A stretch of DNA of 64,000 nt from contig NZ_VANI01000010.1 in NCBI RefSeq assembly GCF_005771435.1, forward strand, positions 124,001 through 188,000. Direction: 5' to 3'. This document shows positions 1-64,000 of the stretch, one piece after another; positions within the stretch are counted from its first letter, which is position 1, and the number at the start of each line of letters is the position of its first letter. Origin of the DNA: Microbulbifer harenosus (GTDB lineage: Bacteria; Pseudomonadota; Gammaproteobacteria; Pseudomonadales; Cellvibrionaceae). The notes under the pieces are model-generated. The model worked only from the letters and a program-made list of their open reading frames with translations, ran no database searches and had not been told where the DNA came from. Position numbers and translations under genes: made by a program.

Positions 1-48
1 GACGATGGCTCCCAAAGCCTGATACGGCTGCCGCAGCGGGTAAAGCTG

Positions 49-71
49 CAATTTTTGCCGAACAAAAATTG
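49..71. other. AT-rich hairpin downstream of the araC-type gene
   Basis: A perfect 8-bp inverted repeat (CAATTTTT / AAAAATTG) with a 7-nt spacer lies 30 nt past the stop codon of the leftward AraC-type gene. It could end the leftward operon, but it has no GC-rich stem and no U-tract outside the stem, so a terminator role is weakly supported. Confidence 0.3.
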
Positions 72-100
72 AGACGCATAGCAAACCCATAACACCACAC

Positions 101-1261
101 TCAATCAGGCAAGCCGGACAGGCAGCGGCGCCGGAATTCCGTCGGCGTAACACCGGCAAACTTCTTAAAGAACCGATTGAAGGTGGCCTTGCTGTTAAAC
201 CCGGATTTAGACGCGATATCGAGTACCGATTCGTCGCGATTCGCGGGATCGGCCAGCCCGATTTTTGCCTCCTGCACGCGGTAGCTGTTGACGTACTCAA
301 GGAAATTACACCCGTATCGGCTCTTGATCGCCGAAGAAACCTGGCGCGGCGGCAGTTTTACGTGCCCGGCAAACTCTTCTACGGTGAGCCTGGGATTGAG
401 AAACAGTCTGCCGCTTTCCATCGCGGCACAGATTCTCTCGATAAGACTCTGATCCATCGGCGCAGGGTCTCCACGGCTGGTATTTTTACCTGGCCGGAGG
501 CCTCCGAGGAGGCCCGAGCCAAGCAGGCTGTAGAACATCAGAACAGTGGTCAGCAAAACGGTCATGTAATTGCCGGTGATTCCCATCACGTTACTGGCAT
601 CAACGGACCGGAATACACTCCATATGTGCGCGGCCAAACTCCAGATCCAGACCAGTAGGAATCCTCCGATCAGCAAGTGCAGCCAGACGAAAATGCTGTT
701 CTTGCTGATCGAACGTTGATGTTTGGGCAGCACAAGATCGCGCGCAAGCAGAAAAAAACAGGCAATTCCGTAAACCACAACCATTGCTTTTTGCGCCAAC
801 CAAAAAAGATCGTGATACCCGCCCGAGAAAAGGAAAACGCTCTTCCCCAGAACCAGGTTAATTTGGACATCCGCGGGGTAGCGATGGTACACAAGGAACA
901 GATACAGCTGCGCGGTAGCCGCCGGAATCAAGTGCAATGCATGCAAGCGGCGAAATGAAGATTCGCGAAAAATTACCGCACGCGTATAAAAGTAAAGCGC
1001 CGGTCCCAGCAAAAAATAGGCGAACCCAAAAAGAAAAAACAGGTCAGGCGAGACAAAAAACACCCAAAAACAAAATACTTCACCCCGGCATATTAGCGTA
1101 TCGATCGCGATCAGCATGTTCATAAGCATAAAAATTGCCATGAGGGAGTGCGCCAAGCGCCGATTGCTTCTGTACGCAAAAAACAGCATTGCCAACATGC
1201 CGCACTCACCAGCGATCAACAGGAGTGCGACATCATGAATATTGAAGACAATACCGTTCAT
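101..1261 (-). CDS. Membrane-anchored AraC-family transcriptional regulator
   Basis: Protein of 386 aa. The first about 250 residues contain roughly seven hydrophobic segments (for example around residues 10-30, 60-90, 105-125, 185-215 and 230-250). The last about 100 residues form an AraC-type double helix-turn-helix: the second helix pair reads VLDIASKSGFNSKATFNRFF, followed by the typical KKFAGVTPTEFRR ending. In this family a membrane-embedded N-terminal domain is thought to sense a signal and the C-terminal domain binds DNA. The gene starts 7 nt after the GH43 stop and is last in the leftward receptor/halogenase/GH43 operon, so it probably regulates that operon or sugar use in general. 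The signal sensed is not visible from the sequence. Confidence 0.85.
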   Translation of the reverse strand: MNGIVFNIHDVALLLIAGECGMLAMLFFAYRSNRRLAHSLMAIFMLMNMLIAIDTLICRGEVFCFWVFFVSPDLFFLFGFAYFLLGPALYFYTRAVIFRESSFRRLHALHLIPAATAQLYLFLVYHRYPADVQINLVLGKSVFLFSGGYHDLFWLAQKAMVVVYGIACFFLLARDLVLPKHQRSISKNSIFVWLHLLIGGFLLVWIWSLAAHIWSVFRSVDASNVMGITGNYMTVLLTTVLMFYSLLGSGLLGGLRPGKNTSRGDPAPMDQSLIERICAAMESGRLFLNPRLTVEEFAGHVKLPPRQVSSAIKSRYGCNFLEYVNSYRVQEAKIGLADPANRDESVLDIASKSGFNSKATFNRFFKKFAGVTPTEFRRRCLSGLPD

Positions 1262-1268
1262 ATTGAGA

Positions 1269-2939
1269 TCATCGCTCTAGAAGCGTATCCCCATATAGTG
1301 CCAGGCTAAAATCGCCTGCTCCTTGTACGTTTTTCATTGGTGACCGGTCGTAATAAGCCGTACCGTCTGCGTAGGTATCCGACTTTGTCCTGCGCCAGAA
1401 AAGTGGCGCCGAACCACGCACACCCTGCAGCTCCAACACATAACGTTTACCCGCATGCAATACCGGCTGACGGCTTTCCTCCAACCGCAGTTGAAGCAAT
1501 CCCTGCGCCTGCGGTACGTAATTAATCTTCAATCCGTCATCCGGTCCCAGCAGATTCTTTCCTGTCGCATAGGAGTCAGCGAGGTGTCCGCCTGCGTCGC
1601 CTTCATGAAGTTCATACAAGGCTAAAGTTACAGGTTCAGATTCAGTGGTGCCGAGTCCATCTCCGGCGTACAAGTTGATTTCGCGTAATCTGAAATCGAC
1701 ATCCGGACGGAACGCCTGCCCCAGAGTGGCAGCACCACTATCGCCACGATTAAAACTCTCCGGGACGATTGCCGTCTGGTAAGGATCAGCGGTGGTCTGT
1801 AATACCGGTGTTCCTTTCCATCTTGTTGCCGCAGTTGCCGTATTTTGCGCGACATGCACATCGCTTTTTACCTCAGCCAAAGGGCCCGCAGGATTGAAAA
1901 CCGGCCCTTGGTAACTTCCGGGCGGATCGGGCGGCAAACTCACGCCCTGCTTCGTTTGAGGGATCGGTTTGATGGTCCCGTCTTCGTTGTAGTAAAGATG
2001 CTGAACGGCAACAGAGCGTCGTCCCATGGCTCCGGGGACGCCATCAATTGAAAGCTTGGCGTCGTGGTAAAAGAAGTACCATTGGTCCTTGTATTCGACG
2101 ATGCCTGGATGGATGGTAAAACTATTTTCGGTGCGGTCGGTGAGAATGCCCTGGTAGGTCCATTCACCCGTGATTCGAGGCGCCGTGGCATAGCACATTT
2201 TTTCATACATATTCTGATGCGCGAAGCAGGGATAGGTCAGGTAGTACACATCCTCGCGCTTATGCAGCCATGGTCCCTCGGTATAGTTGGGCAAGTATAT
2301 TTCCTGAATCGGCCCGTCAAATTCGATCATATTGGCCTTTAGCCTGGCCAGATAAAGATGCATGTTTCCCCAGGCGATCCAGGTCGTGCCGTCGTCGTCC
2401 GTAAACACAGTCGGATCGATATCATCCCAGTCATGCGGGTCTTCCGGCGTGGGGGTTATTGCGTCGTGAACCAGGGCGGAACCCCTGGCATCCTTGAACG
2501 GCCCCAAGGGTGAGTCCGCAACGGCAACGCCAATGGCCTTGGCGTTGTGCGGTGGCCCATGCTCCACCGTCGTGTAAAACCAGAACTTGCCGTCTTTTTC
2601 GATCACCTGGGAAGCCCAGGCATCCCTGACCGCCCAATCGAAATCCGTAGGCTTCATGACCGACCCGTGAAAGGTCCAGTTTTTCATATCCGTAGTGGAG
2701 TAAACGACCCACTCAGTGATATTGAACATCTGGCCTTCGCCTGCTTCATCGTGGCCGACATAGACGTACAGCGTATCGCCAACAACCAGAGGGGATGGAT
2801 CGGCGGTAAAAATATTTCTGAAAATTGGGTTCTCACCAGACTTGAACGTATTGGCAACCCCGGATACGGAGTAAGTTGTACAAACAGACAACATTAATAG
2901 CGTGCAAAGAATTTTATTTTTTTTCATAGTGATACTCAT
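1269..2939 (-). CDS. Secreted glycoside hydrolase family 43 protein with C-terminal extension
   Basis: I place the start at the ATG that overlaps the upstream halogenase stop as ATGA, giving 556 aa; an in-frame TTG lies 9 nt further upstream. Residues 1-29 look like a signal peptide. The five-bladed propeller signature of GH43 is present: general base Asp47 in FTADPSPLV, pKa-modulating Asp175 in DDIDPTVF and acid Glu221 in YTEGPWL. The family includes beta-xylosidases, alpha-L-arabinofuranosidases and related exo-enzymes; the specificity cannot be read here. Residues from about 360 to the end form an extra domain I do not recognise, probably beta-rich and possibly carbohydrate-binding. Its place in a TonB-receptor operon suggests it trims oligosaccharides in the periplasm or at the cell surface. 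Confidence 0.88.
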   Translation of the reverse strand: MSITMKKNKILCTLLMLSVCTTYSVSGVANTFKSGENPIFRNIFTADPSPLVVGDTLYVYVGHDEAGEGQMFNITEWVVYSTTDMKNWTFHGSVMKPTDFDWAVRDAWASQVIEKDGKFWFYTTVEHGPPHNAKAIGVAVADSPLGPFKDARGSALVHDAITPTPEDPHDWDDIDPTVFTDDDGTTWIAWGNMHLYLARLKANMIEFDGPIQEIYLPNYTEGPWLHKREDVYYLTYPCFAHQNMYEKMCYATAPRITGEWTYQGILTDRTENSFTIHPGIVEYKDQWYFFYHDAKLSIDGVPGAMGRRSVAVQHLYYNEDGTIKPIPQTKQGVSLPPDPPGSYQGPVFNPAGPLAEVKSDVHVAQNTATAATRWKGTPVLQTTADPYQTAIVPESFNRGDSGAATLGQAFRPDVDFRLREINLYAGDGLGTTESEPVTLALYELHEGDAGGHLADSYATGKNLLGPDDGLKINYVPQAQGLLQLRLEESRQPVLHAGKRYVLELQGVRGSAPLFWRRTKSDTYADGTAYYDRSPMKNVQGAGDFSLALYGDTLLER

Positions 2940-4477
2940 ACGGCGCAATGGCGATCAATGTATTCCTGGTGAATAAGTAGAGTGCTTGCCGTTTTCGCAA
3001 CGGCATTTTTCAACAAGCGCATGTGATGGATCAGAGTGTCTGCAGGTATGCGATCCACCAAGGTATCGTAGTTTCGCGGATGGATGCCCTGTCCGAGCAT
3101 CACCGCCAACCAGCTGTGCTCGCTGAATAAATCTTCCGGATCCGGGATGATCCGCCCATGGGCGCGAAACATATCCAACCTGCCTGCGAGGGTATCCGGG
3201 ATCGCCATATTGCTGACATAGCGCCAAAACTCGGAGTCCTTGCGCTGAGCGGCGTGGTAATGCAGTACGATAAAATCGCGAATGCGCTCGTAGTCGGCAC
3301 ACATCGCCCGGTTGTAGTGCGTCACTTCCGCAGCGTTGATGCCACATCCCGGCCACAGGTTGATCAACCGCTGGATACCCACTTGTGCGAGATGGATACT
3401 TGTTGATTCCAACGGTTCGATAAAACCACCAGCAAGGCCGATGGCAATGCAGTTTTTCTCCCAGAAAGCACGCCGGTGACCGGTACGGAAACGCAAAGGC
3501 ATAGGTTCTGCAAGTGATGCGCCCTCGGCGCCGTCGAGGAGCTGCCGGTGGGCCTCGTCCCAATCGATAAAGTCACTGGCAAAGACATAGCCGTTGCCGT
3601 TGCGCTGCTGCAGCGGAATCCGCCAGCGCCAACCCGCCCGGTCTGCGGTGGCCCGGGTAAACGGCGTCGGCAGCCCGGTCCGCTCGGTAGGCAATGCGAG
3701 CGCGCGGTCGCAGGGCAAATAGTGACTCCAGTCGACAAAATCACTACCCAAAGCATCTCCGATTAACAGCGATCGAAAACCGCTGCAGTCGATGAACAGG
3801 TCGCCGGCAAGTACCCGCCCGTCCCCTAAACTTACCGACCGGATCATGCCAAGCTCCGGATCCCGCATCACGTCAACGACTTTCCCTTCCACCCGGCTGA
3901 CGTTTCTTTGCTCGGCGTAGCCCCGCAGCAACTGTCCATAGAGACTGGCATCAAAGTGATAGGCGTGGCGCATGGTCGAAAGAATGGTGTCACTCCCGCC
4001 ATTCGGCGGAGAGAACCGTCCCTGGGCCGCCGCCGCTGAGCAGAGGTTGTAATCGTGAATGCCACCGGCGGCGTCGGGCGGCGCCGTGCCGTTCGCCGAC
4101 ATGGCTTTTAATCGCAGCCACAATTGATGAAAGGCAAATTCCGGCGTGTCGCGACCAAACAGGCCGAACGGGTGGAAGTAGCGCTCCCCCGCACCCAGCC
4201 AATCGACGAATTCGATCCCGAGCTTGAAGGTTCCCCGGCAATACCGCAGCACGTCGTTCTCATTGAGCCCCAGAAAATCATTGAATTTAATCAATGTGGG
4301 AATGGAGGCTTCGCCGACGCCGATTACACCGATCTCCTCCGACTCCACCAGGGTGACGGACAAACCGGCGGGCGCCATACGTGCGATGGCTGCGGCACAC
4401 ATCCAGCCGGAGGTGCCACCGCCGACGATAACCACGCGCTTGACGTGCGCCGTATCAGGCTGCACATTCGGATTCAT
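2936..4477 (-). CDS. Flavin-dependent tryptophan-halogenase-like protein (1)
   Basis: Protein of 513 aa, the usual length for PrnA-type halogenases. Visible motifs: FAD-binding GGGTSGW (residues 19-25), the conserved GVGEASIP strap (53-60), Lys85 in RGTFKLGI, which aligns with the catalytic lysine (K79 of PrnA), the halogenase motif WRWRIP, and Glu in GFIEPLESTSIH, which aligns with the catalytic glutamate. All residues expected for hypohalous acid chemistry are therefore kept. The gene overlaps both neighbours by ATGA, so it is translated from the same mRNA as the receptor and GH43. Halogenase-like genes next to TonB receptors are common in marine and plant-associated proteobacteria; a few members, such as BrvH, brominate indoles, but the natural substrate is generally unknown. 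A role in the sugar pathway itself cannot be excluded. Confidence 0.9.
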   Translation of the reverse strand: MNPNVQPDTAHVKRVVIVGGGTSGWMCAAAIARMAPAGLSVTLVESEEIGVIGVGEASIPTLIKFNDFLGLNENDVLRYCRGTFKLGIEFVDWLGAGERYFHPFGLFGRDTPEFAFHQLWLRLKAMSANGTAPPDAAGGIHDYNLCSAAAAQGRFSPPNGGSDTILSTMRHAYHFDASLYGQLLRGYAEQRNVSRVEGKVVDVMRDPELGMIRSVSLGDGRVLAGDLFIDCSGFRSLLIGDALGSDFVDWSHYLPCDRALALPTERTGLPTPFTRATADRAGWRWRIPLQQRNGNGYVFASDFIDWDEAHRQLLDGAEGASLAEPMPLRFRTGHRRAFWEKNCIAIGLAGGFIEPLESTSIHLAQVGIQRLINLWPGCGINAAEVTHYNRAMCADYERIRDFIVLHYHAAQRKDSEFWRYVSNMAIPDTLAGRLDMFRAHGRIIPDPEDLFSEHSWLAVMLGQGIHPRNYDTLVDRIPADTLIHHMRLLKNAVAKTASTLLIHQEYIDRHCAV

Positions 4478-6030
4478 GGTCGCGCCTCCCGCGAGGGATG
4501 GAAGCCGCTGGCAACCACCTGGTCCACCAGCGCGCGGTGCGCCGGCATAACACTGATCGCCTTCTCGCTCTGGCGACGAATGCTGTCGAACTCACGCTGC
4601 GCATCTTCATAGAAACGCAGCGCCCCGGCTCGGGGGCCGATATCGGTCTTAAATCCCATGCCGTAAAGAATGTACTGCCAGCTGGTCTCATCAAAGATAT
4701 CGTGGCTCGCATCCACATCGAGAAACGACGGCGGCCGGTGCCGCCATTGCGCCAGTCGTTCTTGCAGACTTTCGGACATAGAGGAAGACGCACGATTATC
4801 GTGCCAGAATGCAGAGTCCGTCCGCTGACTCAGGCAATAGTGCATTTTGATAAAGTCGATCACGTGCTCGTAGCGGGTGGTCATCTGTGCATTGAACTGC
4901 TTTGCGGCCAACTCGTAATCCCCCGACCAGGGAAACAGACCGCTGAGAATCAGCGCCGCGACTTCGGCAAAACTGATACCGGTAGCCTCCAGTGGCTCAA
5001 TGAAGCCTGCGGACATTCCTATAGCGACGCAGTTCTTGTGCCATTGCGTTTTGCGAAATCCCGCCTCGAACGACAATTTTCGGTACGGCAGCTCGTCGGC
5101 ATCAGGCCCCAGATATCGATACAGTGCCGCCAGTGCGGCGTCATCGCTACAGTGATCTGAAGAATAGACGTGACCGATACCGCGACGGTTTTGCAGTCCG
5201 ATATCCCAGATCCATCCGCTGTTTTGCGCACTGGAGTAAGTGCAGGATGGAATTGGCGTGTCGGGCCGGTCGTAGGGTACCTGTATGGCCAGGGCGCGGT
5301 TGCAGAAAAGCTGATCGCGATAGGAAGTAAATTCCGATCCCAGAGCCTCACCGATCAAGCGCGCGCGGGAACCGCTGCAGTCTATATAGAGATCCGCGCG
5401 CAATTCTCCGTTCTCCCGCGACTGCAATGAAGCGATAGCGCCATGCTCGTCCAAGCGAACTTCGTCGATGGTGTCGACAAGCCGCTTTACACCCAATTGC
5501 ATCGCGCGGCGGCGAACCACAGCGGCAAACTTCACCGCATCGAAGTGGTAGGCATAATTGAGTGGACCGTCAAAGTTCGAGTGGGTAATCAACTTCGGCG
5601 CACGCATGGCCGCAACCACACGCCCCTGTACCGTACTGGCCTCCGCCCACGGCACTTCGCCGGCGACACCGAGCAGCCAGTAGGGCAAGAGGTCCATATC
5701 CGTGTGTTGAGCGTTCACTTGAAATGGATGAAGGAACCAATCGTCGTTTCCAGCATCCGGATTGGACTTCCATCCCTGAAAGCGGATGCCCTGCTTGAAG
5801 GTGGCGTTGGCCTCCCGAATCAAGTCTGTTTCATCAAGACCAATGCGACTGAGCGTCCTGCGAATAATCGGAAAGGTACCCTCACCAACACCGAGGATAC
5901 CAATCTCCTCCGATTCCACGAGCGTAATCGACGCACCGCCGGGGAGGTCCGCAGACAGCATCTGTGCGAGGTAGGCCGCGCTGATCCAGCCTGCGGTCCC
6001 TCCCCCAACAATAAGGATCTTTCTGGTCAT
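4474..6030 (-). CDS. Flavin-dependent tryptophan-halogenase-like protein (2)
   Basis: Second halogenase-like protein, 518 aa from the ATG I prefer. That ATG has GGGGA 6 nt upstream, whereas an in-frame GTG 18 nt further upstream would start next to the base of a strong hairpin. From this start the lysine in NATFKQGI falls at residue 79, the same number as the catalytic lysine of PrnA. The FAD motif GGGTAGW, GVGEGTFP and the glutamate in GFIEPLEATGIS are kept, but the WxWxIP halogenase motif is altered to WIWDIG. It is only distantly similar to its neighbour, so the pair is not a recent duplication. The loss of the Ile-Pro pair may mean a different substrate or reaction. It ends in an ATGA overlap with the next halogenase gene. 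Confidence 0.88.
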   Translation of the reverse strand: MTRKILIVGGGTAGWISAAYLAQMLSADLPGGASITLVESEEIGILGVGEGTFPIIRRTLSRIGLDETDLIREANATFKQGIRFQGWKSNPDAGNDDWFLHPFQVNAQHTDMDLLPYWLLGVAGEVPWAEASTVQGRVVAAMRAPKLITHSNFDGPLNYAYHFDAVKFAAVVRRRAMQLGVKRLVDTIDEVRLDEHGAIASLQSRENGELRADLYIDCSGSRARLIGEALGSEFTSYRDQLFCNRALAIQVPYDRPDTPIPSCTYSSAQNSGWIWDIGLQNRRGIGHVYSSDHCSDDAALAALYRYLGPDADELPYRKLSFEAGFRKTQWHKNCVAIGMSAGFIEPLEATGISFAEVAALILSGLFPWSGDYELAAKQFNAQMTTRYEHVIDFIKMHYCLSQRTDSAFWHDNRASSSMSESLQERLAQWRHRPPSFLDVDASHDIFDETSWQYILYGMGFKTDIGPRAGALRFYEDAQREFDSIRRQSEKAISVMPAHRALVDQVVASGFHPSREARP

Positions 6031-6049
6031 TCCGATTCCCCAAGTCACC

Positions 6050-6105
6050 GTCGCCCCGCGCCGACAAACACGGCGCGGGGCGACGCGGCGCTCCGAAAAG
6101 CGCCG
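6050..6105 (-). other. Tandem hairpins between the receptor and halogenase genes
   Basis: Two stem-loops lie in the 85-nt gap after the receptor stop codon. In transcript order: a 7-bp stem with a 6-nt loop (6086-6105), then a perfect 14-bp GC-rich stem with a 7-nt loop (6050-6084). No U-tract follows, so an intrinsic terminator is unlikely. They may stabilise the 3' end of the receptor mRNA or act as a processing or attenuation point, which would give more receptor than halogenase. Confidence 0.6.
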
Positions 6106-6115
6106 GTTCCGTCAT

Positions 6116-9100
6116 TTAGAATCTGATGCCCAGGTCCAGACTGTAGCGACGGTCGGAAATGAAATGACTCCGGGTGACAAACTTGCCCGGTAGGACTTCC
6201 ATTTCCGCTTCCGTAATCTCGTCGGTGATATTCGCCACGTTGAACTTGAGGCTCACGTTCTCAGTGAACTGATAAGCGATACTGCCGTCGAGACGACCAT
6301 CGGCTGCACCGTACACGGGCAGCGAGTACTGGATCGGATCAGCAGATCCCGGAATGGAATAGCTATTGGTGGTACTGGAATCGTTTGTCGTGATCAAATA
6401 GCGATCGCGCCACTGCCAGGACAGACGCGCGCTGAATTTATCCCAGTCGTAAAGCATCGTCGCGTTGTAATTCAGCTTCGACATGCCGGGAAGCGGTAGC
6501 CCGGTCATGGTGGCTCCGGTCATATCAAACGCCAGCGAATCCGGTGCACTGCTGTCGATGTAGGTAACATTGGCATCGATACCCAGACCGCTCAACCGTC
6601 CCGGCAGGCTATCGAAATAAGTACGCCCTCCAAGTTCAATCCCTTTTACGGTCGATGTTTTGTACGAGTTAATTCTCGCTGCACCGTTAATCGGCCCATC
6701 TACAAATACCATTTCACCGCTGTCTGTACTGACAGACATCGGCTTGTCCGCGCTGAAAACATCGGCTGCGGTGTAGTCAACATCGTTGTAGAGAACTTTG
6801 TCGTCAATCGCCTTGTGGAACAGGGCCATATGCATGGTTGTACCGCGACTTGGATACCACTCAACGGAGAAGTCTTTATTCAGCGAAATCTCCGGCTTGA
6901 GGTTGGAATTTCCGGAGGTATAGCCATAGCCGCTAAAAATACCGGGCAATCCGGATTCACTTCCCCCACCGTAGGGATTCTCCACGGAACTGATTCCCGC
7001 GTTACCTTGAGCGCGGATGTCGCCGTAGTTGGGCGGCGTCAATGTCTTCGTCAACGCAAAGCGGAAAATCCAGTTATCGAATGGAGCGAACTTGATATTG
7101 AACGAGGGCAGGAAATAGTCGCCGGTATAACTTTCGGTACGGTCAAAAGAACTGGGCACACTGGTCAGTGTCAGAGGCAACTCTTCGTCCGGATGCGCTT
7201 CTCGCCACGCTTCCAGATTATCGATACCGCCAATCATTTCCAGCGAAGCCGCCGCATCCTCCAGACTCTGGTAGTAGGTGGCCCCACCGCCGAAAACGAA
7301 GTTCCCCACACTCTCCACCTCGTTGCGCACATAGCGCATACCGACATTACCGGAGAAGTTCAGGAATGGATTCGCACTGGTATTCTCGAACCCGACCATG
7401 ACATACGCCGATTGGGTATCCGGTCTCGTGGTGCTGAAGCTGGGCTGAAGTCCAAACGTCGGATCCACAGGATTGCCGTAGAGGTAGGAACTTTGCGTTG
7501 GGTCGCTGCACTGGACCGGTAAATCGGGCGCACATGCCGCATAGGTGTTGAGCACCCGCTCGAGCTGACTGCCTTTTAGAACGGAAGGATCGGCGACATA
7601 GGCAGACGTCGGTGCATCGACATCGCCCTTAAAGAAATCTGAAAACTCCTCGAGCCGGAAATCACCTTCCTGCGCCGTGGCAACGAACGTTTGTGGCACT
7701 CCGTTCCAACCGCGCCCCGATGCCGACCACCAGGTGCCGACGAAACTATCGGATTCCTTGCGGCGCGCGACCCGCGCACCTGCAGCAGCTTTCTTGAAGA
7801 AGCCGTTGTCAAAATCGTAACTCACGTCGAGGGTGACCGCGTCGGTGCGGGCCTCGTTGTCCTGGTTCAGCCAGGCAAAATTGGAGAGTCCGGTGGTCGC
7901 CGGGTCCGCCTGAAACGACCCGTCAAAGCCGATTCTCGGGCTGGAACCGCTGGCGTTGATATACTGCTGAACCACGCCGGGACCATTGAGGCTGATACCG
8001 TACTTGGATGTGTGCGATTCGGTTTCGACGTGTTGGTAGGTACCGCGCACCTCCCACGGGCCGGACGCATAGGTAAACCCCTGGCTGAAGTCGCGAGCCT
8101 GGTTTTCAGAAGGCGTGTGGTTGCTGGTACTGCCAACGGTAATACCAGTTGCCGGGTCCGCGCTGTTGATAATGGACCCGCGCACGAATACGCCGTCGTC
8201 ATCGACCACACTGCCATCGGCCAAACCGATACTGGTACTGACCGGAGAGATGTATTGAGAATCGCGGACACTCTCCCTGCCAGAAATAAAGGTAGTGTGG
8301 AAGAATTCAAGTTCCTCCGTGGGCCGCCATTGAACTGCACCGTAAAAACCCTTGCGCGTCCGTTCAAACTGGTCGCTGCCGGCAAAGAACCCGCCCGGTG
8401 CAAACGCTCTTTTCCCTTGATACTCGGTCTGGAAATAAGGCTGGAAGCGGGCAAAGCTATTCTGGGATTCAATGCGCGAATAGGCGCCATCGACAAGAAC
8501 GCCGAATTCACCGATGTCGGTATCGAAGCGTGTAGAAGCCAGAATCGAGGCGCTCGGGGAGGTTTTCTCTGAGAAATCGCCGTAGCTGCCAGACACCGCG
8601 GCACTGACTTCCGTGCCATCGAAATCGAACGGCATATGTGTCTGCAGGTCGATGGTGCCGGCAACACCCCCCTCAATCAGATCCGCCCGGCTGGCCTTGT
8701 AGGTAGTGACACCTTTCAACAGTTCCGGGCCAATGTCAGACCAGCCTAGACCGCCCTGAAAAACTTCCCGTCCATTGATTAGACCTTTGGTTCCACTCAA
8801 ACCGCGGATCTGAAGCCCGGAGCCTTCAAACGTAAACTGATCCGGCGAGCCGGCGGACCTGACCCGATTTATGGTAATGCCCGGCACGCGCTGCAGAATT
8901 TCCAGGAGCGAAGTACTGGGGACTTTACCCGCCTCATCCAAAACAATGGAGTCACTGACGGTATCCGATGCACGCTTTAGCTCCAACGCCGTCTCAAGGG
9001 ACCTGCGCTGAGCGGTGACAGTGACCTCTTCAATGGAATCGGAGTCGATGGCGGCGCCACCGCTTTCGGAAATAACTTTGGGAGCGCCACCCTGATCGCT

Positions 9101-9250
9101 CGCCTCTGTACCTTTGACTTCTTGCGCCAGTAACGGTGAAGCGCAGGCCATGATCGCTGCGGCCAGCAATGAGCGCCTGAACAACGGGCCCGGACGGGCA
9201 GAACTATTTATGAGAGTGTCGGAAGGGGATAACGAGTGCTTATTCTGCAT
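6116..9250 (-). CDS. TonB-dependent outer-membrane receptor, Xanthomonas/Caulobacter carbohydrate class
   Basis: Protein of 1044 aa. A positively charged N-terminus is followed by a hydrophobic signal segment, RRSLLAAAIMACASPLLAQ. Next come a possible TonB box (IEEVTVTAQ, about residue 72) and a plug domain containing VPGITINRV and GLSGTKGLINGREV. The large C-terminal part is a 22-strand-type barrel ending in the usual aromatic residue (YSLDLGIRF). The length and the plug motifs fit the TonB-Xanth-Caul class, which imports oligosaccharides using TonB-ExbBD energy. It is the first gene of a leftward operon with two halogenase-like proteins, a GH43 and an AraC-type regulator. A copy of the locus operator core lies about 180 bp upstream. 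The ribosome site is weak (only an A-rich stretch before the ATG). Confidence 0.93.
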   Translation of the reverse strand: MQNKHSLSPSDTLINSSARPGPLFRRSLLAAAIMACASPLLAQEVKGTEASDQGGAPKVISESGGAAIDSDSIEEVTVTAQRRSLETALELKRASDTVSDSIVLDEAGKVPSTSLLEILQRVPGITINRVRSAGSPDQFTFEGSGLQIRGLSGTKGLINGREVFQGGLGWSDIGPELLKGVTTYKASRADLIEGGVAGTIDLQTHMPFDFDGTEVSAAVSGSYGDFSEKTSPSASILASTRFDTDIGEFGVLVDGAYSRIESQNSFARFQPYFQTEYQGKRAFAPGGFFAGSDQFERTRKGFYGAVQWRPTEELEFFHTTFISGRESVRDSQYISPVSTSIGLADGSVVDDDGVFVRGSIINSADPATGITVGSTSNHTPSENQARDFSQGFTYASGPWEVRGTYQHVETESHTSKYGISLNGPGVVQQYINASGSSPRIGFDGSFQADPATTGLSNFAWLNQDNEARTDAVTLDVSYDFDNGFFKKAAAGARVARRKESDSFVGTWWSASGRGWNGVPQTFVATAQEGDFRLEEFSDFFKGDVDAPTSAYVADPSVLKGSQLERVLNTYAACAPDLPVQCSDPTQSSYLYGNPVDPTFGLQPSFSTTRPDTQSAYVMVGFENTSANPFLNFSGNVGMRYVRNEVESVGNFVFGGGATYYQSLEDAAASLEMIGGIDNLEAWREAHPDEELPLTLTSVPSSFDRTESYTGDYFLPSFNIKFAPFDNWIFRFALTKTLTPPNYGDIRAQGNAGISSVENPYGGGSESGLPGIFSGYGYTSGNSNLKPEISLNKDFSVEWYPSRGTTMHMALFHKAIDDKVLYNDVDYTAADVFSADKPMSVSTDSGEMVFVDGPINGAARINSYKTSTVKGIELGGRTYFDSLPGRLSGLGIDANVTYIDSSAPDSLAFDMTGATMTGLPLPGMSKLNYNATMLYDWDKFSARLSWQWRDRYLITTNDSSTTNSYSIPGSADPIQYSLPVYGAADGRLDGSIAYQFTENVSLKFNVANITDEITEAEMEVLPGKFVTRSHFISDRRYSLDLGIRF

Positions 9251-9431
9251 TTTTTTACGGCAGCCAGCGCCGGGACAGCCCCAGGTGGCAGCCCTCTCCT
9301 CTTTTCGCTATTTGCCGCTGCCGCCCCTTTGTCACAACCCCAGGGCTTCACGACGGCATGATTATTATTGATTTAACACCACGGATGTTACCGCTACCAT
9401 TTATACTTACAGAGGGCACCACCAAATGTCA

Positions 9432-9445
9432 ATATTATTGTATGA
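9432..9445 (-). promoter_or_regulatory. Candidate GntR operator upstream of the TonB receptor
   Basis: On the minus strand this reads TCATACAATAATAT. It shares the 11-base core TACAATAATAT with two other sites in this locus, at 9554 and 11747. The right half is TAATA; the left half is a degenerate copy of TATTA. It lies about 180 bp from the receptor start. The rest of the 388-bp gap (9251-9638) between the divergent receptor and araD1 genes shows no other gene. Confidence 0.55.
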
Positions 9446-9553
9446 ATATTTGCACGACCCGTATAAAGTGCGAGCTGCCCTGTATTCGCCATTGGCGTAA
9501 TCGTCTACGAGGGGATCAGTAGACAGCGGATTCCGTATCCGCAATTGCAATAA

Positions 9554-9568
9554 GTATTACAATAATAT
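9554..9568 (+). promoter_or_regulatory. Candidate GntR operator upstream of araD1
   Basis: Reads GTATTACAATAATAT. TATTA-CAA-TAATA is a perfect 5-bp inverted repeat with a 3-bp spacer, the kind of small palindrome bound by dimeric GntR/FadR repressors. It is 70 bp upstream of the araD1-like ATG, in a position to overlap the promoter. Confidence 0.6.
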
Positions 9569-9638
9569 ATAAAAATCATCCGCCTCCGTTCCAGCGGCGA
9601 TCCTTGAGGCCCGTGCAAATAATTAAGGGAAAACAGCG

Positions 9639-10634
9639 ATGAGACTGATCCAATTCACCACCGAATCCGGCCAGCGCGCAGTAGGCGCCGTGGTCGACAA
9701 CAACACCGTCGAACAATTGAAAGACGTGGAGACCATTTACCAGTTGGCGCAGCGTGCAATAGACAGTGCTACGGGCCTCGAAGCACTGGCTACCGAACTG
9801 CTTTCCGATATCCGCCTGGACTACCAGAAAATCATCGATGAAAGCCGCCTTCTCGCCCCCATCGACCACCCTGAGCCAACCCGGATGATGGTGGCGGGCA
9901 CCGGCCTCACCCATCTGGGAAGTGCCGATACCCGCGCGGCGATGCACGCGCAGAATTCCACCAACAAGGTGGAAGACATGACCGACACAATGAAAATGTT
10001 CAAGATGGGAGTTGAAGGCGGCAAGCCGGCAAAGGGGGAAACCGGCGTGCAGCCGGAGTGGTTCTACAAGGGTGATGGAGACAGTGTGGTTCCTCCGGAG
10101 GCCTCCATTCCGAGCCCTTCTTTTGCATTGGACGCCGGCGAGGAACCGGAAATTGCCGGTATCTACATCAACGATGCCGGCGGTAATCCCTGCCGAATCG
10201 GCTTCGCCATCGGCAATGAACTCTCAGACCATGTCACCGAGCGGCAGAACTACCTGTACCTGGCTCACTCGAAGCTGCGCCACTGCTCGTTTGGACCCGA
10301 GTTGTTACTGGGCGATCTGCCCAAACATATCGAGGGAACATCGCGCATCGTGCGCGGTGAAGAGGTGATCTGGGAAAAGAACTTTCTGAGTGGGGAAGAC
10401 AACATGTCGCACACCATTGAGAACCTGGAAGATCACCACTTCAAGTACCACAACTTCTGCCGCCCGGGACACGTTCAGGTTCACTTCTTTGGCACCGCCA
10501 CACTGAGTTTCGGCGATGGTATCCAGCCTCAGGCTGGCGATCGCTTTGAAATTGAGTCAGAAACCTTTGGCCGCCCGCTGCGCAATTCATTGAAGGTGGT
10601 AGAGCGCGTGATTCCCAAAGTAAAAACCCTGTAA
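9639..10634 (+). CDS. AraD1/GguC-like fumarylacetoacetate-hydrolase-family protein
   Basis: Protein of 331 aa that I recognise as the AraD1 (GguC) branch of the FAH superfamily. It has the opening MRLIQFTT, the conserved segment VAGTGLTHLGSADTR (about residues 86-100), the metal-site region with FALDAGEEPEIAGIYI, and a C-terminal HFFGTATLSFGDG. Members sit beside pentose and galactose genes and are thought to act on 2-keto-3-deoxy acids of the oxidative L-arabinose-type pathway; the exact reaction is not settled by sequence. The ribosome site is AAGGG upstream of the ATG. Neighbours are a GntR-type repressor (convergent), a GPH sugar symporter and an arabinofuranosidase, so an L-arabinose or related pentose pathway is the best reading. 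The other pathway enzymes are not in this window. Confidence 0.82.
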   Translation: MRLIQFTTESGQRAVGAVVDNNTVEQLKDVETIYQLAQRAIDSATGLEALATELLSDIRLDYQKIIDESRLLAPIDHPEPTRMMVAGTGLTHLGSADTRAAMHAQNSTNKVEDMTDTMKMFKMGVEGGKPAKGETGVQPEWFYKGDGDSVVPPEASIPSPSFALDAGEEPEIAGIYINDAGGNPCRIGFAIGNELSDHVTERQNYLYLAHSKLRHCSFGPELLLGDLPKHIEGTSRIVRGEEVIWEKNFLSGEDNMSHTIENLEDHHFKYHNFCRPGHVQVHFFGTATLSFGDGIQPQAGDRFEIESETFGRPLRNSLKVVERVIPKVKTL

Positions 10635-10657
10635 CGATTTGCTTTTCCCCGCAAAAA

Positions 10658-10686
10658 CAAAGGGCAGCTCATTGAGCTGCCCTTTG
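10658..10686. terminator. Bidirectional intrinsic terminator between araD1 and gntR
   Basis: A near-perfect 12-13-bp inverted repeat (AAAGGGCAGCTCA / TGAGCTGCCCTTT) with A/T runs at both ends sits between two convergent genes, 24 nt after each stop. It could terminate transcription from either side. Confidence 0.8.
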
Positions 10687-10709
10687 CGCATTCGCCTGGT
10701 ACGGCCAGA

Positions 10710-11459
10710 TCAGACCGCCATATCCACCTTGCCACCGCCGTCGTCATCCGCCAGATGGTCCAGCGCCTTGCGCACGGATTTGGACAACAGGGATTTCATT
10801 TCAAAGCGCGCACGTTCGGAGTCGCGGTCGCGGATTCCCAGATACACTGCATAGTGTCCCGGCAGGGACGCCTGATAGGCGGATTCCTTGGAGCTGCTGA
10901 TACGAAAGAGTCCCATCAACGCAGTCTTGATAGACTCGCCGAGGGAAATCATAAATTCGTTGTTGGTGCCCCGCAGAATCGCCATGTGGAATTCGATATC
11001 TGTCAGGATGACCTGCTCAGTGCCGGGTTCCGCCGTCTCCATCGCCCGGTAGGCCTTTTCCATTGCCTCAATCTGCTCGTCGGTCGCCCGCTTGGCGGCA
11101 AGCGCAGCGGAAGTGGGTTCGATCATTTCGCGCACCTCAAACAGGGAGCGCAAAAATTCCGGGGTGGGCGTTGAGTCAAAGCACCAGCGCAACACATCGG
11201 AATCGAACATGTTCCAGAACTCCCGCGGGCGTACCCGGGTACCCAGTTTCGGGCGCGACTCGATCAGGCCCTTGGCGGTAAGAATCTTGAATGCCTCCCG
11301 CAGTGCCGTGCGGGACACATTCAGCTCTTCGCCGATAGTGGCCTCGTTGGGAATATACGCACCGGGTTCGTAATACCCGGTCACAATGCGGGTACCCAGT
11401 TCATAAGCCACCCATGCATGCACGCTGCGCGGCCGATTTTCCCTGATTTGTTTAACCAT
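10710..11459 (-). CDS. GntR-family (FadR/FCD type) transcriptional regulator
   Basis: 249 aa from the ATG chosen here; an upstream in-frame TTG would add nine residues. The N-terminal winged helix is clear: GAYIPNEATIGEELNVSRTALREAFKIL, written here only to locate it at about residues 33-60, with the recognition helix SRTALREA. It is followed by the wing and an all-helical FCD domain (about 85-230) with the ligand/metal-binding pattern DIEFH. FCD regulators usually repress catabolic genes and release DNA on binding a sugar acid or organic acid. It lies between araD1 and the GPH symporter, and three copies of a small palindromic motif lie upstream of the surrounding transport and catabolic genes, which makes it the natural candidate for their repressor. 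No copy of the motif is seen directly upstream of its own start. Confidence 0.88.
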   Translation of the reverse strand: MVKQIRENRPRSVHAWVAYELGTRIVTGYYEPGAYIPNEATIGEELNVSRTALREAFKILTAKGLIESRPKLGTRVRPREFWNMFDSDVLRWCFDSTPTPEFLRSLFEVREMIEPTSAALAAKRATDEQIEAMEKAYRAMETAEPGTEQVILTDIEFHMAILRGTNNEFMISLGESIKTALMGLFRISSSKESAYQASLPGHYAVYLGIRDRDSERARFEMKSLLSKSVRKALDHLADDDGGGKVDMAV

Positions 11460-11848
11460 AATGCTTGCCTTAACTGGTGCTGCCAACCGCGAGTTCGCCG
11501 CACGATCACCCTGTACCGCTCTGAAACTGCATTTACCTTACTTTATGACGAATCCGGTCACACTCCGCGCATCCGGAACTGCATGAAAACTGGTACGATC
11601 AAAGCGCTTCTATGCGCTACCGAGCGGCAGGATATTGAAGTCCAACCCACGAAGCGGGGCTGAATTGCGAAATGTACGCCTATTTCCGGTCAGATAAAAG
11701 CCGCGGCCGGGACATACCATCGGTTCGAACCTGCTCTTTGACTTTAATACTACAATAATATATATATCGTTGTCGCGCCCAAACAGCAACTTGGTGCGCG
11801 TGGCTCACGCGGCAAATACAGCGATATAAAGATAAGAGAGAAAGCACC
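11460..11848. other. Intergenic region between gntR and the sugar symporter
   Basis: A 389-bp gap between divergent genes. Apart from the operator-like palindrome at 11747 I see no coding signal: short open frames here overlap the regulator antisense or lack ribosome sites. Promoters for both genes are expected here but are not clear enough to mark. Confidence 0.5.
11747..11761 (+). promoter_or_regulatory. Candidate GntR operator upstream of the sugar symporter
   Basis: Reads ATACTACAATAATAT: the TACAATAATAT core shared with the sites at 9432 and 9554, with TACTA-CAA-TAATA as an imperfect inverted repeat. It lies 88 bp upstream of the symporter ATG. Confidence 0.6.
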
Positions 11849-13231
11849 ATGCAACAGTCGAACAAGTTGTCTGTGGTGGAGAAAGTCGGCTTCGGTGCCG
11901 GCGATATGGCGGTGAACGTGATGATCGCGGCCATGTTCTACTTCATGCAGTACTTTTATACGGACATTTTTGGCCTCAAGCCCGTCCATGTTGGAACACT
12001 GTTCCTCGCCGCGCGCTTTGTCGATGCGCTGAGCGATCCCCTGATGGGCCTGATCACCGACAAATTCAAAGGCCGCCACGGCCGCTTCCGTCCCTGGTTC
12101 CTGTATTTGTCCGTGCCCTATGGCTTCGCGGTCTTCCTGCTGTTCACCACCCCTGATCTCGACTACAACGCCAAACTGGTATGGGCCTACGTCACTTATC
12201 TGTTCGCCACGCTCATGTTTACCGGCGTGGCCATTCCGTACATTTCCTACATCGGCGTACTCACCAGCGACCCACAGGAGCGCCTGTCGGCCAACGGCTA
12301 TCGCATGTTCTTCGCCAAGATTGCCAACGTCATCATCGTCGCCTCGGTGCCGGTATTGGCGCAGTCCTGGGGCGGCAACGACGTAGCCAAAGGCTACCAG
12401 CTCGCCATGGGCTTCATGTCTCTGGTGGGCGTATTGCTGCTGATGATGTGTTTCGCTACCACTCGCGAACGCGTCGAGCATCAGGTGGACCAGCAACCTC
12501 TGTCGCAACAACTGAAACTGCTGCTTAAAAACGACCAGTGGCTGATCCTCGCCGGTGCCTGCATTCTTGGCACTATCGGCTATGCCCTGCGCGGCGGCGT
12601 CGCCTTTTACTATGCCATTTACTATCTCGGCGGCAACGACGCCCTCGCCGCCCAGTTCACCAGTGCCGGTATCGCCGCTTCCATCGTTTCCATGGTCGCC
12701 TCTACCTGGATCACCAAGCGCTTCTGCAAAATCAAATTGTTCAGCTGGTCGCAAATGCTCGTCGGTGCCATCAGCCTGCTCATGTTTTTCGCCGTCTCCC
12801 CCGGTGACATCGCGCTCGCCTTTGTGCTCTACATAATTCTCTCGTTCGTCGTCGACCTGCACGCCCCCATCTTCTGGTCCGCCATCGCCGAAGCCGTCGA
12901 CTACGGCCACGTAAAAAACGGCCAGCGCGTCAGCGGCCTCGCCTTCGGCGGAATCTCCTTCTGCCAGAAGGCCGGTGCCGGCCTGGCCGGATTCATTACC
13001 GGCTTGCTACTCACGTATTTCGGCTATCAGGCCGGAGAAACCCAGAGCGAATTTACCCTCACTGGTATCGCGCTGATGCTGACGATCATTCCCGGTCTGT
13101 TTCACTTTCTATTGGGCTTATTGATGCGCAGGTTTGTGATTACCGATGAATTCTACAAAGTGTTGAAAAATGGGAAATTGAATCCGGAAGACGAGCCTGA
13201 AATAGAACCGGTCCCAGCCACATCAACCTGA
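11849..13231 (+). CDS. GPH-family sugar:cation symporter (MFS superfamily)
   Basis: Protein of 460 aa with about 12 membrane helices. The opening VVEKVGFGAGDMAVN, the cation-site region DALSDPLMGLITDKFKGRHG (about residues 56-75) and the following RFRPW are hallmarks of the glycoside-pentoside-hexuronide:cation family (MelB, XynT and related). It should move a pentoside or small oligosaccharide across the inner membrane with Na+ or H+. The gene is followed after 96 bp by a cytoplasmic GH43 that probably cleaves the imported arabinoside. An operator-like palindrome is 88 bp upstream. The substrate is inferred from neighbours only. Confidence 0.9.
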   Translation: MQQSNKLSVVEKVGFGAGDMAVNVMIAAMFYFMQYFYTDIFGLKPVHVGTLFLAARFVDALSDPLMGLITDKFKGRHGRFRPWFLYLSVPYGFAVFLLFTTPDLDYNAKLVWAYVTYLFATLMFTGVAIPYISYIGVLTSDPQERLSANGYRMFFAKIANVIIVASVPVLAQSWGGNDVAKGYQLAMGFMSLVGVLLLMMCFATTRERVEHQVDQQPLSQQLKLLLKNDQWLILAGACILGTIGYALRGGVAFYYAIYYLGGNDALAAQFTSAGIAASIVSMVASTWITKRFCKIKLFSWSQMLVGAISLLMFFAVSPGDIALAFVLYIILSFVVDLHAPIFWSAIAEAVDYGHVKNGQRVSGLAFGGISFCQKAGAGLAGFITGLLLTYFGYQAGETQSEFTLTGIALMLTIIPGLFHFLLGLLMRRFVITDEFYKVLKNGKLNPEDEPEIEPVPATST

Positions 13232-13327
13232 ATAGCAAATATTGGATAAGTAATCTGAATTTTCCGAGAAGGTGGCGACACCGCCACAGAACCAGTTAAG
13301 AAAGACTCGATGTAGTGGAGTAACAAA

Positions 13328-14305
13328 GTGATCCCAGAAAAAACCGCAGAACCATTGATCAAGCCATTGATCGAACAACGCGCCGACCCGTATATCTACA
13401 AGCACACCGACGGCAACTACTACTTTATCGCCTCGGTGCCCGAATACGACCGCCTCGAACTGCGCCGCGCCAGCACCATCGCCGGCCTCGTCGATGCGGA
13501 AAAAATCACGGTCTGGACAAAACCCGACAGCGGCCCCTACTCCGACCTCATCTGGGCTCCCGAAATCCACCATGTCCACATCGAAGGGCAGCAACCCACC
13601 TGGGCCATCTACTTCGCCGCAGCACCGTCGCGGGAAATCAAACACGACCTGTTCCAGCACCGCATGTACGCGCTGACCACCACCGACGCCGACCCCATGC
13701 AGGCTGAGTGGTCCCTGCAACAGGTGGACTCCGGCATCGACAGCTTCTGCCTCGACGCCACCGTGTTCACACACCAGGGCAAACACTACTATCTGTGGGC
13801 CCAGAAAGGCCCCGATATTCCCGGCAACTCCAATCTCTACATCGCCGAAATGGACAGCCCCACCACCATCGTCGGCGAGCCGGTACTGCTGACCAAGCCG
13901 GAATACGACTGGGAAGTGATCGGTTTCCTCGTCAACGAGGGCCCAGCCGTCATCAAGAAAAACGGCCGGATCTTTATCGGCTACTCCGCCAGCGCCACCA
14001 ACCACAACTACTGCATGGGCCTGCTGTGGGCGGATGAAAATGCAGACCTGCTGAATCCGGCGAGCTGGGAAAAATCCCCGGTACCGGTATTACAGAGCTG
14101 CTATGAGCGCGGTATCTATGGCCCGGGCCACAACAGCTTCACGGTATCCGAAGACGGCAGCGAAGACATTCTGGTGTTCCACGCCCGCACCTATACCGAA
14201 ATTGTCGGCGACCCCCTGTGGGACCCGAACCGTCACACCTTTGTAAAAACCATCTGCTGGAACCACGAAGGTTTCCCGGAATTCGGCAAACCTTCAGAAC
14301 CGTGA
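13328..14305 (+). CDS. Cytoplasmic GH43 (subfamily 26-like) arabinofuranosidase
   Basis: 325 aa with a GTG start preceded by GGAG at a 7-nt spacing. There is no signal peptide. The opening RADPYIYKHTDGNYYF and the phrase SVPEYDRLELRRA closely resemble GH43 subfamily 26 exo-alpha-1,5-L-arabinofuranosidases. Catalytic candidates are Asp20 (base), Asp143 in CLDATVF (pKa modulator) and Glu204 in NEGPAVI (acid). A final HNSF and FHART also fit the family. It lies directly after a GPH symporter, so the likely task is to release L-arabinose from arabino-oligosaccharides in the cytoplasm, feeding the pathway suggested by the AraD1-like gene. Activity on a related pentoside cannot be excluded. Confidence 0.87.
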   Translation: MIPEKTAEPLIKPLIEQRADPYIYKHTDGNYYFIASVPEYDRLELRRASTIAGLVDAEKITVWTKPDSGPYSDLIWAPEIHHVHIEGQQPTWAIYFAAAPSREIKHDLFQHRMYALTTTDADPMQAEWSLQQVDSGIDSFCLDATVFTHQGKHYYLWAQKGPDIPGNSNLYIAEMDSPTTIVGEPVLLTKPEYDWEVIGFLVNEGPAVIKKNGRIFIGYSASATNHNYCMGLLWADENADLLNPASWEKSPVPVLQSCYERGIYGPGHNSFTVSEDGSEDILVFHARTYTEIVGDPLWDPNRHTFVKTICWNHEGFPEFGKPSEP

Positions 14306-14311
14306 TTTCCC

Positions 14312-14332
14312 CCCCGGTGGCAGACACCGGGG
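14312..14332 (+). terminator. Possible terminator after the arabinofuranosidase gene
   Basis: An 8-bp GC-rich stem (CCCCGGTG / CACCGGGG) with a 5-nt loop starts 7 nt after the stop codon. It is followed by only a short T-run, so efficiency is uncertain. Confidence 0.5.
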
Positions 14333-14412
14333 CCTTTAACAGCACAGGTCTTTTTTGTTCCGCCACTTGTCTATACCCTAGCCATCTCCAGTCATGTGTT
14401 CAGGAGCCAGTG

Positions 14413-15240
14413 GTGGAAATTTCCGCTCTGTATCACTTCCCGGTCAAATCCCTGCAGGGGCACAAATGCAAGTCTCTGCCGCTGGACCAGTATGGTGCCG
14501 TCAACGACCGCCGCTGGATGCTGGTGGATGCGGACAACCAGTTCGTCACCCAGCGTCGCCTGCGCGCCATGGCGCAACTCAAAGCCACCGCGACCAGAGA
14601 CGGGGTGCGATTTGAAAATCCCGAGGGCCTGCACCTTGAAATCCGCCAGCCCGGCCGCGAAGCGGAGTTGAAGACGGTGCGCGTGTGGCACGATGACGTT
14701 ACCGCCCGCGACGCCGGCGACGACGCCGCGCACTGGCTGAGCGAACAATTACAGTCGCCTGTACGCCTGGTCGCCATGGGTGATGAATTTCGCCGCCCAC
14801 TAAAGGCCCCGCGCGCCGACCGCCAGGTTGGCTTCGCCGATGGCGCACCGCTGCTGGTGATCAGCCAGGCGTCTCTCGACGACCTCAACAGCCGCCTGCC
14901 CGAACCGGTATCCATGCTGCGCTTTCGACCCAACCTGGTAGTGAGCGGCTGCGAACCCTTCGCCGAAGACCACTGGAAAACCCTTACCGTTCATACCCAC
15001 GACGGTCCGCTGGTGTTCGACTGCACCCATCCCTGCGCCCGCTGCGCCATCCCAGGCCTGCACCCGTTTACCGGCCGCGCGCAGAAAGAGCCCTTGCGCA
15101 CCCTGGCGAGTTACCGGCGCTGGGCGGACGGACAGATCTATTTCGGCATGAACCTCGCCCCAGACGCCGCCACCGCCGCGCGGCTTGGGGACGAGAATCC
15201 GCCCACCATACACTTGAGCGACAAAGTGGAGGTCCGCTGA
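14413..15240 (+). CDS. MOSC-domain protein (YcbX-like, without ferredoxin domain)
   Basis: 275 aa from a GTG preceded by GGAG at a 6-nt spacing; a second in-frame GTG lies immediately upstream. The N-terminal MOSC_N beta-barrel (ALYHFPVKSLQG, GAVNDRRWMLVD) is followed by the MOSC domain with the cysteine signature THPCARCAIPGLHPFTG (about residues 202-218). MOSC proteins bind molybdenum cofactor; YcbX and mARC relatives reduce N-hydroxylated compounds. E. coli YcbX is longer because of a C-terminal 2Fe-2S domain, which is absent here, so an external electron donor would be needed. It lies 31 bp upstream of a questin-oxidase-like gene on the same strand. Confidence 0.85.
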   Translation: MEISALYHFPVKSLQGHKCKSLPLDQYGAVNDRRWMLVDADNQFVTQRRLRAMAQLKATATRDGVRFENPEGLHLEIRQPGREAELKTVRVWHDDVTARDAGDDAAHWLSEQLQSPVRLVAMGDEFRRPLKAPRADRQVGFADGAPLLVISQASLDDLNSRLPEPVSMLRFRPNLVVSGCEPFAEDHWKTLTVHTHDGPLVFDCTHPCARCAIPGLHPFTGRAQKEPLRTLASYRRWADGQIYFGMNLAPDAATAARLGDENPPTIHLSDKVEVR

Positions 15241-15270
15241 GAGCCGACCATCGACGAACGGGGCCCTTGC

Positions 15271-16239
15271 ATGAGCATCACCCGCGACTGTGCACAACTG
15301 CTGGAGGCCGGCAGCCGCTACCACGTGCACTATGGCGATCGCCTCGCCAACCACCTGCCCATGGTCCTGATCGCCCTGGACAAGCTGGGCGCGCGCCCCG
15401 TGCAACTCAAACACGCCTTCGACCGCAGCACACCACATCTGCAATTGCGCCCCGGCAGCCCCGTAGAAGAAATCACAGAACCCGCACACTGCCGCAACCG
15501 CGACGACCGATTCCCCAGTGCACTGCACGACTACGAACAGCAGCTCCGGCAATTCGGCATCGCCAAATGCCTGCAGCGGGAACTGCCCGCGCTGCTCCCC
15601 GCCATCGCCACCGCCGCCTTCCACGGCCTTATCCGCACCGCTTACGGCGTCGACGCGCGGCACCTCGAGGAAATTGCCATGGGGCTCGCCTACTGGAACC
15701 TCGACTATCACGAGCTGAACAGCAGCGACAAACAAACCCCCGCCGCCGCGGCCGACATCCTCCCGCGACTTGCGCAACAATATCCCGACATTGCCATTGC
15801 ACCGGGCAATATCGCCGACCACATGCACGCCGTCACCGGCCAGCCGGGCTGGATGAGCACCCCAATCCAACCGCAACTGCTGGGACTCGAAGACATCGCC
15901 TCAGTAGCGATCACAGCCTACCTTGGAACCAAAGACTTCACCCTGCTCCACGGCGTCACCGGCTGTCACGCGCTGCGCCTGATACTGCCCTACTGCAATG
16001 ACAAAGAAGTTGCGCTGCGCTTTTTCTGGCAGGGACTGGTGATCGCATATCTGAGTACCGGCCCGAAAGCCATTCAATCAATTGAACGGGACGAGATAAA
16101 AAATATTCCGCAACGTCAGACGGAAATCAGGGACAGGGCGCTGAACAGCGACGACGACCATGTCATCAAGCTTGCGTACAGTGCATTGGAAGAATTTCAC
16201 TATTACGGTAAAAGCGAGTATCTACAGATTTTTAACTGA
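15271..16239 (+). CDS. Questin-oxidase-like family protein (DUF4243)
   Basis: Protein of 322 aa that I assign to the questin-oxidase-like family. The histidine-containing signatures HYGDRLANHLPM (N-terminus), AAFHGLIRTAYGVDARHLEEIA (about residues 113-133, quoted in part: HGLIRTAYG) and LLHGVTGCHALR (about 227-238) are present. Fungal relatives carry out a Baeyer-Villiger-type ring cleavage of the anthraquinone questin; bacterial members are not characterised as far as I know. There is no signal peptide and there are no membrane segments. The gene follows the MOSC gene by 30 bp and probably shares its transcript. The function here is unknown; the family call is moderately firm. Confidence 0.7.
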   Translation: MSITRDCAQLLEAGSRYHVHYGDRLANHLPMVLIALDKLGARPVQLKHAFDRSTPHLQLRPGSPVEEITEPAHCRNRDDRFPSALHDYEQQLRQFGIAKCLQRELPALLPAIATAAFHGLIRTAYGVDARHLEEIAMGLAYWNLDYHELNSSDKQTPAAAADILPRLAQQYPDIAIAPGNIADHMHAVTGQPGWMSTPIQPQLLGLEDIASVAITAYLGTKDFTLLHGVTGCHALRLILPYCNDKEVALRFFWQGLVIAYLSTGPKAIQSIERDEIKNIPQRQTEIRDRALNSDDDHVIKLAYSALEEFHYYGKSEYLQIFN

Positions 16240-16282
16240 AAAACACAGCCAGCAATAGTAATTAAGTACTCACAAGTTCAAA

Positions 16283-16407
16283 TCGAAGGTGCCGATACCG
16301 GGTGCTTTCTTGTGAGACCTTCAAAAACATGGATGTTTTTGCAGAGCCCCCATGGATGGGTGCACGGCGTGTCTCACAAGAAAGCACTCGGTAGCGGAAC
16401 CGCCACT
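16283..16407 (+). repeat. Structured repeat copy 1 (subfamily A)
   Basis: An imperfect long palindrome between two convergent genes. Order: border TCGAAGG; outer 7-mer GGTGCCG pairing 6/7 with CGGAACC; a 22-bp arm (16297-16318) pairing with 16371-16392, one G-T only; hairpin 16322-16341 with loop ATGGA; hairpin 16347-16360 with loop ATGGA; right border GCCAC. The unpaired AT and AG steps between the outer 7-mer and the arm recur in copies 2 and 5. The surrounding gap (16240-16447) has no gene. Confidence 0.85.
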
Positions 16408-16447
16408 TAACCATCTACGAAGCACCCACCCACAATGCCCGAATTAA

Positions 16448-17143
16448 CTAAACCGCCAGATACTGCCGAATCAACCCATCATCCAGATTCGCCATCTTAT
16501 CCGCCGCCACCACCGAGCCTTTCTGCATCAAGCGAAACTCCCGCCCCACCCGACGCGCAAACCCCAACTTCTGCTCCACCAGAATCACCGTCAACCCATC
16601 CTCGGCATTAAGTTGCATCACCACATCCCCAATCTGGCGAACAATATTCGGCTGAATCCCCTCATTCGGCTCATCCAGAATCAACACCTTCGGATCGATT
16701 ACCAGCGCGCGGCCAATCGCCAACTGCTGTTGCTGGCCGCCCGACAAATCCCCCCCACGCCGATGCAACATATCCCTCAACACCGGAAACAACTCAAAAA
16801 TCCGCTCGGGAATCCTGCGTAAACCATCCCGCCGTGCCGGCAACCCGATCTGCAGATTCTCCTCCACCGTCAACAGCGGGAAAATGTCCCGTCCCTGAGG
16901 CACATAGCCGATGCCCATTTTGGCCCGCGCCTGCGCCGCACTGCCTTCAATGGGTCTTCCCTCAAACAGGATCTGTCCACTGCTCGCCGGCAACAGCCCC
17001 ATCAGACACTTCAACAGCGTCGTCTTTCCCGCCCCGTTGCGCCCCATAATGCAGGTGCAGGAGCCGCGCTCGATCTCCAGATCCAGATTCCACAGAATCT
17101 GCGTGCCGCCGTATTTCTGGTTTAGCTGTTCGATACGGATCAT
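16448..17143 (-). CDS. urtE: Urea ABC transporter ATP-binding protein UrtE
   Basis: Protein of 231 aa. ABC ATPase motifs: Walker A GRNGAGKT (about residues 34-41), the signature DLSGGQQQQLAIGRAL, Walker B VLILDEPNEGIQPN. The phrase DEPNEGIQPNIV is typical of UrtE rather than the related LivF. It is the second nucleotide-binding subunit of the high-affinity urea importer. It overlaps the urtD stop by ATGA and ends the porin-urtABCDE operon. With the urease cluster 13 kb away it completes a urea scavenging route. Confidence 0.93.
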   Translation of the reverse strand: MIRIEQLNQKYGGTQILWNLDLEIERGSCTCIMGRNGAGKTTLLKCLMGLLPASSGQILFEGRPIEGSAAQARAKMGIGYVPQGRDIFPLLTVEENLQIGLPARRDGLRRIPERIFELFPVLRDMLHRRGGDLSGGQQQQLAIGRALVIDPKVLILDEPNEGIQPNIVRQIGDVVMQLNAEDGLTVILVEQKLGFARRVGREFRLMQKGSVVAADKMANLDDGLIRQYLAV

Positions 17144-17985
17144 GCTCCCTCCCCCAGATACACCTCGACCACATCCCGGTTGTTCTGCACCTGATCCATG
17201 GTGCCCTCCGCCAGTACCGACCCCTGGTGCAGCACCGTCACCGTGCGCGCGATGCTGCGCACAAATTCCATATCGTGCTCCACCACAATCACCGTGTGTT
17301 TTCCGGCGAGCGACGTCAGCAGCTCCGCCGTGCGCTCCGCCTCTTCCGCCGTCATCCCCGCCACCGGCTCATCCACCAGCAACAGGCGCGGTTCGGCGGC
17401 GAGCAACATGCCGATTTCCAGCCACTGTTTCTGTCCGTGGGACAGTGCACCCGCCAGTTGATGGCGTGACGATTCAAGACCGATGATGCTCAACACCTCG
17501 TCGATGCGGTCGCGTTCACTGCCAGACAATCTTGCGGTGAGCGCTCGCCATACCCCCTTGCCGCAGCGCAGGGACAGCTCCAGATTGTGGAACACCGTAT
17601 GCGCCTCGAATACCGTCGGCTTCTGGAATTTGCGGCCGATGCCGAGCTGCGCGATTTCCGCCTCGTCGTGGGCCAGCAGATCGATATTCTGGCCGAACCA
17701 GGCACTGCCACTGTCGCAGCGGGTCTTGCCAGTGATGACATCCATGAGTGTGGTCTTGCCCGCGCCATTGGCGCCAATCAGGCAGCGCAGCTCGCCGTCG
17801 TTCACGTACAGGTTTAAATTGTTCAGTGCGCGAAAGCCGTCGAAGCTGACATTCAGATCCTCCAGATAGAGAATGATGTCTTTCGACACATCCACCATGC
17901 GCCGGCGCGGAATCAGGAAAGGCCAGGTGGTATCCCGGCGCATGACCTCACGCGCCTGCCCAGCCAATTGATGAATACTGTTCAC
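17140..17985 (-). CDS. urtD: Urea ABC transporter ATP-binding protein UrtD
   Basis: 281 aa. ATPase motifs: Walker A GANGAGKTT, the signature in ALSHGQKQWLEIGMLL, Walker B LLLVDEPVAGMTAEEAE. The LSHGQKQWLEI form of the signature is characteristic of UrtD. The core begins at YLEDLNVSFDGF (about residue 40), so there is an N-terminal extension of some 35 residues. The GTG start overlaps the urtC stop (GTGA), which supports it. UrtD is one of two cytoplasmic ATPases that drive urea import. Confidence 0.92.
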   Translation of the reverse strand: MNSIHQLAGQAREVMRRDTTWPFLIPRRRMVDVSKDIILYLEDLNVSFDGFRALNNLNLYVNDGELRCLIGANGAGKTTLMDVITGKTRCDSGSAWFGQNIDLLAHDEAEIAQLGIGRKFQKPTVFEAHTVFHNLELSLRCGKGVWRALTARLSGSERDRIDEVLSIIGLESSRHQLAGALSHGQKQWLEIGMLLAAEPRLLLVDEPVAGMTAEEAERTAELLTSLAGKHTVIVVEHDMEFVRSIARTVTVLHQGSVLAEGTMDQVQNNRDVVEVYLGEGA

Positions 17986-19175
17986 GCGCTTACCTCCCCC
18001 GCGGACAACTGGCCAGAATTTTCGCGCCAGCTTTTTTCACCGTGTTTTTCCCTGCGCATGCCGACGGCAAACCGCTCAAAGATTCCCGCCAGCCCGCGCG
18101 GCAGATACACAGTCACGATCACAAACAGCGCGCCCAGGGCGAACAGCCAGGCATCCGGCATCAGCGCGGTAAAACGGGTCTTGGCGTAATTCACCAGCAG
18201 CGCACCGACGATGGCGCCATACAGTGTGCCGCGGCCACCCACGGCCACCCACACCACGACCTCGATGGAGTTCAGCGGCGAGAATTCACCGGGATTGATG
18301 ATGCCCACCTGCGGTACATACAGCATGCCGGCCACCGCCGCGATCAGCGCGGAGTACACAAACAGCCACACCTTGTAGTGCTCGGTGCGGTAGCCGAGAA
18401 AACGCGCCCGCGCCTCTGCATCACGCACCGCAACGATCACGCGGCCAAGGCGCGACTGCACGATGGCGCGACTGGAGAGGAACGCAAGCACCAGAAGCAG
18501 AGTGGTCGCGAGCAGCAGTGCCACACGGGTGCCATCCGCCTGCAGATCAAAGCCGAGAATATCCTTGAAGTCTGTAAGACCGTTGTTGCCGCCAAAACCC
18601 ATTTCATTGCGGAAAAATGCCAGCATCAGCGCATAGGTCAACGCCTGGGTCATGATCGACAGATACACACCGGTAACCCGGGAGCGAAACGCCAACCAAC
18701 CGAAACCGAATGCCAGCAACCCTGGCACCAGCAGCGCCATCAGTACGGCAAACCAGAATTGATCCATGCCGAACCAGAACCAGGGCAGTTCCTGCCAGTT
18801 GAGGAACACCATAAAATCCGGCAGGTCGGCGTTACCATACACACCGCGGTCACCGATCTGACGCATCAGGTACATACCCATGCCGTAGCCGCCGAGGGCA
18901 AAAAATGCCCCGTGGCCGAGACTCAGAATGCCGCAATATCCCCAGATGATATCCACCGCCATGGCGAGCATGGCGAAGCACAGGTATTTGCCCATCAGGG
19001 TGATGGTGTAGGTGCTGACATACAACGGCGAGTCCGCCGGCAGCAGCAGGTTCGCCGCGGACATGGTAAGTGTTACCAGCAACAGAATGCCCACCAGCCA
19101 GGAGCTGCCGCGCCCGGGTTGGCGAAATTCGGCGAACCACTGGCCGAACGATCTGAGAGCGCTCAATGTATTCAT
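17982..19175 (-). CDS. urtC: Urea ABC transporter permease UrtC
   Basis: 397 aa from the ATG that overlaps the urtB stop (ATGA); an upstream in-frame start would lie wholly inside urtB. It is a branched-chain-type ABC permease with about 9-10 membrane helices, containing LCFAMLAMAVDIIWGYCGILSLGHGAFFALGGYGMGMY (about residues 62-100) and the late GGRGTLYGAIVGALLVN. These are UrtC/LivM features. It pairs with UrtB to form the membrane channel for urea. Confidence 0.92.
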   Translation of the reverse strand: MNTLSALRSFGQWFAEFRQPGRGSSWLVGILLLVTLTMSAANLLLPADSPLYVSTYTITLMGKYLCFAMLAMAVDIIWGYCGILSLGHGAFFALGGYGMGMYLMRQIGDRGVYGNADLPDFMVFLNWQELPWFWFGMDQFWFAVLMALLVPGLLAFGFGWLAFRSRVTGVYLSIMTQALTYALMLAFFRNEMGFGGNNGLTDFKDILGFDLQADGTRVALLLATTLLLVLAFLSSRAIVQSRLGRVIVAVRDAEARARFLGYRTEHYKVWLFVYSALIAAVAGMLYVPQVGIINPGEFSPLNSIEVVVWVAVGGRGTLYGAIVGALLVNYAKTRFTALMPDAWLFALGALFVIVTVYLPRGLAGIFERFAVGMRREKHGEKSWRENSGQLSAGEVSA

Positions 19176-20797
19176 TCCGCCGCCCTCCCGCGCTGGGGAA
19201 ACAGCCCTTTCGGCCGCTTCTGGATAAACAGAATCAGGCACACCAGCACGATGATATTCGCAAGCACTGCACCGGTAGCAGGCTCGAGGAATTTGTTCGC
19301 CACCCCCAGCGAGAAACCGCCCACCAAAGTGCCGAGCAGGTTGCCCACACCGCCAAATACCACCACCATGAACGAGTCGATGATGTAGGACTGGCCGAGG
19401 TTCGGCCCCACGTTCGTCAGCTGCGACAGCGCCACTCCCGCAACACCGGCGATACCGGAACCGAGGCCGAAGGTCATGGCATCCACCAGTTCCGTGCGCA
19501 CCCCCATGGCCTTGGCCATATCGCGGTTCTGGGACACCGCGCGCACATTCAGGCCGAGGGAGGATTTTTTAAGAATCGCCACCAGCGCGGCAAATACCGC
19601 CAGCGCGAACAGCAGGATGTACAGGCGGTTGTAGGTGAGGGAAAACACCGGATTAATTACCAGCGAACCGCTCATCCAGCCCGGCGTGACGACCTGCATA
19701 TTCAGTGGCGAGAAAATACTGCGCACGGCCTGCTGCAGGATCAGGCTGAGGCCGAAGGTGGCCAGCAAGGTTTCCAGCGGTCGCCCCTGCAGATGGCGAA
19801 TGACGCCGCGTTCGATCAGCACGCCCACGCCGCCGGAAACCAGAAAGGCCGCCGGCACCGCCAGCAACAGTGAGTATTCGATGGCACCGGGCATCAGCTG
19901 CTGGATCACGTAAGTGGTATAAGCCCCCAGCATGATCATTTCGCCGTGGGCCATATTGATGACGCCCATCACACCGAAAGTGATGGCGAGGCCGATGGCC
20001 GCGAGCAACAGCACCGAGCCCAGGCTCAGGCCGAAAAACAGTTGCTCCATCTGCCCATAAAATTCCACGCGCCCGGCAATCTTATCCAGCGCCTTTTGCG
20101 CGGCGGCCTTTACCGCAACCTCCTGCTCGCCGTCGTCGTTCAGCAGCCGCTGCAACTGGTTGCGCACCGGCGCCTCCAGCCGCCCACTCATGATTTCAAT
20201 GGCAGCAAGCCGCTCTTCAAGCACGCGGCTGTCGCGCAGTTGCACCATGGCGTCGGCGAGCGCAATCACCTCCTGTACTTGCGCACTGGCACCCGCCGTC
20301 TCCGCGCTGCGCAGCAGGCGCATATTCTGGCTGCTCAGGTCATCCAGGATCGAAAGCACTGCGGCATGTTGCTGCTCTTCGCTGCCGTGCAGGAGATCGA
20401 TACGCGCGATGGCGTCGCGCAACTGGCTGCGCAGACGGTTATTCACTCGGATTTTTTTGAGATCCCGGGAAGCGAATGCAGCAAGTTTTCTGTCATTGAA
20501 AATCTCACGGCCGACAAGCCTTCCCGCACGGTCTTTTGTTACCGCGACAAGTTTGTCGCTCTCTTTGACGGCGTAGAGTTCGCCCGCCAGCATGGCCTCA
20601 AACAGTGGACGCATTTCCGCCCCGCCGGCCTGTTCCAGTTGCTGTACCAGCTCGCCGGTTTTCTTCAGGCTGGCATTCGGGATTTGCTGAAGCAGCTCGC
20701 CCACAGCAGGTGCTGTGGGCGGTGTTTGCGCCAGCGGACTGCCGGCTGGCAGCAGCAGGGCCGCCACCAGCCAAAGGCTGTGTAGTAAAAATTTCAC
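19172..20797 (-). CDS. urtB: Urea ABC transporter permease UrtB with N-terminal periplasmic extension
   Basis: 541 aa with a GTG start and GGAG 6 nt upstream. Residues 1-23 look like a signal peptide; residues about 24-245 form a soluble, helical domain; the permease proper starts near FGLSLGSVLLLAAIGLAITFGVMGVINMAHGEMIMLGAYTTY (LivH-like, about residues 250-295). A long N-terminal part is normal for UrtB of many proteobacteria, but its function is not established. It follows urtA by 53 nt and overlaps urtC. Confidence 0.92.
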   Translation of the reverse strand: MKFLLHSLWLVAALLLPAGSPLAQTPPTAPAVGELLQQIPNASLKKTGELVQQLEQAGGAEMRPLFEAMLAGELYAVKESDKLVAVTKDRAGRLVGREIFNDRKLAAFASRDLKKIRVNNRLRSQLRDAIARIDLLHGSEEQQHAAVLSILDDLSSQNMRLLRSAETAGASAQVQEVIALADAMVQLRDSRVLEERLAAIEIMSGRLEAPVRNQLQRLLNDDGEQEVAVKAAAQKALDKIAGRVEFYGQMEQLFFGLSLGSVLLLAAIGLAITFGVMGVINMAHGEMIMLGAYTTYVIQQLMPGAIEYSLLLAVPAAFLVSGGVGVLIERGVIRHLQGRPLETLLATFGLSLILQQAVRSIFSPLNMQVVTPGWMSGSLVINPVFSLTYNRLYILLFALAVFAALVAILKKSSLGLNVRAVSQNRDMAKAMGVRTELVDAMTFGLGSGIAGVAGVALSQLTNVGPNLGQSYIIDSFMVVVFGGVGNLLGTLVGGFSLGVANKFLEPATGAVLANIIVLVCLILFIQKRPKGLFPQRGRAAE

Positions 20798-20850
20798 TAC
20801 CTTCTCCGCAATTGTGTTACCGCGTTACATGTGACATCAGGCGCGAGCGG

Positions 20851-22137
20851 TCACTTGGCCTGACCGCTACAGGCCTTGGATTCGGTGTTGTAGTTGCCGC
20901 ACTTGATCGGTGCGGTCCAGTCGGCGATCAGATCTTTGGAGCCCGGCAGGAAGTCGGACCAGGCGTCGCCGGCGACGACATCATCGGTGGCCCACACCAC
21001 TTCAAACTGACCGTTGTCCTGGATCTCGCCGATAAATACCGGCTTGGACAGATGATGGTTTTTGTTCATTTTCGCCACGCCACCGGTCAGGTTTGGAAAC
21101 TCGATGCCGATCATCGCCTGCTCCACCGCATCCACATTCGTGGTTCCGGCCTTTTCCACCGCCTTGGCCCACATATTGAAACCGATATAGGTGGCTTCCA
21201 TGGGGTCATTGGTCACGCGCTTTTCGTCGCCGATGAATTTCTTCCACTGCTGCACGAAATACTCGTTGGCTTCGCTATCGATGCCCTGGAAGTAATTCCA
21301 CGCCGCCAGGTGGCCTACCAGCGGGCCGGTATCGATACCGGAGAGTTCCTCTTCACCTACGGAGAAGGCCACTACCGGAATGTCTTCGGAGCTGACACCC
21401 TGGTTGGCGAGTTCCTTGTAGAAGGGCACGTTGGCATCGCCGTTGATGGTGGACACTACCGCGGTTTTCTTGCCGGCACTGCCGAACTTCTTGATATCGG
21501 AAACGATGCTCTGCCAGTCGGAGTGGCCGAAGGGGGTGTAATTGACCAGGATGTCCTCTTTCGCCACGCCCTTGGATTCCAGGTAGGCTTCCAGAATCTT
21601 GTTGGTCGTGCGCGGATAGACATAGTCGGTACCGGCGAGCACCCAGCGCTCCACTTCCAGATCCGACATCAGGTAATCCACCGCGGGAATCGCCTGCTGG
21701 TTCGGTGAGGCACCGGTGTAGAACACATTCTTCGAGGACTCTTCCCCTTCGTACTGCACCGGGTAGAACATCAACCCGTTCAGTTCCTCGATCACCGGCA
21801 ACACGGACTTGCGCGATACCGATGTCCAGCAACCGAAGATCACGTCTACTTTGTCCTTGGTGAGCAGTTCGCGGGCCTTTTCCGCAAACAGTGGCCAGTC
21901 GGAGGCCGGGTCTACCACCACCGCTTCCAGTTTCTTGCCCAGCAGGCCGCCCTTGCGGTTCTGCTCGTCCACCATCATCAGCACCGTGTCTTTCAGCGTG
22001 GTTTCACTGATAGCCATGGTGCCGGACAGGGAGTGCAGCACGCCCACTTTAATGGTTTCCGCGGCGAGCACGGCGCTGCTGATCACGCTGGTGCCGGCAG
22101 CGAAGGCGAGGCCGGCAACGAATTTCTTCAGTTTCAT
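20851..22137 (-). CDS. urtA: Urea ABC transporter substrate-binding protein UrtA
   Basis: 428 aa. The signal peptide (about residues 1-25, ending AVLAAE) is followed by a type I periplasmic binding fold: IKVGVLHSLSGTMAISETTLKD, VVDPASDWPLFAEKA, and IFGCWTSVSRKSVLPVIEE, which are characteristic UrtA blocks. The ATG has GGAG at a 7-nt spacing. It captures urea (and possibly short amides) in the periplasm for UrtBCDE. It lies 30 nt downstream of the porin gene. Confidence 0.93.
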   Translation of the reverse strand: MKLKKFVAGLAFAAGTSVISSAVLAAETIKVGVLHSLSGTMAISETTLKDTVLMMVDEQNRKGGLLGKKLEAVVVDPASDWPLFAEKARELLTKDKVDVIFGCWTSVSRKSVLPVIEELNGLMFYPVQYEGEESSKNVFYTGASPNQQAIPAVDYLMSDLEVERWVLAGTDYVYPRTTNKILEAYLESKGVAKEDILVNYTPFGHSDWQSIVSDIKKFGSAGKKTAVVSTINGDANVPFYKELANQGVSSEDIPVVAFSVGEEELSGIDTGPLVGHLAAWNYFQGIDSEANEYFVQQWKKFIGDEKRVTNDPMEATYIGFNMWAKAVEKAGTTNVDAVEQAMIGIEFPNLTGGVAKMNKNHHLSKPVFIGEIQDNGQFEVVWATDDVVAGDAWSDFLPGSKDLIADWTAPIKCGNYNTESKACSGQAK

Positions 22138-22167
22138 ACATTTGCTCCAGATTCTTGCGGGATTGGT

Positions 22168-23328
22168 TTACAGCTGGACTTGCATGCCGAGGCTCAGCAC
22201 ATCGACGTCGGCGCCGGCGTAGCCGGACGCGTTGGCATCACCGGACACATAGTTGAAGTTGAGCCGGGTGTTGTGGCCATTGACCACATAGTTGAGACCG
22301 AACTCGGTGGCGCTGCTGCTGGCGGCGTCGGAGGGACTGTTTTCCACCAGCCGCACGTAGGGCTGGAACTTGCCGGGGCCAACGTCAGTGGGGAAAAGGT
22401 AGGCGGCGGTGGCAAAGGCGGACTCGCCGTCGAACAGGCAGAAGCAGTCGTCGGTGAGCGGTTGCGAAGCCAATGTGTAATCCGCATCGAAGCTTTTGTA
22501 TTCGGCTTCCAGCGTTACCACACCGCCGCCAGTGAGTACGGTTTCCGACAGCAGGTCGATGGTCCAGCCGGAGAAATCCCCCGCCTCGAACTCACTGCCC
22601 ACACCGTCTTCCTGGCTCTGCAGGGAGAGTGCGAGGGTCAGGATATTGCCGAGCCCACCGTAGTAGGTGGAGCTGGTGTAGTAGCCGGGGTTGGCTTCCA
22701 TATTCAGGAAGTTGTAGGCAAAGCGCGCCGCGTAGAGTGGATTGTCGTCCTGGTTGCTGTACTCATCCACGCCGTAGAAAGTGCCCGCGGCATACTGGAA
22801 CTTGCCGGCGGTACCCCAGAAGGTGACCCCCTCATCGCGCCCGATCAACCCCGCCTGTCCGCTTTGGTCGGAGGCATAGAGAGGCTGGCGATACTGGTTC
22901 CAGCTGAGGCCGTAGAAGGGCCCGCTCATTTCGATGCGGTCCGCCGGGGTGAGCATGCGCCCTACCCAGATGTTGAACCCGGGCGAGAACTCAAACTGCG
23001 CGATCGCATCCAGAACGTCGGCGGTATCGCCGTCGCGCTGCTGCAGGTTGAAAGTAAATTTCACATTGTCGTGCAGCGAACCACTGGTGTAGATACGGAT
23101 ATCCGGCAGGGTAAATTCACTGTCGCCGTCCACCGACTGGAACTGCCCACGGAACCCGGCGCCGACGCTGAACGTCTGCCCACCCTCGGATTCAAACGAG
23201 GCCCCGGCCACCGCGGACAGCGGCATCACCGCGCCCGCCATCACGGCCAGCGTACACACACGGCTGAGTAAACGCTGTTTCGACTGAGTTTCGGCTTGCA
23301 TTCGAGCACCCCATGACACCTTCTCCAT
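22168..23328 (-). CDS. Outer-membrane porin-like protein leading the urt operon
   Basis: About 386 aa from the ATG with GAGGGG at a 6-nt spacing (a further ATG 27 nt in, MQAETQSKQ, is also possible). A signal peptide ends near PLSAVAGA. The mature part is beta-barrel-like with alternating hydrophobic residues, starts FSVGAGFRGQFQSVDGD, contains EFSPGFNIWVGRMLTPADR (phosphate-selective-porin-like layout), and ends in VLSLGMQVQL. I cannot name a closer family. As first gene of the urea importer operon it may let urea through the outer membrane; this is inference from position only. Confidence 0.75.
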   Translation of the reverse strand: MEKVSWGARMQAETQSKQRLLSRVCTLAVMAGAVMPLSAVAGASFESEGGQTFSVGAGFRGQFQSVDGDSEFTLPDIRIYTSGSLHDNVKFTFNLQQRDGDTADVLDAIAQFEFSPGFNIWVGRMLTPADRIEMSGPFYGLSWNQYRQPLYASDQSGQAGLIGRDEGVTFWGTAGKFQYAAGTFYGVDEYSNQDDNPLYAARFAYNFLNMEANPGYYTSSTYYGGLGNILTLALSLQSQEDGVGSEFEAGDFSGWTIDLLSETVLTGGGVVTLEAEYKSFDADYTLASQPLTDDCFCLFDGESAFATAAYLFPTDVGPGKFQPYVRLVENSPSDAASSSATEFGLNYVVNGHNTRLNFNYVSGDANASGYAGADVDVLSLGMQVQL

Positions 23329-23521
23329 GTCCATCCCCTCTTGCGAATCGTTGGTATCTATTGGTAATTTTCTGGCGATACCGATTATTCGACCCGGGGC
23401 ACAGGGGGACCATACGCACAATGGCGCGGGCAACTACGTCATTTGACGGTTTTCAGTCGCAAGGGTAGGCATACACTAAGGGTCAATGACATCGAGGTTC
23501 GATATATCCACTTCAGGTGGG

Positions 23522-23646
23522 CTGAAGGGGGCGATATCTGGTGCAGGTTCTCGAGACCTTCCGCGAGAGGGACCTCGCGGAAGAGCCCCCATGGATGGGT
23601 TTACGGCGTGTCTCGAGAACCTGCACCAGATAGCGTTCCCGCCACC
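23522..23646 (+). repeat. Structured repeat copy 2 (subfamily A)
   Basis: Lies in the divergent gap between the porin-urt operon and the hybrid kinase gene. Outer 7-mer GGGGGCG pairs with CGTTCCC (two wobble pairs); the 22-bp arm 23536-23557 pairs perfectly with 23610-23631 and shares little sequence with copy 1; hairpin 23559-23582 has AGGGA in its loop; hairpin 23586-23599 has ATGGA; right border GCCACC. The linker CCCCCATGGATGGGT and ACGGCGTGTCTC are shared with copy 1. The rest of the 388-bp gap (23329-23716) has no gene. Confidence 0.85.
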
Positions 23647-23716
23647 TTTATCGAATCCGGTATTCTTGTTGCATCAAAAAACAGAATGACGAGAAACAGG
23701 CGGTAGGCAGCACCCG

Positions 23717-26700
23717 GTGATTGGCATTTTTACGGGCGACAATAACGACAACGAACAACAGGCCATGCGACCCGCACAACAGGTTTTCCGCGTACGGCGG
23801 ACCTACAACAAGTGGGTAGGGGACGAAACCCTCGAGGACTTCGCACTGCGTTTTACCGCCGTGCGCGGGCGCCGCTTTACCATCGAACAGGTAGCCAAGA
23901 CCGCCCTCGGCGCCACCGCCTTTCTCGCGCTGGAAGCCATCGCCGCTGCGGTAACCCTCAACTACGGTTTCATCAACACCATCGCCGCCATGCTCGCGGT
24001 GGCCGCGGTAATTTTCATTACCGGCTTTCCCATCACCTACTACGCCGCCAAACACGGCCTCGACATCGACCTGCTCACCCGCGGCGCCGGCTTCGGCTAT
24101 CTCGGTTCCACCATTACCTCGCTGATCTACGCCAGTTTCACCTTCATTTTCTTCGCCATCGAAGCGGCGATCCTCACCTCCGCCCTGCACGCCCTGCTGG
24201 GCATACCACCGGCGGTCGGCTACATCCTGTGCGCCGTTGCCGTGATTCCCATCGTCACCCACGGCATCCGCGCGGTGAGCAAATTCCAGATCGGCACCCA
24301 GCCCCTGTGGCTGCTGCTGCAGTGTCTCGCGCTCGGCATTGCCGCCTGGTTTGAAATTTCCCGGGTGGAAGACTGGACGCGCTACGCCCCGCAACACAAC
24401 CCGGCCGCTGCCGGGTTCAACTGGATGCTGTTCGGCGCCGCCAGTGCGGTATTTTTCGCCATGGTGGCGCAGATCGGCGAGCAGGTGGATTACCTGCGGT
24501 TCATGCCGGAGAAGACCCGCGAGAACCGCGCGCGCTGGTGGTTCTGGCTGACGCTGGCGGGACCGGGCTGGATTTTTATCGGCCTGATCAAGATGCTGTT
24601 CGGCTCTTTCCTCGCCTATCTCGCCATCACCCGCGGCGCCTCCAGCCTGCAGGCGGCGGACCCGGTATACATGTACCAGATGGTGTTCAACTACCTCACC
24701 CAGTCGCCCACCATGGCGCTGATCCTCGCCGGGGTGATGGTGGTGATCTCGCAGATGAAGATCAATGTGACCAATGCCTATGCCGGCTCCATCGCCTGGT
24801 CGAACTTTTTCTCACGCCTCACCCGCAGCCATCCGGGGCGGGTGGTGTGGCTGGTGTTCAATGTGAGCATCGCGCTGATCCTGATGGAGCTCGGCATCTA
24901 TCGCGCGCTGGAGGGCGTGCTGGGGATTTTCTCACTGGTGGCAATCAGCTGGCTCGGGTGCCTGGCGGCGGACCTGATGATCAACAAGCCCCTGGGAATC
25001 AGCCCGCCCTATGTGGAGTTCAAGCGCTCGCACCTGTACGACTTCAACCCGGTGGGTGTAGGGTCGATGCTGCTCGCCTCCATCGTCGGGATTCTGTGTT
25101 ACCTGGGGCAGTTCGGCGACGGCGCGAAAAACTTTGCCAGCTTTATCAGTCTCGCCATCTGTTTTGTGATGGTGCCCTTTCTCGGCGCGTTGACCCGCGG
25201 GCATTTTTATCTCGCCCGCCACCGGGATTCGCTGGATGGCAGCGACGCATCCCATGACAGCACCATTCACTGCGCCAAGACCTGTTGCATTTGCGAGAAC
25301 GATTTTGAGCCCGCGGACATGAGCCACTGCCCGGCCTATCAGGGCCCCATTTGCTCCCTGTGCTGCTCACTGGATTCCCGCTGCCTCGACACCTGCAAGC
25401 CGGATGCGCGCTTTTCCCGGCAGCTGCTCGATAAAGTGAAAATGCTGGTGCCCGCGCCGATGCGTCCCAATGTGGACGCGCGCCTCGGGCGTTTTGCGGC
25501 ACTGCTGCTCGGAGCTGCTGCTTGTATCGCCGGCATGCTGTCGTTGATATACGGGCAAATGGCGCCATCCACCGCGGCGGAGGCAGCCATGTTGCAACAG
25601 GCGTTGTGGACGCTGTTTGTGCTGCTGGTGCTGATCGCCGGAGTACTGTGCTGGCTGCTACTTCTCACCCACGACAGTCGCGTGGTGGCGCAAACGGAAT
25701 CCAACCGGCAGACCCGCCTGCTGCTGAACGAAATCGAAGCGCACAAGGAAACCGACCGCGCGCTGCAACAGGCCAAGGAACAGGCGGAGAACGCCAACAG
25801 TGCCAAAAGCCGCTACCTGTCCGGGATCAGCCACGAGCTGCGCACGCCACTGCAGTCCATCCTCGGTTACGCGCAGCTGCTGAACCAGCAGCCGGATATT
25901 CCGGAAAAGCACCGCAACGGCCTGCGGATTATCAAGCGCAGCGGCGAATACCTGACAGATCTCATCGAGGGGCTGCTGGACATTTCCAAGATCGAGGCCG
26001 GGCGCCTGGATATCTATCGCAACCAGGTGCGTCTTCCCGAGCTGCTGGAGCAGATGGTGGACATGTTTCGCCCGCAGGCGGAGGCCAAGGGTATCCAGCT
26101 GCACTGCCATATTCACAGCCCGCTGCCCTCCACCGTAATCGCCGACGAAAAGCGCCTGCGCCAGATTTTGATCAACCTTCTGTCCAATGCCATCAAATAC
26201 ACCTGCGAAGGCCAGGTGGAGTTTCATATCCGCTATCGCAACCAGGTGGCGGAATTCACCATTGCCGATACCGGTGTGGGCATTCACCCGGAGGATCAGG
26301 CGCGCATCCTCAAACCTTTCGAACGGGTGCGCAACGGCAATGGCCCGACGGTGACCGGCACCGGGCTCGGCCTCACCATCGCCTACCTGCTGACAGAAAT
26401 CATGGGCGGAGAGCTGCGCATGCACAGTGAACCCGGCAAGGGCAGCCGCTTTACGGTTTCACTGCTGTTGTCGTGGGTGAATTCAGACCACCGGCGCGAG
26501 GCACCCGCGCGCCGGATCAGTGGGTATACCGGCGCACGGCGTCGTGTGATGGTGGTGGACGACGATCCCATCCACCGCGGTCTCATTGGCGACCTGCTGA
26601 TTCCCATGGGGTTCTCACTGATGGAGGCGCAGAGTGCAGAAGACTGTCTGGCATTGGTGCAGCAGCAGCAACCGGACCTTTTTTTGCTGGACGTAAGCAT

Positions 26701-27184
26701 GCCCGGTACGGATGGTCTGGCCCTGGCGGAAATACTGCGCGCTCGGGGCATCGGTGCGCCAATTGTGATGCTCTCTGCCGATGCCAAGGAGCGCCACCTG
26801 AAACCCGGCGACGCGCCCCGCGCTCACCACGATGCCTACCTGGTAAAACCGCTGGTGAACCAGAAACTGTTCGACACCCTGGCGCAGTGGCTGGATCTCG
26901 AGTGGCGCTATGACGACACGCCCGAGGCCGTGCACCCGGTGACCGGTACTGCGAACAATACAGCGATCGCCAGCGACGATGCCCCCCTGCCGGAACACCC
27001 CCTGTTGGCAGAGCTGCTGGCCTATGCGCGCATCGGCTATCGCAGCGGTGTACACCGCACCCTCGACCGGATTGCCGGCGAGGCGATAGTGCCCGCACCA
27101 CAGATCGAAAAACTCCGCCAGCTGGCGGACACCATGCGTTTTGAGCAACTGAGCGAAGCGCTTGCACACAAGGAATCCCCATGA
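23717..27184 (+). CDS. NCS1-permease-like/histidine kinase/receiver hybrid protein
   Basis: 1155 aa from a GTG; an ATG at 23765 is an equally possible start and neither has a strong ribosome site. Domains in order: residues about 30-500, a 12-helix NCS1 (purine/cytosine permease) transporter-like domain; 519-560, a Cys-rich segment with CCIC, CSLCC and C-rich spacing that could bind zinc; about 593-660, two further membrane segments; His706 in the H-box SHELRTP, then ATPase boxes NLLSNAIKY, DTGVGI and GTGLGLT; a receiver domain with phospho-acceptor Asp992 in LLDVSMPGTDG; and a 90-residue tail. It overlaps the next gene, a LuxR-type regulator, by ATGA. The transporter domain may act as sensor for a nitrogenous solute, possibly one linked to the divergent urea importer. 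Confidence 0.88.
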   Translation: MIGIFTGDNNDNEQQAMRPAQQVFRVRRTYNKWVGDETLEDFALRFTAVRGRRFTIEQVAKTALGATAFLALEAIAAAVTLNYGFINTIAAMLAVAAVIFITGFPITYYAAKHGLDIDLLTRGAGFGYLGSTITSLIYASFTFIFFAIEAAILTSALHALLGIPPAVGYILCAVAVIPIVTHGIRAVSKFQIGTQPLWLLLQCLALGIAAWFEISRVEDWTRYAPQHNPAAAGFNWMLFGAASAVFFAMVAQIGEQVDYLRFMPEKTRENRARWWFWLTLAGPGWIFIGLIKMLFGSFLAYLAITRGASSLQAADPVYMYQMVFNYLTQSPTMALILAGVMVVISQMKINVTNAYAGSIAWSNFFSRLTRSHPGRVVWLVFNVSIALILMELGIYRALEGVLGIFSLVAISWLGCLAADLMINKPLGISPPYVEFKRSHLYDFNPVGVGSMLLASIVGILCYLGQFGDGAKNFASFISLAICFVMVPFLGALTRGHFYLARHRDSLDGSDASHDSTIHCAKTCCICENDFEPADMSHCPAYQGPICSLCCSLDSRCLDTCKPDARFSRQLLDKVKMLVPAPMRPNVDARLGRFAALLLGAAACIAGMLSLIYGQMAPSTAAEAAMLQQALWTLFVLLVLIAGVLCWLLLLTHDSRVVAQTESNRQTRLLLNEIEAHKETDRALQQAKEQAENANSAKSRYLSGISHELRTPLQSILGYAQLLNQQPDIPEKHRNGLRIIKRSGEYLTDLIEGLLDISKIEAGRLDIYRNQVRLPELLEQMVDMFRPQAEAKGIQLHCHIHSPLPSTVIADEKRLRQILINLLSNAIKYTCEGQVEFHIRYRNQVAEFTIADTGVGIHPEDQARILKPFERVRNGNGPTVTGTGLGLTIAYLLTEIMGGELRMHSEPGKGSRFTVSLLLSWVNSDHRREAPARRISGYTGARRRVMVVDDDPIHRGLIGDLLIPMGFSLMEAQSAEDCLALVQQQQPDLFLLDVSMPGTDGLALAEILRARGIGAPIVMLSADAKERHLKPGDAPRAHHDAYLVKPLVNQKLFDTLAQWLDLEWRYDDTPEAVHPVTGTANNTAIASDDAPLPEHPLLAELLAYARIGYRSGVHRTLDRIAGEAIVPAPQIEKLRQLADTMRFEQLSEALAHKESP

Positions 27185-28152
27185 GCATCTGCGACGACAC
27201 GGAATCGCCGCGCGCAAGCACGCAAACGGCGCATACGGAGAAGCCCGGCGCGCACACCGGTGACATTGTACTGGTGGTGGATGATTCGCCGGACACCCTG
27301 AGCCTGATCAACGATACCCTGGAGCAGGCGGGCATTGATGTTCTGGTAGCGTTGGATGGCAGCCAGGCACTGAACATTGCGCGCCGCCTGCGCCCGGACA
27401 TGATTCTGCTGGATGCGATAATGCCGGGGCTGGATGGCTTTGAAACCTGCCGCCTGTTGAAAGCAGATCCGTCGCTGGTATCCATCCCGGTCATATTCAT
27501 GACGGGGCTGACGGATTCGACGGACATTGTGCGCGGGCTCGAGAGCGGTGGAGTGGATTACCTGACCAAGCCGATCCAGCCGAACGAGCTGCTGGCGCGG
27601 ATGAAGGTACACCTGAGCAATGCACGCCTGACATCGAGTGCACACCAGGCTCTGGATTCCACCGGACAGTTTCTGTTTACGGTGGATACATCGGGGCAGA
27701 TGCAGTGGGCCACACCGCAGACCTATGCACTGCTGAGCAGTGCGGGAGCACTGGACGGGGGGCTGCGGCGGCCTCTGATCACCGAATTGCAGCTGTGGTT
27801 GCGGCGCGATCCGGCAGCGGGAAACCGGCTAAAGTGGGAGGGGCTGCAGAAATCCCTCGCGGTGGTGTTTGTCGAGCGCCGGGACACCGGTACCTACCTG
27901 CTGAAGCTGCAGGACGATGGAGGGCCCGCGGGCGAGGAGGTGCTGCAGAAAAAGCTGGCACTGACCAAGCGGGAGTCCGAGGTGCTGTTCTGGATTGCGA
28001 ACGGCAAGACGAACCGGGAGATTGGGGAGATTCTGGATGTGAGCCCGAGGACCGTGAATAAACACCTCGAAGGAGTGTTTTCCAAACTCGGGGTTGAGAA
28101 CCGAACCGCGGCGGCGGGAATTGCCATCCGCACACTTAACCAGGATGCCTGA
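27181..28152 (+). CDS. Two-component response regulator with LuxR-type HTH
   Basis: 323 aa. The receiver domain occupies about residues 28-145, with acidic pair VVDDSP, phospho-acceptor Asp78 in LLDAIMPGLDG, and the Thr/Lys pair (MTGL, LTKPIQP). A linker of about 100 residues precedes a C-terminal LuxR helix-turn-helix, LTKRESEVLFWIANGKTNRE followed by VSPRTVNKHLEGVFSKLGV (about 262-305). Its start overlaps the stop of the hybrid kinase (ATGA), which makes it the probable output partner. Its targets are unknown; the divergent porin-urt operon is an obvious candidate. Confidence 0.92.
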   Translation: MSICDDTESPRASTQTAHTEKPGAHTGDIVLVVDDSPDTLSLINDTLEQAGIDVLVALDGSQALNIARRLRPDMILLDAIMPGLDGFETCRLLKADPSLVSIPVIFMTGLTDSTDIVRGLESGGVDYLTKPIQPNELLARMKVHLSNARLTSSAHQALDSTGQFLFTVDTSGQMQWATPQTYALLSSAGALDGGLRRPLITELQLWLRRDPAAGNRLKWEGLQKSLAVVFVERRDTGTYLLKLQDDGGPAGEEVLQKKLALTKRESEVLFWIANGKTNREIGEILDVSPRTVNKHLEGVFSKLGVENRTAAAGIAIRTLNQDA

Positions 28153-28167
28153 CAATGGCACGCGCGG

Positions 28168-28199
28168 CAGAAAGGTAGAAAGACAGAAAGGCAGAAAGG
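28168..28199 (+). repeat. Tandem octamer repeat, four units
   Basis: Four consecutive 8-mers: CAGAAAGG, TAGAAAGA, CAGAAAGG, CAGAAAGG. It sits in the 78-bp gap between the convergent response-regulator and GST genes. A slippage-prone tract with no visible function; its purine-rich strand would follow the regulator's stop codon in the mRNA. Confidence 0.85.
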
Positions 28200-28230
28200 A
28201 AGCCGGGGCCTCCTCTCTGCCATCACCTCG

Positions 28231-28836
28231 TCAGGCGGCGACCGCCTCCTCGGCTTCGACCGCTCGCACAAACGCCGGGTACTCCGCTACACGATGCAGC
28301 AGCTTCCGTGTTCTTTCCCCCAGTTCAATGTCCAGCGGAAAATAATTTCCCCAGTTGGCATAGACCGCCAGCATCAGATCTATCGCGGAAATTTTTTCGC
28401 CACAGACAAATTCCCTGTTCTGCAGACGCGCTTCCACGATACCCCAGAGGCCGGTGAGCCGCGCCGCGGCTTTCTGCAGTACTTCTTGTTTGGCGTCCTC
28501 TGATTCAAGACCGCGGCTGGCAAAAAACAGCAGGCTATAGGCCGGGTGCAGCGTAGCGTTGGCAAACATTAACCACTGGGTAAATTCCGCGCGCTGACCG
28601 GCGGTGCCCTGTAACTCCGGAGCGCCGTGCTTGTCGAGCAGGTGCAAAACAATGGCGGCACCTTCACGCAACACCAGGTCGCCATCGGTGAGCACGGGAA
28701 CCTGATTAGTGGGGTTGATTTCGCGGAAATTTTCCACTGACTCCCGGGCAATCAGTTCTACCGGCTGCCCGAGATCCAGCAGCAGCGCGTGAATTGCGCG
28801 CGAACAGGCACCGGGCATGTAATAGAGTTTGTACAT
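28231..28836 (-). CDS. Glutathione S-transferase family protein
   Basis: 201 aa from the ATG with GAGG upstream. The N-terminal thioredoxin fold starts MYKLYYMPGACSRAIHALL, with Ser12-type active-site region ACSR as in beta-class GSTs. It has the cis-proline motif NQVPVLTDGDLVLREGAAIVLHL (quoted in part: QVPVLTDGDLVLRE) and an all-helical C-terminal domain with SAIDLMLAVYANW. It should conjugate glutathione to electrophiles or act as a related reductase. It is the second gene after the nitronate-monooxygenase-like gene (40-nt gap), in a pair divergent from an HxlR regulator, suggesting a response to a reactive compound. Confidence 0.88.
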   Translation of the reverse strand: MYKLYYMPGACSRAIHALLLDLGQPVELIARESVENFREINPTNQVPVLTDGDLVLREGAAIVLHLLDKHGAPELQGTAGQRAEFTQWLMFANATLHPAYSLLFFASRGLESEDAKQEVLQKAAARLTGLWGIVEARLQNREFVCGEKISAIDLMLAVYANWGNYFPLDIELGERTRKLLHRVAEYPAFVRAVEAEEAVAA

Positions 28837-28876
28837 CGTTCGTTCCTCTTGTGGTTGGTCGGGTTGCAAGGGGTAT

Positions 28877-29974
28877 TCAGGTTGTCGGGGCGGCGGCTTG
28901 GGCCGGATCTTCGATCAGTGCGGCCATCAGTTCCGCTGCACTGAAATGTCGACAGAGGCCAGCGGTCTGGCCCGCGGCCATAGTGGCGAAATCGGGAAGA
29001 TTCCTGTCCATCGACGCTCGGGAAAGGGATTGGGTCAGCGACATCTGGAATGGGTAGGGCAGTGCAGGGTCCGGCCAGCCGGCGCTGGATTCCGTCAGAC
29101 GGTTGCGTATGTAGCGCGCCATGCGCCCGGAAGCCACGCGGGTCAGCACGGTATCAGTGCTCCCCTGCTGATGCAGCAGACGCTTGTGCAACCGGCTTGC
29201 GCCAGACTCGTTACAGGCCAGAAATGCGGTACCGACCTGCACGGCATCCGCCCCCAGTGCCATGGCCGCCCGCACGCCGCGGCGATCGGCAATGCCTCCG
29301 GCGGCGATCACCGGGATGGATACGGCATCGCGTACCTGCGGCAACAGAGTGAAGGTGGTGAGCAGCGAACGCGGGTCGGGCTCGGTCAGAAATGCCGGGC
29401 GGTGGCCGCCGGCTTCCAGCCCCGACGCAATCACCATATCGACACCAGCCGCCTCCAACGCAACCGCCTCGGCCACGGTCGTGGCCGCGCCCAGCGTTCT
29501 GATACCACGCTCTGCACAGCGCGCGAGAATCGACGGTGTGGGAATTCCGAATACAAAACTGAATACGGCCGGCCGCGCCTCAAGTACTGCCTCGACCTGG
29601 TCCTCAAAGCGGTGCAGTGGATTTTCTGCGTGCGCCGGCTCTAGCAATGACAGTTCGCGGTACATCGGCGCGAGCCGCTGTAGATAGGCCAGCTCGCGTG
29701 CCGGGTCCGAGGCTGGCCCCCACTCCTTTTCGCGCGGTATCCACAAATTGAGATTGAAGGGGCCGTCGCAGCGCCGGCGGATATCCCCGGCGAGCGCGAG
29801 AATTTCCTCTCCGGACAAGTGGTGCGCACCATAGGCGCCAAGGCCTCCGGCATTGGTGACTGCTGCAGCGAGTTCTGCACTGGAATGGCCGCTGCCAAAG
29901 GGGCCCTGCAGTATCGGAAAGCGCAATCCCAGATTCCGGGTAATGGCGCTGTCGCACCAGTTGTCATGTCCCAT
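28877..29974 (-). CDS. Nitronate monooxygenase / 2-nitropropane dioxygenase-like flavoprotein
   Basis: 365 aa. A TIM-barrel flavoprotein: LRFPILQGPFGSGHSSAELA at the N-terminus, NAGGLGAYGAHHLSGEEI (about 41-58), the conserved GLEAGGHRPAF with the catalytic-type His, the FMN-phosphate region PVIAAGGIADRRGVRAAMALGADAVQVGTAFL (about 222-253; key part AAGGIAD). Family members oxidise toxic alkyl nitronates. The gene is divergent from an HxlR-type regulator with a cluster of palindromic boxes between them and precedes a GST gene. The physiological substrate is unknown. Confidence 0.88.
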   Translation of the reverse strand: MGHDNWCDSAITRNLGLRFPILQGPFGSGHSSAELAAAVTNAGGLGAYGAHHLSGEEILALAGDIRRRCDGPFNLNLWIPREKEWGPASDPARELAYLQRLAPMYRELSLLEPAHAENPLHRFEDQVEAVLEARPAVFSFVFGIPTPSILARCAERGIRTLGAATTVAEAVALEAAGVDMVIASGLEAGGHRPAFLTEPDPRSLLTTFTLLPQVRDAVSIPVIAAGGIADRRGVRAAMALGADAVQVGTAFLACNESGASRLHKRLLHQQGSTDTVLTRVASGRMARYIRNRLTESSAGWPDPALPYPFQMSLTQSLSRASMDRNLPDFATMAAGQTAGLCRHFSAAELMAALIEDPAQAAAPTT

Positions 29975-30019
29975 GATTCTTCCCTAGTTTTCGGGTTCGG
30001 GAAGCAGTCTAGCGGTGGG

Positions 30020-30100
30020 AGTTACCAAAATATACTTATAGAGGACTTGTAACTAGAATATGCGGTTACAGGTTGGAAACCTGGTTACCACTCGGTAACC
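30020..30100. promoter_or_regulatory. Cluster of GGTTACC-type boxes, candidate HxlR operators
   Basis: In the gap between the divergent nitronate-monooxygenase-like and hxlR genes there are five related half-sites: GTTACC (30021), GTAAC (30049, inverse), GGTTAC (30064), GGTTACC (30083) and GGTAACC (30094). The last two form a perfect 7-4-7 inverted repeat. A second palindrome, CAGGTT-GGA-AACCTG, spans 30069-30083. Such clusters are typical of autoregulated winged-helix repressor sites. Confidence 0.65.
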
Positions 30101-30147
30101 GATGGTTTTTTCGCATTTATTGACAGATCTCAGCAAGGAGGGTTGCA

Positions 30148-30501
30148 GTGCTGCCCAGACGTAAGAATCCGGTGCAAACGCCGCCGGTGAGCTGCCCATT
30201 AAGCACCTGCATGGAGGTTATCGGCGGCGCCTGGACGCCGAATATCATCTGGTATCTGAGCGAGCGGGCGCGGCGCTTTACCGAGTTGAAAAGTGATATT
30301 CCGGGGATTTCAGCGAAGATGCTGACTACGCGCCTCAAGCAGCTGGAAGAGCGCGGCGTGGTGATCCGGGAGGTAAAGCCGACGTCTCCCCCCAGTGTGG
30401 AATATCGTCTGAGCGACTTGGGCGCGGAGTTGAAACCGGCCATTGAAGCCATCGTACAGGTCGGGCACAAACTCAAGCAGAGGGCTCGGCAAGCCGAATA
30501 A
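30148..30501 (+). CDS. HxlR-family transcriptional regulator
   Basis: 117 aa with a GTG start and a strong AAGGAGG ribosome site at a 7-nt spacing. The winged helix is typical of HxlR: CPLSTCMEVIGGAWTPNIIWYL (residues 16-37), RRFTELKSDIPGISAKMLTTRLKQLEERGVV (about 42-72; recognition part ISAKMLTTRLKQLE), then the wing with VEYRLSDLG. The N-terminal cysteines (16 and 21) could sense electrophiles or oxidation, as in some relatives. It is divergent from the nitronate-monooxygenase/GST pair, which it probably controls through the boxes in the shared gap. Confidence 0.92.
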   Translation: MLPRRKNPVQTPPVSCPLSTCMEVIGGAWTPNIIWYLSERARRFTELKSDIPGISAKMLTTRLKQLEERGVVIREVKPTSPPSVEYRLSDLGAELKPAIEAIVQVGHKLKQRARQAE

Positions 30502-30556
30502 CCGGCACTGGTGAAACGGGCTTGCCTCGCCCTCGTGTAGATAGCATCGCCGCCAT

Positions 30557-30766
30557 TCAGTCCCGGGAATTTTCTTTTTTCTTGCCACCCCTGCGGATCA
30601 GGAAAACAGCCACGGCGCTCACGGCCAGCGCCATTGCCAGCCACAGCATATGGTGCAGTTCATGGACCACGCCGGCAGGCGCGTGGCCTTCATGGGCATG
30701 GGAGAACAGACTCAGGGTGGTGGCAACTAACGTGGTAAATGCGAGCAGCAGATTTTTCAGTTTCAT
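30557..30766 (-). CDS. Small His-rich single-span membrane protein at the end of the urease operon
   Basis: 69 aa, starting at the ATG of MKLKNLLLAFTT. A signal peptide ends near LFSHA; the mature part begins HEGHAPAGVVHELHHM, with six histidines in 16 residues, then one membrane helix (LWLAMALAVSAVAVFLI) and a basic tail RRGGKKK. It follows ureG by 37 nt on the same strand. Metal (nickel) binding at the periplasmic face is suggested by the histidines and by the urease neighbours. I do not recognise a named family; it is much shorter than HupE/UreJ permeases but resembles their His-rich opening. Confidence 0.65.
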   Translation of the reverse strand: MKLKNLLLAFTTLVATTLSLFSHAHEGHAPAGVVHELHHMLWLAMALAVSAVAVFLIRRGGKKKENSRD

Positions 30767-30803
30767 GTTGGTCTCTACTTCCAGATATTCCTGATGGCTG
30801 AAT

Positions 30804-31445
30804 TTACGCAATGGCCGGGATGGTTTTCTCTTCGAGCATGCCTTCGCGCACGATGAACTGGATAATTTCTTTCAAACCTTTTTGCACTTTCAGGTTTGAG
30901 AAGACGAAGGGACGGTCGCCGCGCATTTTTTTGGCGTCGCGGTCCATGACGTCCAGAGAGGCACCGACCAGGGGGGCGAGGTCGGTTTTGTTGATAATGA
31001 GAAGATCGGAGCGGGTGATACCGGGACCACCTTTCCGCGGGATTTTATCGCCGGCGGAGACGTCGATGACATAGATGGTCAGATCGGAGAGCTCGGGGCT
31101 GAAGGTGGCACTGAGGTTGTCGCCGCCGCTTTCTACGAACACGACATCGAGATCGCCATGGCGGGCGATGAGTTCGTCGATGGCGGCGAGGTTCATGGAG
31201 GCGTCTTCACGGATGGCAGTGTGGGGGCAGCCGCCGGTTTCCACGCCGATGATGCGGTCGGCGTCGAGGGCTTCGTGCCGGGTCAGGAACTGGGCATCTT
31301 CCTGAGTGTAGATGTCATTGGTGACGACGGCGATGTGGTAATGGTCGCGCATGGCGGCGCAGAGTTCACGCAGCAGGGCAGTTTTTCCGGAGCCGACAGG
31401 GCCGCCGACACCGACGCGCAGGGTTTGTTTTCTCGCGGCATGCAT
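30804..31445 (-). CDS. ureG: Urease accessory GTPase UreG
   Basis: 213 aa, close to the family norm of about 205. P-loop GPVGSGKT (residues 15-22), [17 protein letters not shown] (metal-site CPH motif), the [15 protein letters not shown] region, and NKTDLAP nucleotide specificity motif. UreG hydrolyses GTP to drive nickel delivery to the urease active site in a complex with UreF and UreD. GAGGAA ribosome site. It follows ureF by 34 nt in the operon. Confidence 0.96.
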
Positions 31446-31479
31446 ATTTATTGTTTCCTCAGTTTACGCTCGGGAATAT

Positions 31480-32154
31480 TTACGACCGGAACAGGCGGCT
31501 GTATTGGGTTTCGTGTCTGGCGCTGGCGATGGCCAGAGCGGGTAGGCCGGCACCGAGTTCAGTGTCGTGCAATTGCCGCACGCGTTTTATTGCCGCGGGC
31601 ACCTGTTGCTGAATCTCGCCGATCAATTGCTGTGCCTGGGTCTGGCCGAGGGGCACCAGCTTGGTGGCGGCGGCGACCTGATTTTCCAGCCAGGACCACA
31701 CCAGCCCCAACACTGCGGCCTCCTCACTCAGTTGCCAGCGGTAGGCGGCGATGGCAAAGGCGGTGACAAAACTGATATCGCCAGAAATCCGCGGTGTTTC
31801 GATCTGTAGTTGTGCCAGCAGTCGCATTAATGCACTTCCGGTGGCGGTGTCGGTGAGGCGCAGCTCGCGCGTTTCGCGGCAGGCCAGGGCGTATTGGTTC
31901 CAATAGCACAGTTTAGCCTCGTCACCCGCCTGCAGTGCCCGGTGGCTGCGCAACAGCAGCGGGCCGTCGACCTGTGTAATGGATGCCATCAGCTGTGTCC
32001 CCAACCACTCGCGAGTGTCCGCCAGGTTTTTTATCCAGCCCGCATCCACCGCATATTCCAGGCCCTGGGAAAAGGCGTAACCGCCCACCGGCAGGCTGGC
32101 GCTGGAAAGCTGCAACAGACGCAGCAGCGCGACATCAGTGGTGGTGATGCTCAT
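31480..32154 (-). CDS. ureF: Urease accessory protein UreF
   Basis: 224 aa from the ATG of MSITTTDVALLRLLQLSSAS; the open frame runs further upstream but only within ureE. Typical UreF features: SASLPVGGYAFSQGLEYAVDAGW (about residues 16-38), all-helical fold, and late YSRLFRS. UreF forms a complex with UreD and UreG on apo-urease and gates nickel insertion. It overlaps the His-rich tail of ureE by 20 nt, suggesting translational coupling. Confidence 0.94.
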   Translation of the reverse strand: MSITTTDVALLRLLQLSSASLPVGGYAFSQGLEYAVDAGWIKNLADTREWLGTQLMASITQVDGPLLLRSHRALQAGDEAKLCYWNQYALACRETRELRLTDTATGSALMRLLAQLQIETPRISGDISFVTAFAIAAYRWQLSEEAAVLGLVWSWLENQVAAATKLVPLGQTQAQQLIGEIQQQVPAAIKRVRQLHDTELGAGLPALAIASARHETQYSRLFRS

Positions 32155-32665
32155 GCTGCTCGTGGCGATGATGCAGGGAGTGCGAATGGCCGCTGTCGTG
32201 TCCATGGGAGTGGCCATGGCCGCCACGGTAGGCGCCAGATTCCGGTATAAATACCGCCAGTTCTTTCTCCAGCGCGAGCCCGAGCAGCTCCAGCATTTCC
32301 TCCAGCACATGATCCGGGGTGATGCGCAGCCAATATCCGCCCTCGTCATTATTTGCGATCTGCAGCTTCACATGGCGGTTGCCCAGGTGATAACAGGCGC
32401 GACTGAAGGTGATCCAGTTGTCGCAGCGGGCGGTGGTCACCAGCTCTTCGGCGCCGACCACCTTAATGAATTTGCCACATTCGCTCTGCAGTAATTCACC
32501 CACCAAGAGCGGTTTGCCGCGCTCAAGAAAAATACGCACTTCGCTACCGTCATTGGCGGAGGTGCGCAGGCGGCCGCGATCCCGCTGCAGATGATCCAGG
32601 GTTATGCAGCAGTCTGCAGATATTTCGGGCTTGACCCCGAGCCGTTGGTAGACGTCCAGCGTCAC
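32135..32665 (-). CDS. ureE: Urease accessory nickel metallochaperone UreE
   Basis: 176 aa. N-terminal peptide-binding domain with LTLDHLQRDRGRLRT-like sequence (here ITLDHLQRDRGR), and a central metal-binding domain with ACYHLGNRHVKLQI and the conserved HVLEEMLELLG. The C-terminus is a long His-rich tail (about residues 148-176, 13 histidines among Gly, Ser, Asp and Glu residues), as in Klebsiella UreE, suited to storing several Ni2+ ions. It donates nickel to UreG. The gene follows ureC by 19 nt. Confidence 0.95.
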   Translation of the reverse strand: MTLDVYQRLGVKPEISADCCITLDHLQRDRGRLRTSANDGSEVRIFLERGKPLLVGELLQSECGKFIKVVGAEELVTTARCDNWITFSRACYHLGNRHVKLQIANNDEGGYWLRITPDHVLEEMLELLGLALEKELAVFIPESGAYRGGHGHSHGHDSGHSHSLHHRHEQHEHHHH

Positions 32666-32684
32666 GAATCAGTCCTCAAAAAAA

Positions 32685-34400
32685 TTAAAACAGGCAGTAG
32701 CGCTGAGCCAAAGGCAATTCCCTTGCGGGCTCGCATGTCAGCAACTGGCCATCGGCGCGCACTTCATAGGTTTGCGGGTCTACGCTGACCTCCGGTTGCC
32801 AATCGTTCAGCAACATGTCTTTCTTGCCGATGGTACGGGTGTTCTTGCACGGCGCCAGGGTACGGCTGAGGCCGAGTTTTTTCGCCACATCATTTTTTAC
32901 CGCTGCCTGGGACACAAACGTGAGTGAGGTTTTTGCCGCGGCCAGCCCGAGGGCGCCGAACATGGGGCGGTAGTGCACTGGTTGCGGCGTGGGGATAGAG
33001 GCATTCGGATCACCCATGGGTGCGGCGGCGATCATGCCGCCCTTCAGGATCATCGACGGCTTAATGCCAAAGAAGGCCGGTTTCCACAGCACCAGATCGG
33101 CGAATTTTCCCACTTCGATCGAGCCCACCTCATGGGCGATGCCATGGGTAATGGCCGGGTTGATGGTGTACTTGGCGATATAGCGGCGCGCGCGGAAATT
33201 GTCGGCTCCGGCCGTATCGCCTTTCGTGTCCTCGGACAAAGTTCCGCGCTGTATTTTCATTTTGTGCGCGGTCTGCCAGGTTCGGGTGATCACCTCGCCC
33301 ACGCGCCCCATGGCCTGCGAATCCGACGCGATCATGCTGAAGGCGCCGAGATCGTGAAAAATATCTTCCGCGGCGATGGTTTCCTTGCGGATGCGGGAAT
33401 CTGCAAAGGCAATATCTTCAGGGATACTGGTGTCCAGATGGTGGCACACCATCAGCATATCCAGGTGCTCATCCACGGTATTGACGGTATAGGGGCGCGT
33501 GGGATTGGTCGACGACGGCAGCACGTTGGAAGACGCGCACGCCTTGATAATATCCGGCGCGTGGCCGCCGCCGGCGCCCTCGGTGTGGTAGGTGTGAATG
33601 GCGCGGCCTTTGAAGGCATTCATGGTGTCGTCCACAAACCCGGATTCGTTCAGGGTGTCGGTGTGGATGGCTACCTGCACGTCGTACTTGTCGGCAACCG
33701 TCAGGCAGCAGTCGATGGCCGCCGGCGTGGTGCCCCAGTCTTCGTGCAGTTTCAGGCCGCAGGCGCCCGCTTCCAGCTGCTCCTCGATAGCGTGTGGCAG
33801 ACTCGCATTGCCCTTACCGAGAAAGCCGAAATTCATCGGCAGGCTGTCGGTGGCCTGCAGCATCTTGCCGATATTCCACGGTCCCGGGGTGCAGGTAGTG
33901 GCATTGGTGCCGGTGGCCGGGCCGGTGCCGCCGCCGATCATGGTGGTGACGCCGGACATCAGCGCCTCTTCCACCTGCTGTGGGCAAATGAAATGAATGT
34001 GCGCGTCGATGGCACCGGCGGTGAGAATGGAACCTTCACCGGCAATGATTTCCGTTCCCGGGCCGATGATAATATCCACCCCTTCCTGCACATCGGGATT
34101 TCCCGCTTTGCCGATGCCGGAAATGCGCCCGGCCTTTACCGCCACATCCGCCTTCACCACGCCCCAGTGGTCCAGTATCAGCGCATTGGTAATCACCAGG
34201 TCCGGCGTCTGCGCCGAAGGACGCTGGCTCTGGCCCATGCCGTCGCGGATCACCTTGCCACCGCCAAATTTCACTTCGTCACCGTAGCGGGTAAAATCCT
34301 TTTCCACCTGCAACCAGAGTTCGGTATCGGCGAGACGCACACGGTCGCCCGTGGTGGGACCGAACATCTGGGCATAGCTTTCGCGATCCATACGGCTCAT
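32685..34400 (-). CDS. ureC: Urease alpha (catalytic) subunit UreC
   Basis: 571 aa, the usual size. Nickel ligands and catalytic residues are visible: HIHFICPQQ (first His pair), the carbamylated lysine in [34 protein letters not shown], the catalytic His in [20 protein letters not shown] (flap region), and the Asp in [10 protein letters not shown]. It hydrolyses urea to ammonia and carbamate in the cytoplasm. The start overlaps the ureB stop by ATGA. All essential residues are present, so the enzyme should be active when nickel is supplied. Confidence 0.97.
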
Positions 34401-34750
34401 GTTTCAACGACTCCCACTTCATCCAACGCGCCCATTACCTCGCCGCGAAAACCGTACACCACGCGCGCACCGGCGTAGGCCACCAACTCCACCTCGCGCC
34501 CCTGCCCCGGTTCGAATCGCACCGCGGTGCCAGACGCGATATTCAGGTGAAACCCCCGCGCCTGTTTACGCTCGAAACGCAGCGCCGGATTGACTTCGTA
34601 AAAGTGATAGTGGGAACCCACCTGCACCGGGCGATCGCCGATGTTTTCCACCCGCAGAGTGCGGGTCTCGCGGCCAACATTCAGTTCGATATCGCCCTTG
34701 CCTGACGCAACCTGGATTTCTCCGGGAATCATTTTTTTCTCCGCGGCCAT
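34397..34750 (-). CDS. ureB: Urease beta subunit UreB
   Basis: 117 aa. The family signature [18 protein letters not shown], the conserved [22 protein letters not shown] and [21 protein letters not shown] blocks are all present. It is a structural subunit of the (UreABC)3 trimer. The ATG immediately follows the ureA stop (TGA-ATG), and its own stop overlaps ureC. Confidence 0.96.
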
Positions 34751-35053
34751 TCAGCTGATCGGGTTGTGCACGGTGACAAGCTTGGTGCCATCGGGAAACG
34801 TGGCCTCTACCTGCACCTCGTGAATCATTTCCGCCACACCATCCATGACCTGGTCCACGCGCAGGATCTCGCGGCCGTAACCCATCAACTCCGCGACACT
34901 TTTGCCGTCCCGCGCGCCCTCCATGATTTCCATAGTGATGAGCGCCACCGCCTCCGGGTAATTCAGCTTCAGCCCTCGCGCCAACCGCCGCTCCGCCAGT
35001 ACCGCGGCGGTAAAGATCAGCAGCTTGTCTTTTTCTCTCGGCAGTAATTCCAT
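34751..35053 (-). CDS. ureA: Urease gamma subunit UreA
   Basis: 100 aa from [20 protein letters not shown], the canonical start; the frame extends upstream but not with family sequence. [20 protein letters not shown] and the end TVHNPIS are standard UreA features. It is the smallest structural subunit. It lies 28 nt after ureD. Confidence 0.96.
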
Positions 35054-35081
35054 GCACAAACCTGCAGTGAAAGTTTTTAAT

Positions 35082-35981
35082 TCAGGTGCGCCAGATGCGC
35101 GGCGCACAGGGCTCGCGCCCAAGCAGTTCCGGGCGCAGCTGCGCCCACAAGGCCGTCAGCAGCCGGCGCACGTCAAAGGCACAATGCCCCAGCACACGCA
35201 CCACGAACATGTCCGTCACCTGCGAGATCCCCGCGAGACAACGCTGCCCGTGCCCGGCAATGATTTCCCGGCAGCTCGTCATCAACTCCTCCGGCAAGGT
35301 TGCAGCAAACGGTCCCATCACCAGCAAGCCGTTAACCGGAAAATTCCTCAGCCCGGCGCCCGCGTTCAGGACATAGCGGTCCGCACCGCCGATCCGCAGG
35401 GATTCCACCAACAGCGGAACCCCCGCGCGAAAAATTTCCAGCCGCTGCGTCAACCGGCCGCTGGCAAACGGTTCATCACAGGCCGGCAACCCCAGCGATG
35501 TGATCTCCCACCCCGCAAATCTTCCACCGGGAGCGATATCCACTCGCGTGTGCATCGCGCCATTGGCTCCGGGATAGGCAATATTCTCCAGCGGCAACCA
35601 CTCCAGGCTCGCCCCGGCCGCCACCTGCAAGACCGTATTCTGCCCCTGCAACAACCCGTCCGGACGGGCCCGGTAAACCCGCCCCGCCCCCGTCGTCGTC
35701 ACCAGCGCCGCCGCGTTCTCACGCACCTCCACACGGATATCCAGCCGGTCCCCCGACACCAGCCCCCCGGGCGGATGCAACAGATACACATGGGCAAGGT
35801 CCCGGCCCTCCGGGAAAAACGGCTTCTGCACATACAGCGGTCCGCTGTGCCGGTTGCGTGCCAGCCGGCAACCGCGCGCGTCGCGCTCGAACCACAGCTC
35901 CAGATCCGCATGCCAGCGACTGGCCTGCGTGCCCTGCGCTTCGGCAATGTTGGGAATATCGACAATGGCGAGTTGATTCAT
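35082..35981 (-). CDS. ureD: Urease accessory protein UreD (UreH)
   Basis: 299 aa. Conserved blocks: [33 protein letters not shown] (about 50-82; key part [10 protein letters not shown]), [15 protein letters not shown], and a C-terminal [11 protein letters not shown]. UreD is the scaffold that binds apo-urease and recruits UreF/UreG. It is the first gene of the ureDABCEFG operon, so the operon promoter should lie upstream of 35981. Confidence 0.94.
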
Positions 35982-36235
35982 CTACAGACCAGCAGCTCAA
36001 ACCCGCCGCCCGCATTGAAAGCCGGAGCCACAGGATGGATTCAGAGCCAATGGAAACAAGATTCCCCGGGAAGGGGTATGCGTCATTTGACGTAGATTGT
36101 GAAGGGAGCCCGTGCGCAGTGGACGGAGAGAATATGGGCAGGATGAACGAGGGAGTTTCATCCTGACAAACCAGGCCTGATTTTTTCTGGATTAGGTTGA
36201 AAGCAAAGATTGCTAACGAAGTAAATTACTTGAAT
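35982..36235. other. Upstream region of the urease operon
   Basis: A non-coding stretch between the ureD start and repeat copy 3. I see no convincing gene. It must contain the promoter of the leftward urease operon, but I cannot mark a clear -35/-10 pair or a nitrogen-control site. Confidence 0.4.
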
Positions 36236-36388
36236 TGAAGACAGAGTGCTGGGTATCTGTTTTCGAAAGCGTCGGCAACAGGGGCCGAAGGCGCCGCGAT
36301 GGAGCGGCCGGGCCATGTTGCCGACGCAGCGTACAGGGATGTATTCACGGTGGTTTCGAAAACAGATACCCAGTGTTCTGGCGCCACC
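36236..36388 (+). repeat. Structured repeat copy 3 (subfamily B, expanded hairpin)
   Basis: Border TGAAG; outer 7-mer GACAGAG pairs 6/7 with TTCTGGC; a perfect 20-bp arm 36249-36268 with 36354-36373; TG/TG step between them. The first inner hairpin is expanded: stem GCGTCGGCAACA (36269) pairs with 36316-36327 and contains a further hairpin at 36293-36308 whose loop carries ATGGA. The second hairpin TACAGGGATGTA is at 36332-36343. Right border GCCACC. It lies between ureD and the glutamine amidotransferase gene. Confidence 0.85.
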
Positions 36389-36411
36389 AAACCTGCTCAA
36401 AACACCAAAAA

Positions 36412-37119
36412 CTACGAAGCGCTTTTCAAAAACGCGAGCATCCACCGCGCCACTGCACTCGCATGAATATCGTTCTGCAGGGAATCCTTGCCCCTCTCCA
36501 GCATCTCGTCTCCGAACATTTCGCGGCGCAGCTCCATCAGGCTGTGGGAATAGGGTTTGGTGAATTCCGGATGCGCCTGCATGGTGAGCATGTGCTCACC
36601 CACCTGCAACATCGCATAGGGACAGAAATCACTGGACGCAATCACCTTCGTCCCCGGCGGCAGCGCCGTCACCTGATCCTGGTGGCTCACCAACAGATTA
36701 AACTGGCCCTGCGGCTCCACCATCCACACCGGCGTCTCCTGCACCTCATAGCTGTGCACCCCAATGCCCCAACCCTTCTCCGACTTGCGCGCCTCACCAC
36801 CCAGTGCGTGCGCAATCAACTGGTGGCCGAAACAGACCCCCAGTGTCGGCTTCTCGCGCCGGTGCAGCTCGCGCACGAACTCCATCAGCGGCGCAATCCA
36901 CGGCTTATCGTCGTAAACACCCGTCTTGCTACCGGTAATGAGGTAAGCGTCCACCTCGTCGACATCCTGCGGGTAGTGCCCGTGCTGCACCTCATAGGTC
37001 ACAAACTCCAGCGACGGCTCCTCACGCTGCAGCAGCGACGCAAACATCTCCGGATATTCGCCAAACTCCCCCACCAGCTGGGGGCGGACATCGTCGGTCT
37101 TCAGAACACCTATCTTCAT
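36412..37119 (-). CDS. Class I glutamine amidotransferase-like protein
   Basis: 235 aa from MKIGVLKTDDVRPQLV; upstream in-frame codons lack family sequence. The nucleophile elbow is GVCFGHQLIAHALGG with Cys96, and the catalytic His is in MQAHPEF, with a Glu two residues on. This resembles the GMP-synthase-like amidotransferase domain used as a stand-alone protein (YfeJ/GuaA-type), including gamma-glutamyl hydrolases of polyamine breakdown. There is no synthetase partner next to it, so the acceptor is unknown. It could hydrolyse a gamma-glutamyl compound. Divergent from ompW. Confidence 0.88.
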   Translation of the reverse strand: MKIGVLKTDDVRPQLVGEFGEYPEMFASLLQREEPSLEFVTYEVQHGHYPQDVDEVDAYLITGSKTGVYDDKPWIAPLMEFVRELHRREKPTLGVCFGHQLIAHALGGEARKSEKGWGIGVHSYEVQETPVWMVEPQGQFNLLVSHQDQVTALPPGTKVIASSDFCPYAMLQVGEHMLTMQAHPEFTKPYSHSLMELRREMFGDEMLERGKDSLQNDIHASAVARWMLAFLKSAS

Positions 37120-37157
37120 TTTACTTACCCATTTCCAGAGACAACTGACAGCCAAAC

Positions 37158-37169
37158 ATGTGATCACAT
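37158..37169. promoter_or_regulatory. 12-bp palindrome between divergent genes
   Basis: ATGTGATCACAT is a perfect palindrome in the gap between the amidotransferase and ompW genes. It resembles a CRP half-site pair but without the 6-bp spacer, so CRP is unlikely. It may be an operator for an unknown dimeric regulator or a chance match. Confidence 0.35.
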
Positions 37170-37304
37170 TATTGCGCCCATCCCCGTGACCCTCAAGCGG
37201 GTCCGGACTGACACCAGATAAAACGCGAAAACATCGCAGATTTAAAGGCCCGGCTAGAATCAAAGTGTTGCGCCTCACCCCCGGGGAGTTCAAGGAGCGG
37301 ATTC

Positions 37305-38060
37305 ATGAAAACAGCCAGCAAGGCGACCTCCGTCATCGCGGCCACACTGGCCACCATCCTCGGCGCCAGCCCCTGCCTGGCGGATTACGAACAGGGCGAC
37401 TTTGTCCTGCGTGTCGGCTGGGGCTATGTGGACCCCGACGACGCATCCGACTGGCTCGCCATCGACGGCGTTGGCCAACTGCCCGACACCCGCGTGTACG
37501 TGGACACTGGTGACAGCGCCACCATTACCGCCACTTGGCTGTTCGCCGACCACTTCGGCCTCGGCCTGTTGGCGGCACTGCCATTCGAGCATGACCTGGA
37601 AGTGGGGGGGCTGCCCGACCCTCTCAATCCCGGCGCCCGCCTCGGCCAGGTGGACCTCGGCAGCCTGGAGCATCTCCCCGCCACACTGACGGTGCAGTGG
37701 TTCCCGGTGTGCAAGGAATCCTGGGTACAGCCCTATGTGGGATTCGGAGTGAACTTTACCACCTTCAGCAACGAGGAAATCAGCAGCACCGCCGACGAAT
37801 ACTTCACGGACGCTCTCGACGCCTGGGCGCCCGCAGACCTAAGGCTGGACGACTCCTGGGGACTCGCCGGCGAACTCGGCATAGACATACTGTTCGGCCG
37901 CGAAAGCAACTGGCTGTTCAATGCCGCGGTGTGGTATCTGGACATCGACAGCGACGCCAAGATTTATTTCCGCAGCAGACAGGGGTACGAAACACGGATC
38001 AGAACCGATGTAGACATAGACCCCTGGGTATATTCCGTCGGTCTCGGCTATAAGTTCTGA
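37305..38060 (+). CDS. OmpW-family outer-membrane protein
   Basis: 251 aa. A signal peptide ends at CLADYEQ. The mature protein starts with the OmpW opening QGDFVLRVGWGYVDPDD, continues with TATWLFADHFGLGLLAALPFEHDL, LPATLTVQWFP and YVGFGVNFTTF, and ends in a barrel-type YSVGLGYKF with terminal Phe. OmpW proteins form eight-stranded barrels with a hydrophobic channel for small molecules. AAGGAG ribosome site. Two cysteines (in CKES and the signal region) are not functionally informative. Confidence 0.92.
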   Translation: MKTASKATSVIAATLATILGASPCLADYEQGDFVLRVGWGYVDPDDASDWLAIDGVGQLPDTRVYVDTGDSATITATWLFADHFGLGLLAALPFEHDLEVGGLPDPLNPGARLGQVDLGSLEHLPATLTVQWFPVCKESWVQPYVGFGVNFTTFSNEEISSTADEYFTDALDAWAPADLRLDDSWGLAGELGIDILFGRESNWLFNAAVWYLDIDSDAKIYFRSRQGYETRIRTDVDIDPWVYSVGLGYKF

Positions 38061-38355
38061 CAGATTCCAGCGGAAGCACCGCGCCCGCCCCTCTGCCTCG
38101 CCGTTCCGCCGCACTCGACCGCTTACCGTGGCGCCGCTGAATCACATTCTCAACGCCACACGTCGCTTCCGCCGCCGCTGCACTGGCACTCAGACCTTTT
38201 TCAACCTAAGAATTGAAGCGATCATTGCTGAAAATTCACGAATTTCGAGAATAAACACCGGTTCTCCATCCACAAAAACTATCGCTGTCATATTTTGTGT
38301 ATGATGGCGCGCATCTGACTACTTTTTGGCCTGCGGGCGACACTCAGGAGAAATA

Positions 38356-39957
38356 ATGACAACTTCCGCTTCCCCCAGTGACGTACAGACCGCCGGCTCT
38401 GGCAAGAAAACCGCATTTACCCGCTTCCTCGATACCGTCGAGTGGCTCGGCAACCTGTTGCCCCACCCGATTACCCTGTTTGCGATGTTTGCCCTGGGCG
38501 TGGTGGTCCTGAGCGGCATAGCCTCCTATTTCGGTCTGTCTGTCGTCGACCCGCGCCCTGAAGGCGCCGCCGGTCGCTCCGCCGATGGGGTTATCCACGT
38601 GGTAAACCTGCTATCCGGTGAAGGATTGCGCACCATCGTCACCTCACTCGTCACCAATTTCACCGGCTTTGCACCGCTGGGCACGGTGCTGGTGGCACTG
38701 CTCGGCGTGGGTATTGCCGAGCATTCGGGGCTGCTTTCGGCCGCGGTGCGCGGCATGGTGCTGCAGGCGTCCAAGCGCACGGTGACGGTGATCGTGGTGT
38801 TCGCGGGCATCATCTCCAATACCGCGTCCGAACTCGGCTATGTGGTACTGATCCCGATGGCGGCGATGATCTTCCACTCCCTCGGCCGCCACCCACTGGC
38901 GGGCCTCGCCGCCGCCTTTGCCGGGGTGTCCGGAGGCTACAGCGCCAACCTGTTCCTCGGCACCGTGGACCCGCTGCTGTCCGGTATCACCGAGTCCGCC
39001 GCGCACATGGTCGATCCCAACTATGTGGTAGGCCCGGAGGTAAACTGGTTCTTCATGATCGCCAGCACCTTCCTGATCACCGCTGTCGGCAGCTGGGTGA
39101 CGTTGGCGATCGTCGAACCTAAGCTGGGCAAGTACGACAACAGCGAGGCTTCGGTGGACCTGTCCCAGGACAAGATGACCGACCTGACCGACACCGAAAA
39201 GCGCGGCTTAAAATTTGCCGGTATTGCGGTACTGGGAGTATGCAGTTTGCTGGCACTCACCATCGTTCCGGAGTGGGGCGTGCTGCGCAATCAGGCCACG
39301 GGCGAAGTCGCCGGCTCACCATTCCTGAAAGGTATTGTGGCGCTGATCGTGGTGTTCTTTGCCATCCCGGGCTTTGTCTATGGCAAGGTGGTGGGCACCA
39401 TAAACAACGACCGCGATGTGATCGACGCCATGTCGAAGAGCATGAGCACCATGGGCATGTACATTGTGCTGGTGTTCTTTGCGGCGCAGTTCGTGGCCTT
39501 CTTCTCCATGACCAACCTGGGCACTATTTTCGCGGTGCTGGGTGCGGAAGCGCTGCAGAGCATCGGCCTCACCGGTCCGCTGCTGTTCTTCTTCTTTATC
39601 CTGATGTGCGGTGTGGTGAACCTGAGCCTGGGCAGCGCGTCTGCGCAGTGGGCGGTGACTGCGCCGATCTTTGTACCGATGCTGATGCTGGTAGGCTACG
39701 CCCCTGAAGTGATCCAGGCGGCCTACCGGATTGGGGATTCGGTGACCAATATCATCACGCCGATGATGAGCTATTTCGGCCTGATCGTGTCCTTTGCCAC
39801 CCGTTATAAGAAAGATCTCGGCATCGGGACGCTGATTGCGACGATGATTCCGTACTCCATATTCTTCTTTGTGGGTTGGACGGCGCTGTTTTTCCTGTGG
39901 GTGTTTGTGGCGGGGCTTCCGGTTGGGCCTGGGGCTGCTACTTACTTCTCCATGTAA
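38356..39957 (+). CDS. AbgT-family transporter (p-aminobenzoyl-glutamate type)
   Basis: 533 aa from the ATG with CAGGAG at a 6-nt spacing; an upstream TTG in frame is less likely. About 11-13 membrane helices. Conserved AbgT blocks are seen: RFLDTVEWLGNLLPHPITLF (residues about 18-37), GVSGGYSANLFLGTVDPLL, MGMYIVLVFFAAQFVAFFSMTNLG, and GSASAQWAVTAPIFVPMLML with YRIGDSVTNIITPMMSYFGLI. Family members import p-aminobenzoyl-glutamate, or export sulfonamides in pathogens. An M20 amidohydrolase of the kind that cleaves such amides lies 1.6 kb downstream, beyond a GH43 gene and two repeats. Use of folate breakdown products is plausible but unproven. Confidence 0.92.
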   Translation: MTTSASPSDVQTAGSGKKTAFTRFLDTVEWLGNLLPHPITLFAMFALGVVVLSGIASYFGLSVVDPRPEGAAGRSADGVIHVVNLLSGEGLRTIVTSLVTNFTGFAPLGTVLVALLGVGIAEHSGLLSAAVRGMVLQASKRTVTVIVVFAGIISNTASELGYVVLIPMAAMIFHSLGRHPLAGLAAAFAGVSGGYSANLFLGTVDPLLSGITESAAHMVDPNYVVGPEVNWFFMIASTFLITAVGSWVTLAIVEPKLGKYDNSEASVDLSQDKMTDLTDTEKRGLKFAGIAVLGVCSLLALTIVPEWGVLRNQATGEVAGSPFLKGIVALIVVFFAIPGFVYGKVVGTINNDRDVIDAMSKSMSTMGMYIVLVFFAAQFVAFFSMTNLGTIFAVLGAEALQSIGLTGPLLFFFFILMCGVVNLSLGSASAQWAVTAPIFVPMLMLVGYAPEVIQAAYRIGDSVTNIITPMMSYFGLIVSFATRYKKDLGIGTLIATMIPYSIFFFVGWTALFFLWVFVAGLPVGPGAATYFSM

Positions 39958-39997
39958 TTCGGGTTTTATGGGTTTTCGGTGGTTTTGACTGACCTCC

Positions 39998-40119
39998 GGT
40001 GGCGGGAAAGCACTGGGTAACCCTTTTTGAAACCGCCATAGATACGTCCCTGTAGGCTGCGTCGGAAACATCCCTGTTTCCGACGCTTTCAAAAAGGGTT
40101 ACCCAGCACTTTCCCTTCA
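39998..40119 (-). repeat. Structured repeat copy 4 (subfamily B, inverted)
   Basis: Minus-strand copy. Read on that strand: border TTGAAGG; outer 7-mer GGGAAAG pairs perfectly with CTTTCCC; TG/TG step; a perfect 20-bp arm (40087-40106 with 40013-40032); hairpin at 40059-40086 with AGGGA in the loop; hairpin TACAGGGACGTA at 40043-40054; right border GCCACC at 39998. Together with copy 5 it fills most of the 520-bp gap (39958-40477) between abgT and a GH43 gene, which has no gene. Confidence 0.88.
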
Positions 40120-40224
40120 ATTCACAGAACTGCACTTCGTTAGCTTTTGCTTCCCAGGCTTTTTCTCTCAACTCCCGCTCTTTGCCTCTCCTCACTCTTT
40201 GCTTACGAAGCACTTTGCACTGAA

Positions 40225-40347
40225 TCGAAGGCAGAGATCCGGGTATGGGTTTTCAAAAGCGTCGGAAACAGGGATGTTTCCGACGCAGCCTACAGGGATG
40301 TATTCATGGCGGTTTTGAAAACCCATACCCGGAGCTCTGCCGCCACC
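40225..40347 (+). repeat. Structured repeat copy 5 (subfamily B)
   Basis: Border TCGAAGG; outer 7-mer GGCAGAG pairs perfectly with CTCTGCC; AT/AG step; a perfect 20-bp arm 40239-40258 with 40313-40332; hairpin 40259-40286 with AGGGA in the loop; hairpin TACAGGGATGTA at 40291-40302; right border GCCACC. The inner part is nearly identical to copy 4, which lies 105 bp away in the opposite direction, yet the arms and outer 7-mers differ. Confidence 0.9.
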
Positions 40348-40477
40348 GCCCCAGCCTAGAACCCCGAAAGACCAAAACAGGGCACAGAGCTTTATTTTCA
40401 CTACGCGACCTGTAAAATCGGCCAGACCAAAAAAATAAACGGCCTGACAGTTACCTGACAGCGATGACGGAGTACCC

Positions 40478-41476
40478 ATGAAAATAAACAAACTTCACAC
40501 AGCCCTGGTGGCACTGATGCTCGGCTCCAGCGCGACCCAAGCACAAAACCCCCTGAATTTCGGCAGCGATATCAAAACCGCCGACCCCTCCGGCCACGTG
40601 TGGCAGGACGGCAAAATGTATCTCTACACCTCCCACGACGAGGAATGCCAGGAAGACTTCTGGATGAAGAACTGGCACGTGTTCTCGTCCAAAGACCTGG
40701 TCAACTGGCAAGACCACGGCGCGGTGCTGTCCGTCGACGACCTCAGCTGGGCCGACAACTACGCCTGGGCGCCGGACGCCGCCTACAAAAACGGCAAATA
40801 CTATCTCGTGTTCCCCGCCGGCACCGGCCACAAAGACCGCGTAAACCCGGAGAAGAGCACCAAATGGATGGGCATCGGTATCGCCGAGAGCGACTCCCCC
40901 ACCGGTCCCTTCAAAGACGTCATCGGCGGCCCCCTGTGGCGCAAGCCCTACGCCAATGACCCGGCGCTGTTCATGGACGACGACGGCAAGGCCTACCTGT
41001 ATTTCCACGGCACCAAATTCGATTACTACGTGGTCGAGATGGCCGATGACATGCGCAGCATCAAGGGCGATTTCCACAAAATGGACATGGGCGGTTACGA
41101 GCCAAAAATGGAAGGCCCCTGGGTATTCAAGCGCGGGGACAAGTACTACTTCACCATGCCGGAAAATAACCGCGCCCTCGCCTACTACATGTCCGATTCT
41201 CCCAAGGGTCCCTGGGAATACAAAGGGATTTTCATGGACGAGGAGCACAACGCAAACAACCACCACTCCATCGTCGAGTACAAAGGCCAGTGGATTCTGT
41301 TCTACCACCGCTGGCTGGAATCCGACCCCTCCAGCTGCGAAAAACGCCAGCGCCACTCCGCGGCGGAGTACCTGTACTTCAATGATGATGGCACCATCCA
41401 GAAAGTCGAGCGCACCGAGAAAGGCGTCTCCGATTTCCCTGAGCGGGTAAAGGCCGTCAACGCGCGCAAGGATTGA
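40478..41476 (+). CDS. Secreted glycoside hydrolase family 43 protein
   Basis: 332 aa: a single propeller domain with a signal peptide (about residues 1-22, ATQAQN). Catalytic candidates: Asp36 in KTADPSGHVW, Asp161 in ANDPALFMDDDG, Glu212 in KMEGPWVFKR. The late NNHHSIVEYKGQWILFYHRW is also a GH43 block. The overall layout resembles the catalytic part of the GH43 at 1.3-2.9 kb (for example SKDLVNWQDHG and SPTGPFKD), but without its C-terminal extension. It should remove terminal pentose units from a periplasmic or extracellular oligosaccharide. Specificity is unknown. It is separated from abgT by two structured repeats and followed after 61 nt by an M20 amidohydrolase. Confidence 0.88.
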   Translation: MKINKLHTALVALMLGSSATQAQNPLNFGSDIKTADPSGHVWQDGKMYLYTSHDEECQEDFWMKNWHVFSSKDLVNWQDHGAVLSVDDLSWADNYAWAPDAAYKNGKYYLVFPAGTGHKDRVNPEKSTKWMGIGIAESDSPTGPFKDVIGGPLWRKPYANDPALFMDDDGKAYLYFHGTKFDYYVVEMADDMRSIKGDFHKMDMGGYEPKMEGPWVFKRGDKYYFTMPENNRALAYYMSDSPKGPWEYKGIFMDEEHNANNHHSIVEYKGQWILFYHRWLESDPSSCEKRQRHSAAEYLYFNDDGTIQKVERTEKGVSDFPERVKAVNARKD

Positions 41477-41537
41477 TTCCCGCGGCAGTGCATGGTTTCC
41501 TGTGAGCCGGCCATGCACTGCAACCAAGGAATTCCGC

Positions 41538-42827
41538 GTGAAAAAAACCTTACTCTCACTCGCTCTTGCGCTCGCCGCCACTCAGGCTCAGGCCGCCGAT
41601 GTGGAAAAACAACTGGTACAGACCGAAAACAAGGTCATCGAGTGGCGCCGTCACCTGCACCAGAACCCGGAACTGGGCAATCGCGAATTCGAAACCGCCA
41701 AATACGTAGCCGCACACCTCAAATCCCTCGGTATGGAGGTGGAGACAGGCATCGCCCACACCGGCGTGGTCGGTTTTCTGAAAGGCGGTAAGCCCGGCCC
41801 CACTGTGGCACTGCGCGCGGATATGGACGCGCTGCCGGTGACCGAGCAGGTGGACATCCCCTTCGCGTCCAAGGCCAAAACCGAATACAACGGCGAGGAA
41901 GTGGGCGTGATGCACGCCTGCGGCCACGATACCCATGTGGCCATGCTGATGGGGGCGGCACAGGTGCTGGCAGGCATGCGCGATGAACTCGCCGGCAATG
42001 TGCTGTTTATTTTCCAGCCCGCCGAAGAAGGTGCACCGGACGGTGAGGAAGGCGGTGCGGAGCTGATGCTGAAGGAAGGGCTGTTCAAGAAATATAAACC
42101 GGCCGTGGCCTTTGGCCAGCATGTGACCTCGAGCCTGCCCGCGGGGATGATCGGCTATCGCTCCGGCCCACTGATGGCGAGCTCCGATGAATTCCGCATC
42201 AACGTGAAGGGGCGCCAGACCCACGGCTCACGCCCCTGGGGCGGTGTCGACCCGATCACCGCAGCGGCGCAGATCATCATGGGCACCCAGACCATTGTCA
42301 GCCGCCAGATCGATATCACCAAGGAACCCGCGGTGGTTTCCTTCGGCAAAATCGACGGCGGTGTGCGCAACAATATCATCCCCGACAGCGTGTTCCTGAA
42401 CGGCACTATCCGCAATTTCGACATGGACAACCGCCAGGAAATTTTCAACCGCCTTAAAGTGACGGCGGAAAACCTTGCCAAAAGCAGCGGTGCAGAAGCC
42501 GAAGTGGAAATCATCGAAGGCTACCCGGTGACCGCCAATGACCCCACACTCACCGAGGCCGCGATTCCCGCGCTGCAATCAGCGGCCGGCAAAGACAAGG
42601 TCATAGTGGTACCGAAAGTGACCGGCGCCGAAGATTTTTCCTTCTTCGCTAATGAGATTCCCGGTTTTTATTACTTTCTCGGCGTCACTCCCAAGGGCAC
42701 CGACCCGGCCACAGCGGCCAGCAACCATTCGCCGCGTTTTTATGTGGATGAAAGCGCGCTGAAAGTAGGTACTGAAGCGATTACCCAGCTGACGCTGGAT
42801 TATTTTGCCAGCCAGGCGAAACCCTAG
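41538..42827 (+). CDS. Secreted M20-family amidohydrolase
   Basis: 429 aa with a GTG start and AAGGAA at a 6-nt spacing; the residues after it (KKTLLSLALALAATQAQAAD) form a signal peptide, which fixes the start. M20D features: RRHLHQNPELGNREFETAKYV, ALRADMDALPVTE, the metal ligands in MHACGHDTHVAML (Cys and His), QPAEEGAPDGEEGGA with catalytic Glu pair, the dimerisation domain with HGSRPWGGVDP, and the last metal His in ASNHSPRFY. Relatives hydrolyse N-acyl amino acids, hippurate or p-aminobenzoyl-glutamate (AbgB). Most are cytoplasmic; this one is exported. With the AbgT-type transporter nearby it may release an amino acid or p-aminobenzoate from an amide. Confidence 0.92.
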   Translation: MKKTLLSLALALAATQAQAADVEKQLVQTENKVIEWRRHLHQNPELGNREFETAKYVAAHLKSLGMEVETGIAHTGVVGFLKGGKPGPTVALRADMDALPVTEQVDIPFASKAKTEYNGEEVGVMHACGHDTHVAMLMGAAQVLAGMRDELAGNVLFIFQPAEEGAPDGEEGGAELMLKEGLFKKYKPAVAFGQHVTSSLPAGMIGYRSGPLMASSDEFRINVKGRQTHGSRPWGGVDPITAAAQIIMGTQTIVSRQIDITKEPAVVSFGKIDGGVRNNIIPDSVFLNGTIRNFDMDNRQEIFNRLKVTAENLAKSSGAEAEVEIIEGYPVTANDPTLTEAAIPALQSAAGKDKVIVVPKVTGAEDFSFFANEIPGFYYFLGVTPKGTDPATAASNHSPRFYVDESALKVGTEAITQLTLDYFASQAKP

Positions 42828-42845
42828 CGACAAACAGGTAGACAC

Positions 42846-42875
42846 AAAAAAGGCGATCAGTGATCGCCTTTTTTG
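42846..42875. terminator. Bidirectional intrinsic terminator
   Basis: AAAAAAGGCGATCA / TGATCGCCTTTTTT: a 14-bp inverted repeat with no or minimal spacer and A/T runs on both sides, between the convergent M20 and rhlE genes, 11-18 nt from each stop. Confidence 0.92.
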
Positions 42876-42886
42876 TTGCTATCGAC

Positions 42887-44365
42887 TCACGCCGTTTCAG
42901 GACGGCGCTGCGGACGGCGTCGGCGGTTCTGCTGTGAGCGGTTCTCGCCCTGGCCATCGCTGTTGCGATTGCGGCTCTGTCCGCCGCCATTGCCACCAGC
43001 ACCATTGCCACCGGAACCATTACCGCCGCGACGATTGCCTCCACGGTTTTCACCAGCGCGCCCCTCGCCACCGCCATTTCCACTGCGATTGCCGGAGCGG
43101 TTGGCAGACGGACGGCCATTGCCAGCAGAATTTCCACTGCCCGCAGATTGCGGACGCGGGTTGCCACCGCGGCGCACCTGGTTGCCTTTGCCGACTTTGC
43201 CACCGCCTTTTCCATCCGAAAGCGGCAGTTGGTGGTCCGGTTCAAAGCCTTCAATTTCCTCGCGCTCAATCGGTCTCTGGATCAGGCGCTCGATATCCCG
43301 CAACTGCTTGATCTCGTCTGCCGAGACCAGCGAAACCGCCTGACCGCTGGCACCGGCGCGGCCAGTGCGGCCGATGCGGTGCACGTAATCCTCCGGCACG
43401 TTCGGCAGGTCGAAATTGACCACCTGCGGCAGCTGGTCGATGTCGATACCGCGGGCGGCGATATCCGTTGCCACCAGAATCTGTACCTTGCCACTTTTGA
43501 AATCCGCCAGGGCTTTGGTGCGCGCATTCTGGCTCTTGTTGCCGTGAATGGCTGCAGCGGTGATACGGTCTTTTTCCAGTTGCTGTGCCAGGCGGTTGGC
43601 ACCGTGCTTGGTGCGGCTGAACACCAGCGCCTGGTGCCAGTTGTTTTCGCGGATCAGGTGGCTCAACAGCGCCGTCTTGCGCGCCTTGTCCACCGGGTGC
43701 AGCTTCTGCTGTACCGTCTTGGTGGTGCTGTTGCGCGGGCTCACATCGATTTCCACCGGATCGTTGACCAGGCCCTTGGCGAGGGCGCGGATTTCCGGGG
43801 AGAAGGTCGCGGAGAACAACAGGTTCTGGCGTTTGGCCGGCAGCACCCGCAGGATTTTTTTGATGTCGTGGATAAAGCCCATGTCCAGCATGCGGTCGGC
43901 TTCGTCCAACACCAGCGCTTCCAGAGCGTCGAATTTGATCGCGCGCTGGTTGTAGAGATCCAGCAGGCGGCCCGGGGTCGCCACGAGAATGTCCGCACCG
44001 CCGCGCAGGCGCATCATTTGCGGATTGATCTTCACGCCGCCAAATACGCAGCTGTGGCGCAGCGGCAGGTACTTGGAGTAGCTCTGCACGTTGTCGAACA
44101 CCTGCGCCGCCAGTTCGCGGGTGGGCGTGAGTACCAGAGCGCGCACCTGATTGTTGCGCGCGCGCTCGCCGGCGCACAGACGGTGCAGCAGCGGCAGGGT
44201 GAAGCCGGCGGTCTTGCCGGTACCGGTCTGGGCCGCGGCCATCACATCGCCCCCACGCATGACCACGGGGATGGCCTGCGCCTGGATCGGGGTGGGTTGG
44301 GTATAGCCCTGCTCCGCTACGGCGCGGGCGATTTCCGGCACAAGGCCGAGATCTTCAAACAGCAT
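42887..44365 (-). CDS. rhlE: DEAD-box ATP-dependent RNA helicase, RhlE type
   Basis: 492 aa. Helicase motifs in order: Q motif ([14 protein letters not shown]), AAQTGTGKT (I), PTRELAAQV (Ia), [23 protein letters not shown] (II), FSATFSPEI (III), [14 protein letters not shown] (IV), [13 protein letters not shown] (V) and [10 protein letters not shown] (VI). The last about 100 residues are a low-complexity tail rich in Gly, Asn, Arg and Ser, an RNA-binding RGG-like extension. It remodels rRNA or mRNA structures and helps in cold adaptation and RNA turnover. RhlE is the closest fit by start (MLFEDLGL) and the [12 protein letters not shown] end. Confidence 0.93.
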
Positions 44366-44859
44366 AAAGTTTCTTCTTACAGATGACCGGGGCCGGGCGC
44401 TGAATCAGCACAGGCTGCCGGATAAAAATTCGGAAAACTCGCCAGGTAGAAGCAGAAAACTCCGGTGTTCCACGGGTGAGCTCAAGTTGCCGCCAAAGGC
44501 TGTGGTCGAAGATTTCAATTCGACCGGGTGCGGCATTCAGTAGAAAGGGTTCGGACACACCGCTGGGTGCAGTGTTTCAGAAAGGAGCCAGAAAACATTC
44601 CAGCCTACAGATGACGCAACTGGCGCTAGTGCCAGCCGCGGCACTATACCACAGTGCCGCAGACTGCCCAGTTTTAACTTCAGTAAGGCCCCGGTACCGC
44701 TATTGCAGCGCAGACATCGAAACCGCCAAACCCCGCCCGACCAGGCGTAAACTCGTTGACATTCTCGCCCCGCGCGCGTTTTCTGGAGTATCCGCGGCAA
44801 TGCATTTGCGCTTTGTGGGCTATAAACACAAGATCTAATAATAATTTCCGGAGCCTCCC
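44366..44859. other. Intergenic region between rhlE and a BASS transporter
   Basis: A 494-bp gap between divergent genes without a supportable gene. Two adjacent inverted repeats are visible: CTGGCGCTAGTGCCAG (44620-44635, one mismatch pair) and GCGGCACT-7-AGTGCCGC (44638-44660, perfect). They would lie about 255 nt upstream of rhlE if it has a long leader. Their role is unknown. Confidence 0.45.
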
Positions 44860-45774
44860 ATGGAATCGAGCCCCCTGATTTCTATCGGCCTGCCGATCTC
44901 CCTGTTCATCATCATGATCGGTATCGGCATGACTCTGACTGCGCGGGACTTTCACCAGGTCACGGTCAAACCCGCGGGCCTGATCCTCGGTACAGTCACC
45001 CAGATACTGCTGATGCCTGCGGCGGCGTTTGCCCTGGCGTGGGCATTGCGACTGCCGCCGGCAATGGCGGTGGGACTTGTGGTGATTGCCGCCTGCCCCG
45101 GCGGCACCACGTCCAACCTGTTCACCCTGCTGGCCCGTGGCAATGTGGCACTCTCTATAGTGCTCACGATTTCCGCCAGCCTGATTACCATCATGACCCT
45201 GCCGATATTTGCGAACTATGCCCTGGAGCTGAATTACGGCACCCAGCAGGCCATTGAGCTGCCGCTTGGGAAAACCGTGCTGATGCTGTCACTGATTGTG
45301 CTGCTGCCGGTCGCCATCGGCATGCTGGTAAAGCGGTCGAGCCCCGCCCTCGCGGCGCGCGCGGAAGGCCTGGTAAGTGTCTTCGGTGGCCTGGTGCTGG
45401 CGGCGCTGGTAATCGGTATTGTGTACGGGATGCGCGATCGCTTTCTCGATCTGATGATCCAGGCGGGCCCGGCCACCATTGCGTTGAACCTGCTCGGTAT
45501 TGCGCTCGGATTTTTCAGCGCAAGAATGATAGGGCTGGGCAAACGCGAGGGCATCGCCATCGCCACCGAACTGGGCATCAAGAATGGCACTCTGGGGTTG
45601 ATGGTGACACTGACGCTGCTGCAGTCCGGCGATATGTCCATTCCCTCCGCCATTTACGGCGTAATCATGTTTCCTATCGGCTTTCTGCTGGTAGCCTTCG
45701 CGCGCAGGTGGGCGGAAGGCGAGAAGCCGGAACCAGAACTCGTAGCCGAGCGCACAAACACAGTCCCGGAATAA
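44860..45774 (+). CDS. Bile acid:sodium symporter (BASS) family transporter
   Basis: 304 aa with nine to ten membrane helices. Family signatures: MGLTL-like IGIGMTLTARDF (residues 21-32), ACPGGTTSNLFTLLARGNVALSIVLT (about 78-103, crossover and Na+ site; key part ACPGGTTSN), and ELGIKNGTLGLMVTLTLL near the end. Bacterial members carry bile salts, pantoate or other organic anions with Na+; the substrate cannot be inferred. GGAG ribosome site. No operon partner is obvious. Confidence 0.9.
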   Translation: MESSPLISIGLPISLFIIMIGIGMTLTARDFHQVTVKPAGLILGTVTQILLMPAAAFALAWALRLPPAMAVGLVVIAACPGGTTSNLFTLLARGNVALSIVLTISASLITIMTLPIFANYALELNYGTQQAIELPLGKTVLMLSLIVLLPVAIGMLVKRSSPALAARAEGLVSVFGGLVLAALVIGIVYGMRDRFLDLMIQAGPATIALNLLGIALGFFSARMIGLGKREGIAIATELGIKNGTLGLMVTLTLLQSGDMSIPSAIYGVIMFPIGFLLVAFARRWAEGEKPEPELVAERTNTVPE

Positions 45775-45854
45775 ACATGGCACGCCCGAACGCTGGCACC
45801 CACTGACGTTGCGCAATAAAGTGTGCCTCACCTGTTTTCCGATGAGGCATACCC

Positions 45855-46901
45855 ATGTTCCAATCTCTGAAGATCCGCTTCCCGGTGCTGCTGTTCGGCC
45901 TGCTCTTCCTGTCCGCCTGCACCGCGGAAATCTCCCAGAAGAATTCCGCGCTCTCGATCCAGCGCGATATCCCCTGGACCCAAGCCGGCGACCGGCAATT
46001 GACCGCCGATATCATTGCACCAAAGGACGCCGATAAACCCCTGCCGGTTGTCGTGATCTATCACGGTGGCGGCTGGTTGATTAACGACAACCGCATCATG
46101 GATTCCACCGCCCAGTATCTCGCGAGCCACGGACAATTCGTGGTGGCCAACATGAACTACCGGTTGCTCGGCGACAATGGCAACACCACCACTATGGATG
46201 ACATCGTCGAGGACGCACTGGGCGGTTTGTTGTGGGTGAAAGAAAACATTGCACGCTACGGCGGTGATCCTGCACGCGTGGCCGTCACTGGCGACAGCGC
46301 CGGCGGGCATCTGAGCGCGATGGTATTACTGGCCGCGCGCAATCTCAGCAGCGAGGACTTCTCGCCTGCGAACCTCGCCTTTAAGCCGAGTTACATCCCC
46401 AGCGGAAAAACCCCGGAGCAGATTGCGGCGGAAGACGGCCTGCGGGTGCAGGCGGCGGTACTGAGCTACGGCGCCTTCGATATTTTCAATGCTGCCCAGA
46501 ATGGTTTTGAAAGCCCGCAGAATATTTTCTGGAAAATGGGGAATACGCAGGCACGGGGGCTGTTCGGCAAAAATTACAGCGTGGAGAAGCAGCCGGAACT
46601 CTACCGGGCGGTATCCCCCATCCATCAGATTCCCGCAGCCGCGGACTACCGTTTACCGCCGGTATTTGCACACGTCGGCAGCAAAGACGCCACCACCCCG
46701 CCCGCGGCGGTCGAGGATTTTGTCGAGCGCTTGCGCGCCGCAGGCCAACCGGCCGAATTCAGACTCTATCCGGGAAAAAACCACGCGTTTCTGGACAACG
46801 GCTGCAACGAGTATCTCGGCACCTGCTTTGACCGGGATGCGCCGGACACCTTGGACGACATGATCAGCTTCCTGCACCGTTCATTCGACGGAACAGACTG
46901 A
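45855..46901 (+). CDS. Lipoprotein alpha/beta-hydrolase (esterase/lipase family)
   Basis: 348 aa. The N-terminus has a lipoprotein signal with lipobox LSAC (Cys at about residue 22). The hydrolase fold follows: oxyanion motif YHGGGWLIND (about residues 69-78), nucleophile GDSAGGHLSAM, and a C-terminal HAF with catalytic His (KNHAFLDNG) and Asp in HVGSKDATTP. HGGGW plus GDSAG is the hormone-sensitive-lipase/carboxylesterase pattern. It is probably anchored in the outer membrane facing the periplasm. It may deacylate sugars or other esters; nothing close by fixes the substrate. Confidence 0.9.
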   Translation: MFQSLKIRFPVLLFGLLFLSACTAEISQKNSALSIQRDIPWTQAGDRQLTADIIAPKDADKPLPVVVIYHGGGWLINDNRIMDSTAQYLASHGQFVVANMNYRLLGDNGNTTTMDDIVEDALGGLLWVKENIARYGGDPARVAVTGDSAGGHLSAMVLLAARNLSSEDFSPANLAFKPSYIPSGKTPEQIAAEDGLRVQAAVLSYGAFDIFNAAQNGFESPQNIFWKMGNTQARGLFGKNYSVEKQPELYRAVSPIHQIPAAADYRLPPVFAHVGSKDATTPPAAVEDFVERLRAAGQPAEFRLYPGKNHAFLDNGCNEYLGTCFDRDAPDTLDDMISFLHRSFDGTD

Positions 46902-46916
46902 TTGCGCAACAACCGA

Positions 46917-47456
46917 TTACGCGTGTTCCGGCGCGCGTAACGCCTTGCTGTAGAAACCCGAAGTATCAAAGCAGCACACCCGCTTTTTACCTTCGGCCAG
47001 CATATTGCAGGCATCGTTGATCCGCTTCACGCGGGTCTTCGCCTGCTTGGCGGAGACGATCCAGTGTATCCAGTCCACCCGCGCGATCGTGGTGGTCGCC
47101 TCCCAGGAACTGCGCGCTTCAGGATTGGCAGCCAGCGCCTGTTGCAGATCCCCAGGCACCTCAGGCTCCGGCTCCTTCTCCACCGGCCGGATTTCAAGCG
47201 TAACCGAATCACCAGCAGCAACGCCCGCAGCCTGCTGCAGTTCCTTGCCGACCTTTAACCAGTGACTCAATTTACCATCTGGCTCCAGTGTTACCTGAAA
47301 TGCATGGCCATTGAGCAGGCCCTCCACCGTCGTTCGGCCCCGACGCGGAAGTGTATCACTCACATCCTTTGGCAAAACGACAAACAACCATGATGAACTC
47401 TCGCCGGGGCTTACCGGCTGCAACAGCTCCGCCTGAAACCTGCACTCAGTTTCCAT
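46917..47456 (-). CDS. DUF1905 / YdeI-OmpD-associated-type protein
   Basis: 179 aa from MЕTECRF-type start (ATG at 47456, with AGAGAGG just upstream); an ATG 24 nt earlier lacks a ribosome site. The N-terminal 100 residues match DUF1905 (SSSWLFVVLPKDVSDTLP, then GHAFQVTLEPDGKLSHWLKV). The C-terminal half matches the YdeI/OmdA family (ARVDWIHWIVSAKQAKTRVK, NDACNMLAEGKKRVCCFD). Proteins with this pairing are common and mostly uncharacterised; YdeI relatives have been linked to antimicrobial peptide resistance. No membrane segments. Function unknown here. Confidence 0.78.
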   Translation of the reverse strand: METECRFQAELLQPVSPGESSSWLFVVLPKDVSDTLPRRGRTTVEGLLNGHAFQVTLEPDGKLSHWLKVGKELQQAAGVAAGDSVTLEIRPVEKEPEPEVPGDLQQALAANPEARSSWEATTTIARVDWIHWIVSAKQAKTRVKRINDACNMLAEGKKRVCCFDTSGFYSKALRAPEHA

Positions 47457-47513
47457 CAACCTCTCTCCCTGTCCCGTCATTAAATAACAAAGCCCTTTGA
47501 AGCAGGCTCCTTT

Positions 47514-49400
47514 TTAACTGATCTCGGCGAGGTTACCTTTGCTTTCCAACCATTGCTTGCGGTCTCCCGCGCGTTTCTTCGCCAGCAACATATCCAGCAG
47601 TTGATTGCTGTCGTCACCGGCGTCGATATACAGCTGCACCAGGCGACGGGTGTTCGGGTCCATGGTGGTTTCCCGCAGTTGCAGCGGGTTCATTTCACCG
47701 AGGCCCTTGAAGCGGGTGACCTGGATCTTGCCTTTCTTTTTCTCGGCGGAAATGCGATCGAGGATTCCCTGGCGTTCGGCGTCGTCCAGCGCGTAGTAAA
47801 CGTCCTTGCCGATGTCGATGCGGAACAGCGGCGGCATGGCGACATACACATGGCCATTGGTGACCAGCGGGCGGAAGTGACGCAGGAACAGCGCGCACAG
47901 CAAGGTGGCGATGTGCAGGCCGTCGGAGTCGGCGTCGGCGAGAATGCAGACTTTGTTGTAGCGCAGACCTTCGAGATTGTCGCTGCCGGGATCCACCCCC
48001 AAAGCAACGGCGATGTCGTGAACCTCCTGGCTCGCGAGGATCTCGTTGGAGTCCACTTCCCAGGTATTCAGGATTTTTCCGCGCAACGGCATGATGGCCT
48101 GGAATTCGCGGTCCCGCGCCTGTTTGGCGGAGCCACCGGCGGAGTCCCCTTCCACCAGGAAGAGTTCCGAGCGGCTGGCATCGCCGCTGGAGCAGTCGGC
48201 GAGCTTGCCCGGCAGCGCCGGCCCCTGGGTGACTTTTTTGCGCGCGACTTTTTTCGCCGAGCGCAGGCGTTTCTGCGCATTGCTGATACACAGCTCGGCG
48301 AGCTTGTCGCCCTCCTCGGTGTGCTGGTTGAGCCACAGGCCGAAGGCGTCTTTCGCCACGCCGGAAATAAATGCGGTGGCCTCGCGGGAGCTCAGGCGCT
48401 CCTTGGTCTGGCCGGAAAACTGCGGGTCGGCGAGCTTGGCGGAGAGCACATAAGAACACTGGTTCCAGATATCTTCCGGCCCGAGTTTTACACCGCGCGG
48501 CAGCAGGTTGCGGATTTCGCAGTACTCGCGCATGGCGTCCAGCAGGCCCGCGCGCAGGCCATTCACATGAGTGCCGCCTTGGGCGGTGGGGATCAGGTTG
48601 ACGTAGGATTCCGCGGTGACTTCACCTCCCTCCGGCAGCCACTGCACTGCCCAGTCGGCGGCCTCGCTGGTGGCGGCGAAGCTTCCCACAAACGGTTCCG
48701 CCGGCAGCACTTCCCAGCCCTGGTTGGCGGCGGCGAGATAGTCCTTGAGGCCGTCTTCGTAGTACCACTGGTCGGACTCGCCGTCCTGCTCATTGATGAA
48801 GGTGACGCTGAGGCCCGGGCAAAGCACCGCCTTGGCGCGCAGCAGGTGGCGCAGGCGCGGCACGGAAAACTTGAAGGAGTCGAAGTACTGCGGGTCCGGC
48901 AAAAAACGCACGCTGGTACCGGTGGTGCGCTTGCCGCACTCGCCGATGACTTCCAGATCGGATGCCTTGTCGCCATTCTGGAAACCGATGCGGTGCACCT
49001 GGCCGTCCCGCTGGATGGTGACTTCCAGCACCTTCGACAGCGCGTTCACCACCGAGATGCCCACACCGTGCAGGCCGCCGGAAAACTGGTAGTTTTTATT
49101 GGAGAATTTGCCCCCCGCGTGCAGGGTGGACAGGATCACTTCCACCCCCGGGCGACCCTGTTCCGGGTGGATATCCACCGGCATGCCGCGGCCGTCGTCG
49201 CTGACGGTGATGGAGTGGTCCTTGTGCAGCACCACTTCGATTTTTTTGGCATGGCCGGCGAGGGCTTCGTCGACGCTGTTGTCGATGACTTCCTGGGCCA
49301 GGTGGTTGGGACGGGTGGTGTCGGTGTACATGCCCGGGCGTTTTTTCACCGGGTCGAGCCCCGTCAATACCTCAATGTCTTCTGCGGAGTAATTGGCCAT
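47514..49400 (-). CDS. parE: DNA topoisomerase IV subunit B
   Basis: 628 aa. GHKL ATPase start with LTGLDPVKKRPGMYTDT and the Asn/Asp motif EVIDNSVDEALAGHA, DDGRGMPVDIHPE, and the ATP lid YQFSGGLHGVGISVVNALS. The toprim part has LFLVEGDSAGGSAKQARDREFQAIMPLRGKILN and ILADADSDGLHIATLL. It forms ParC2ParE2 and decatenates chromosomes. Distinguished from GyrB by the shorter length and these ParE-type blocks. It lies 7 nt after yqiA, keeping the enterobacterial nudF-yqiB-cpdA-yqiA-parE order. Confidence 0.97.
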   Translation of the reverse strand: MANYSAEDIEVLTGLDPVKKRPGMYTDTTRPNHLAQEVIDNSVDEALAGHAKKIEVVLHKDHSITVSDDGRGMPVDIHPEQGRPGVEVILSTLHAGGKFSNKNYQFSGGLHGVGISVVNALSKVLEVTIQRDGQVHRIGFQNGDKASDLEVIGECGKRTTGTSVRFLPDPQYFDSFKFSVPRLRHLLRAKAVLCPGLSVTFINEQDGESDQWYYEDGLKDYLAAANQGWEVLPAEPFVGSFAATSEAADWAVQWLPEGGEVTAESYVNLIPTAQGGTHVNGLRAGLLDAMREYCEIRNLLPRGVKLGPEDIWNQCSYVLSAKLADPQFSGQTKERLSSREATAFISGVAKDAFGLWLNQHTEEGDKLAELCISNAQKRLRSAKKVARKKVTQGPALPGKLADCSSGDASRSELFLVEGDSAGGSAKQARDREFQAIMPLRGKILNTWEVDSNEILASQEVHDIAVALGVDPGSDNLEGLRYNKVCILADADSDGLHIATLLCALFLRHFRPLVTNGHVYVAMPPLFRIDIGKDVYYALDDAERQGILDRISAEKKKGKIQVTRFKGLGEMNPLQLRETTMDPNTRRLVQLYIDAGDDSNQLLDMLLAKKRAGDRKQWLESKGNLAEIS

Positions 49401-49407
49401 AGAGTTT

Positions 49408-50061
49408 TTATTCGCCGTACTGCTTTGTGGTGTTCAGTTCTTGGGGAAACAGGAAATCTACCAGTGCCTCGGTGTAGCGGGCAAATCCCTGGAAACTGTG
49501 ATCGCCGCCATCTTCGATAGTCTGTTGCTGACTGCGGTAGAACTGCTCGGCATCGCGGCAGTCGAGGGTTTCATCGCCGCGCTGGGCCAGCAGCCAGTAG
49601 CGCCCCTGCAGGTCGGCTGGAACCGAGGCTTCCAGCCTGCGCATGTCTTCCACATCCGCGGGGCGCAGACGATAGGTCTGCATCTCGCCACTGTAGGGCT
49701 TCAAGTCCTGGTTTACATAACCCGGCATGAAACGGGAGGGCTCAACCGCGGGGTTGATCACCACGGCGGCCAATCCATGCTGTTCCGCCAACCAGGTGCA
49801 CCAGAAGCCCCCCATGGAGCTGCCCACAAGGCCAATGGGACCGCGGTGGTTGATGCGGAAATCCCGCAGCATCTGCCCCAGCGCCATCGCCGCTTCGCCG
49901 GGATAGGGCGAGATCATCGGTGCATAGAATACGATGTCTGGGCGCAACTGTTGCAGCCAGTCTTTCAGCAGCTGGCATTTATAGGACTGCGGGGAAGACA
50001 GGAAGCCGTGCAGATAGATCAGCAGCGGGCGTTCGCGGTTCGAGAGTTGTGGTGCTTGCAT
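49408..50061 (-). CDS. yqiA: YqiA-like esterase
   Basis: 217 aa. A small alpha/beta-hydrolase of the YqiA family: IYLHGFLSSPQSYKCQLL (residues about 15-32), nucleophile GSSMGGFWCTWLAE, INPAVEPSRFM, and the late DGGDHSFQGFARY with the catalytic His. E. coli YqiA is an esterase on short acyl-CoA or palmitoyl-CoA substrates. It precedes parE as in other gammaproteobacteria. The ribosome site is weak. Confidence 0.92.
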   Translation of the reverse strand: MQAPQLSNRERPLLIYLHGFLSSPQSYKCQLLKDWLQQLRPDIVFYAPMISPYPGEAAMALGQMLRDFRINHRGPIGLVGSSMGGFWCTWLAEQHGLAAVVINPAVEPSRFMPGYVNQDLKPYSGEMQTYRLRPADVEDMRRLEASVPADLQGRYWLLAQRGDETLDCRDAEQFYRSQQQTIEDGGDHSFQGFARYTEALVDFLFPQELNTTKQYGE

Positions 50062-50136
50062 GGGCGGGGATTATAGCGGGGCCGCCGGCAGATGCACCGG
50101 CAGCCTTGCGCTATTTGCGTTTGCTGGCTCGAACAA

Positions 50137-50799
50137 CTAGCGCAGGGATTCATCCAGGCTGCCAAACGCGCGGCGCAGATCCACTTTCATATCGTGCCAG
50201 AAGGTAACGCTGGTGAAGCGGTCCATACGGCCGGCGAGCCCGAGGCCGGCGAAATTGTCGCCGATATCGCGGCGGTCGCTGAAGCGCATCACCGCGTTGC
50301 CACTGTTGTCCTGTAGTTCACCGGACAACACGCCGTAGGCGCTCTTGTCGGTGTAGACGCGCCACAGCCAGGGCTGTGGGTCGAGCGGTGCACCGAGGGC
50401 GAAACGGCTCAGATCCAACTGCAGGACGTAATCGGCTTCCGACTTGTCCGCCACCAACTGGCTCTGCCGCGGTGCGAGGAAGCGCTCACTCAGGGTTTCC
50501 CCCATGAGTTCCTGCAGCCGCGCCAGATCCTTCTCGCTCAGCTCGTAATCTTCCGCGCGCAATGGCGAACCCGGGTTGGTGTGGCGTTTGTTGTAGGCGA
50601 CGCCCACCGGCTCGAGGTAAACCTTGGCGCCGCTCAGATCGAAGGCATAGGCCGCGCTGACGCTGTCGAGGCCGGTCTGGCGCGGCAGCAGGCCGTCTTT
50701 GGCATCCTCCGGGCTGATCGCGGGCTGCTGGGCACAGCCGGCCAGCAGGGCGAGCGAAAGAAGCAGTGGAGACAGCAGTTTGTTATGGATTGTGTGCAT
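50137..50799 (-). CDS. DUF3313-type lipoprotein
   Basis: 220 aa. Lipoprotein signal with lipobox LAGC (Cys about residue 22). The mature protein contains SAAYAFDLSGAKVYLEPV, LSERFLAPRQSQLV, DYVLQLDLSRFALGAPLDP and a late GRMDRFTSVTFWHDMKVDLRRAF, which I associate with DUF3313. Function is unknown; such proteins are probably envelope lipoproteins. It breaks the otherwise conserved cpdA-yqiA adjacency by lying between them. A gap of about 200 bp separates it from cpdA. Confidence 0.72.
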   Translation of the reverse strand: MHTIHNKLLSPLLLSLALLAGCAQQPAISPEDAKDGLLPRQTGLDSVSAAYAFDLSGAKVYLEPVGVAYNKRHTNPGSPLRAEDYELSEKDLARLQELMGETLSERFLAPRQSQLVADKSEADYVLQLDLSRFALGAPLDPQPWLWRVYTDKSAYGVLSGELQDNSGNAVMRFSDRRDIGDNFAGLGLAGRMDRFTSVTFWHDMKVDLRRAFGSLDESLR

Positions 50800-51003
50800 G
50801 GTGACCTCACTTCCTGTTTCCGGGAGTTAAACGCGCGGCCATTAGACAACCCGGCCGCGTTCCAAATCCGGTACCACACATTCGCGGATTCGGGTGCCAT
50901 TCTACAAGTAAAGAGCAGGCCGGGAAGTCATGAAAGTCAGGCGGACGCGATACTTCGACGAACGGCCACCCGGTACCCCGGGAAACGGTCCGACGCTCGG
51001 TTC

Positions 51004-51828
51004 TCAGTAGCCGGAAGATGCCAGATCGACGCTGTATTCGGCGACAGTGACCCGCTCGACGCCGGTCTCGTAGCTGCCATCGTCCCGCAATTCGAACCAG
51101 CGGTAGCCGGGCATCTCGCTGTCGACCGCAAATGGGCCGCTGCCGGGAGTGAACTGCACCGAGGTGGAGGGCGTGGCGTGCAGACCGACATGCCCCAGCT
51201 CGTCGTCGAACTGCTGGTGCACATGCCCCCAGCACACGGCGCGGACATTGTCAGCGCGCTGGATCAGGTCGACGAACGACTCGCGCCCCTCTTTCAACAT
51301 ATGGCCGTCGATCCAGTGGCTGCCGACAGGCACCGGCTGGTGGTGCATCATCAGCAGGACCGGGTGCGCGCGATGGGCCTCGATCAGCTGCGCCACACGC
51401 GCCAGTTCCGCCTCGCTGAGCCCGCCGCAGATATTTCCGGGCACGCTGGTATCCAGTAACAGCAGGCGCCAGTTGCCGAGCGCCACCAGCTCCGGGCGGC
51501 GTTTCGGCGCTATCTCGTCCATACGCTGGGGGTTGTCGTGATTGCCCGGCAGCCAGTACCAGGGGCAGGCAACCGGTTGCATCTTGTGCAGGAAACGGCG
51601 ATAGGCGGCTTCAGCGCCGTTGGCGGAAACATCGCCGGTCACCACCATAAGCTCCGGTTGCGAGGGAGCGGCGGCAATGGCAGCGAGAACCTCGTCCAGC
51701 GTGTGGCCGGTATCCAGGCCCAGCAACTGGTAATCCGGCCGACCGCCAATATGGGGGTCAGTAATCTGGATCAGCCGGTTTGCCGGTTGTACTGCCTCGA
51801 TCTTCACTTTCTCACCTTGCCGAAACAT
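51004..51828 (-). CDS. cpdA: 3',5'-cyclic-AMP phosphodiesterase CpdA
   Basis: 274 aa from the ATG at 51828; a GTG at 51807 has a better ribosome site (AAGG at 7 nt) and may be the true start. Metallophosphoesterase motifs: ITDPHIGG (D-x-H), VVTGDVSANG, PWYWLPGNHDNP, MMHHQPVPVGS and CWGHVHQQ. These five blocks form the dinuclear metal site. CpdA lowers cAMP and so tunes CRP-dependent carbon control. The position between yqiB and yqiA (with one inserted gene) supports the name. Confidence 0.93.
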   Translation of the reverse strand: MFRQGEKVKIEAVQPANRLIQITDPHIGGRPDYQLLGLDTGHTLDEVLAAIAAAPSQPELMVVTGDVSANGAEAAYRRFLHKMQPVACPWYWLPGNHDNPQRMDEIAPKRRPELVALGNWRLLLLDTSVPGNICGGLSEAELARVAQLIEAHRAHPVLLMMHHQPVPVGSHWIDGHMLKEGRESFVDLIQRADNVRAVCWGHVHQQFDDELGHVGLHATPSTSVQFTPGSGPFAVDSEMPGYRWFELRDDGSYETGVERVTVAEYSVDLASSGY

Positions 51829-51859
51829 CCGTGTTGTCTTTGCGATGCCCGGCGTGTAC

Positions 51860-52402
51860 TCAGCGTCGCCGGTCACCAAAGGTGAGCTCGACGTCGACGC
51901 GACCATTCGCCAGACAGTGGGCCAGCCATTCACTCAGGTAGCGATTGACCTGTTGCCGCTCGTCCTCATTGTGCATGGCCGGATTGGGATAGCTGAAGTT
52001 CAGTCCATCGCCGCCTACCGGCCCCTGGCCATCCACCGCCACTACCTCGGCCATGCGTGCGTCGTGGTACAGGCGAACAGTGATGGGCGGCGGTCGCAGC
52101 CAGTTGCGGCCCCGGCTGCCGGGCTCCGCAGACGCCTGCAGGCTGACCTCGGTGGTGTACCGGCTGCGCTCAAGCACCGCGACCTCCAGGAAACCGCCGG
52201 GTACCTGATAGCGCCAGCACTGATTGCTCGCGAGTTCTGGCATCAGCTTGCACAGACGCAGGTAGTTGGCATCGCAGTCGGCGTGATAATTGGGCAAGTC
52301 AACTCGGTAGCGCGCTTTGGCGCCGCCCCCCGTTTCTTTATTCACACCGGTGCGGGCCTGAACCGCAGTCTTGTTGCGGTCTGTGCCAGCGGGTACCGCC
52401 AT
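51860..52402 (-). CDS. yqiB: YqiB-like DUF1249 protein
   Basis: 180 aa from the ATG with AGGAG 8 nt upstream. The DUF1249 core starts YRVDLPNYHADCDANYLRLCKLMP (about 32-55; key part CDANYLRLCKLMP) and includes ITVRLYHDARMAEVVAV and NEDERQQVNRYLSEWLAHCL. Function is not known. The position next to cpdA and nudF matches E. coli yqiB. Confidence 0.88.
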   Translation of the reverse strand: MAVPAGTDRNKTAVQARTGVNKETGGGAKARYRVDLPNYHADCDANYLRLCKLMPELASNQCWRYQVPGGFLEVAVLERSRYTTEVSLQASAEPGSRGRNWLRPPPITVRLYHDARMAEVVAVDGQGPVGGDGLNFSYPNPAMHNEDERQQVNRYLSEWLAHCLANGRVDVELTFGDRRR

Positions 52403-52549
52403 TATCGACACTCCTGTTCTGTCCGCGCCGTGATTGATCTCTCAAATTGTCCGCGATTCGACGAAATCGCGCTTCCAACCTGCGAATTGTAGGGCCCCAA
52501 AGGGCTATTGACGCAAATCTGCCTGCTGTCAAACAGCCCGGAAAGAATA

Positions 52550-53176
52550 TCATCCGCCCAAGCGGTCGCGATTCAGTTGCAGCCACTGCAGGCTGATGAT
52601 ACTGGCCGCGTTGTCGATGGCGGCATCACCGCTGTTGACCGCGTCGAGAACCACCTGCAGAGGGAAAACCCGCAGGCGGATATCTTCATGTTCGTGGGCG
52701 AGACCGAAATACCCTTCGATACCGCGCAGATCCGCGCAGGCGCAGAATAGATACATGCGCTCGCAGGCGCCGCCGGGACTCGGCAGGTAACTGCGGATGA
52801 AGTGCAGGCCCTGCACCTCGAGCCCAGCCTCTTCCTGCAGTTCGCGGCGGGCGACATCCTCTATGGATTCACCCTCCTCCACCATACCCGCCACGACTTC
52901 CAGACACCAGGGTCCGGCTTCGCGCTCCAGTGCGCCAATGCGAAACTGCTCGATCAACGCCACCAGCTGGTGTTCCGGATCGTATAGCAACACCCCCACC
53001 GCGTTGCCGCGCACGAAGAGTTCGCGCTCCATCTCTCCCCCCCAGCCACCGCGATAGAGGCGGTGCCGCAGGCGCAGCTTGTGCATTTTGAAGAAGCCGT
53101 CGTATACCGTTGTGCGGGAGATGATATCCACTGCGCCGCGGGTGAACGGCGGTTTCAGGTCCGGTGTATCGCTCAT
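52550..53176 (-). CDS. nudF: ADP-ribose pyrophosphatase NudF
   Basis: 208 aa. The Nudix box is complete: GMVEEGESIEDVARRELQEE followed by AGLEV (about residues 95-119). The N-terminal beta-rich part, with TVYDGFFKMHKLRLRHR and LIEQFRIGAL, matches ADP-ribose pyrophosphatases. It cleaves ADP-ribose to AMP and ribose 5-phosphate. AAGGATT ribosome site. It is the first gene of the conserved nudF-yqiB-cpdA block. Confidence 0.94.
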   Translation of the reverse strand: MSDTPDLKPPFTRGAVDIISRTTVYDGFFKMHKLRLRHRLYRGGWGGEMERELFVRGNAVGVLLYDPEHQLVALIEQFRIGALEREAGPWCLEVVAGMVEEGESIEDVARRELQEEAGLEVQGLHFIRSYLPSPGGACERMYLFCACADLRGIEGYFGLAHEHEDIRLRVFPLQVVLDAVNSGDAAIDNAASIISLQWLQLNRDRLGG

Positions 53177-53207
53177 GGAAATCCTTGCTGGGGCGGCCCT
53201 TTCGGGA

Positions 53208-53774
53208 TCAGTCGTAGCCGACGTCGTTGTACGGCGGGAAGCGCGCGAGAATCATGGCCGCCTCTTCGCGCAGGCGAAACATCTGCTGCTCCGGGGATTC
53301 GTAGCGCGTGGCAGTGGACGGCATGCTGCCGCGCCACAGCGGCGCCTCTTCCGGCGACAGCACGTCGATGATCAGGGTATTTTCGCGGTATTCACGCACC
53401 CGTAGCGGTGCGCGCCAGCCGAAACCGAAGTAGCGGTAGCCGCCGTAGATACTGAACGGGTCTTCGTATACCGCCACCTTGTCGGCACTGAACAGCTGCA
53501 CGCGCACCAGGAAATCCGCCGTATCGCGACTGGCGGCGGGCGTGTATGTGCCTCTCAGCATTTCGTCGACAGCCTGACTGGCACGCTTGCTCTCAAAAGG
53601 GGAAACCGGGCCGTTGGCGAGGGTATCCAGCAAATGGTAGCTGCGGAGGTTGGCAAATTTAAAGCCGGGATCGTAATCGACCGCGACCGGATTGGGGGCG
53701 GCACAGCCGCCGAGCCCCGCGGCCAGTAACAGGCCGAGAAAGGCGACGGAAAAGAATCTGAGCAGTGAAGCCAT
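53208..53774 (-). CDS. DUF4136-type lipoprotein (1)
   Basis: 188 aa from MASLLRFFSVAFLG with GGGAG 5 nt upstream. Lipobox LGGC (Cys about residue 24). The mature part has the DUF4136 pattern DYDPGFKFANLRSYHLLD, DADFLVR-like DTADFLVRVQLF, a Tyr/Gly/Phe-rich turn (YGGYRYFGFGW), then REYRENTLIIDVLSPEEAPLWRGS. Function is unknown; the family is found in envelopes. A related lipoprotein is the next gene upstream. Confidence 0.82.
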   Translation of the reverse strand: MASLLRFFSVAFLGLLLAAGLGGCAAPNPVAVDYDPGFKFANLRSYHLLDTLANGPVSPFESKRASQAVDEMLRGTYTPAASRDTADFLVRVQLFSADKVAVYEDPFSIYGGYRYFGFGWRAPLRVREYRENTLIIDVLSPEEAPLWRGSMPSTATRYESPEQQMFRLREEAAMILARFPPYNDVGYD

Positions 53775-53850
53775 GTGTACTCCCGCTGATGCGTTGAGAG
53801 AACGGCGTCCCTGCCGATCCGTTTTTGAAAATGTTCTCGCACGAACTGTA

Positions 53851-54429
53851 TCAGGCCGCCGGCGGCAAGTCCCTGAGCAGTTCGCCAACGGCATTGTTGA
53901 GAATGCGCTGGCGCTCGCTCCTGTCCTCCGGGCGCACAATCAGTTTGGTGGCGCTACCACCCCAAATGGGCATGCCGTGCTGGGGGCCAATACCGACCGA
54001 CAGGGTCACTCGCGGTGCGCCACTGCGGTCGGGCAGCTCCACCACGCCGCGCTGGGCGTTGCTGTCGAACTGCGCATCCCAGCTGGTGTTATTGTCCTCG
54101 CTGGCAAACTCCTCCTCGACAATCGATATCTGGTAGTCCACCACCATCTGCGCATTGTCGGTGCCCTGCACCTGACGGTAGCCGCGCGACTGCATCAGCG
54201 CGCCGACCACCTGGCGCAGCTCACTGTCCAGCTCTACCAATTGCGCCGGGGCGCCGGATTCGGCGCTGAGCGCCTCGGTGCCCCAGGCGTAAGTCTGGAA
54301 ACTGACCGGCGCACTGCGCGATTCGATACGGTCTATCTGTGTGGGCGTGCCGCAGCCGGCGAGGCCGAGGGACAAGACAACCCCCGCCAACAGACTGGTG
54401 GCTGTCAGCCCGGTATTTGAATTGCGCAT
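53851..54429 (-). CDS. DUF4136-type lipoprotein (2)
   Basis: 192 aa from MRNSNTGLTATSLLAG with GGGAG upstream. Lipobox LAGC (Cys about residue 26). It has the DUF4136 core: SFQTYAWGTEAL, LDSELRQVVGALMQSRGYRQV, DNAQMVVDYQISIVEEEF, and a late NNAVGELLRDLPPA. It is similar in layout to the neighbouring lipoprotein, suggesting an old tandem duplication. Function unknown. Confidence 0.82.
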   Translation of the reverse strand: MRNSNTGLTATSLLAGVVLSLGLAGCGTPTQIDRIESRSAPVSFQTYAWGTEALSAESGAPAQLVELDSELRQVVGALMQSRGYRQVQGTDNAQMVVDYQISIVEEEFASEDNNTSWDAQFDSNAQRGVVELPDRSGAPRVTLSVGIGPQHGMPIWGGSATKLIVRPEDRSERQRILNNAVGELLRDLPPAA

Positions 54430-54520
54430 CCGTTCTCCCTTTCTATGTGTACTTGCTCGAAGCGACGAACCTGACGGATCCCGAAACCGCGGGTGACGAA
54501 TCACTGACAGGCTTCTGGAT

Positions 54521-56881
54521 TTATTTGAAACTTTCTTCCAGCGCCGGGTAAAGCTCAATTTTCGGGCTCCACAGCAGCCAGTCATTTTCCGGCTTGCCAT
54601 ACAGTGGATAGTGGCTGCCGGATTCCACTTCAAGCCCCATCTCCGCATTGTTCGGTGTGGCGAAGGCGATACCGCCGGCAAGCAGCGCCTGGGCGGATTC
54701 CGTGTGCACGTCGAGCCCGGTCATCACCCCGAAATTCACGTCCACCCCGCTGGCATTCCAGAACTTCGAGTGTTCCCGCACCAGAGTGCGGAACTGCGGC
54801 TCAATATAAACATAGATGTAAACCCGGTCCGCCAGTTCCCCCAACTGGTAGCCGGTCACCTGCCCCACCTGCACCTGGCGGTAGTAGACCGGACTGCCAC
54901 GCTTGAGGGAGCCTCGCCGCGGTGCGTCCAGAATCAGCGCCAGCCCCGGCATCATCATGGTGTCCGCCAGATCCGGTTCCGGCTTCGCGGCCAGCGCGAC
55001 GAATTCCGTTTGCGGTTCACCGCCGGCGCCGGGTTCCAGCTCCAGGAAAGGCCCGGTGACCAGAGTATCCAGATGATCGACACCGCCGAGCCCGATTTTC
55101 GGCCCCACCACCCACATCCGCGTACCACTGCGGGCAAAGCGCTCTGCGCGCCGATAGAGTCGCGCGCGGGCGCGCACACCGTCCAGATTCAGATTGAGCC
55201 GCATGGCGGTGATTTCCCCCACCTGAATGCCGCGGTAGCGCAGCGGCGCCCCCACCTTGAGCCCTTCGTCACCGGTGAGGTCAATGTAGATATTGATACC
55301 CTCCTCCATGGCCTCGTCGCGGCTGCCATACAACGGGAAACTGTCTCCGCTGACCGCCTGCCCGGCGCTCTTACTGTCGTGGGGGCCGCTGCCAAAGGCA
55401 ATGCCACCGCGCACCATCGACAATAGAGAATCCGTCTCCACTTCGATGCCCTTGAGGCTGGCGCTGGCGCGCAGGCCGCTTACATTCCAGAAGCGACTTT
55501 CATTGTTCACCAAGTGGGCGTAGGGCGGGTCGATGACCACGTACACCTCAACGCCCGAACCATCTCCCTTCAATGCCATGCCCTGCACGCGCCCCACCTC
55601 CATCTGCCGGTAGTAGAGCGAGGCGCCGCGCTGTAGCGACCCGGTATTGCGCGCGGTGAGTGTCAGGTGCAGTCCCGGCACCCTTGGATCCCGCGGCGGC
55701 GGCGACGCGTGGGCATCAAACTCCCGTACCGAGCGCTGCCCCCGGCGCAGGTCCACCTCAATACGGTTGCCCTTGAGTAAATCGTTGACCCCGGAGGTGA
55801 AATCGAGTGTTGGCGGCGCCAGCCAGAACTGGGTGTTTTCACTCAACAGGTCGTCGGTAATGGGGTCCATCAGAACCTTCACCGACATGCCGTCAATATT
55901 CTTGTTGGCTTCGACGCTGCTCACTTCCCCAACCTGGATGCCCTGATATATCACCTGGGTGGAACCCTCGGAAAGGCTGACCCCGCGATCAAAGTTGAGG
56001 GTGATGGGTATACCGGCATCCGCCTCGGCAAAACTCTTGTACAGCTTGAATTCGTTGCCATCCACCGCCAGTGGTGAATTCTGCTGGGCATCGGGGGTAT
56101 AGAAACTCACACCGCCGGCAATCAGCGAGGCAAGAGACTCCAACTCCACATTGACCCCGCTGATTCCGCCCTGAATCGACACGCCGGACGCATTCCAGAA
56201 ACGGCTGCCCCGATGCACCAGATGCGCGTATTCACGGCGGATGAACAGATTGATCTCCACCTCACTCGCATCTTCCGCCAGGCGGTAATTCTCTACCTGC
56301 CCCACCTCCAGCTGGCGGTAATACACCGGGGCCCCACGGCTGAGAGAAGCCAGACGCGCGGACTTGAGCGTGACGCGCAGGCCGTCGCCACGCACATAGG
56401 CGGGAGGCTCGACCACCGCAACGAAGTGCCTCTGCGGCGGACCACTGCCCGGCTCCACCGCAATGTAGTTACCGGAAACCAGTGTCTCCAGGCCGCGCAC
56501 CCCGGTGAGGGACACTTCCGGCCTGACCACCCAGAACTTGGTGTCTTTCGTCAGCAGGTAGCCGGCACTGCGGTTGAAGGTAACTTCCGCCAGCACCCCA
56601 TCCTGGCCGTTCAGTTCCTTGGCGTTTGGCACAAGCCTGAAATCGTTAACCACGCCGATTTCCACACCGGAGTATTTCACCGACGTCTTTCCTTTCACCA
56701 GGCCATCGCCGCTGGAAAACAGGATGGTGGCGCGGATATCGCCTTGGGTGAAATCCTTGTACAACAGCCACACAGCGATCAGGGCCGCGATCAACGGCAG
56801 TAGCCACACCAGCGAAAGGCCGCGACTGCGGCGCGCCACACCTTCCGGCTGGGTATCGTATTCGACCTGAGGATCGCTCAT
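54521..56881 (-). CDS. PqiB/LetB-like MCE protein with six MCE domains
   Basis: 786 aa. After a short cytoplasmic N-terminus there is one membrane helix (LSLVWLLPLIAALIAVWLLY, about residues 24-43). It is followed by six MCE repeats, recognisable by GxxVYYRxxxVGxV-type ends: YSGVEIGVV, YYRQLEVGQV, YQGIQVGEV, YYRQMEVGRV, YRGIQVGEI, YYRQVQVGQV. E. coli PqiB has three and LetB (YebT) seven such domains, so this is intermediate. In that family stacked hexameric rings form a tunnel carrying lipids between inner and outer membrane. It overlaps the upstream pqiA-like gene by ATGA. Confidence 0.92.
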   Translation of the reverse strand: MSDPQVEYDTQPEGVARRSRGLSLVWLLPLIAALIAVWLLYKDFTQGDIRATILFSSGDGLVKGKTSVKYSGVEIGVVNDFRLVPNAKELNGQDGVLAEVTFNRSAGYLLTKDTKFWVVRPEVSLTGVRGLETLVSGNYIAVEPGSGPPQRHFVAVVEPPAYVRGDGLRVTLKSARLASLSRGAPVYYRQLEVGQVENYRLAEDASEVEINLFIRREYAHLVHRGSRFWNASGVSIQGGISGVNVELESLASLIAGGVSFYTPDAQQNSPLAVDGNEFKLYKSFAEADAGIPITLNFDRGVSLSEGSTQVIYQGIQVGEVSSVEANKNIDGMSVKVLMDPITDDLLSENTQFWLAPPTLDFTSGVNDLLKGNRIEVDLRRGQRSVREFDAHASPPPRDPRVPGLHLTLTARNTGSLQRGASLYYRQMEVGRVQGMALKGDGSGVEVYVVIDPPYAHLVNNESRFWNVSGLRASASLKGIEVETDSLLSMVRGGIAFGSGPHDSKSAGQAVSGDSFPLYGSRDEAMEEGINIYIDLTGDEGLKVGAPLRYRGIQVGEITAMRLNLNLDGVRARARLYRRAERFARSGTRMWVVGPKIGLGGVDHLDTLVTGPFLELEPGAGGEPQTEFVALAAKPEPDLADTMMMPGLALILDAPRRGSLKRGSPVYYRQVQVGQVTGYQLGELADRVYIYVYIEPQFRTLVREHSKFWNASGVDVNFGVMTGLDVHTESAQALLAGGIAFATPNNAEMGLEVESGSHYPLYGKPENDWLLWSPKIELYPALEESFK

Positions 56882-57549
56882 TCGCGCTCCTCATCCCGGG
56901 CTTTGCTGTCGACTGCCGCCATTTTTTCTTCGTAAATATCCCAGATCAAACGCGGATCAAATGCCCGCACCGCAAACATGGTGACCACCACGACGGTGGC
57001 AAATGCCGTACTGCCTGCGCCCGCGGCCACCTCGGCGATGGCTCCCATATCCACCAACGCCACCAGTATGGAAATCATGAACAGATCCAGTAGCGACCAG
57101 CGGCCAATGGCATTCACCACCCGGTAAATCCGCATTGCCTGGCGCGGCGCCACGTCCAGGCGCCACTGCACGATCAGGCACAGGATCACCAGCCCCACCA
57201 GTTTCATTACCGGTACCGCGACACTCGCCACAAACACGATCAGAGCAATACCCCACAGACCGTTCTGATACAGCTCCAGCGTGCCGCCGACAATGGTGCT
57301 CGGCTCGCCCGCGCCCAGGTAGATCACCGTCATGACCGGCAGGATATTCGCCGGAATCAGCAGCAGCGCGCCGGTGATGGTGAGCGCCCAGGTGAGCATG
57401 ATGCTGCCCTCCACCCGTCCGTGCATGCGCGCGCCACAGCGCGGACAGAGACAGGAGAGGGTATTGCGCTTTTCCGGCGCCTTCACCAGCAGGCGACAGC
57501 CGAGGCAGGTCCAGAACCCCTGAGACAGGGCGCGCGCCGGTCGGTTCAT
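56878..57549 (-). CDS. PqiA-like inner-membrane protein, half-length (second)
   Basis: 223 aa with one PqiA domain: an N-terminal zinc-ribbon CLGCRLLV / CPRCGARMHGR, then four membrane helices with ALLLIPANILPVMTVIYLG and RWSLLDLFMISILVALVDMG (the WSLLD block is a PqiA signature). E. coli PqiA/LetA fuse two such domains in about 420 aa. This protein and its upstream neighbour each supply one, overlapping by ATGA. It presumably helps PqiB-like rings extract lipid from the inner membrane. Confidence 0.9.
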   Translation of the reverse strand: MNRPARALSQGFWTCLGCRLLVKAPEKRNTLSCLCPRCGARMHGRVEGSIMLTWALTITGALLLIPANILPVMTVIYLGAGEPSTIVGGTLELYQNGLWGIALIVFVASVAVPVMKLVGLVILCLIVQWRLDVAPRQAMRIYRVVNAIGRWSLLDLFMISILVALVDMGAIAEVAAGAGSTAFATVVVVTMFAVRAFDPRLIWDIYEEKMAAVDSKARDEERE

Positions 57550-58256
57550 TGTGCTGCCTTCCTATCTTTGTCTCCGCCGCCGGTCGCTGCCGCGCGCCGC
57601 GCCAACCTCGCCCACACGGTTTCCGCATCGAACGACACGGTGGCCGCGCTGGAAATCACCATCATCGCAACAAAACAATAGAGCCCCGGCTCCACCGTCA
57701 TCTTGCCGAGATCCGACATTTTCACCAGCGCCACCAGAATGCCGAGCATGTAAACATCCAGCATGCCCCACTCCTGCAGGTGGTGATACCAGCGCAACGC
57801 GCGTGCCACCGGCTTTGCCAGCGAGGCCCAGCCGCTACCCCAGCAGATAAAAGCAAGCAGCAGAAATTTGCCGAGCGGTGCCAGCACACTGCAGAACAGT
57901 ACGATCGACGCGAGCCACATGTAACCGGCGGCAAACAGTGCCTGCACGCCATTCAGCAGGGTGTTTTCGGCTCCGAAGGAAAACAGGGAAAACTCCAGCA
58001 ACGGCAGGGTTGCAGAGGGAATAAACAGCAGCAGTCCACTCAGGCTCAGGGCCGCGGTATGGGCAACACTGCGCTCCATATTGCGATGCAGCGTGGCCCC
58101 GCAGCGCGGGCACAGCAGCCGCTGCCCCACCGGCGCATGGGCGCGGGTAAGCAACAGATCGCACTGGTGACAGGCGCGCTGCCAGACGCGGGGCTGCCCG
58201 GCATCTAATAGCTGCGGCCTGTACTGCTGTGCGTCTTGCCCGGAGTCCTGCTCCAT
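57546..58256 (-). CDS. PqiA-like inner-membrane protein, half-length (first)
   Basis: 236 aa. Zinc-ribbon CHQCDLLL / CPRCGATLHRN at about residues 29-58, then four membrane helices with LLLFIPSATLPLLEFSLF and EWGMLDVYMLGILVALVKMSDL (PqiA block with MLDVY). First gene of the three-gene operon pqiA-like/pqiA-like/pqiB-like. The two halves correspond in order to the two domains of PqiA/LetA, so the operon has either a split ancestor gene or the pre-fusion state. Confidence 0.9.
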   Translation of the reverse strand: MEQDSGQDAQQYRPQLLDAGQPRVWQRACHQCDLLLTRAHAPVGQRLLCPRCGATLHRNMERSVAHTAALSLSGLLLFIPSATLPLLEFSLFSFGAENTLLNGVQALFAAGYMWLASIVLFCSVLAPLGKFLLLAFICWGSGWASLAKPVARALRWYHHLQEWGMLDVYMLGILVALVKMSDLGKMTVEPGLYCFVAMMVISSAATVSFDAETVWARLARRAAATGGGDKDRKAAQ

Positions 58257-58686
58257 GTCCCGCCAACTTCCTGCTCGTTAGAATATTTCGCCGCGGCCGC
58301 ACCAGGACTGCATCCGCCAGCGGTCGATACCGCGTCACAAAGGTCGGGAAATGCCCAGGCGTGCCGGTCAGAGGTTGATTTTGGTTACTGGACGCACATT
58401 CGCGTCAGCTTAACGAAGATATACCAATTTGCCCCGACCGTCGCCTCGACGCTCCTGCGGCCGAAGGGTACACTCTCGCGACCGCAGGCCCGGACTCCGT
58501 CTTGAATCCATGTATTCAGCGGAATAACAACACCGCCCCGGGCCAAGCCAGCGCCGCCTTCAGAGCACATTACAGACTGGCTCCACTCCTTATAACAAGG
58601 AAAGCGGGGTTTACAGGAAAGCCCGGAGCAGAATCCATTGCTACCGGAAACTTGAAGACCGCAGCTGTCACAGGAAATCAACAGTA
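58257..58686. other. Intergenic region upstream of tolC
   Basis: A 430-bp gap between the divergent pqiA-like and tolC genes. Short open frames here have no ribosome site or family resemblance. Promoters for both directions are expected but not clearly visible. Confidence 0.45.
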
Positions 58687-60201
58687 ATGACAAGAAGTGC
58701 AAAAGGGCGCCTCGCTCACCAATTTGGCCGCCCGCTCAAATCTCTGCTCGCCGCCGCTGTCATCGGCCTGGGTACCGGTCTCGGCGCGGTACAGGCCCAG
58801 GCAGATACCCTGTGGGAAGTGTACCTGCAGGCGCTCGACAACGACCCGCAGCTGGCCGCCGACCGCGCCGCCTACCGCGCCGGCCTTGAAGCGAAAAACC
58901 TCGGCCGCTCCGCGCTGTTGCCGCAGATTAGTGCCTCCGCCGAAATCAACAGAACCAAAACCGATTTCGACTCCGTTGGCACCAACCTGGTTGATGGTGT
59001 CGGTATCGTCAACATAAATACCGAAGGCGACAGTGACGTCGACAGCACGGTATACGGCGCCCGGCTCGACCAGGCACTGTTCGATCTGCCCGCGTGGTTC
59101 GGCTACAAACAGGGCAAAACCGTCAGCGAGCAGGCCACCGCCGAGTTCAGCGCCAACCAGCAAGACATGATGATCCGCGTTGCCAGCGCCTACTTTAACG
59201 TGCTGCGCGCCCATGACGTACTGGAAGCCGCTATCTCTGAGGAAGAGGCCCTGGCCAAGCAGCTGGAGCAGACCCAGCAGCGCTTCGAGGTGGGTCTGAG
59301 CGCGATTACCGACGTGTATGACTCCCGCTCCGCTTACGACAGCGCCGTGGCGCGCCGACTCACCGCACAGGACGATCTGCTGAGCCGGTTTGACGCGCTG
59401 TCGGTACTGACCGGTACACACCACGATGTGGTGGCGCCGCTGCAACCGAGCTTTACCGTCGCCGCACCGGACCCCGCGGATCGCGCCGCCTGGGTCGACT
59501 TCGCACTGGCCAACAACTACACCCTGAAAGCGGCCCGCCTGAACTCTGATGCCTCCCGCTACAATGCCCGCGCGGCAGCGGCAGAACATCTGCCTACTAT
59601 TACCGGCTCCCTGATGTACCAGGACAGCACCGAGGACGGCAGCAGCAGTTCGACCAGTTTTGTACCTAGAACCGGTGATACATTCTTCAACTCTGCCCCC
59701 GTAGATGCCAGCACAGAAGTAAGAATGGCCGCCATCAACTTGACCATGCCGCTCTATACCGGCGGCCGCCTCAGCGCCAGCCGCCGCGAAGCGCGCAACC
59801 TGGCGTTCCAGGCGGAAGACCTGCGCAACCTGACCGAGCGCAACACCATCCAGAACACCCGCACCCTGCACCGCGCCGTCACTACCGACACCGCGCGTGT
59901 GGAGGCCCGTGAGCAGGCAGTGGTTTCCGCCAAAAGTGCACTGGATGCCACCCAGGCCGGTTACGAGGTGGGCACCCGCAATATCGTCGACGTGCTGCTG
60001 GCCCAGCGCACCCTGGCACAGTCCCAGACCGATTACGCCAATGCGCTGTACGACTACATCCTCAACACCCTGAACCTGAAGCTGGTGGCGGGGCTGTTGG
60101 GACCAGCGGATCTGCAACAACTGGATGCGAGCCTGAACCCGGCGATGCCGGTGTCCCGCGCACATATCCTCGACAGCGGTGCCGCGCCCCTCAGCAAATA
60201 A
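58687..60201 (+). CDS. tolC: TolC-family outer-membrane channel protein
   Basis: 504 aa. A signal peptide ends near AVQAQADT. The mature part opens DTLWEVYLQALDNDPQLAADRA, which is typical of TolC. Two long repeats each carry the helical hairpin pattern (about residues 30-230 and 250-470), for example QQRFEVGLSAITDVYDSRSAYD in the first and QAGYEVGTRNIVDVLLAQRTL in the second. It forms the trimeric outer-membrane duct for efflux pumps and type I secretion. Nearby nudF-parE genes match the E. coli tolC neighbourhood. A short AGGA site precedes the ATG. Confidence 0.94.
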   Translation: MTRSAKGRLAHQFGRPLKSLLAAAVIGLGTGLGAVQAQADTLWEVYLQALDNDPQLAADRAAYRAGLEAKNLGRSALLPQISASAEINRTKTDFDSVGTNLVDGVGIVNINTEGDSDVDSTVYGARLDQALFDLPAWFGYKQGKTVSEQATAEFSANQQDMMIRVASAYFNVLRAHDVLEAAISEEEALAKQLEQTQQRFEVGLSAITDVYDSRSAYDSAVARRLTAQDDLLSRFDALSVLTGTHHDVVAPLQPSFTVAAPDPADRAAWVDFALANNYTLKAARLNSDASRYNARAAAAEHLPTITGSLMYQDSTEDGSSSSTSFVPRTGDTFFNSAPVDASTEVRMAAINLTMPLYTGGRLSASRREARNLAFQAEDLRNLTERNTIQNTRTLHRAVTTDTARVEAREQAVVSAKSALDATQAGYEVGTRNIVDVLLAQRTLAQSQTDYANALYDYILNTLNLKLVAGLLGPADLQQLDASLNPAMPVSRAHILDSGAAPLSK

Positions 60202-60233
60202 GGTAGGCAAATCAGAATACCCGCGCAGAAATC

Positions 60234-60267
60234 AAAGGCCGGCACTGTTATAGTGCCGGCCTTTTTT
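60234..60267 (+). terminator. Intrinsic terminator after tolC
   Basis: AAAGGCCGGCACT / AGTGCCGGCC with a short GTTAT loop followed by six T residues, 33 nt after the tolC stop. Confidence 0.93.
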
Positions 60268-60358
60268 ATGGGCTGACTACAATGTCGGGACATCCATTGC
60301 GAAATCCGGGGATGTACGTCCGCCACACCCACTGGCTAACTGCGGTCTGACTCAATCC

Positions 60359-61381
60359 ATGAAGTATCTGATCACTGGCAATGCGGGCTTTATCGGCTTT
60401 CATGTGGCGAACACCCTGATGGCGCGGGGAGATGCCGTCGTGGGCATCGACAATGTCAACGGCTACTACGATACGGCCCTGAAGGAGGATCGGCTGCGCG
60501 CGCTGGACATCACCGCCCAGCAAAGCGGTGCCGAATACGCGTTTGTGCGCGCCAATATCGCCGATCGCGCTGCCCTCGACCGCTGCTTTGAACAACACCG
60601 TTTCGACCGTGTGATCCACCTCGCCGCCCAGGCCGGAGTGCGCCACTCCATCGACCACCCGGAAGACTATGTCGAGAGCAATCTGGTGGGGTTCTCCAAC
60701 CTGCTGGAAACCTGTCGCCAGGCCGCCATCCCGCACCTGACCTACGCCAGCACCAGCAGCGTATACGGCGGCAATACCCGCATGCCATTCAGCGAGGATC
60801 ACGGCGCCGACCACCCGCTGCAGTTCTACGCCGCCACCAAGCGCGCCAACGAGCTGATGGCTCACAGTTACAGCCACCTGTTCCGCCTGCCCACCACCGG
60901 ACTGCGCTTCTTTACCGTGTATGGCCCCTGGGGACGCCCGGATATGGCGCTGTTCAAGTTCACCCGTCTGATTCTCGAGGGCAAGCCAATCCCGGTGTTC
61001 AATCGGGGCCACCACAGCCGGGATTTCACCTATATCGATGACATAGTGCAGGGTGTGATCCAGTCCAGTGACCAGATCGCGAGCCCGGACACCGACTGGT
61101 CCGGAGACGCACCGACCCCCTCTACCAGCAGCGCGCCCTACCGTATTTTCAATATTGGCAACGGCGACCCTGCGCAGCTATCGGACTATATTGACGCACT
61201 GGAAGACGCGCTGGGGAAAAAGGCGATTCGCGAACTGCTGCCGATGCAGCCGGGGGACATTCCGGATACCCACGCGGACACCCGCAGGCTGCAACAGGCC
61301 ACCGGCTACAAACCCGACACCAGCGTGCGCGAGGGGGTGCGGAAATTCGTGGACTGGTACCGGGAGTACTATTCGGTGTGA
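60359..61381 (+). CDS. NAD-dependent epimerase, UDP-glucuronate 4-epimerase type
   Basis: 340 aa. Extended [14 protein letters not shown] (Rossmann, residues 7-17), [10 protein letters not shown], the catalytic YAATK (Tyr-x-x-x-Lys), [15 protein letters not shown] and [12 protein letters not shown]. The block [15 protein letters not shown] and the start [16 protein letters not shown] are characteristic of UDP-glucuronate 4-epimerases (LpsL/CapI type), which make UDP-galacturonate for LPS core or capsule. It precedes LPS-core-type genes (Kdo kinase and glycosyltransferases). No strong ribosome site is seen. Confidence 0.9.
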
Positions 61382-61384
61382 CCG

Positions 61385-62128
61385 CTATCCAGCCTGATTT
61401 TCAGGCTGGTCAATCGCGGCGCGATAGGCGCGCTCCAGCGCCTGCCAGTTGTCTTCCGCAAAGTGGAATTCGGGACACCGCTTCTGCAGTTTGCAGAGGG
61501 AACGGCGCAGACGCGCCACATTGGCATCGGCATCCTGGCGGGACAGCGAGCGGCGGATAGTGCCCTTGTCGAAGTCAATCAGATAAAAGTCGCCACCGCC
61601 GGTCAGCAGGATATTGCTGGCGTTCAGATCGGCGTGATACACATTTTTGTGGTGGAAACGCGCAATCAGTGCACCCAACTTTGCCCATGCCTCATTGTCC
61701 AGCGGTCTTTCGCGCAGTATTTCGGTCAGGGTGCGCGAATCGGGAATCCGCTCGGTAATCAGCGCACCCCGGTAGGCCAGCGGCGGCACGCTGACACAGC
61801 GCGCTGCCACCGGGCGCGGCACCGGCAGACCCAGCTCGCGCATGGCCCGCAGCATATTGAACTCCCGCCAGACGCGGGTGTTGGACAGAGGGCTGTACAG
61901 GTAAGTCTTTTCCACCAGACGCCCGATCAATCCGCCGCGGTGATACTGTTTGAACACCAGCTCCCGGCCGCGGTAGGCAAACATGACCGCCTTGCCGCGC
62001 TCCACCAGCGCGCAGCGGCTATTGGCCGCAAGCCAATCGCAATGGAACAGCTTCTCGCAGCCGGCATCCACCACTTCATCGTCGTAGATCACCCGGGCGA
62101 GTTTGCTTGTGAACTGCCGATACCCCAC
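61385..62128 (-). CDS. kdkA: 3-deoxy-D-manno-octulosonic acid kinase
   Basis: 247 aa with a GTG start (AGGG about 10 nt upstream). Kinase-like fold: FKQYHRGGLIGRLVEKTYLY (N-lobe), catalytic loop HADLNASNILL (about 165-175) and the metal motif LIDFDKG. These match KdkA of Haemophilus and relatives, which phosphorylates the single Kdo of the inner LPS core. It ends 3 nt past the convergent epimerase gene. It suggests an LPS core with phosphorylated Kdo. Confidence 0.9.
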   Translation of the reverse strand: MGYRQFTSKLARVIYDDEVVDAGCEKLFHCDWLAANSRCALVERGKAVMFAYRGRELVFKQYHRGGLIGRLVEKTYLYSPLSNTRVWREFNMLRAMRELGLPVPRPVAARCVSVPPLAYRGALITERIPDSRTLTEILRERPLDNEAWAKLGALIARFHHKNVYHADLNASNILLTGGGDFYLIDFDKGTIRRSLSRQDADANVARLRRSLCKLQKRCPEFHFAEDNWQALERAYRAAIDQPENQAG

Positions 62129-62265
62129 AGAATATTTACCCTAATTTTGCCGTCATCCTGCTTTTATATTGCAACCCGGTTCCGTCTCAGGTCTTATTTT
62201 GGAAACAAAAGTCCTACGCATTCTAACGCTGTCCGCGCCAGCCCCCAATAGCGCGCCCGTCCCGA

Positions 62266-63165
62266 TCAGCCGAACAGCCCGCGTAGTTTGCGCTCCAGAC
62301 GGTCCAGCAGTTTTAACCAGCCGGCGCCTTGCATGGGGTCGTAAGCCCAGGGCGTTTTCAACTCGCCACGGGTCGTTTTGAGCCAATCTTCCGCCACCGG
62401 CAGACGCGCGGGCTCCGCCTGCTTCAGCGCCTGCACTTCGCTATCCGGCATAATCTGCAGCGGATACAAACCGCAGCGGCGCGACCACTCCCCAAAGCGC
62501 AGTGCCAGCGACTTCTGTTTGCCGCGGTAGGCGCGCCCATTGGGCAGCCACATGGAAAAAGGCGCGCGCATGCGCGCCATGCGGCAGAACAGCTGTGCCG
62601 CCTTGCGGTTGTTGACCGACTCCCCCACCTCAAAGCGCCACTCCACCTGCCGCAAACGCTTGGGGTCGGCAATCAGCAGCGCGGAAAACCAGGTGCCGGT
62701 GGAGCGCTTCTGTGGATACCAGAACCAGTAGCCGCGCTCGCGGTCAAAGCGAAAATCCCGATCGGCTTTTTTGCGCAGGGAAAAGCCGCGCACAAAGGCC
62801 GGGGAAACAAAACCGAGATCCGGCTGCTGCTCGAAGCTCCGGCGCAGGTCCTGCACATCTTCATCGGACAGTGCGCGCACCATCTGGGTGTCGTCCTGCA
62901 GAAAGCACATCAACTGGTCGTCTGCGGCCATCTCAAACGCGGCCTGCATATTCGCGTAGAGGCCACCGAGTTTGTGGCCGGAGTCCGCGGTCTTGTCGAT
63001 GACCTCATGGCGCCTGGCAATGTCCACCAGGATCCGGCGGGTCTCCGGATCGTTGCTGCCGTCGTCGATCACCGTCAACCTGCACTGCGGCGCGCAAGCC
63101 TCAATGGAGCGGACACAGTTCTCCAGAAATGGACCACGATTGAAGGAAAAAACAAAAATATGCAT
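62266..63165 (-). CDS. Glycosyltransferase family 2-like protein
   Basis: 299 aa from MHIFVFSFNRGPFLENCVRS; upstream in-frame codons are not family-like. The GT-A start FVFSFNRG, VIDDGSNDPETRR (about residues 33-45) and the acidic metal motif CFLQDDTQM are visible. The C-terminal half has no membrane segment. It should add a sugar to LPS core, capsule or a related glycan; donor and acceptor are unknown. The location by kdkA and a second GT2 gene points to LPS core. Confidence 0.82.
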   Translation of the reverse strand: MHIFVFSFNRGPFLENCVRSIEACAPQCRLTVIDDGSNDPETRRILVDIARRHEVIDKTADSGHKLGGLYANMQAAFEMAADDQLMCFLQDDTQMVRALSDEDVQDLRRSFEQQPDLGFVSPAFVRGFSLRKKADRDFRFDRERGYWFWYPQKRSTGTWFSALLIADPKRLRQVEWRFEVGESVNNRKAAQLFCRMARMRAPFSMWLPNGRAYRGKQKSLALRFGEWSRRCGLYPLQIMPDSEVQALKQAEPARLPVAEDWLKTTRGELKTPWAYDPMQGAGWLKLLDRLERKLRGLFG

Positions 63166-63418
63166 GGGCTCTCGGCTTACACAGTGCAGTTTGCTGGGCC
63201 GGCGCAGCATACCAAAAGCTGCCTGCCACTGCCGTGACTTATCGTTCCCAGCCACAACTTCACCGCCATAGCGTGGCAACGCCAGATGACACCCGGATGA
63301 ATCCACGCCTCAGGCCAATGGGGCCAGTTGGACGGTCGCAATACCCTTGGCAATGGGTTAAATTCCCCGGCCCGCCCCCGGCGGCGATAAAGTAACAGCG
63401 GAATCACTCGGAATATCC

Positions 63419-64000
63419 ATGAACCTGTCCGTCATCATGACCACCTACAACTCCCCCGTATGGCTGGAAAAAGTGCTGTGGGGCTACAGCTGCCAGACGG
63501 AAATGCCGTTGGAAGTGATCGTCGCCGACGACGGCTCGCGCCCGGAAACCGGTGAATTGGTGGCGCGGCTGCGGGAGGAGAGCGGGCTGGATATCCGCCA
63601 TGTGTGGCAGCGCGACGACGGTTTCCGCAAGTGCCGGATTCTCAACAAGGCAATCCTCCACGCCCGCGGCGACTACATCGTCTTCACCGACGGCGACTGT
63701 ATTCCACGCGCGGATTTCCTCGCCGTGCACAAGCGCCGCGCCGAGCCGGGCTATTTTCTCTCCGGCAGTTACTTCAAGCTGCCTATGAGCACCAGCGAAG
63801 CCATCACCAGAGACGACATTCTCTCCGGGCGCTGCTTCGACTATGCCTGGCTGCGCGCCAACGGCCTCAAAACCCGCCGCAAGACCCTGAAACTTCGCGC
63901 CAGTGCACGCTGGGCACCGCTGCTCAATCGCCTCACCCCCACCGCGTGCAACCTCAAGGGCTCCAATGCGTCCGCTTGGAAAGCCGACATCCTGAAAGTG
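63419..64000 (+). CDS. Glycosyltransferase family 2 protein, cut by window end
   Basis: The first 194 codons of a gene that runs past the window. The GT2 start is SVIMTTYNSPVWLEKVL; then VIVADDGSRPET, WQRDDGFRKCRILNKAI and the metal-binding FTDGDCIPRADFL (about residues 88-100). The visible end, CNLKGSNASAWKADILKV, resembles the C-terminal galactosyltransferase-like motif where an acceptor-site Gly-Asn is followed by an aromatic and Asp. Such enzymes transfer galactose or glucose to LPS core. The gap before it (63166-63418) has no gene. Confidence 0.88.
   Translation, partial: MNLSVIMTTYNSPVWLEKVLWGYSCQTEMPLEVIVADDGSRPETGELVARLREESGLDIRHVWQRDDGFRKCRILNKAILHARGDYIVFTDGDCIPRADFLAVHKRRAEPGYFLSGSYFKLPMSTSEAITRDDILSGRCFDYAWLRANGLKTRRKTLKLRASARWAPLLNRLTPTACNLKGSNASAWKADILKV

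Follow-up and report, generated by a model that had tools for sequence, protein, structure and literature searches.

The five structured elements in the window, a 64,000-nucleotide stretch of the Microbulbifer harenosus genome (contig NZ_VANI01000010.1, positions 124,001 to 188,000), are members of one large, apparently unnamed family of dispersed repeats, and the invariant heart of the element is its A-N-GGA-N hexaloops. The original prediction had described five related copies on a single plan, namely a GAAG border, an outer stem, a 2-nt step, an arm of 20-22 bp, two hairpins and a GCCAC(C) border. The plan is correct and all five copies were recovered at 89.1-126.7 bits (Table 1) by R1, a covariance model trained on 18 copies of this genome, including four from the window; the observation itself is thus confirmed, while its interpretation as a whole is partly supported. 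The original prediction had not recognised the A-N-GGA-N hexaloops, the relation to TwoAYGGAY RNAs or how large and widespread the family is.

Table 1. Repeat copies and associated features in the window.
Feature	Position	Strand	Subfamily	Details
Copy 1	16285-16406	+	A	R1 126.7 bits; RF01731 36.6 bits, below the cut-off of 43
Copy 1 hexaloops	16329-16334; 16352-16357	+		ATGGAT; ATGGAT
Copy 2	23524-23645	+	A	R1 126.4 bits
Copy 2 hexaloops	23568-23573; 23591-23596	+		AGGGAC; ATGGAT
Copy 3	36236-36387	+	B	R1 89.1 bits
Copy 3 loops	36299-36304; 36335-36340	+		apical ATGGAG; hexaloop AGGGAT
Copy 4	39999-40119	-	B	R1 109.6 bits; left half of head-to-head pair
Copy 4 loops	40070-40075; 40046-40051	-		AGGGAT; AGGGAC
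Spacer separating copies 4 and 5, whose GAAG ends face each other	40120-40226			GCTAACGAAG (minus); GCTTACGAAG (plus)
Copy 5	40227-40346	+	B	R1 113.2 bits; right half of head-to-head pair
Copy 5 loops	40270-40275; 40294-40299	+		AGGGAT (hairpin 1); AGGGAT (hairpin 2)

Family size and distribution

R1 matches all 150 scored candidates in the M. harenosus genome with E-values of 3.5e-6 or better, and three further copies bring the family to at least 153. The covariance-model search of related genomes proposed with the original prediction found the family in 38 of 40 Microbulbifer genomes and, at the level of the class, in 67 of 369 gammaproteobacterial genomes representing 60 of 272 genera. Copy number differs widely among the 40 Microbulbifer genomes (R1 counts, the highest of which stand for at least 89), and comparison of sites among relatives revealed gain and loss of copies between species. 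The original prediction knew of no described family with such a plan; likewise, none in Rfam passes its own threshold, and no named family of such repeats was found in the mostly open-access literature on CsrA, TwoAYGGAY, REP/RAYT and Microbulbifer palindromes. Carriage on phages or plasmids is unsupported, since BLAST searches with window copy 5 against phages, window copy 1 against plasmids and the core of class-level locus L184 against both gave no match, and a 26-base core pattern in one viral_contigs contig reaches only 26.5 bits with R1. Copy 5 likewise had no BLAST match in E. coli genomes.

Structure maintained through sequence change

Covariation was measured in 31 copies, consisting of the best match from each of 29 other genomes together with window copies 1 and 5. 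Two-sided changes that keep pairing occur at 42 of 45 base pairs, and 92.0% of paired cells can pair as against 56.4% in shuffles, none of 500 being as high; sliding the partner by 1-3 columns lowers pairing to 37.6-43.5%. Pairing is therefore far above chance, and the claim that structure is kept despite sequence change holds, making the family an unusually clear example of arms that stay complementary while their sequence changes. Invariant columns number 13 of 129 and include the GGA of both hairpin loops, the rest lying in closing bases and the junction. Beyond the stem, conservation is weak over about 29 nt leftward and 23 nt rightward; GCTAACGAAG and GCTTACGAAG are the weakly conserved left extensions of copies 4 and 5. 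Copy 3 carries an additional hairpin of about 30 nt inside hairpin 1.

Two of the earlier statements need tempering. The outer 7-mers, described as covarying, do so with exceptions, seen by eye: a G.A in copy 1, two G.T in copy 2, and an A.G plus a G.T in copy 3. The inference that retained structure excludes simple recent copying was too strong, because the arms apparently also change by exchange. The copy-3 site is occupied by elements in G020, G024, G038 and G039, and the two arms of the G024 copy do not match each other. At the site of copies 4 and 5, both of which have orthologs in G026, the copy 5 ortholog differs by two two-sided pair changes (T-A to G-C and C-G to G-C). Exchange between copies could alter the arms, and correction of one arm with the other as template would let complementarity survive the change of sequence.

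The mismatches that do occur in the arms are skewed. Counted until two consecutive mismatches, arms of own-genome copies (138 of 139 measured, one being too short) contain 60 G.T against 3 A.C and 69 G.A/A.G against no C.T, and those of class-level copies (28 of 29 measured, L210 being too short) 13 G.T against 1 A.C and 6 G.A/A.G against no C.T. These replace earlier counts of 217 G.T and 29 A.C in own copies, which included the fixed step, and of 33 G.T and 22 A.C at class level (p 0.18), where the alignment ran into the flanks. The class-level count weighs most because the fixed 2-nt step yields many own-genome A.G cells by descent. With G.T and G.A common, A.C almost absent and C.T absent, we conclude that the GGA strand acts single-stranded, which is compatible with single-stranded DNA equally as with RNA.

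GGA loops and proposed CsrA/RsmA binding

Among the 31 copies GGA is invariant in both loops (31/31 each) and preceded by A in 30/31 and 31/31, while both N positions vary: the base after the initial A is G (21) or T (10) in the first loop, and G (22), T (7), A (1) or C (1) in the second. An A-N-GGA-N loop with free N positions is the minimal loop rule of CsrA. The loops thus match the CsrA/RsmA signal, whether taken as A-N-GGA-N or as the SELEX consensus RUACARGGAUGU (PMC3856055), and the exact consensus GUACAGGGAUGU is present in 34 of 139 own copies. At least two A-N-GGA-N motifs occur in 102 of the 139, and in 84 of these the first and last motif lie 23 or 24 nt apart, within the 10-63 nt given for a CsrA dimer (PMC3856055); the other 37 copies fall short of two full motifs, and in many of them a loop is shortened to AGGAT. 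The identical loop is borne by several unrelated hairpin stems. Loop conservation may be somewhat overstated, because the copies used to build R1 carry GGA and the 29 at class level were the best-scoring ones. The idea that inserted hairpins retain GGA at the tip is true in only two of the four own-genome copies with the inserted hairpin GGCCG..AGCGGCCGG, the other two lacking it.

On balance we favour a reading in which the copies form RNA elements scattered through the genome that are bound by CsrA/RsmA and serve as a decoy or 3'-end site. The evidence establishes the repeat family and its fold, GGA loops that do not vary, selection on the GGA strand in single-stranded form, a position just behind stop codons, and copies gained and lost among species; that the GGA strand is transcribed, binds CsrA and acts as a decoy is inferred. 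Once transcribed, the GGA strand would fold into an almost fully paired rod, reaching about 30 bp, with two short A-N-GGA-N hexaloop hairpins, usually 23-24 nt apart, which one CsrA/RsmA dimer could bridge; given this bridgeable geometry, the copies are most likely, as a prediction, CsrA/RsmA binding sites. All copies together would constitute a distributed decoy, sense-oriented ones would additionally serve as a 3'-end site on the mRNA, and the element probably spread by insertion behind genes.

The nearest Rfam family is TwoAYGGAY (RF01731, clan CL00106), predicted to be CsrA-binding (PMC4333381) and with gammaproteobacterial members (PMC2864571). A match to a named family, which the original prediction had set as its own refutation, thus exists only below threshold, the best copy scoring 40.3 bits (E 1.6e-5) where the cut-off is 43. 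That our family is merely a sub-threshold branch of TwoAYGGAY is possible, if somewhat doubtful. The two have in common the outer stem, two GGA-hexaloop hairpins, AG between the hairpins and CGG after them, and with E up to 10 allowed the own genome holds 11 sub-threshold matches, of which the lowest-scoring (L019) is unrelated by eye. However, none of these 11 and none of the 20 class-level loci L184-L203 (L204-L212 being left out) reaches the cut-off, and the repeat loops are mostly A-[GT]-GGA-Y rather than A-Y-GGA-Y, with G or T instead of C or T as second base. The repeat also differs in its near-perfect, variable arms of 20-30 bp and in its dispersal as at least 153 copies, often in head-to-head pairs; the available text of PMC2864571 and PMC4333381 makes no mention of high-copy dispersal for TwoAYGGAY. 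Matches to Rfam microRNA families were rejected as chance hits on long hairpins, often on both strands.

Decoys of the CsrB/RsmZ type have sRNA genes of their own, one or a few in number, and each such RNA offers many sites. The repeat would resemble them as an RNA with GGA hairpins matching the CsrA consensus, but has two sites per copy and many dispersed copies, whose transcription is presumed.

Genomic placement and alternative readings

No called gene is overlapped by any of 138 copies (genes from a simple codon-usage caller), which extends to the family the earlier statement that all copies are intergenic. At least one gene ends toward 134 of the 138, and single copies lie at a median of 36-44 nt from such converging stop codons. 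Of 34 close pairs, 30 are head to head. Tandem singles show no orientation bias (32 sense, 22 antisense, p 0.22), which counts against a cis-acting 3'-UTR RNA, because such an RNA should prefer the sense orientation. A sequence scan of 39900-40500, around copies 4 and 5, found neither a sigma-70-like promoter nor a terminator; the former result counts against transcription.

Two-way transcription terminators or 3'-end stabilisers with incidental GGA loops would account for both the location behind stop codons and the missing bias, because a long stem could end or protect transcripts from either side. At the AbgT site, which holds the copy 4/5 pair in M. harenosus and G026, an ordinary terminator takes its place in M. 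mangrovi, G024, G020 and G039 (by eye), and terminator-like signals within 110 nt are weakly depleted at element-bearing 3' ends (14/110 against 29/126, p 0.044, in a home-made scan). We nevertheless regard this as improbable: the stem lacks a following T-run, 27 of the 110 ends that carry an element have a terminator-like signal within 330 nt, the AbgT site of G028, G031 and G038 lacks both the element and, by eye, any obvious terminator, and invariant GGA in both loops and the conserved junction are left unexplained. That the five copies are unrelated intrinsic terminators, the other refutation foreseen, is ruled out by the shared core, the missing T-run and family-wide covariation.

Of the two origins first suggested, a MITE/REP-like palindrome and a structured RNA, both remain in play. 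Were the repeat a REP/BIME-like non-autonomous DNA element, its GGA strand, folded as single-stranded DNA, would be mobilised by a transposase, HuH (Y1) or otherwise, with the GGA loops and GAAG foot as recognition marks and no RNA role. REPs are described as high-copy, extragenic, found in inverted pairs and subject to complementary changes (PMC2817692), and our palindromic repeat shares all these traits. Its variable copy number across Microbulbifer, its sites that are empty in relatives (that of copy 2 in G020, G028 and G031) or occupied in opposite orientations, and single-strand selection, which also fits ssDNA, agree with such an element. We still judge this reading, the chief competitor of the RNA element, rather unlikely. 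Copy number does not track Y1 transposases, a check suggested with the original prediction: comparing the same 40 genomes by eye, with Y1_Tnp taken as a whole rather than as single RAYT clades, G011, G021 and G035 have 49, 45 and 16 copies and no Y1_Tnp match, while G036 has eight matches yet three copies. R1 gives no match at E up to 0.1 within the 3.3 kb of any of the three Y1 loci in this genome (L020-L022), and no clear target-site duplication was seen at the compared sites. Moreover, the repeat is larger, spanning 120 nt and enclosing two hairpins whose conserved loops follow the CsrA rule of free N positions, and its foot is GAAG, not the GTAG/GTGG given for REPs (PMC2817692).

CsrA gene distribution

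A CsrA match was found in 62 of the 67 repeat-bearing gammaproteobacterial genomes, the five exceptions including G235, which is 98% complete. When only genomes with completeness of at least 90% and contamination of at most 5% are counted, CsrA is present in 55/56 with the repeat and 225/258 without it (p 0.015); across all genomes p is 0.059, and the association could be phylogenetic. Five of the 40 Microbulbifer genomes gave no CsrA match; in G018, G027 and G037 (and in G007, where it is truncated) the gene position falls outside the searched sequence. G017 and G026 are repeat-rich genomes without a confirmed match.

If the RNA reading is true, a repeat scattered through the genome provides the binding site of a global regulator, with about 300 such sites in one genome, and its copy number varies widely between species of one genus; titration of CsrA could be tested with repeat-rich and repeat-poor Microbulbifer species, and TwoAYGGAY-type RNAs would gain a context. 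More speculative, and in our view unlikely, is a CsrA-decoy repeat, selfish or domesticated, that would multiply in the chromosomes of gammaproteobacteria and thereby, through hundreds of candidate hairpins, set the level of free CsrA. Selection on the folded GGA strand would then maintain hundreds of CsrA docking hairpins per genome, and some lineages may have responded by multiplying csrA. Eight of the 40 Microbulbifer genomes have 5-19 csrA matches, and seven of these eight carry 11 or fewer R1 copies, a contrast that may stem from phylogeny or from repeats too diverged for R1.

The Repeat Family in M. harenosus and Its Relatives

The repeat family is real, large and widespread. All five stretches in the window show the shared plan of the original prediction (GAAG, outer stem, 2-nt step, 20–22-bp arm, two hairpins and GCCAC), and a covariance model termed R1, built on an alignment of 18 copies from the M. 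harenosus genome, recovers each of them with 89 to 127 bits. This 4.67 Mb genome holds at least 153 copies: R1 matches 150 of 150 scored candidates at E of 3.5e-6 or lower, and three more lie in fetched stretches. The working set consists of 139 own copies with E of 1e-7 or better from the window and 80 fetched stretches, top-ranked R1 candidates first.

Coordinates of the repeat copies and other features
Feature	Location	Strand	Remark
Copy 1	window 16285-16406	+	
Copy 2	window 23524-23645	+	
Copy 3	window 36236-36387	+	
Copy 4	window 39999-40119	-	head-to-head with copy 5
Copy 5	window 40227-40346	+	head-to-head with copy 4
5_ureB_sRNA match	window 33965-34248		71 bits, antisense inside the ORF below
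ORF	window 32685-34400	-	presumably the urease large subunit gene
Own-genome copy on C42	L132:4503-4675		hairpin 2 interrupted

Two main forms are found in the own genome, A (GAGCCCCCAKGGATGGGT..ACGGCGTGTCTC) and B (GCAGCSTACAGGGAYGTATTCAYRGCG). Hairpin 1 occurs as interchangeable modules with unrelated stems among the own copies listed. An extra GGCCG..AGCGGCCGG hairpin sits within loop 1 or loop 2 of four own-genome copies and a short GGGGGCGCCTAGCTC-type insert lies 3′ of hairpin 2 in further ones among those listed. Weak conservation continues beyond the stem, on the left as TTACGAAGT..AATTCGATGC, fading at about 29 nt (136/139 copies placeable), and on the right as GAACC..GCTAAGAAGC.CC, fading at about 23 nt (129/139). 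Three copies (at loci L111, L113 and L121, in C6, C42 and C67 of the own genome) have the core in common and also 20-odd nt of almost identical sequence on either side, which suggests that the copied unit may be larger than the stem. A TACGAAG-like motif also flanks many own-genome copies on both sides in the same direction; of the placed copies, 52 of 136 have ACGAAG in the 80 nt upstream and 19 of 129 downstream. In the copy at L132:4503-4675, hairpin 2 is interrupted by another palindromic sequence, so the repeat in turn receives other insertions.

The search of related genomes proposed with the original prediction returned R1 matches in both genus and class. Within Microbulbifer, 38 of the 40 genomes have matches at E 1e-6, with at least 30 copies in 26 genomes, 11–16 in three and five or fewer in 11 (best 89 candidates each). 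At class level, where the best nine candidates per genome were taken and filters were stricter than in the genus search, matches at E 1e-5 were found in 67/369 genomes (own included) and 60/272 genera. A search of 80 named loci, each some 20 kb long, with E up to 1 gave hits in two alone, Microbulbifer sp. HZ11 (L024) and Vibrio hannami (L074; two matches of 55.0 and 35.4 bits), and phage, plasmid and E. coli records gave no match with the element queries used.

Covariation and the Working Strand

For folding, one member per genome, its best match, was taken from 29 class-level genomes; together with window copies 1 and 5 these 29 formed the covariation alignment, with the structure derived by RNAalifold. 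The claim that structure is kept while sequence changes was borne out statistically, with two-sided change in 42 of 45 pairs, 92.0% paired cells vs. 56.4% in shuffles (0/500 as high) and a covariation score of 0.894 vs. 0.208; the tested structure, coming from the same alignment, is somewhat favoured, though the gap to the shuffles is far larger than such bias. Sliding the partner by 1–3 columns lowers pairing to 37.6–43.5%. Thirteen of the 129 columns are invariant, namely the GGA of both loops, the closing C of loop 1, the closing C and G of loop 2, the A opening loop 2, an AG lying between the two hairpins and a single C following them; loop conservation may be somewhat overstated since R1 derives from GGA-bearing copies and the class sample is best-scoring, though GGA contributes only a small share of scores of about 80–135 bits. 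Bases beside GGA are free: in loop 2 of the 31 copies it is preceded by G in 22, T in 7, A in 1 and C in 1, and followed by T in 24, C in 3, G in 3 and A in 1.

Arm mismatches bear on which strand works. Of 29 class-level copies tried, 28 were measured; in these, G.T on the GGA strand outnumbers A.C by 13 to 1 (p = 0.0018) and A.G/G.A outnumbers C.T/T.C by 6 to 0, with G.G 2, A.A 1 and T.T 1. Selection on the duplex only would predict equal G.T and A.C, therefore the GGA strand, judging from these counts, functions as a single strand, either RNA or ssDNA. The 138 measured own copies (139 tried) give G.T 60 vs. A.C 3 and A.G/G.A 69 vs. C.T 0; because they are not independent, the class-level figures weigh more.

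Placement, Gain and Loss

The predicted intergenic position holds throughout, as 0 of 138 own copies overlap a gene called by a simple gene caller (one stretch-end copy omitted). Read in the direction of the element, the context is same-direction genes in 56, opposite-direction in 46, converging in 32 and diverging in 4. GAAG ends face each other in 30 of 34 close pairs (p = 6e-6; spacer 49–119 nt), none of which lies between diverging genes. For the 70 singles, the median distance to the element-facing stop codon is 44 nt for the upstream gene (44 cases) and 36 nt for the downstream gene (34 cases), and in tandem context 32 are sense vs. 22 antisense (p = 0.22). Placement thus tracks gene ends, but orientation does not track transcription, which is what chiefly speaks against a cis-acting role as RNA.

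Empty sites, another check proposed, do exist: G020, G028 and G031 (G numbers denote genomes compared) lack an element at the copy 2 site, with 20 bases between matched flanks vs. 173 in the query, and in G024 and G039 an element lies there reversed with different flanks. Occupancy was judged by eye, and R1 scans of each of the 20 fetched site stretches and of L023 then confirmed it. The copy 3 site holds form B with insert in the own genome, A with insert in G024, A in G039 and G020 and B in G038, and R1 found no element in the stretches of G028, G031, G026 and G001. The window's AbgT protein, whose gene lies beside copies 4 and 5, has close relatives in eight Microbulbifer loci (85–94% identical); among relatives the pair is present in G026 only, as an orthologous pair, while M. 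mangrovi, G024, G020 and G039 have by eye an ordinary terminator without the element, and G028, G031 and G038 have neither. No clear target-site duplication was seen at the compared sites.

In the G026 ortholog of copy 5, an arm pair changed from T-A to G-C and a hairpin-2 stem pair from C-G to G-C, neither swap allowing a G.U intermediate; the rest is a one-base loss and a T to C change in loop 1, the same change in loop 2, and G to T in the step, with GGA intact in both loops. When own copies were compared in 28 close pairs, with no copy used twice, two-sided changes numbered 65, of which 58 link two Watson-Crick pairs (30 of the 58 by transversion); one-sided changes numbered 52. These patterns favour templated correction from the other arm, or inter-copy exchange, over slow compensation step by step. 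The G024 element at the copy 3 site combines a G039-like left arm with a right arm of a different type; the two do not match, as would be expected from exchange within the core. Correction would be imperfect, since the G026 ortholog of copy 4 has a damaged arm.

CsrA/RsmA Motif and Known Families

The minimal binding rule of CsrA/RsmA is A-N-GGA-N, and the invariant GGA with free neighbours reads, at sequence level, as this rule. Two or more such motifs occur in 102 of 139 own copies, 84 of them with a first-to-last distance of 23 or 24 nt; the other 37 carry at most one, and a shortened AGGAT loop is frequent among them. One study gives a CsrA SELEX consensus of RUACARGGAUGU with single-stranded GGA needed, and dimer bridging of sites 10–63 nt apart with an optimum of 18 (PMC3856055). 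The consensus is matched exactly in 34/139 own copies. The extra hairpins lend this reading less support than first assumed, since of the four own-genome copies with a GGCCG-type insert two have GGA at its tip and two lack it, though this did not shift the overall judgement. On the reverse strand of the cores, 50/139 have no GGA and 83/139 have one.

CsrA itself matches in 35 of 40 Microbulbifer genomes; G017, G018, G026, G027 and G037 gave no match, G007 a truncated one. In G007, G018, G027 and G037 the csrA locus is only partly covered by the sequence examined. Among class genomes it is found in 62/67 with the repeat vs. 251/302 others (p = 0.059), and in 55/56 vs. 225/258 (p = 0.015) when the comparison is restricted to genomes of ≥90% completeness and ≤5% contamination; the five repeat-bearing class genomes without a listed match are G047, G108, G139, G235 and G382. 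Between 5 and 19 csrA matches occur in eight of the 40 Microbulbifer genomes (G002, G003, G005, G008, G009, G013, G029 and G036), seven of which have 11 or fewer R1 copies, the exception being G005 with 47 (best 89 candidates scored each).

REP/BIME elements (PMC2817692) are alike in copy number and pairing, but the present family fails both transposase tests made: Y1_Tnp, present in 37/40 genus genomes, does not track copy number, and R1 found no copy near the three own-genome Y1_Tnp loci. No described family was known at the outset. The best Rfam relative is TwoAYGGAY, for which the best copy reaches 40.3 bits (cut-off 43); none of 20 class-level loci exceeds any Rfam cut-off, and no name for the family was found in the literature and databases searched. 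Candidate TwoAYGGAY RNAs occur in gammaproteobacteria, Clostridiales and metagenomes from the human gut (PMC2864571), and CsrA binding has been predicted for them (PMC4333381). Both families have a common plan, and the present one is likely a relative rather than a member because its score, tested against the cut-off, stays below it. We consider the family most likely to be a dispersed, putative CsrA/RsmA-binding RNA repeat, kin to TwoAYGGAY. Elsewhere in the window, Rfam also reports a 5_ureB_sRNA match, which likely reflects coding similarity and not the Helicobacter sRNA.
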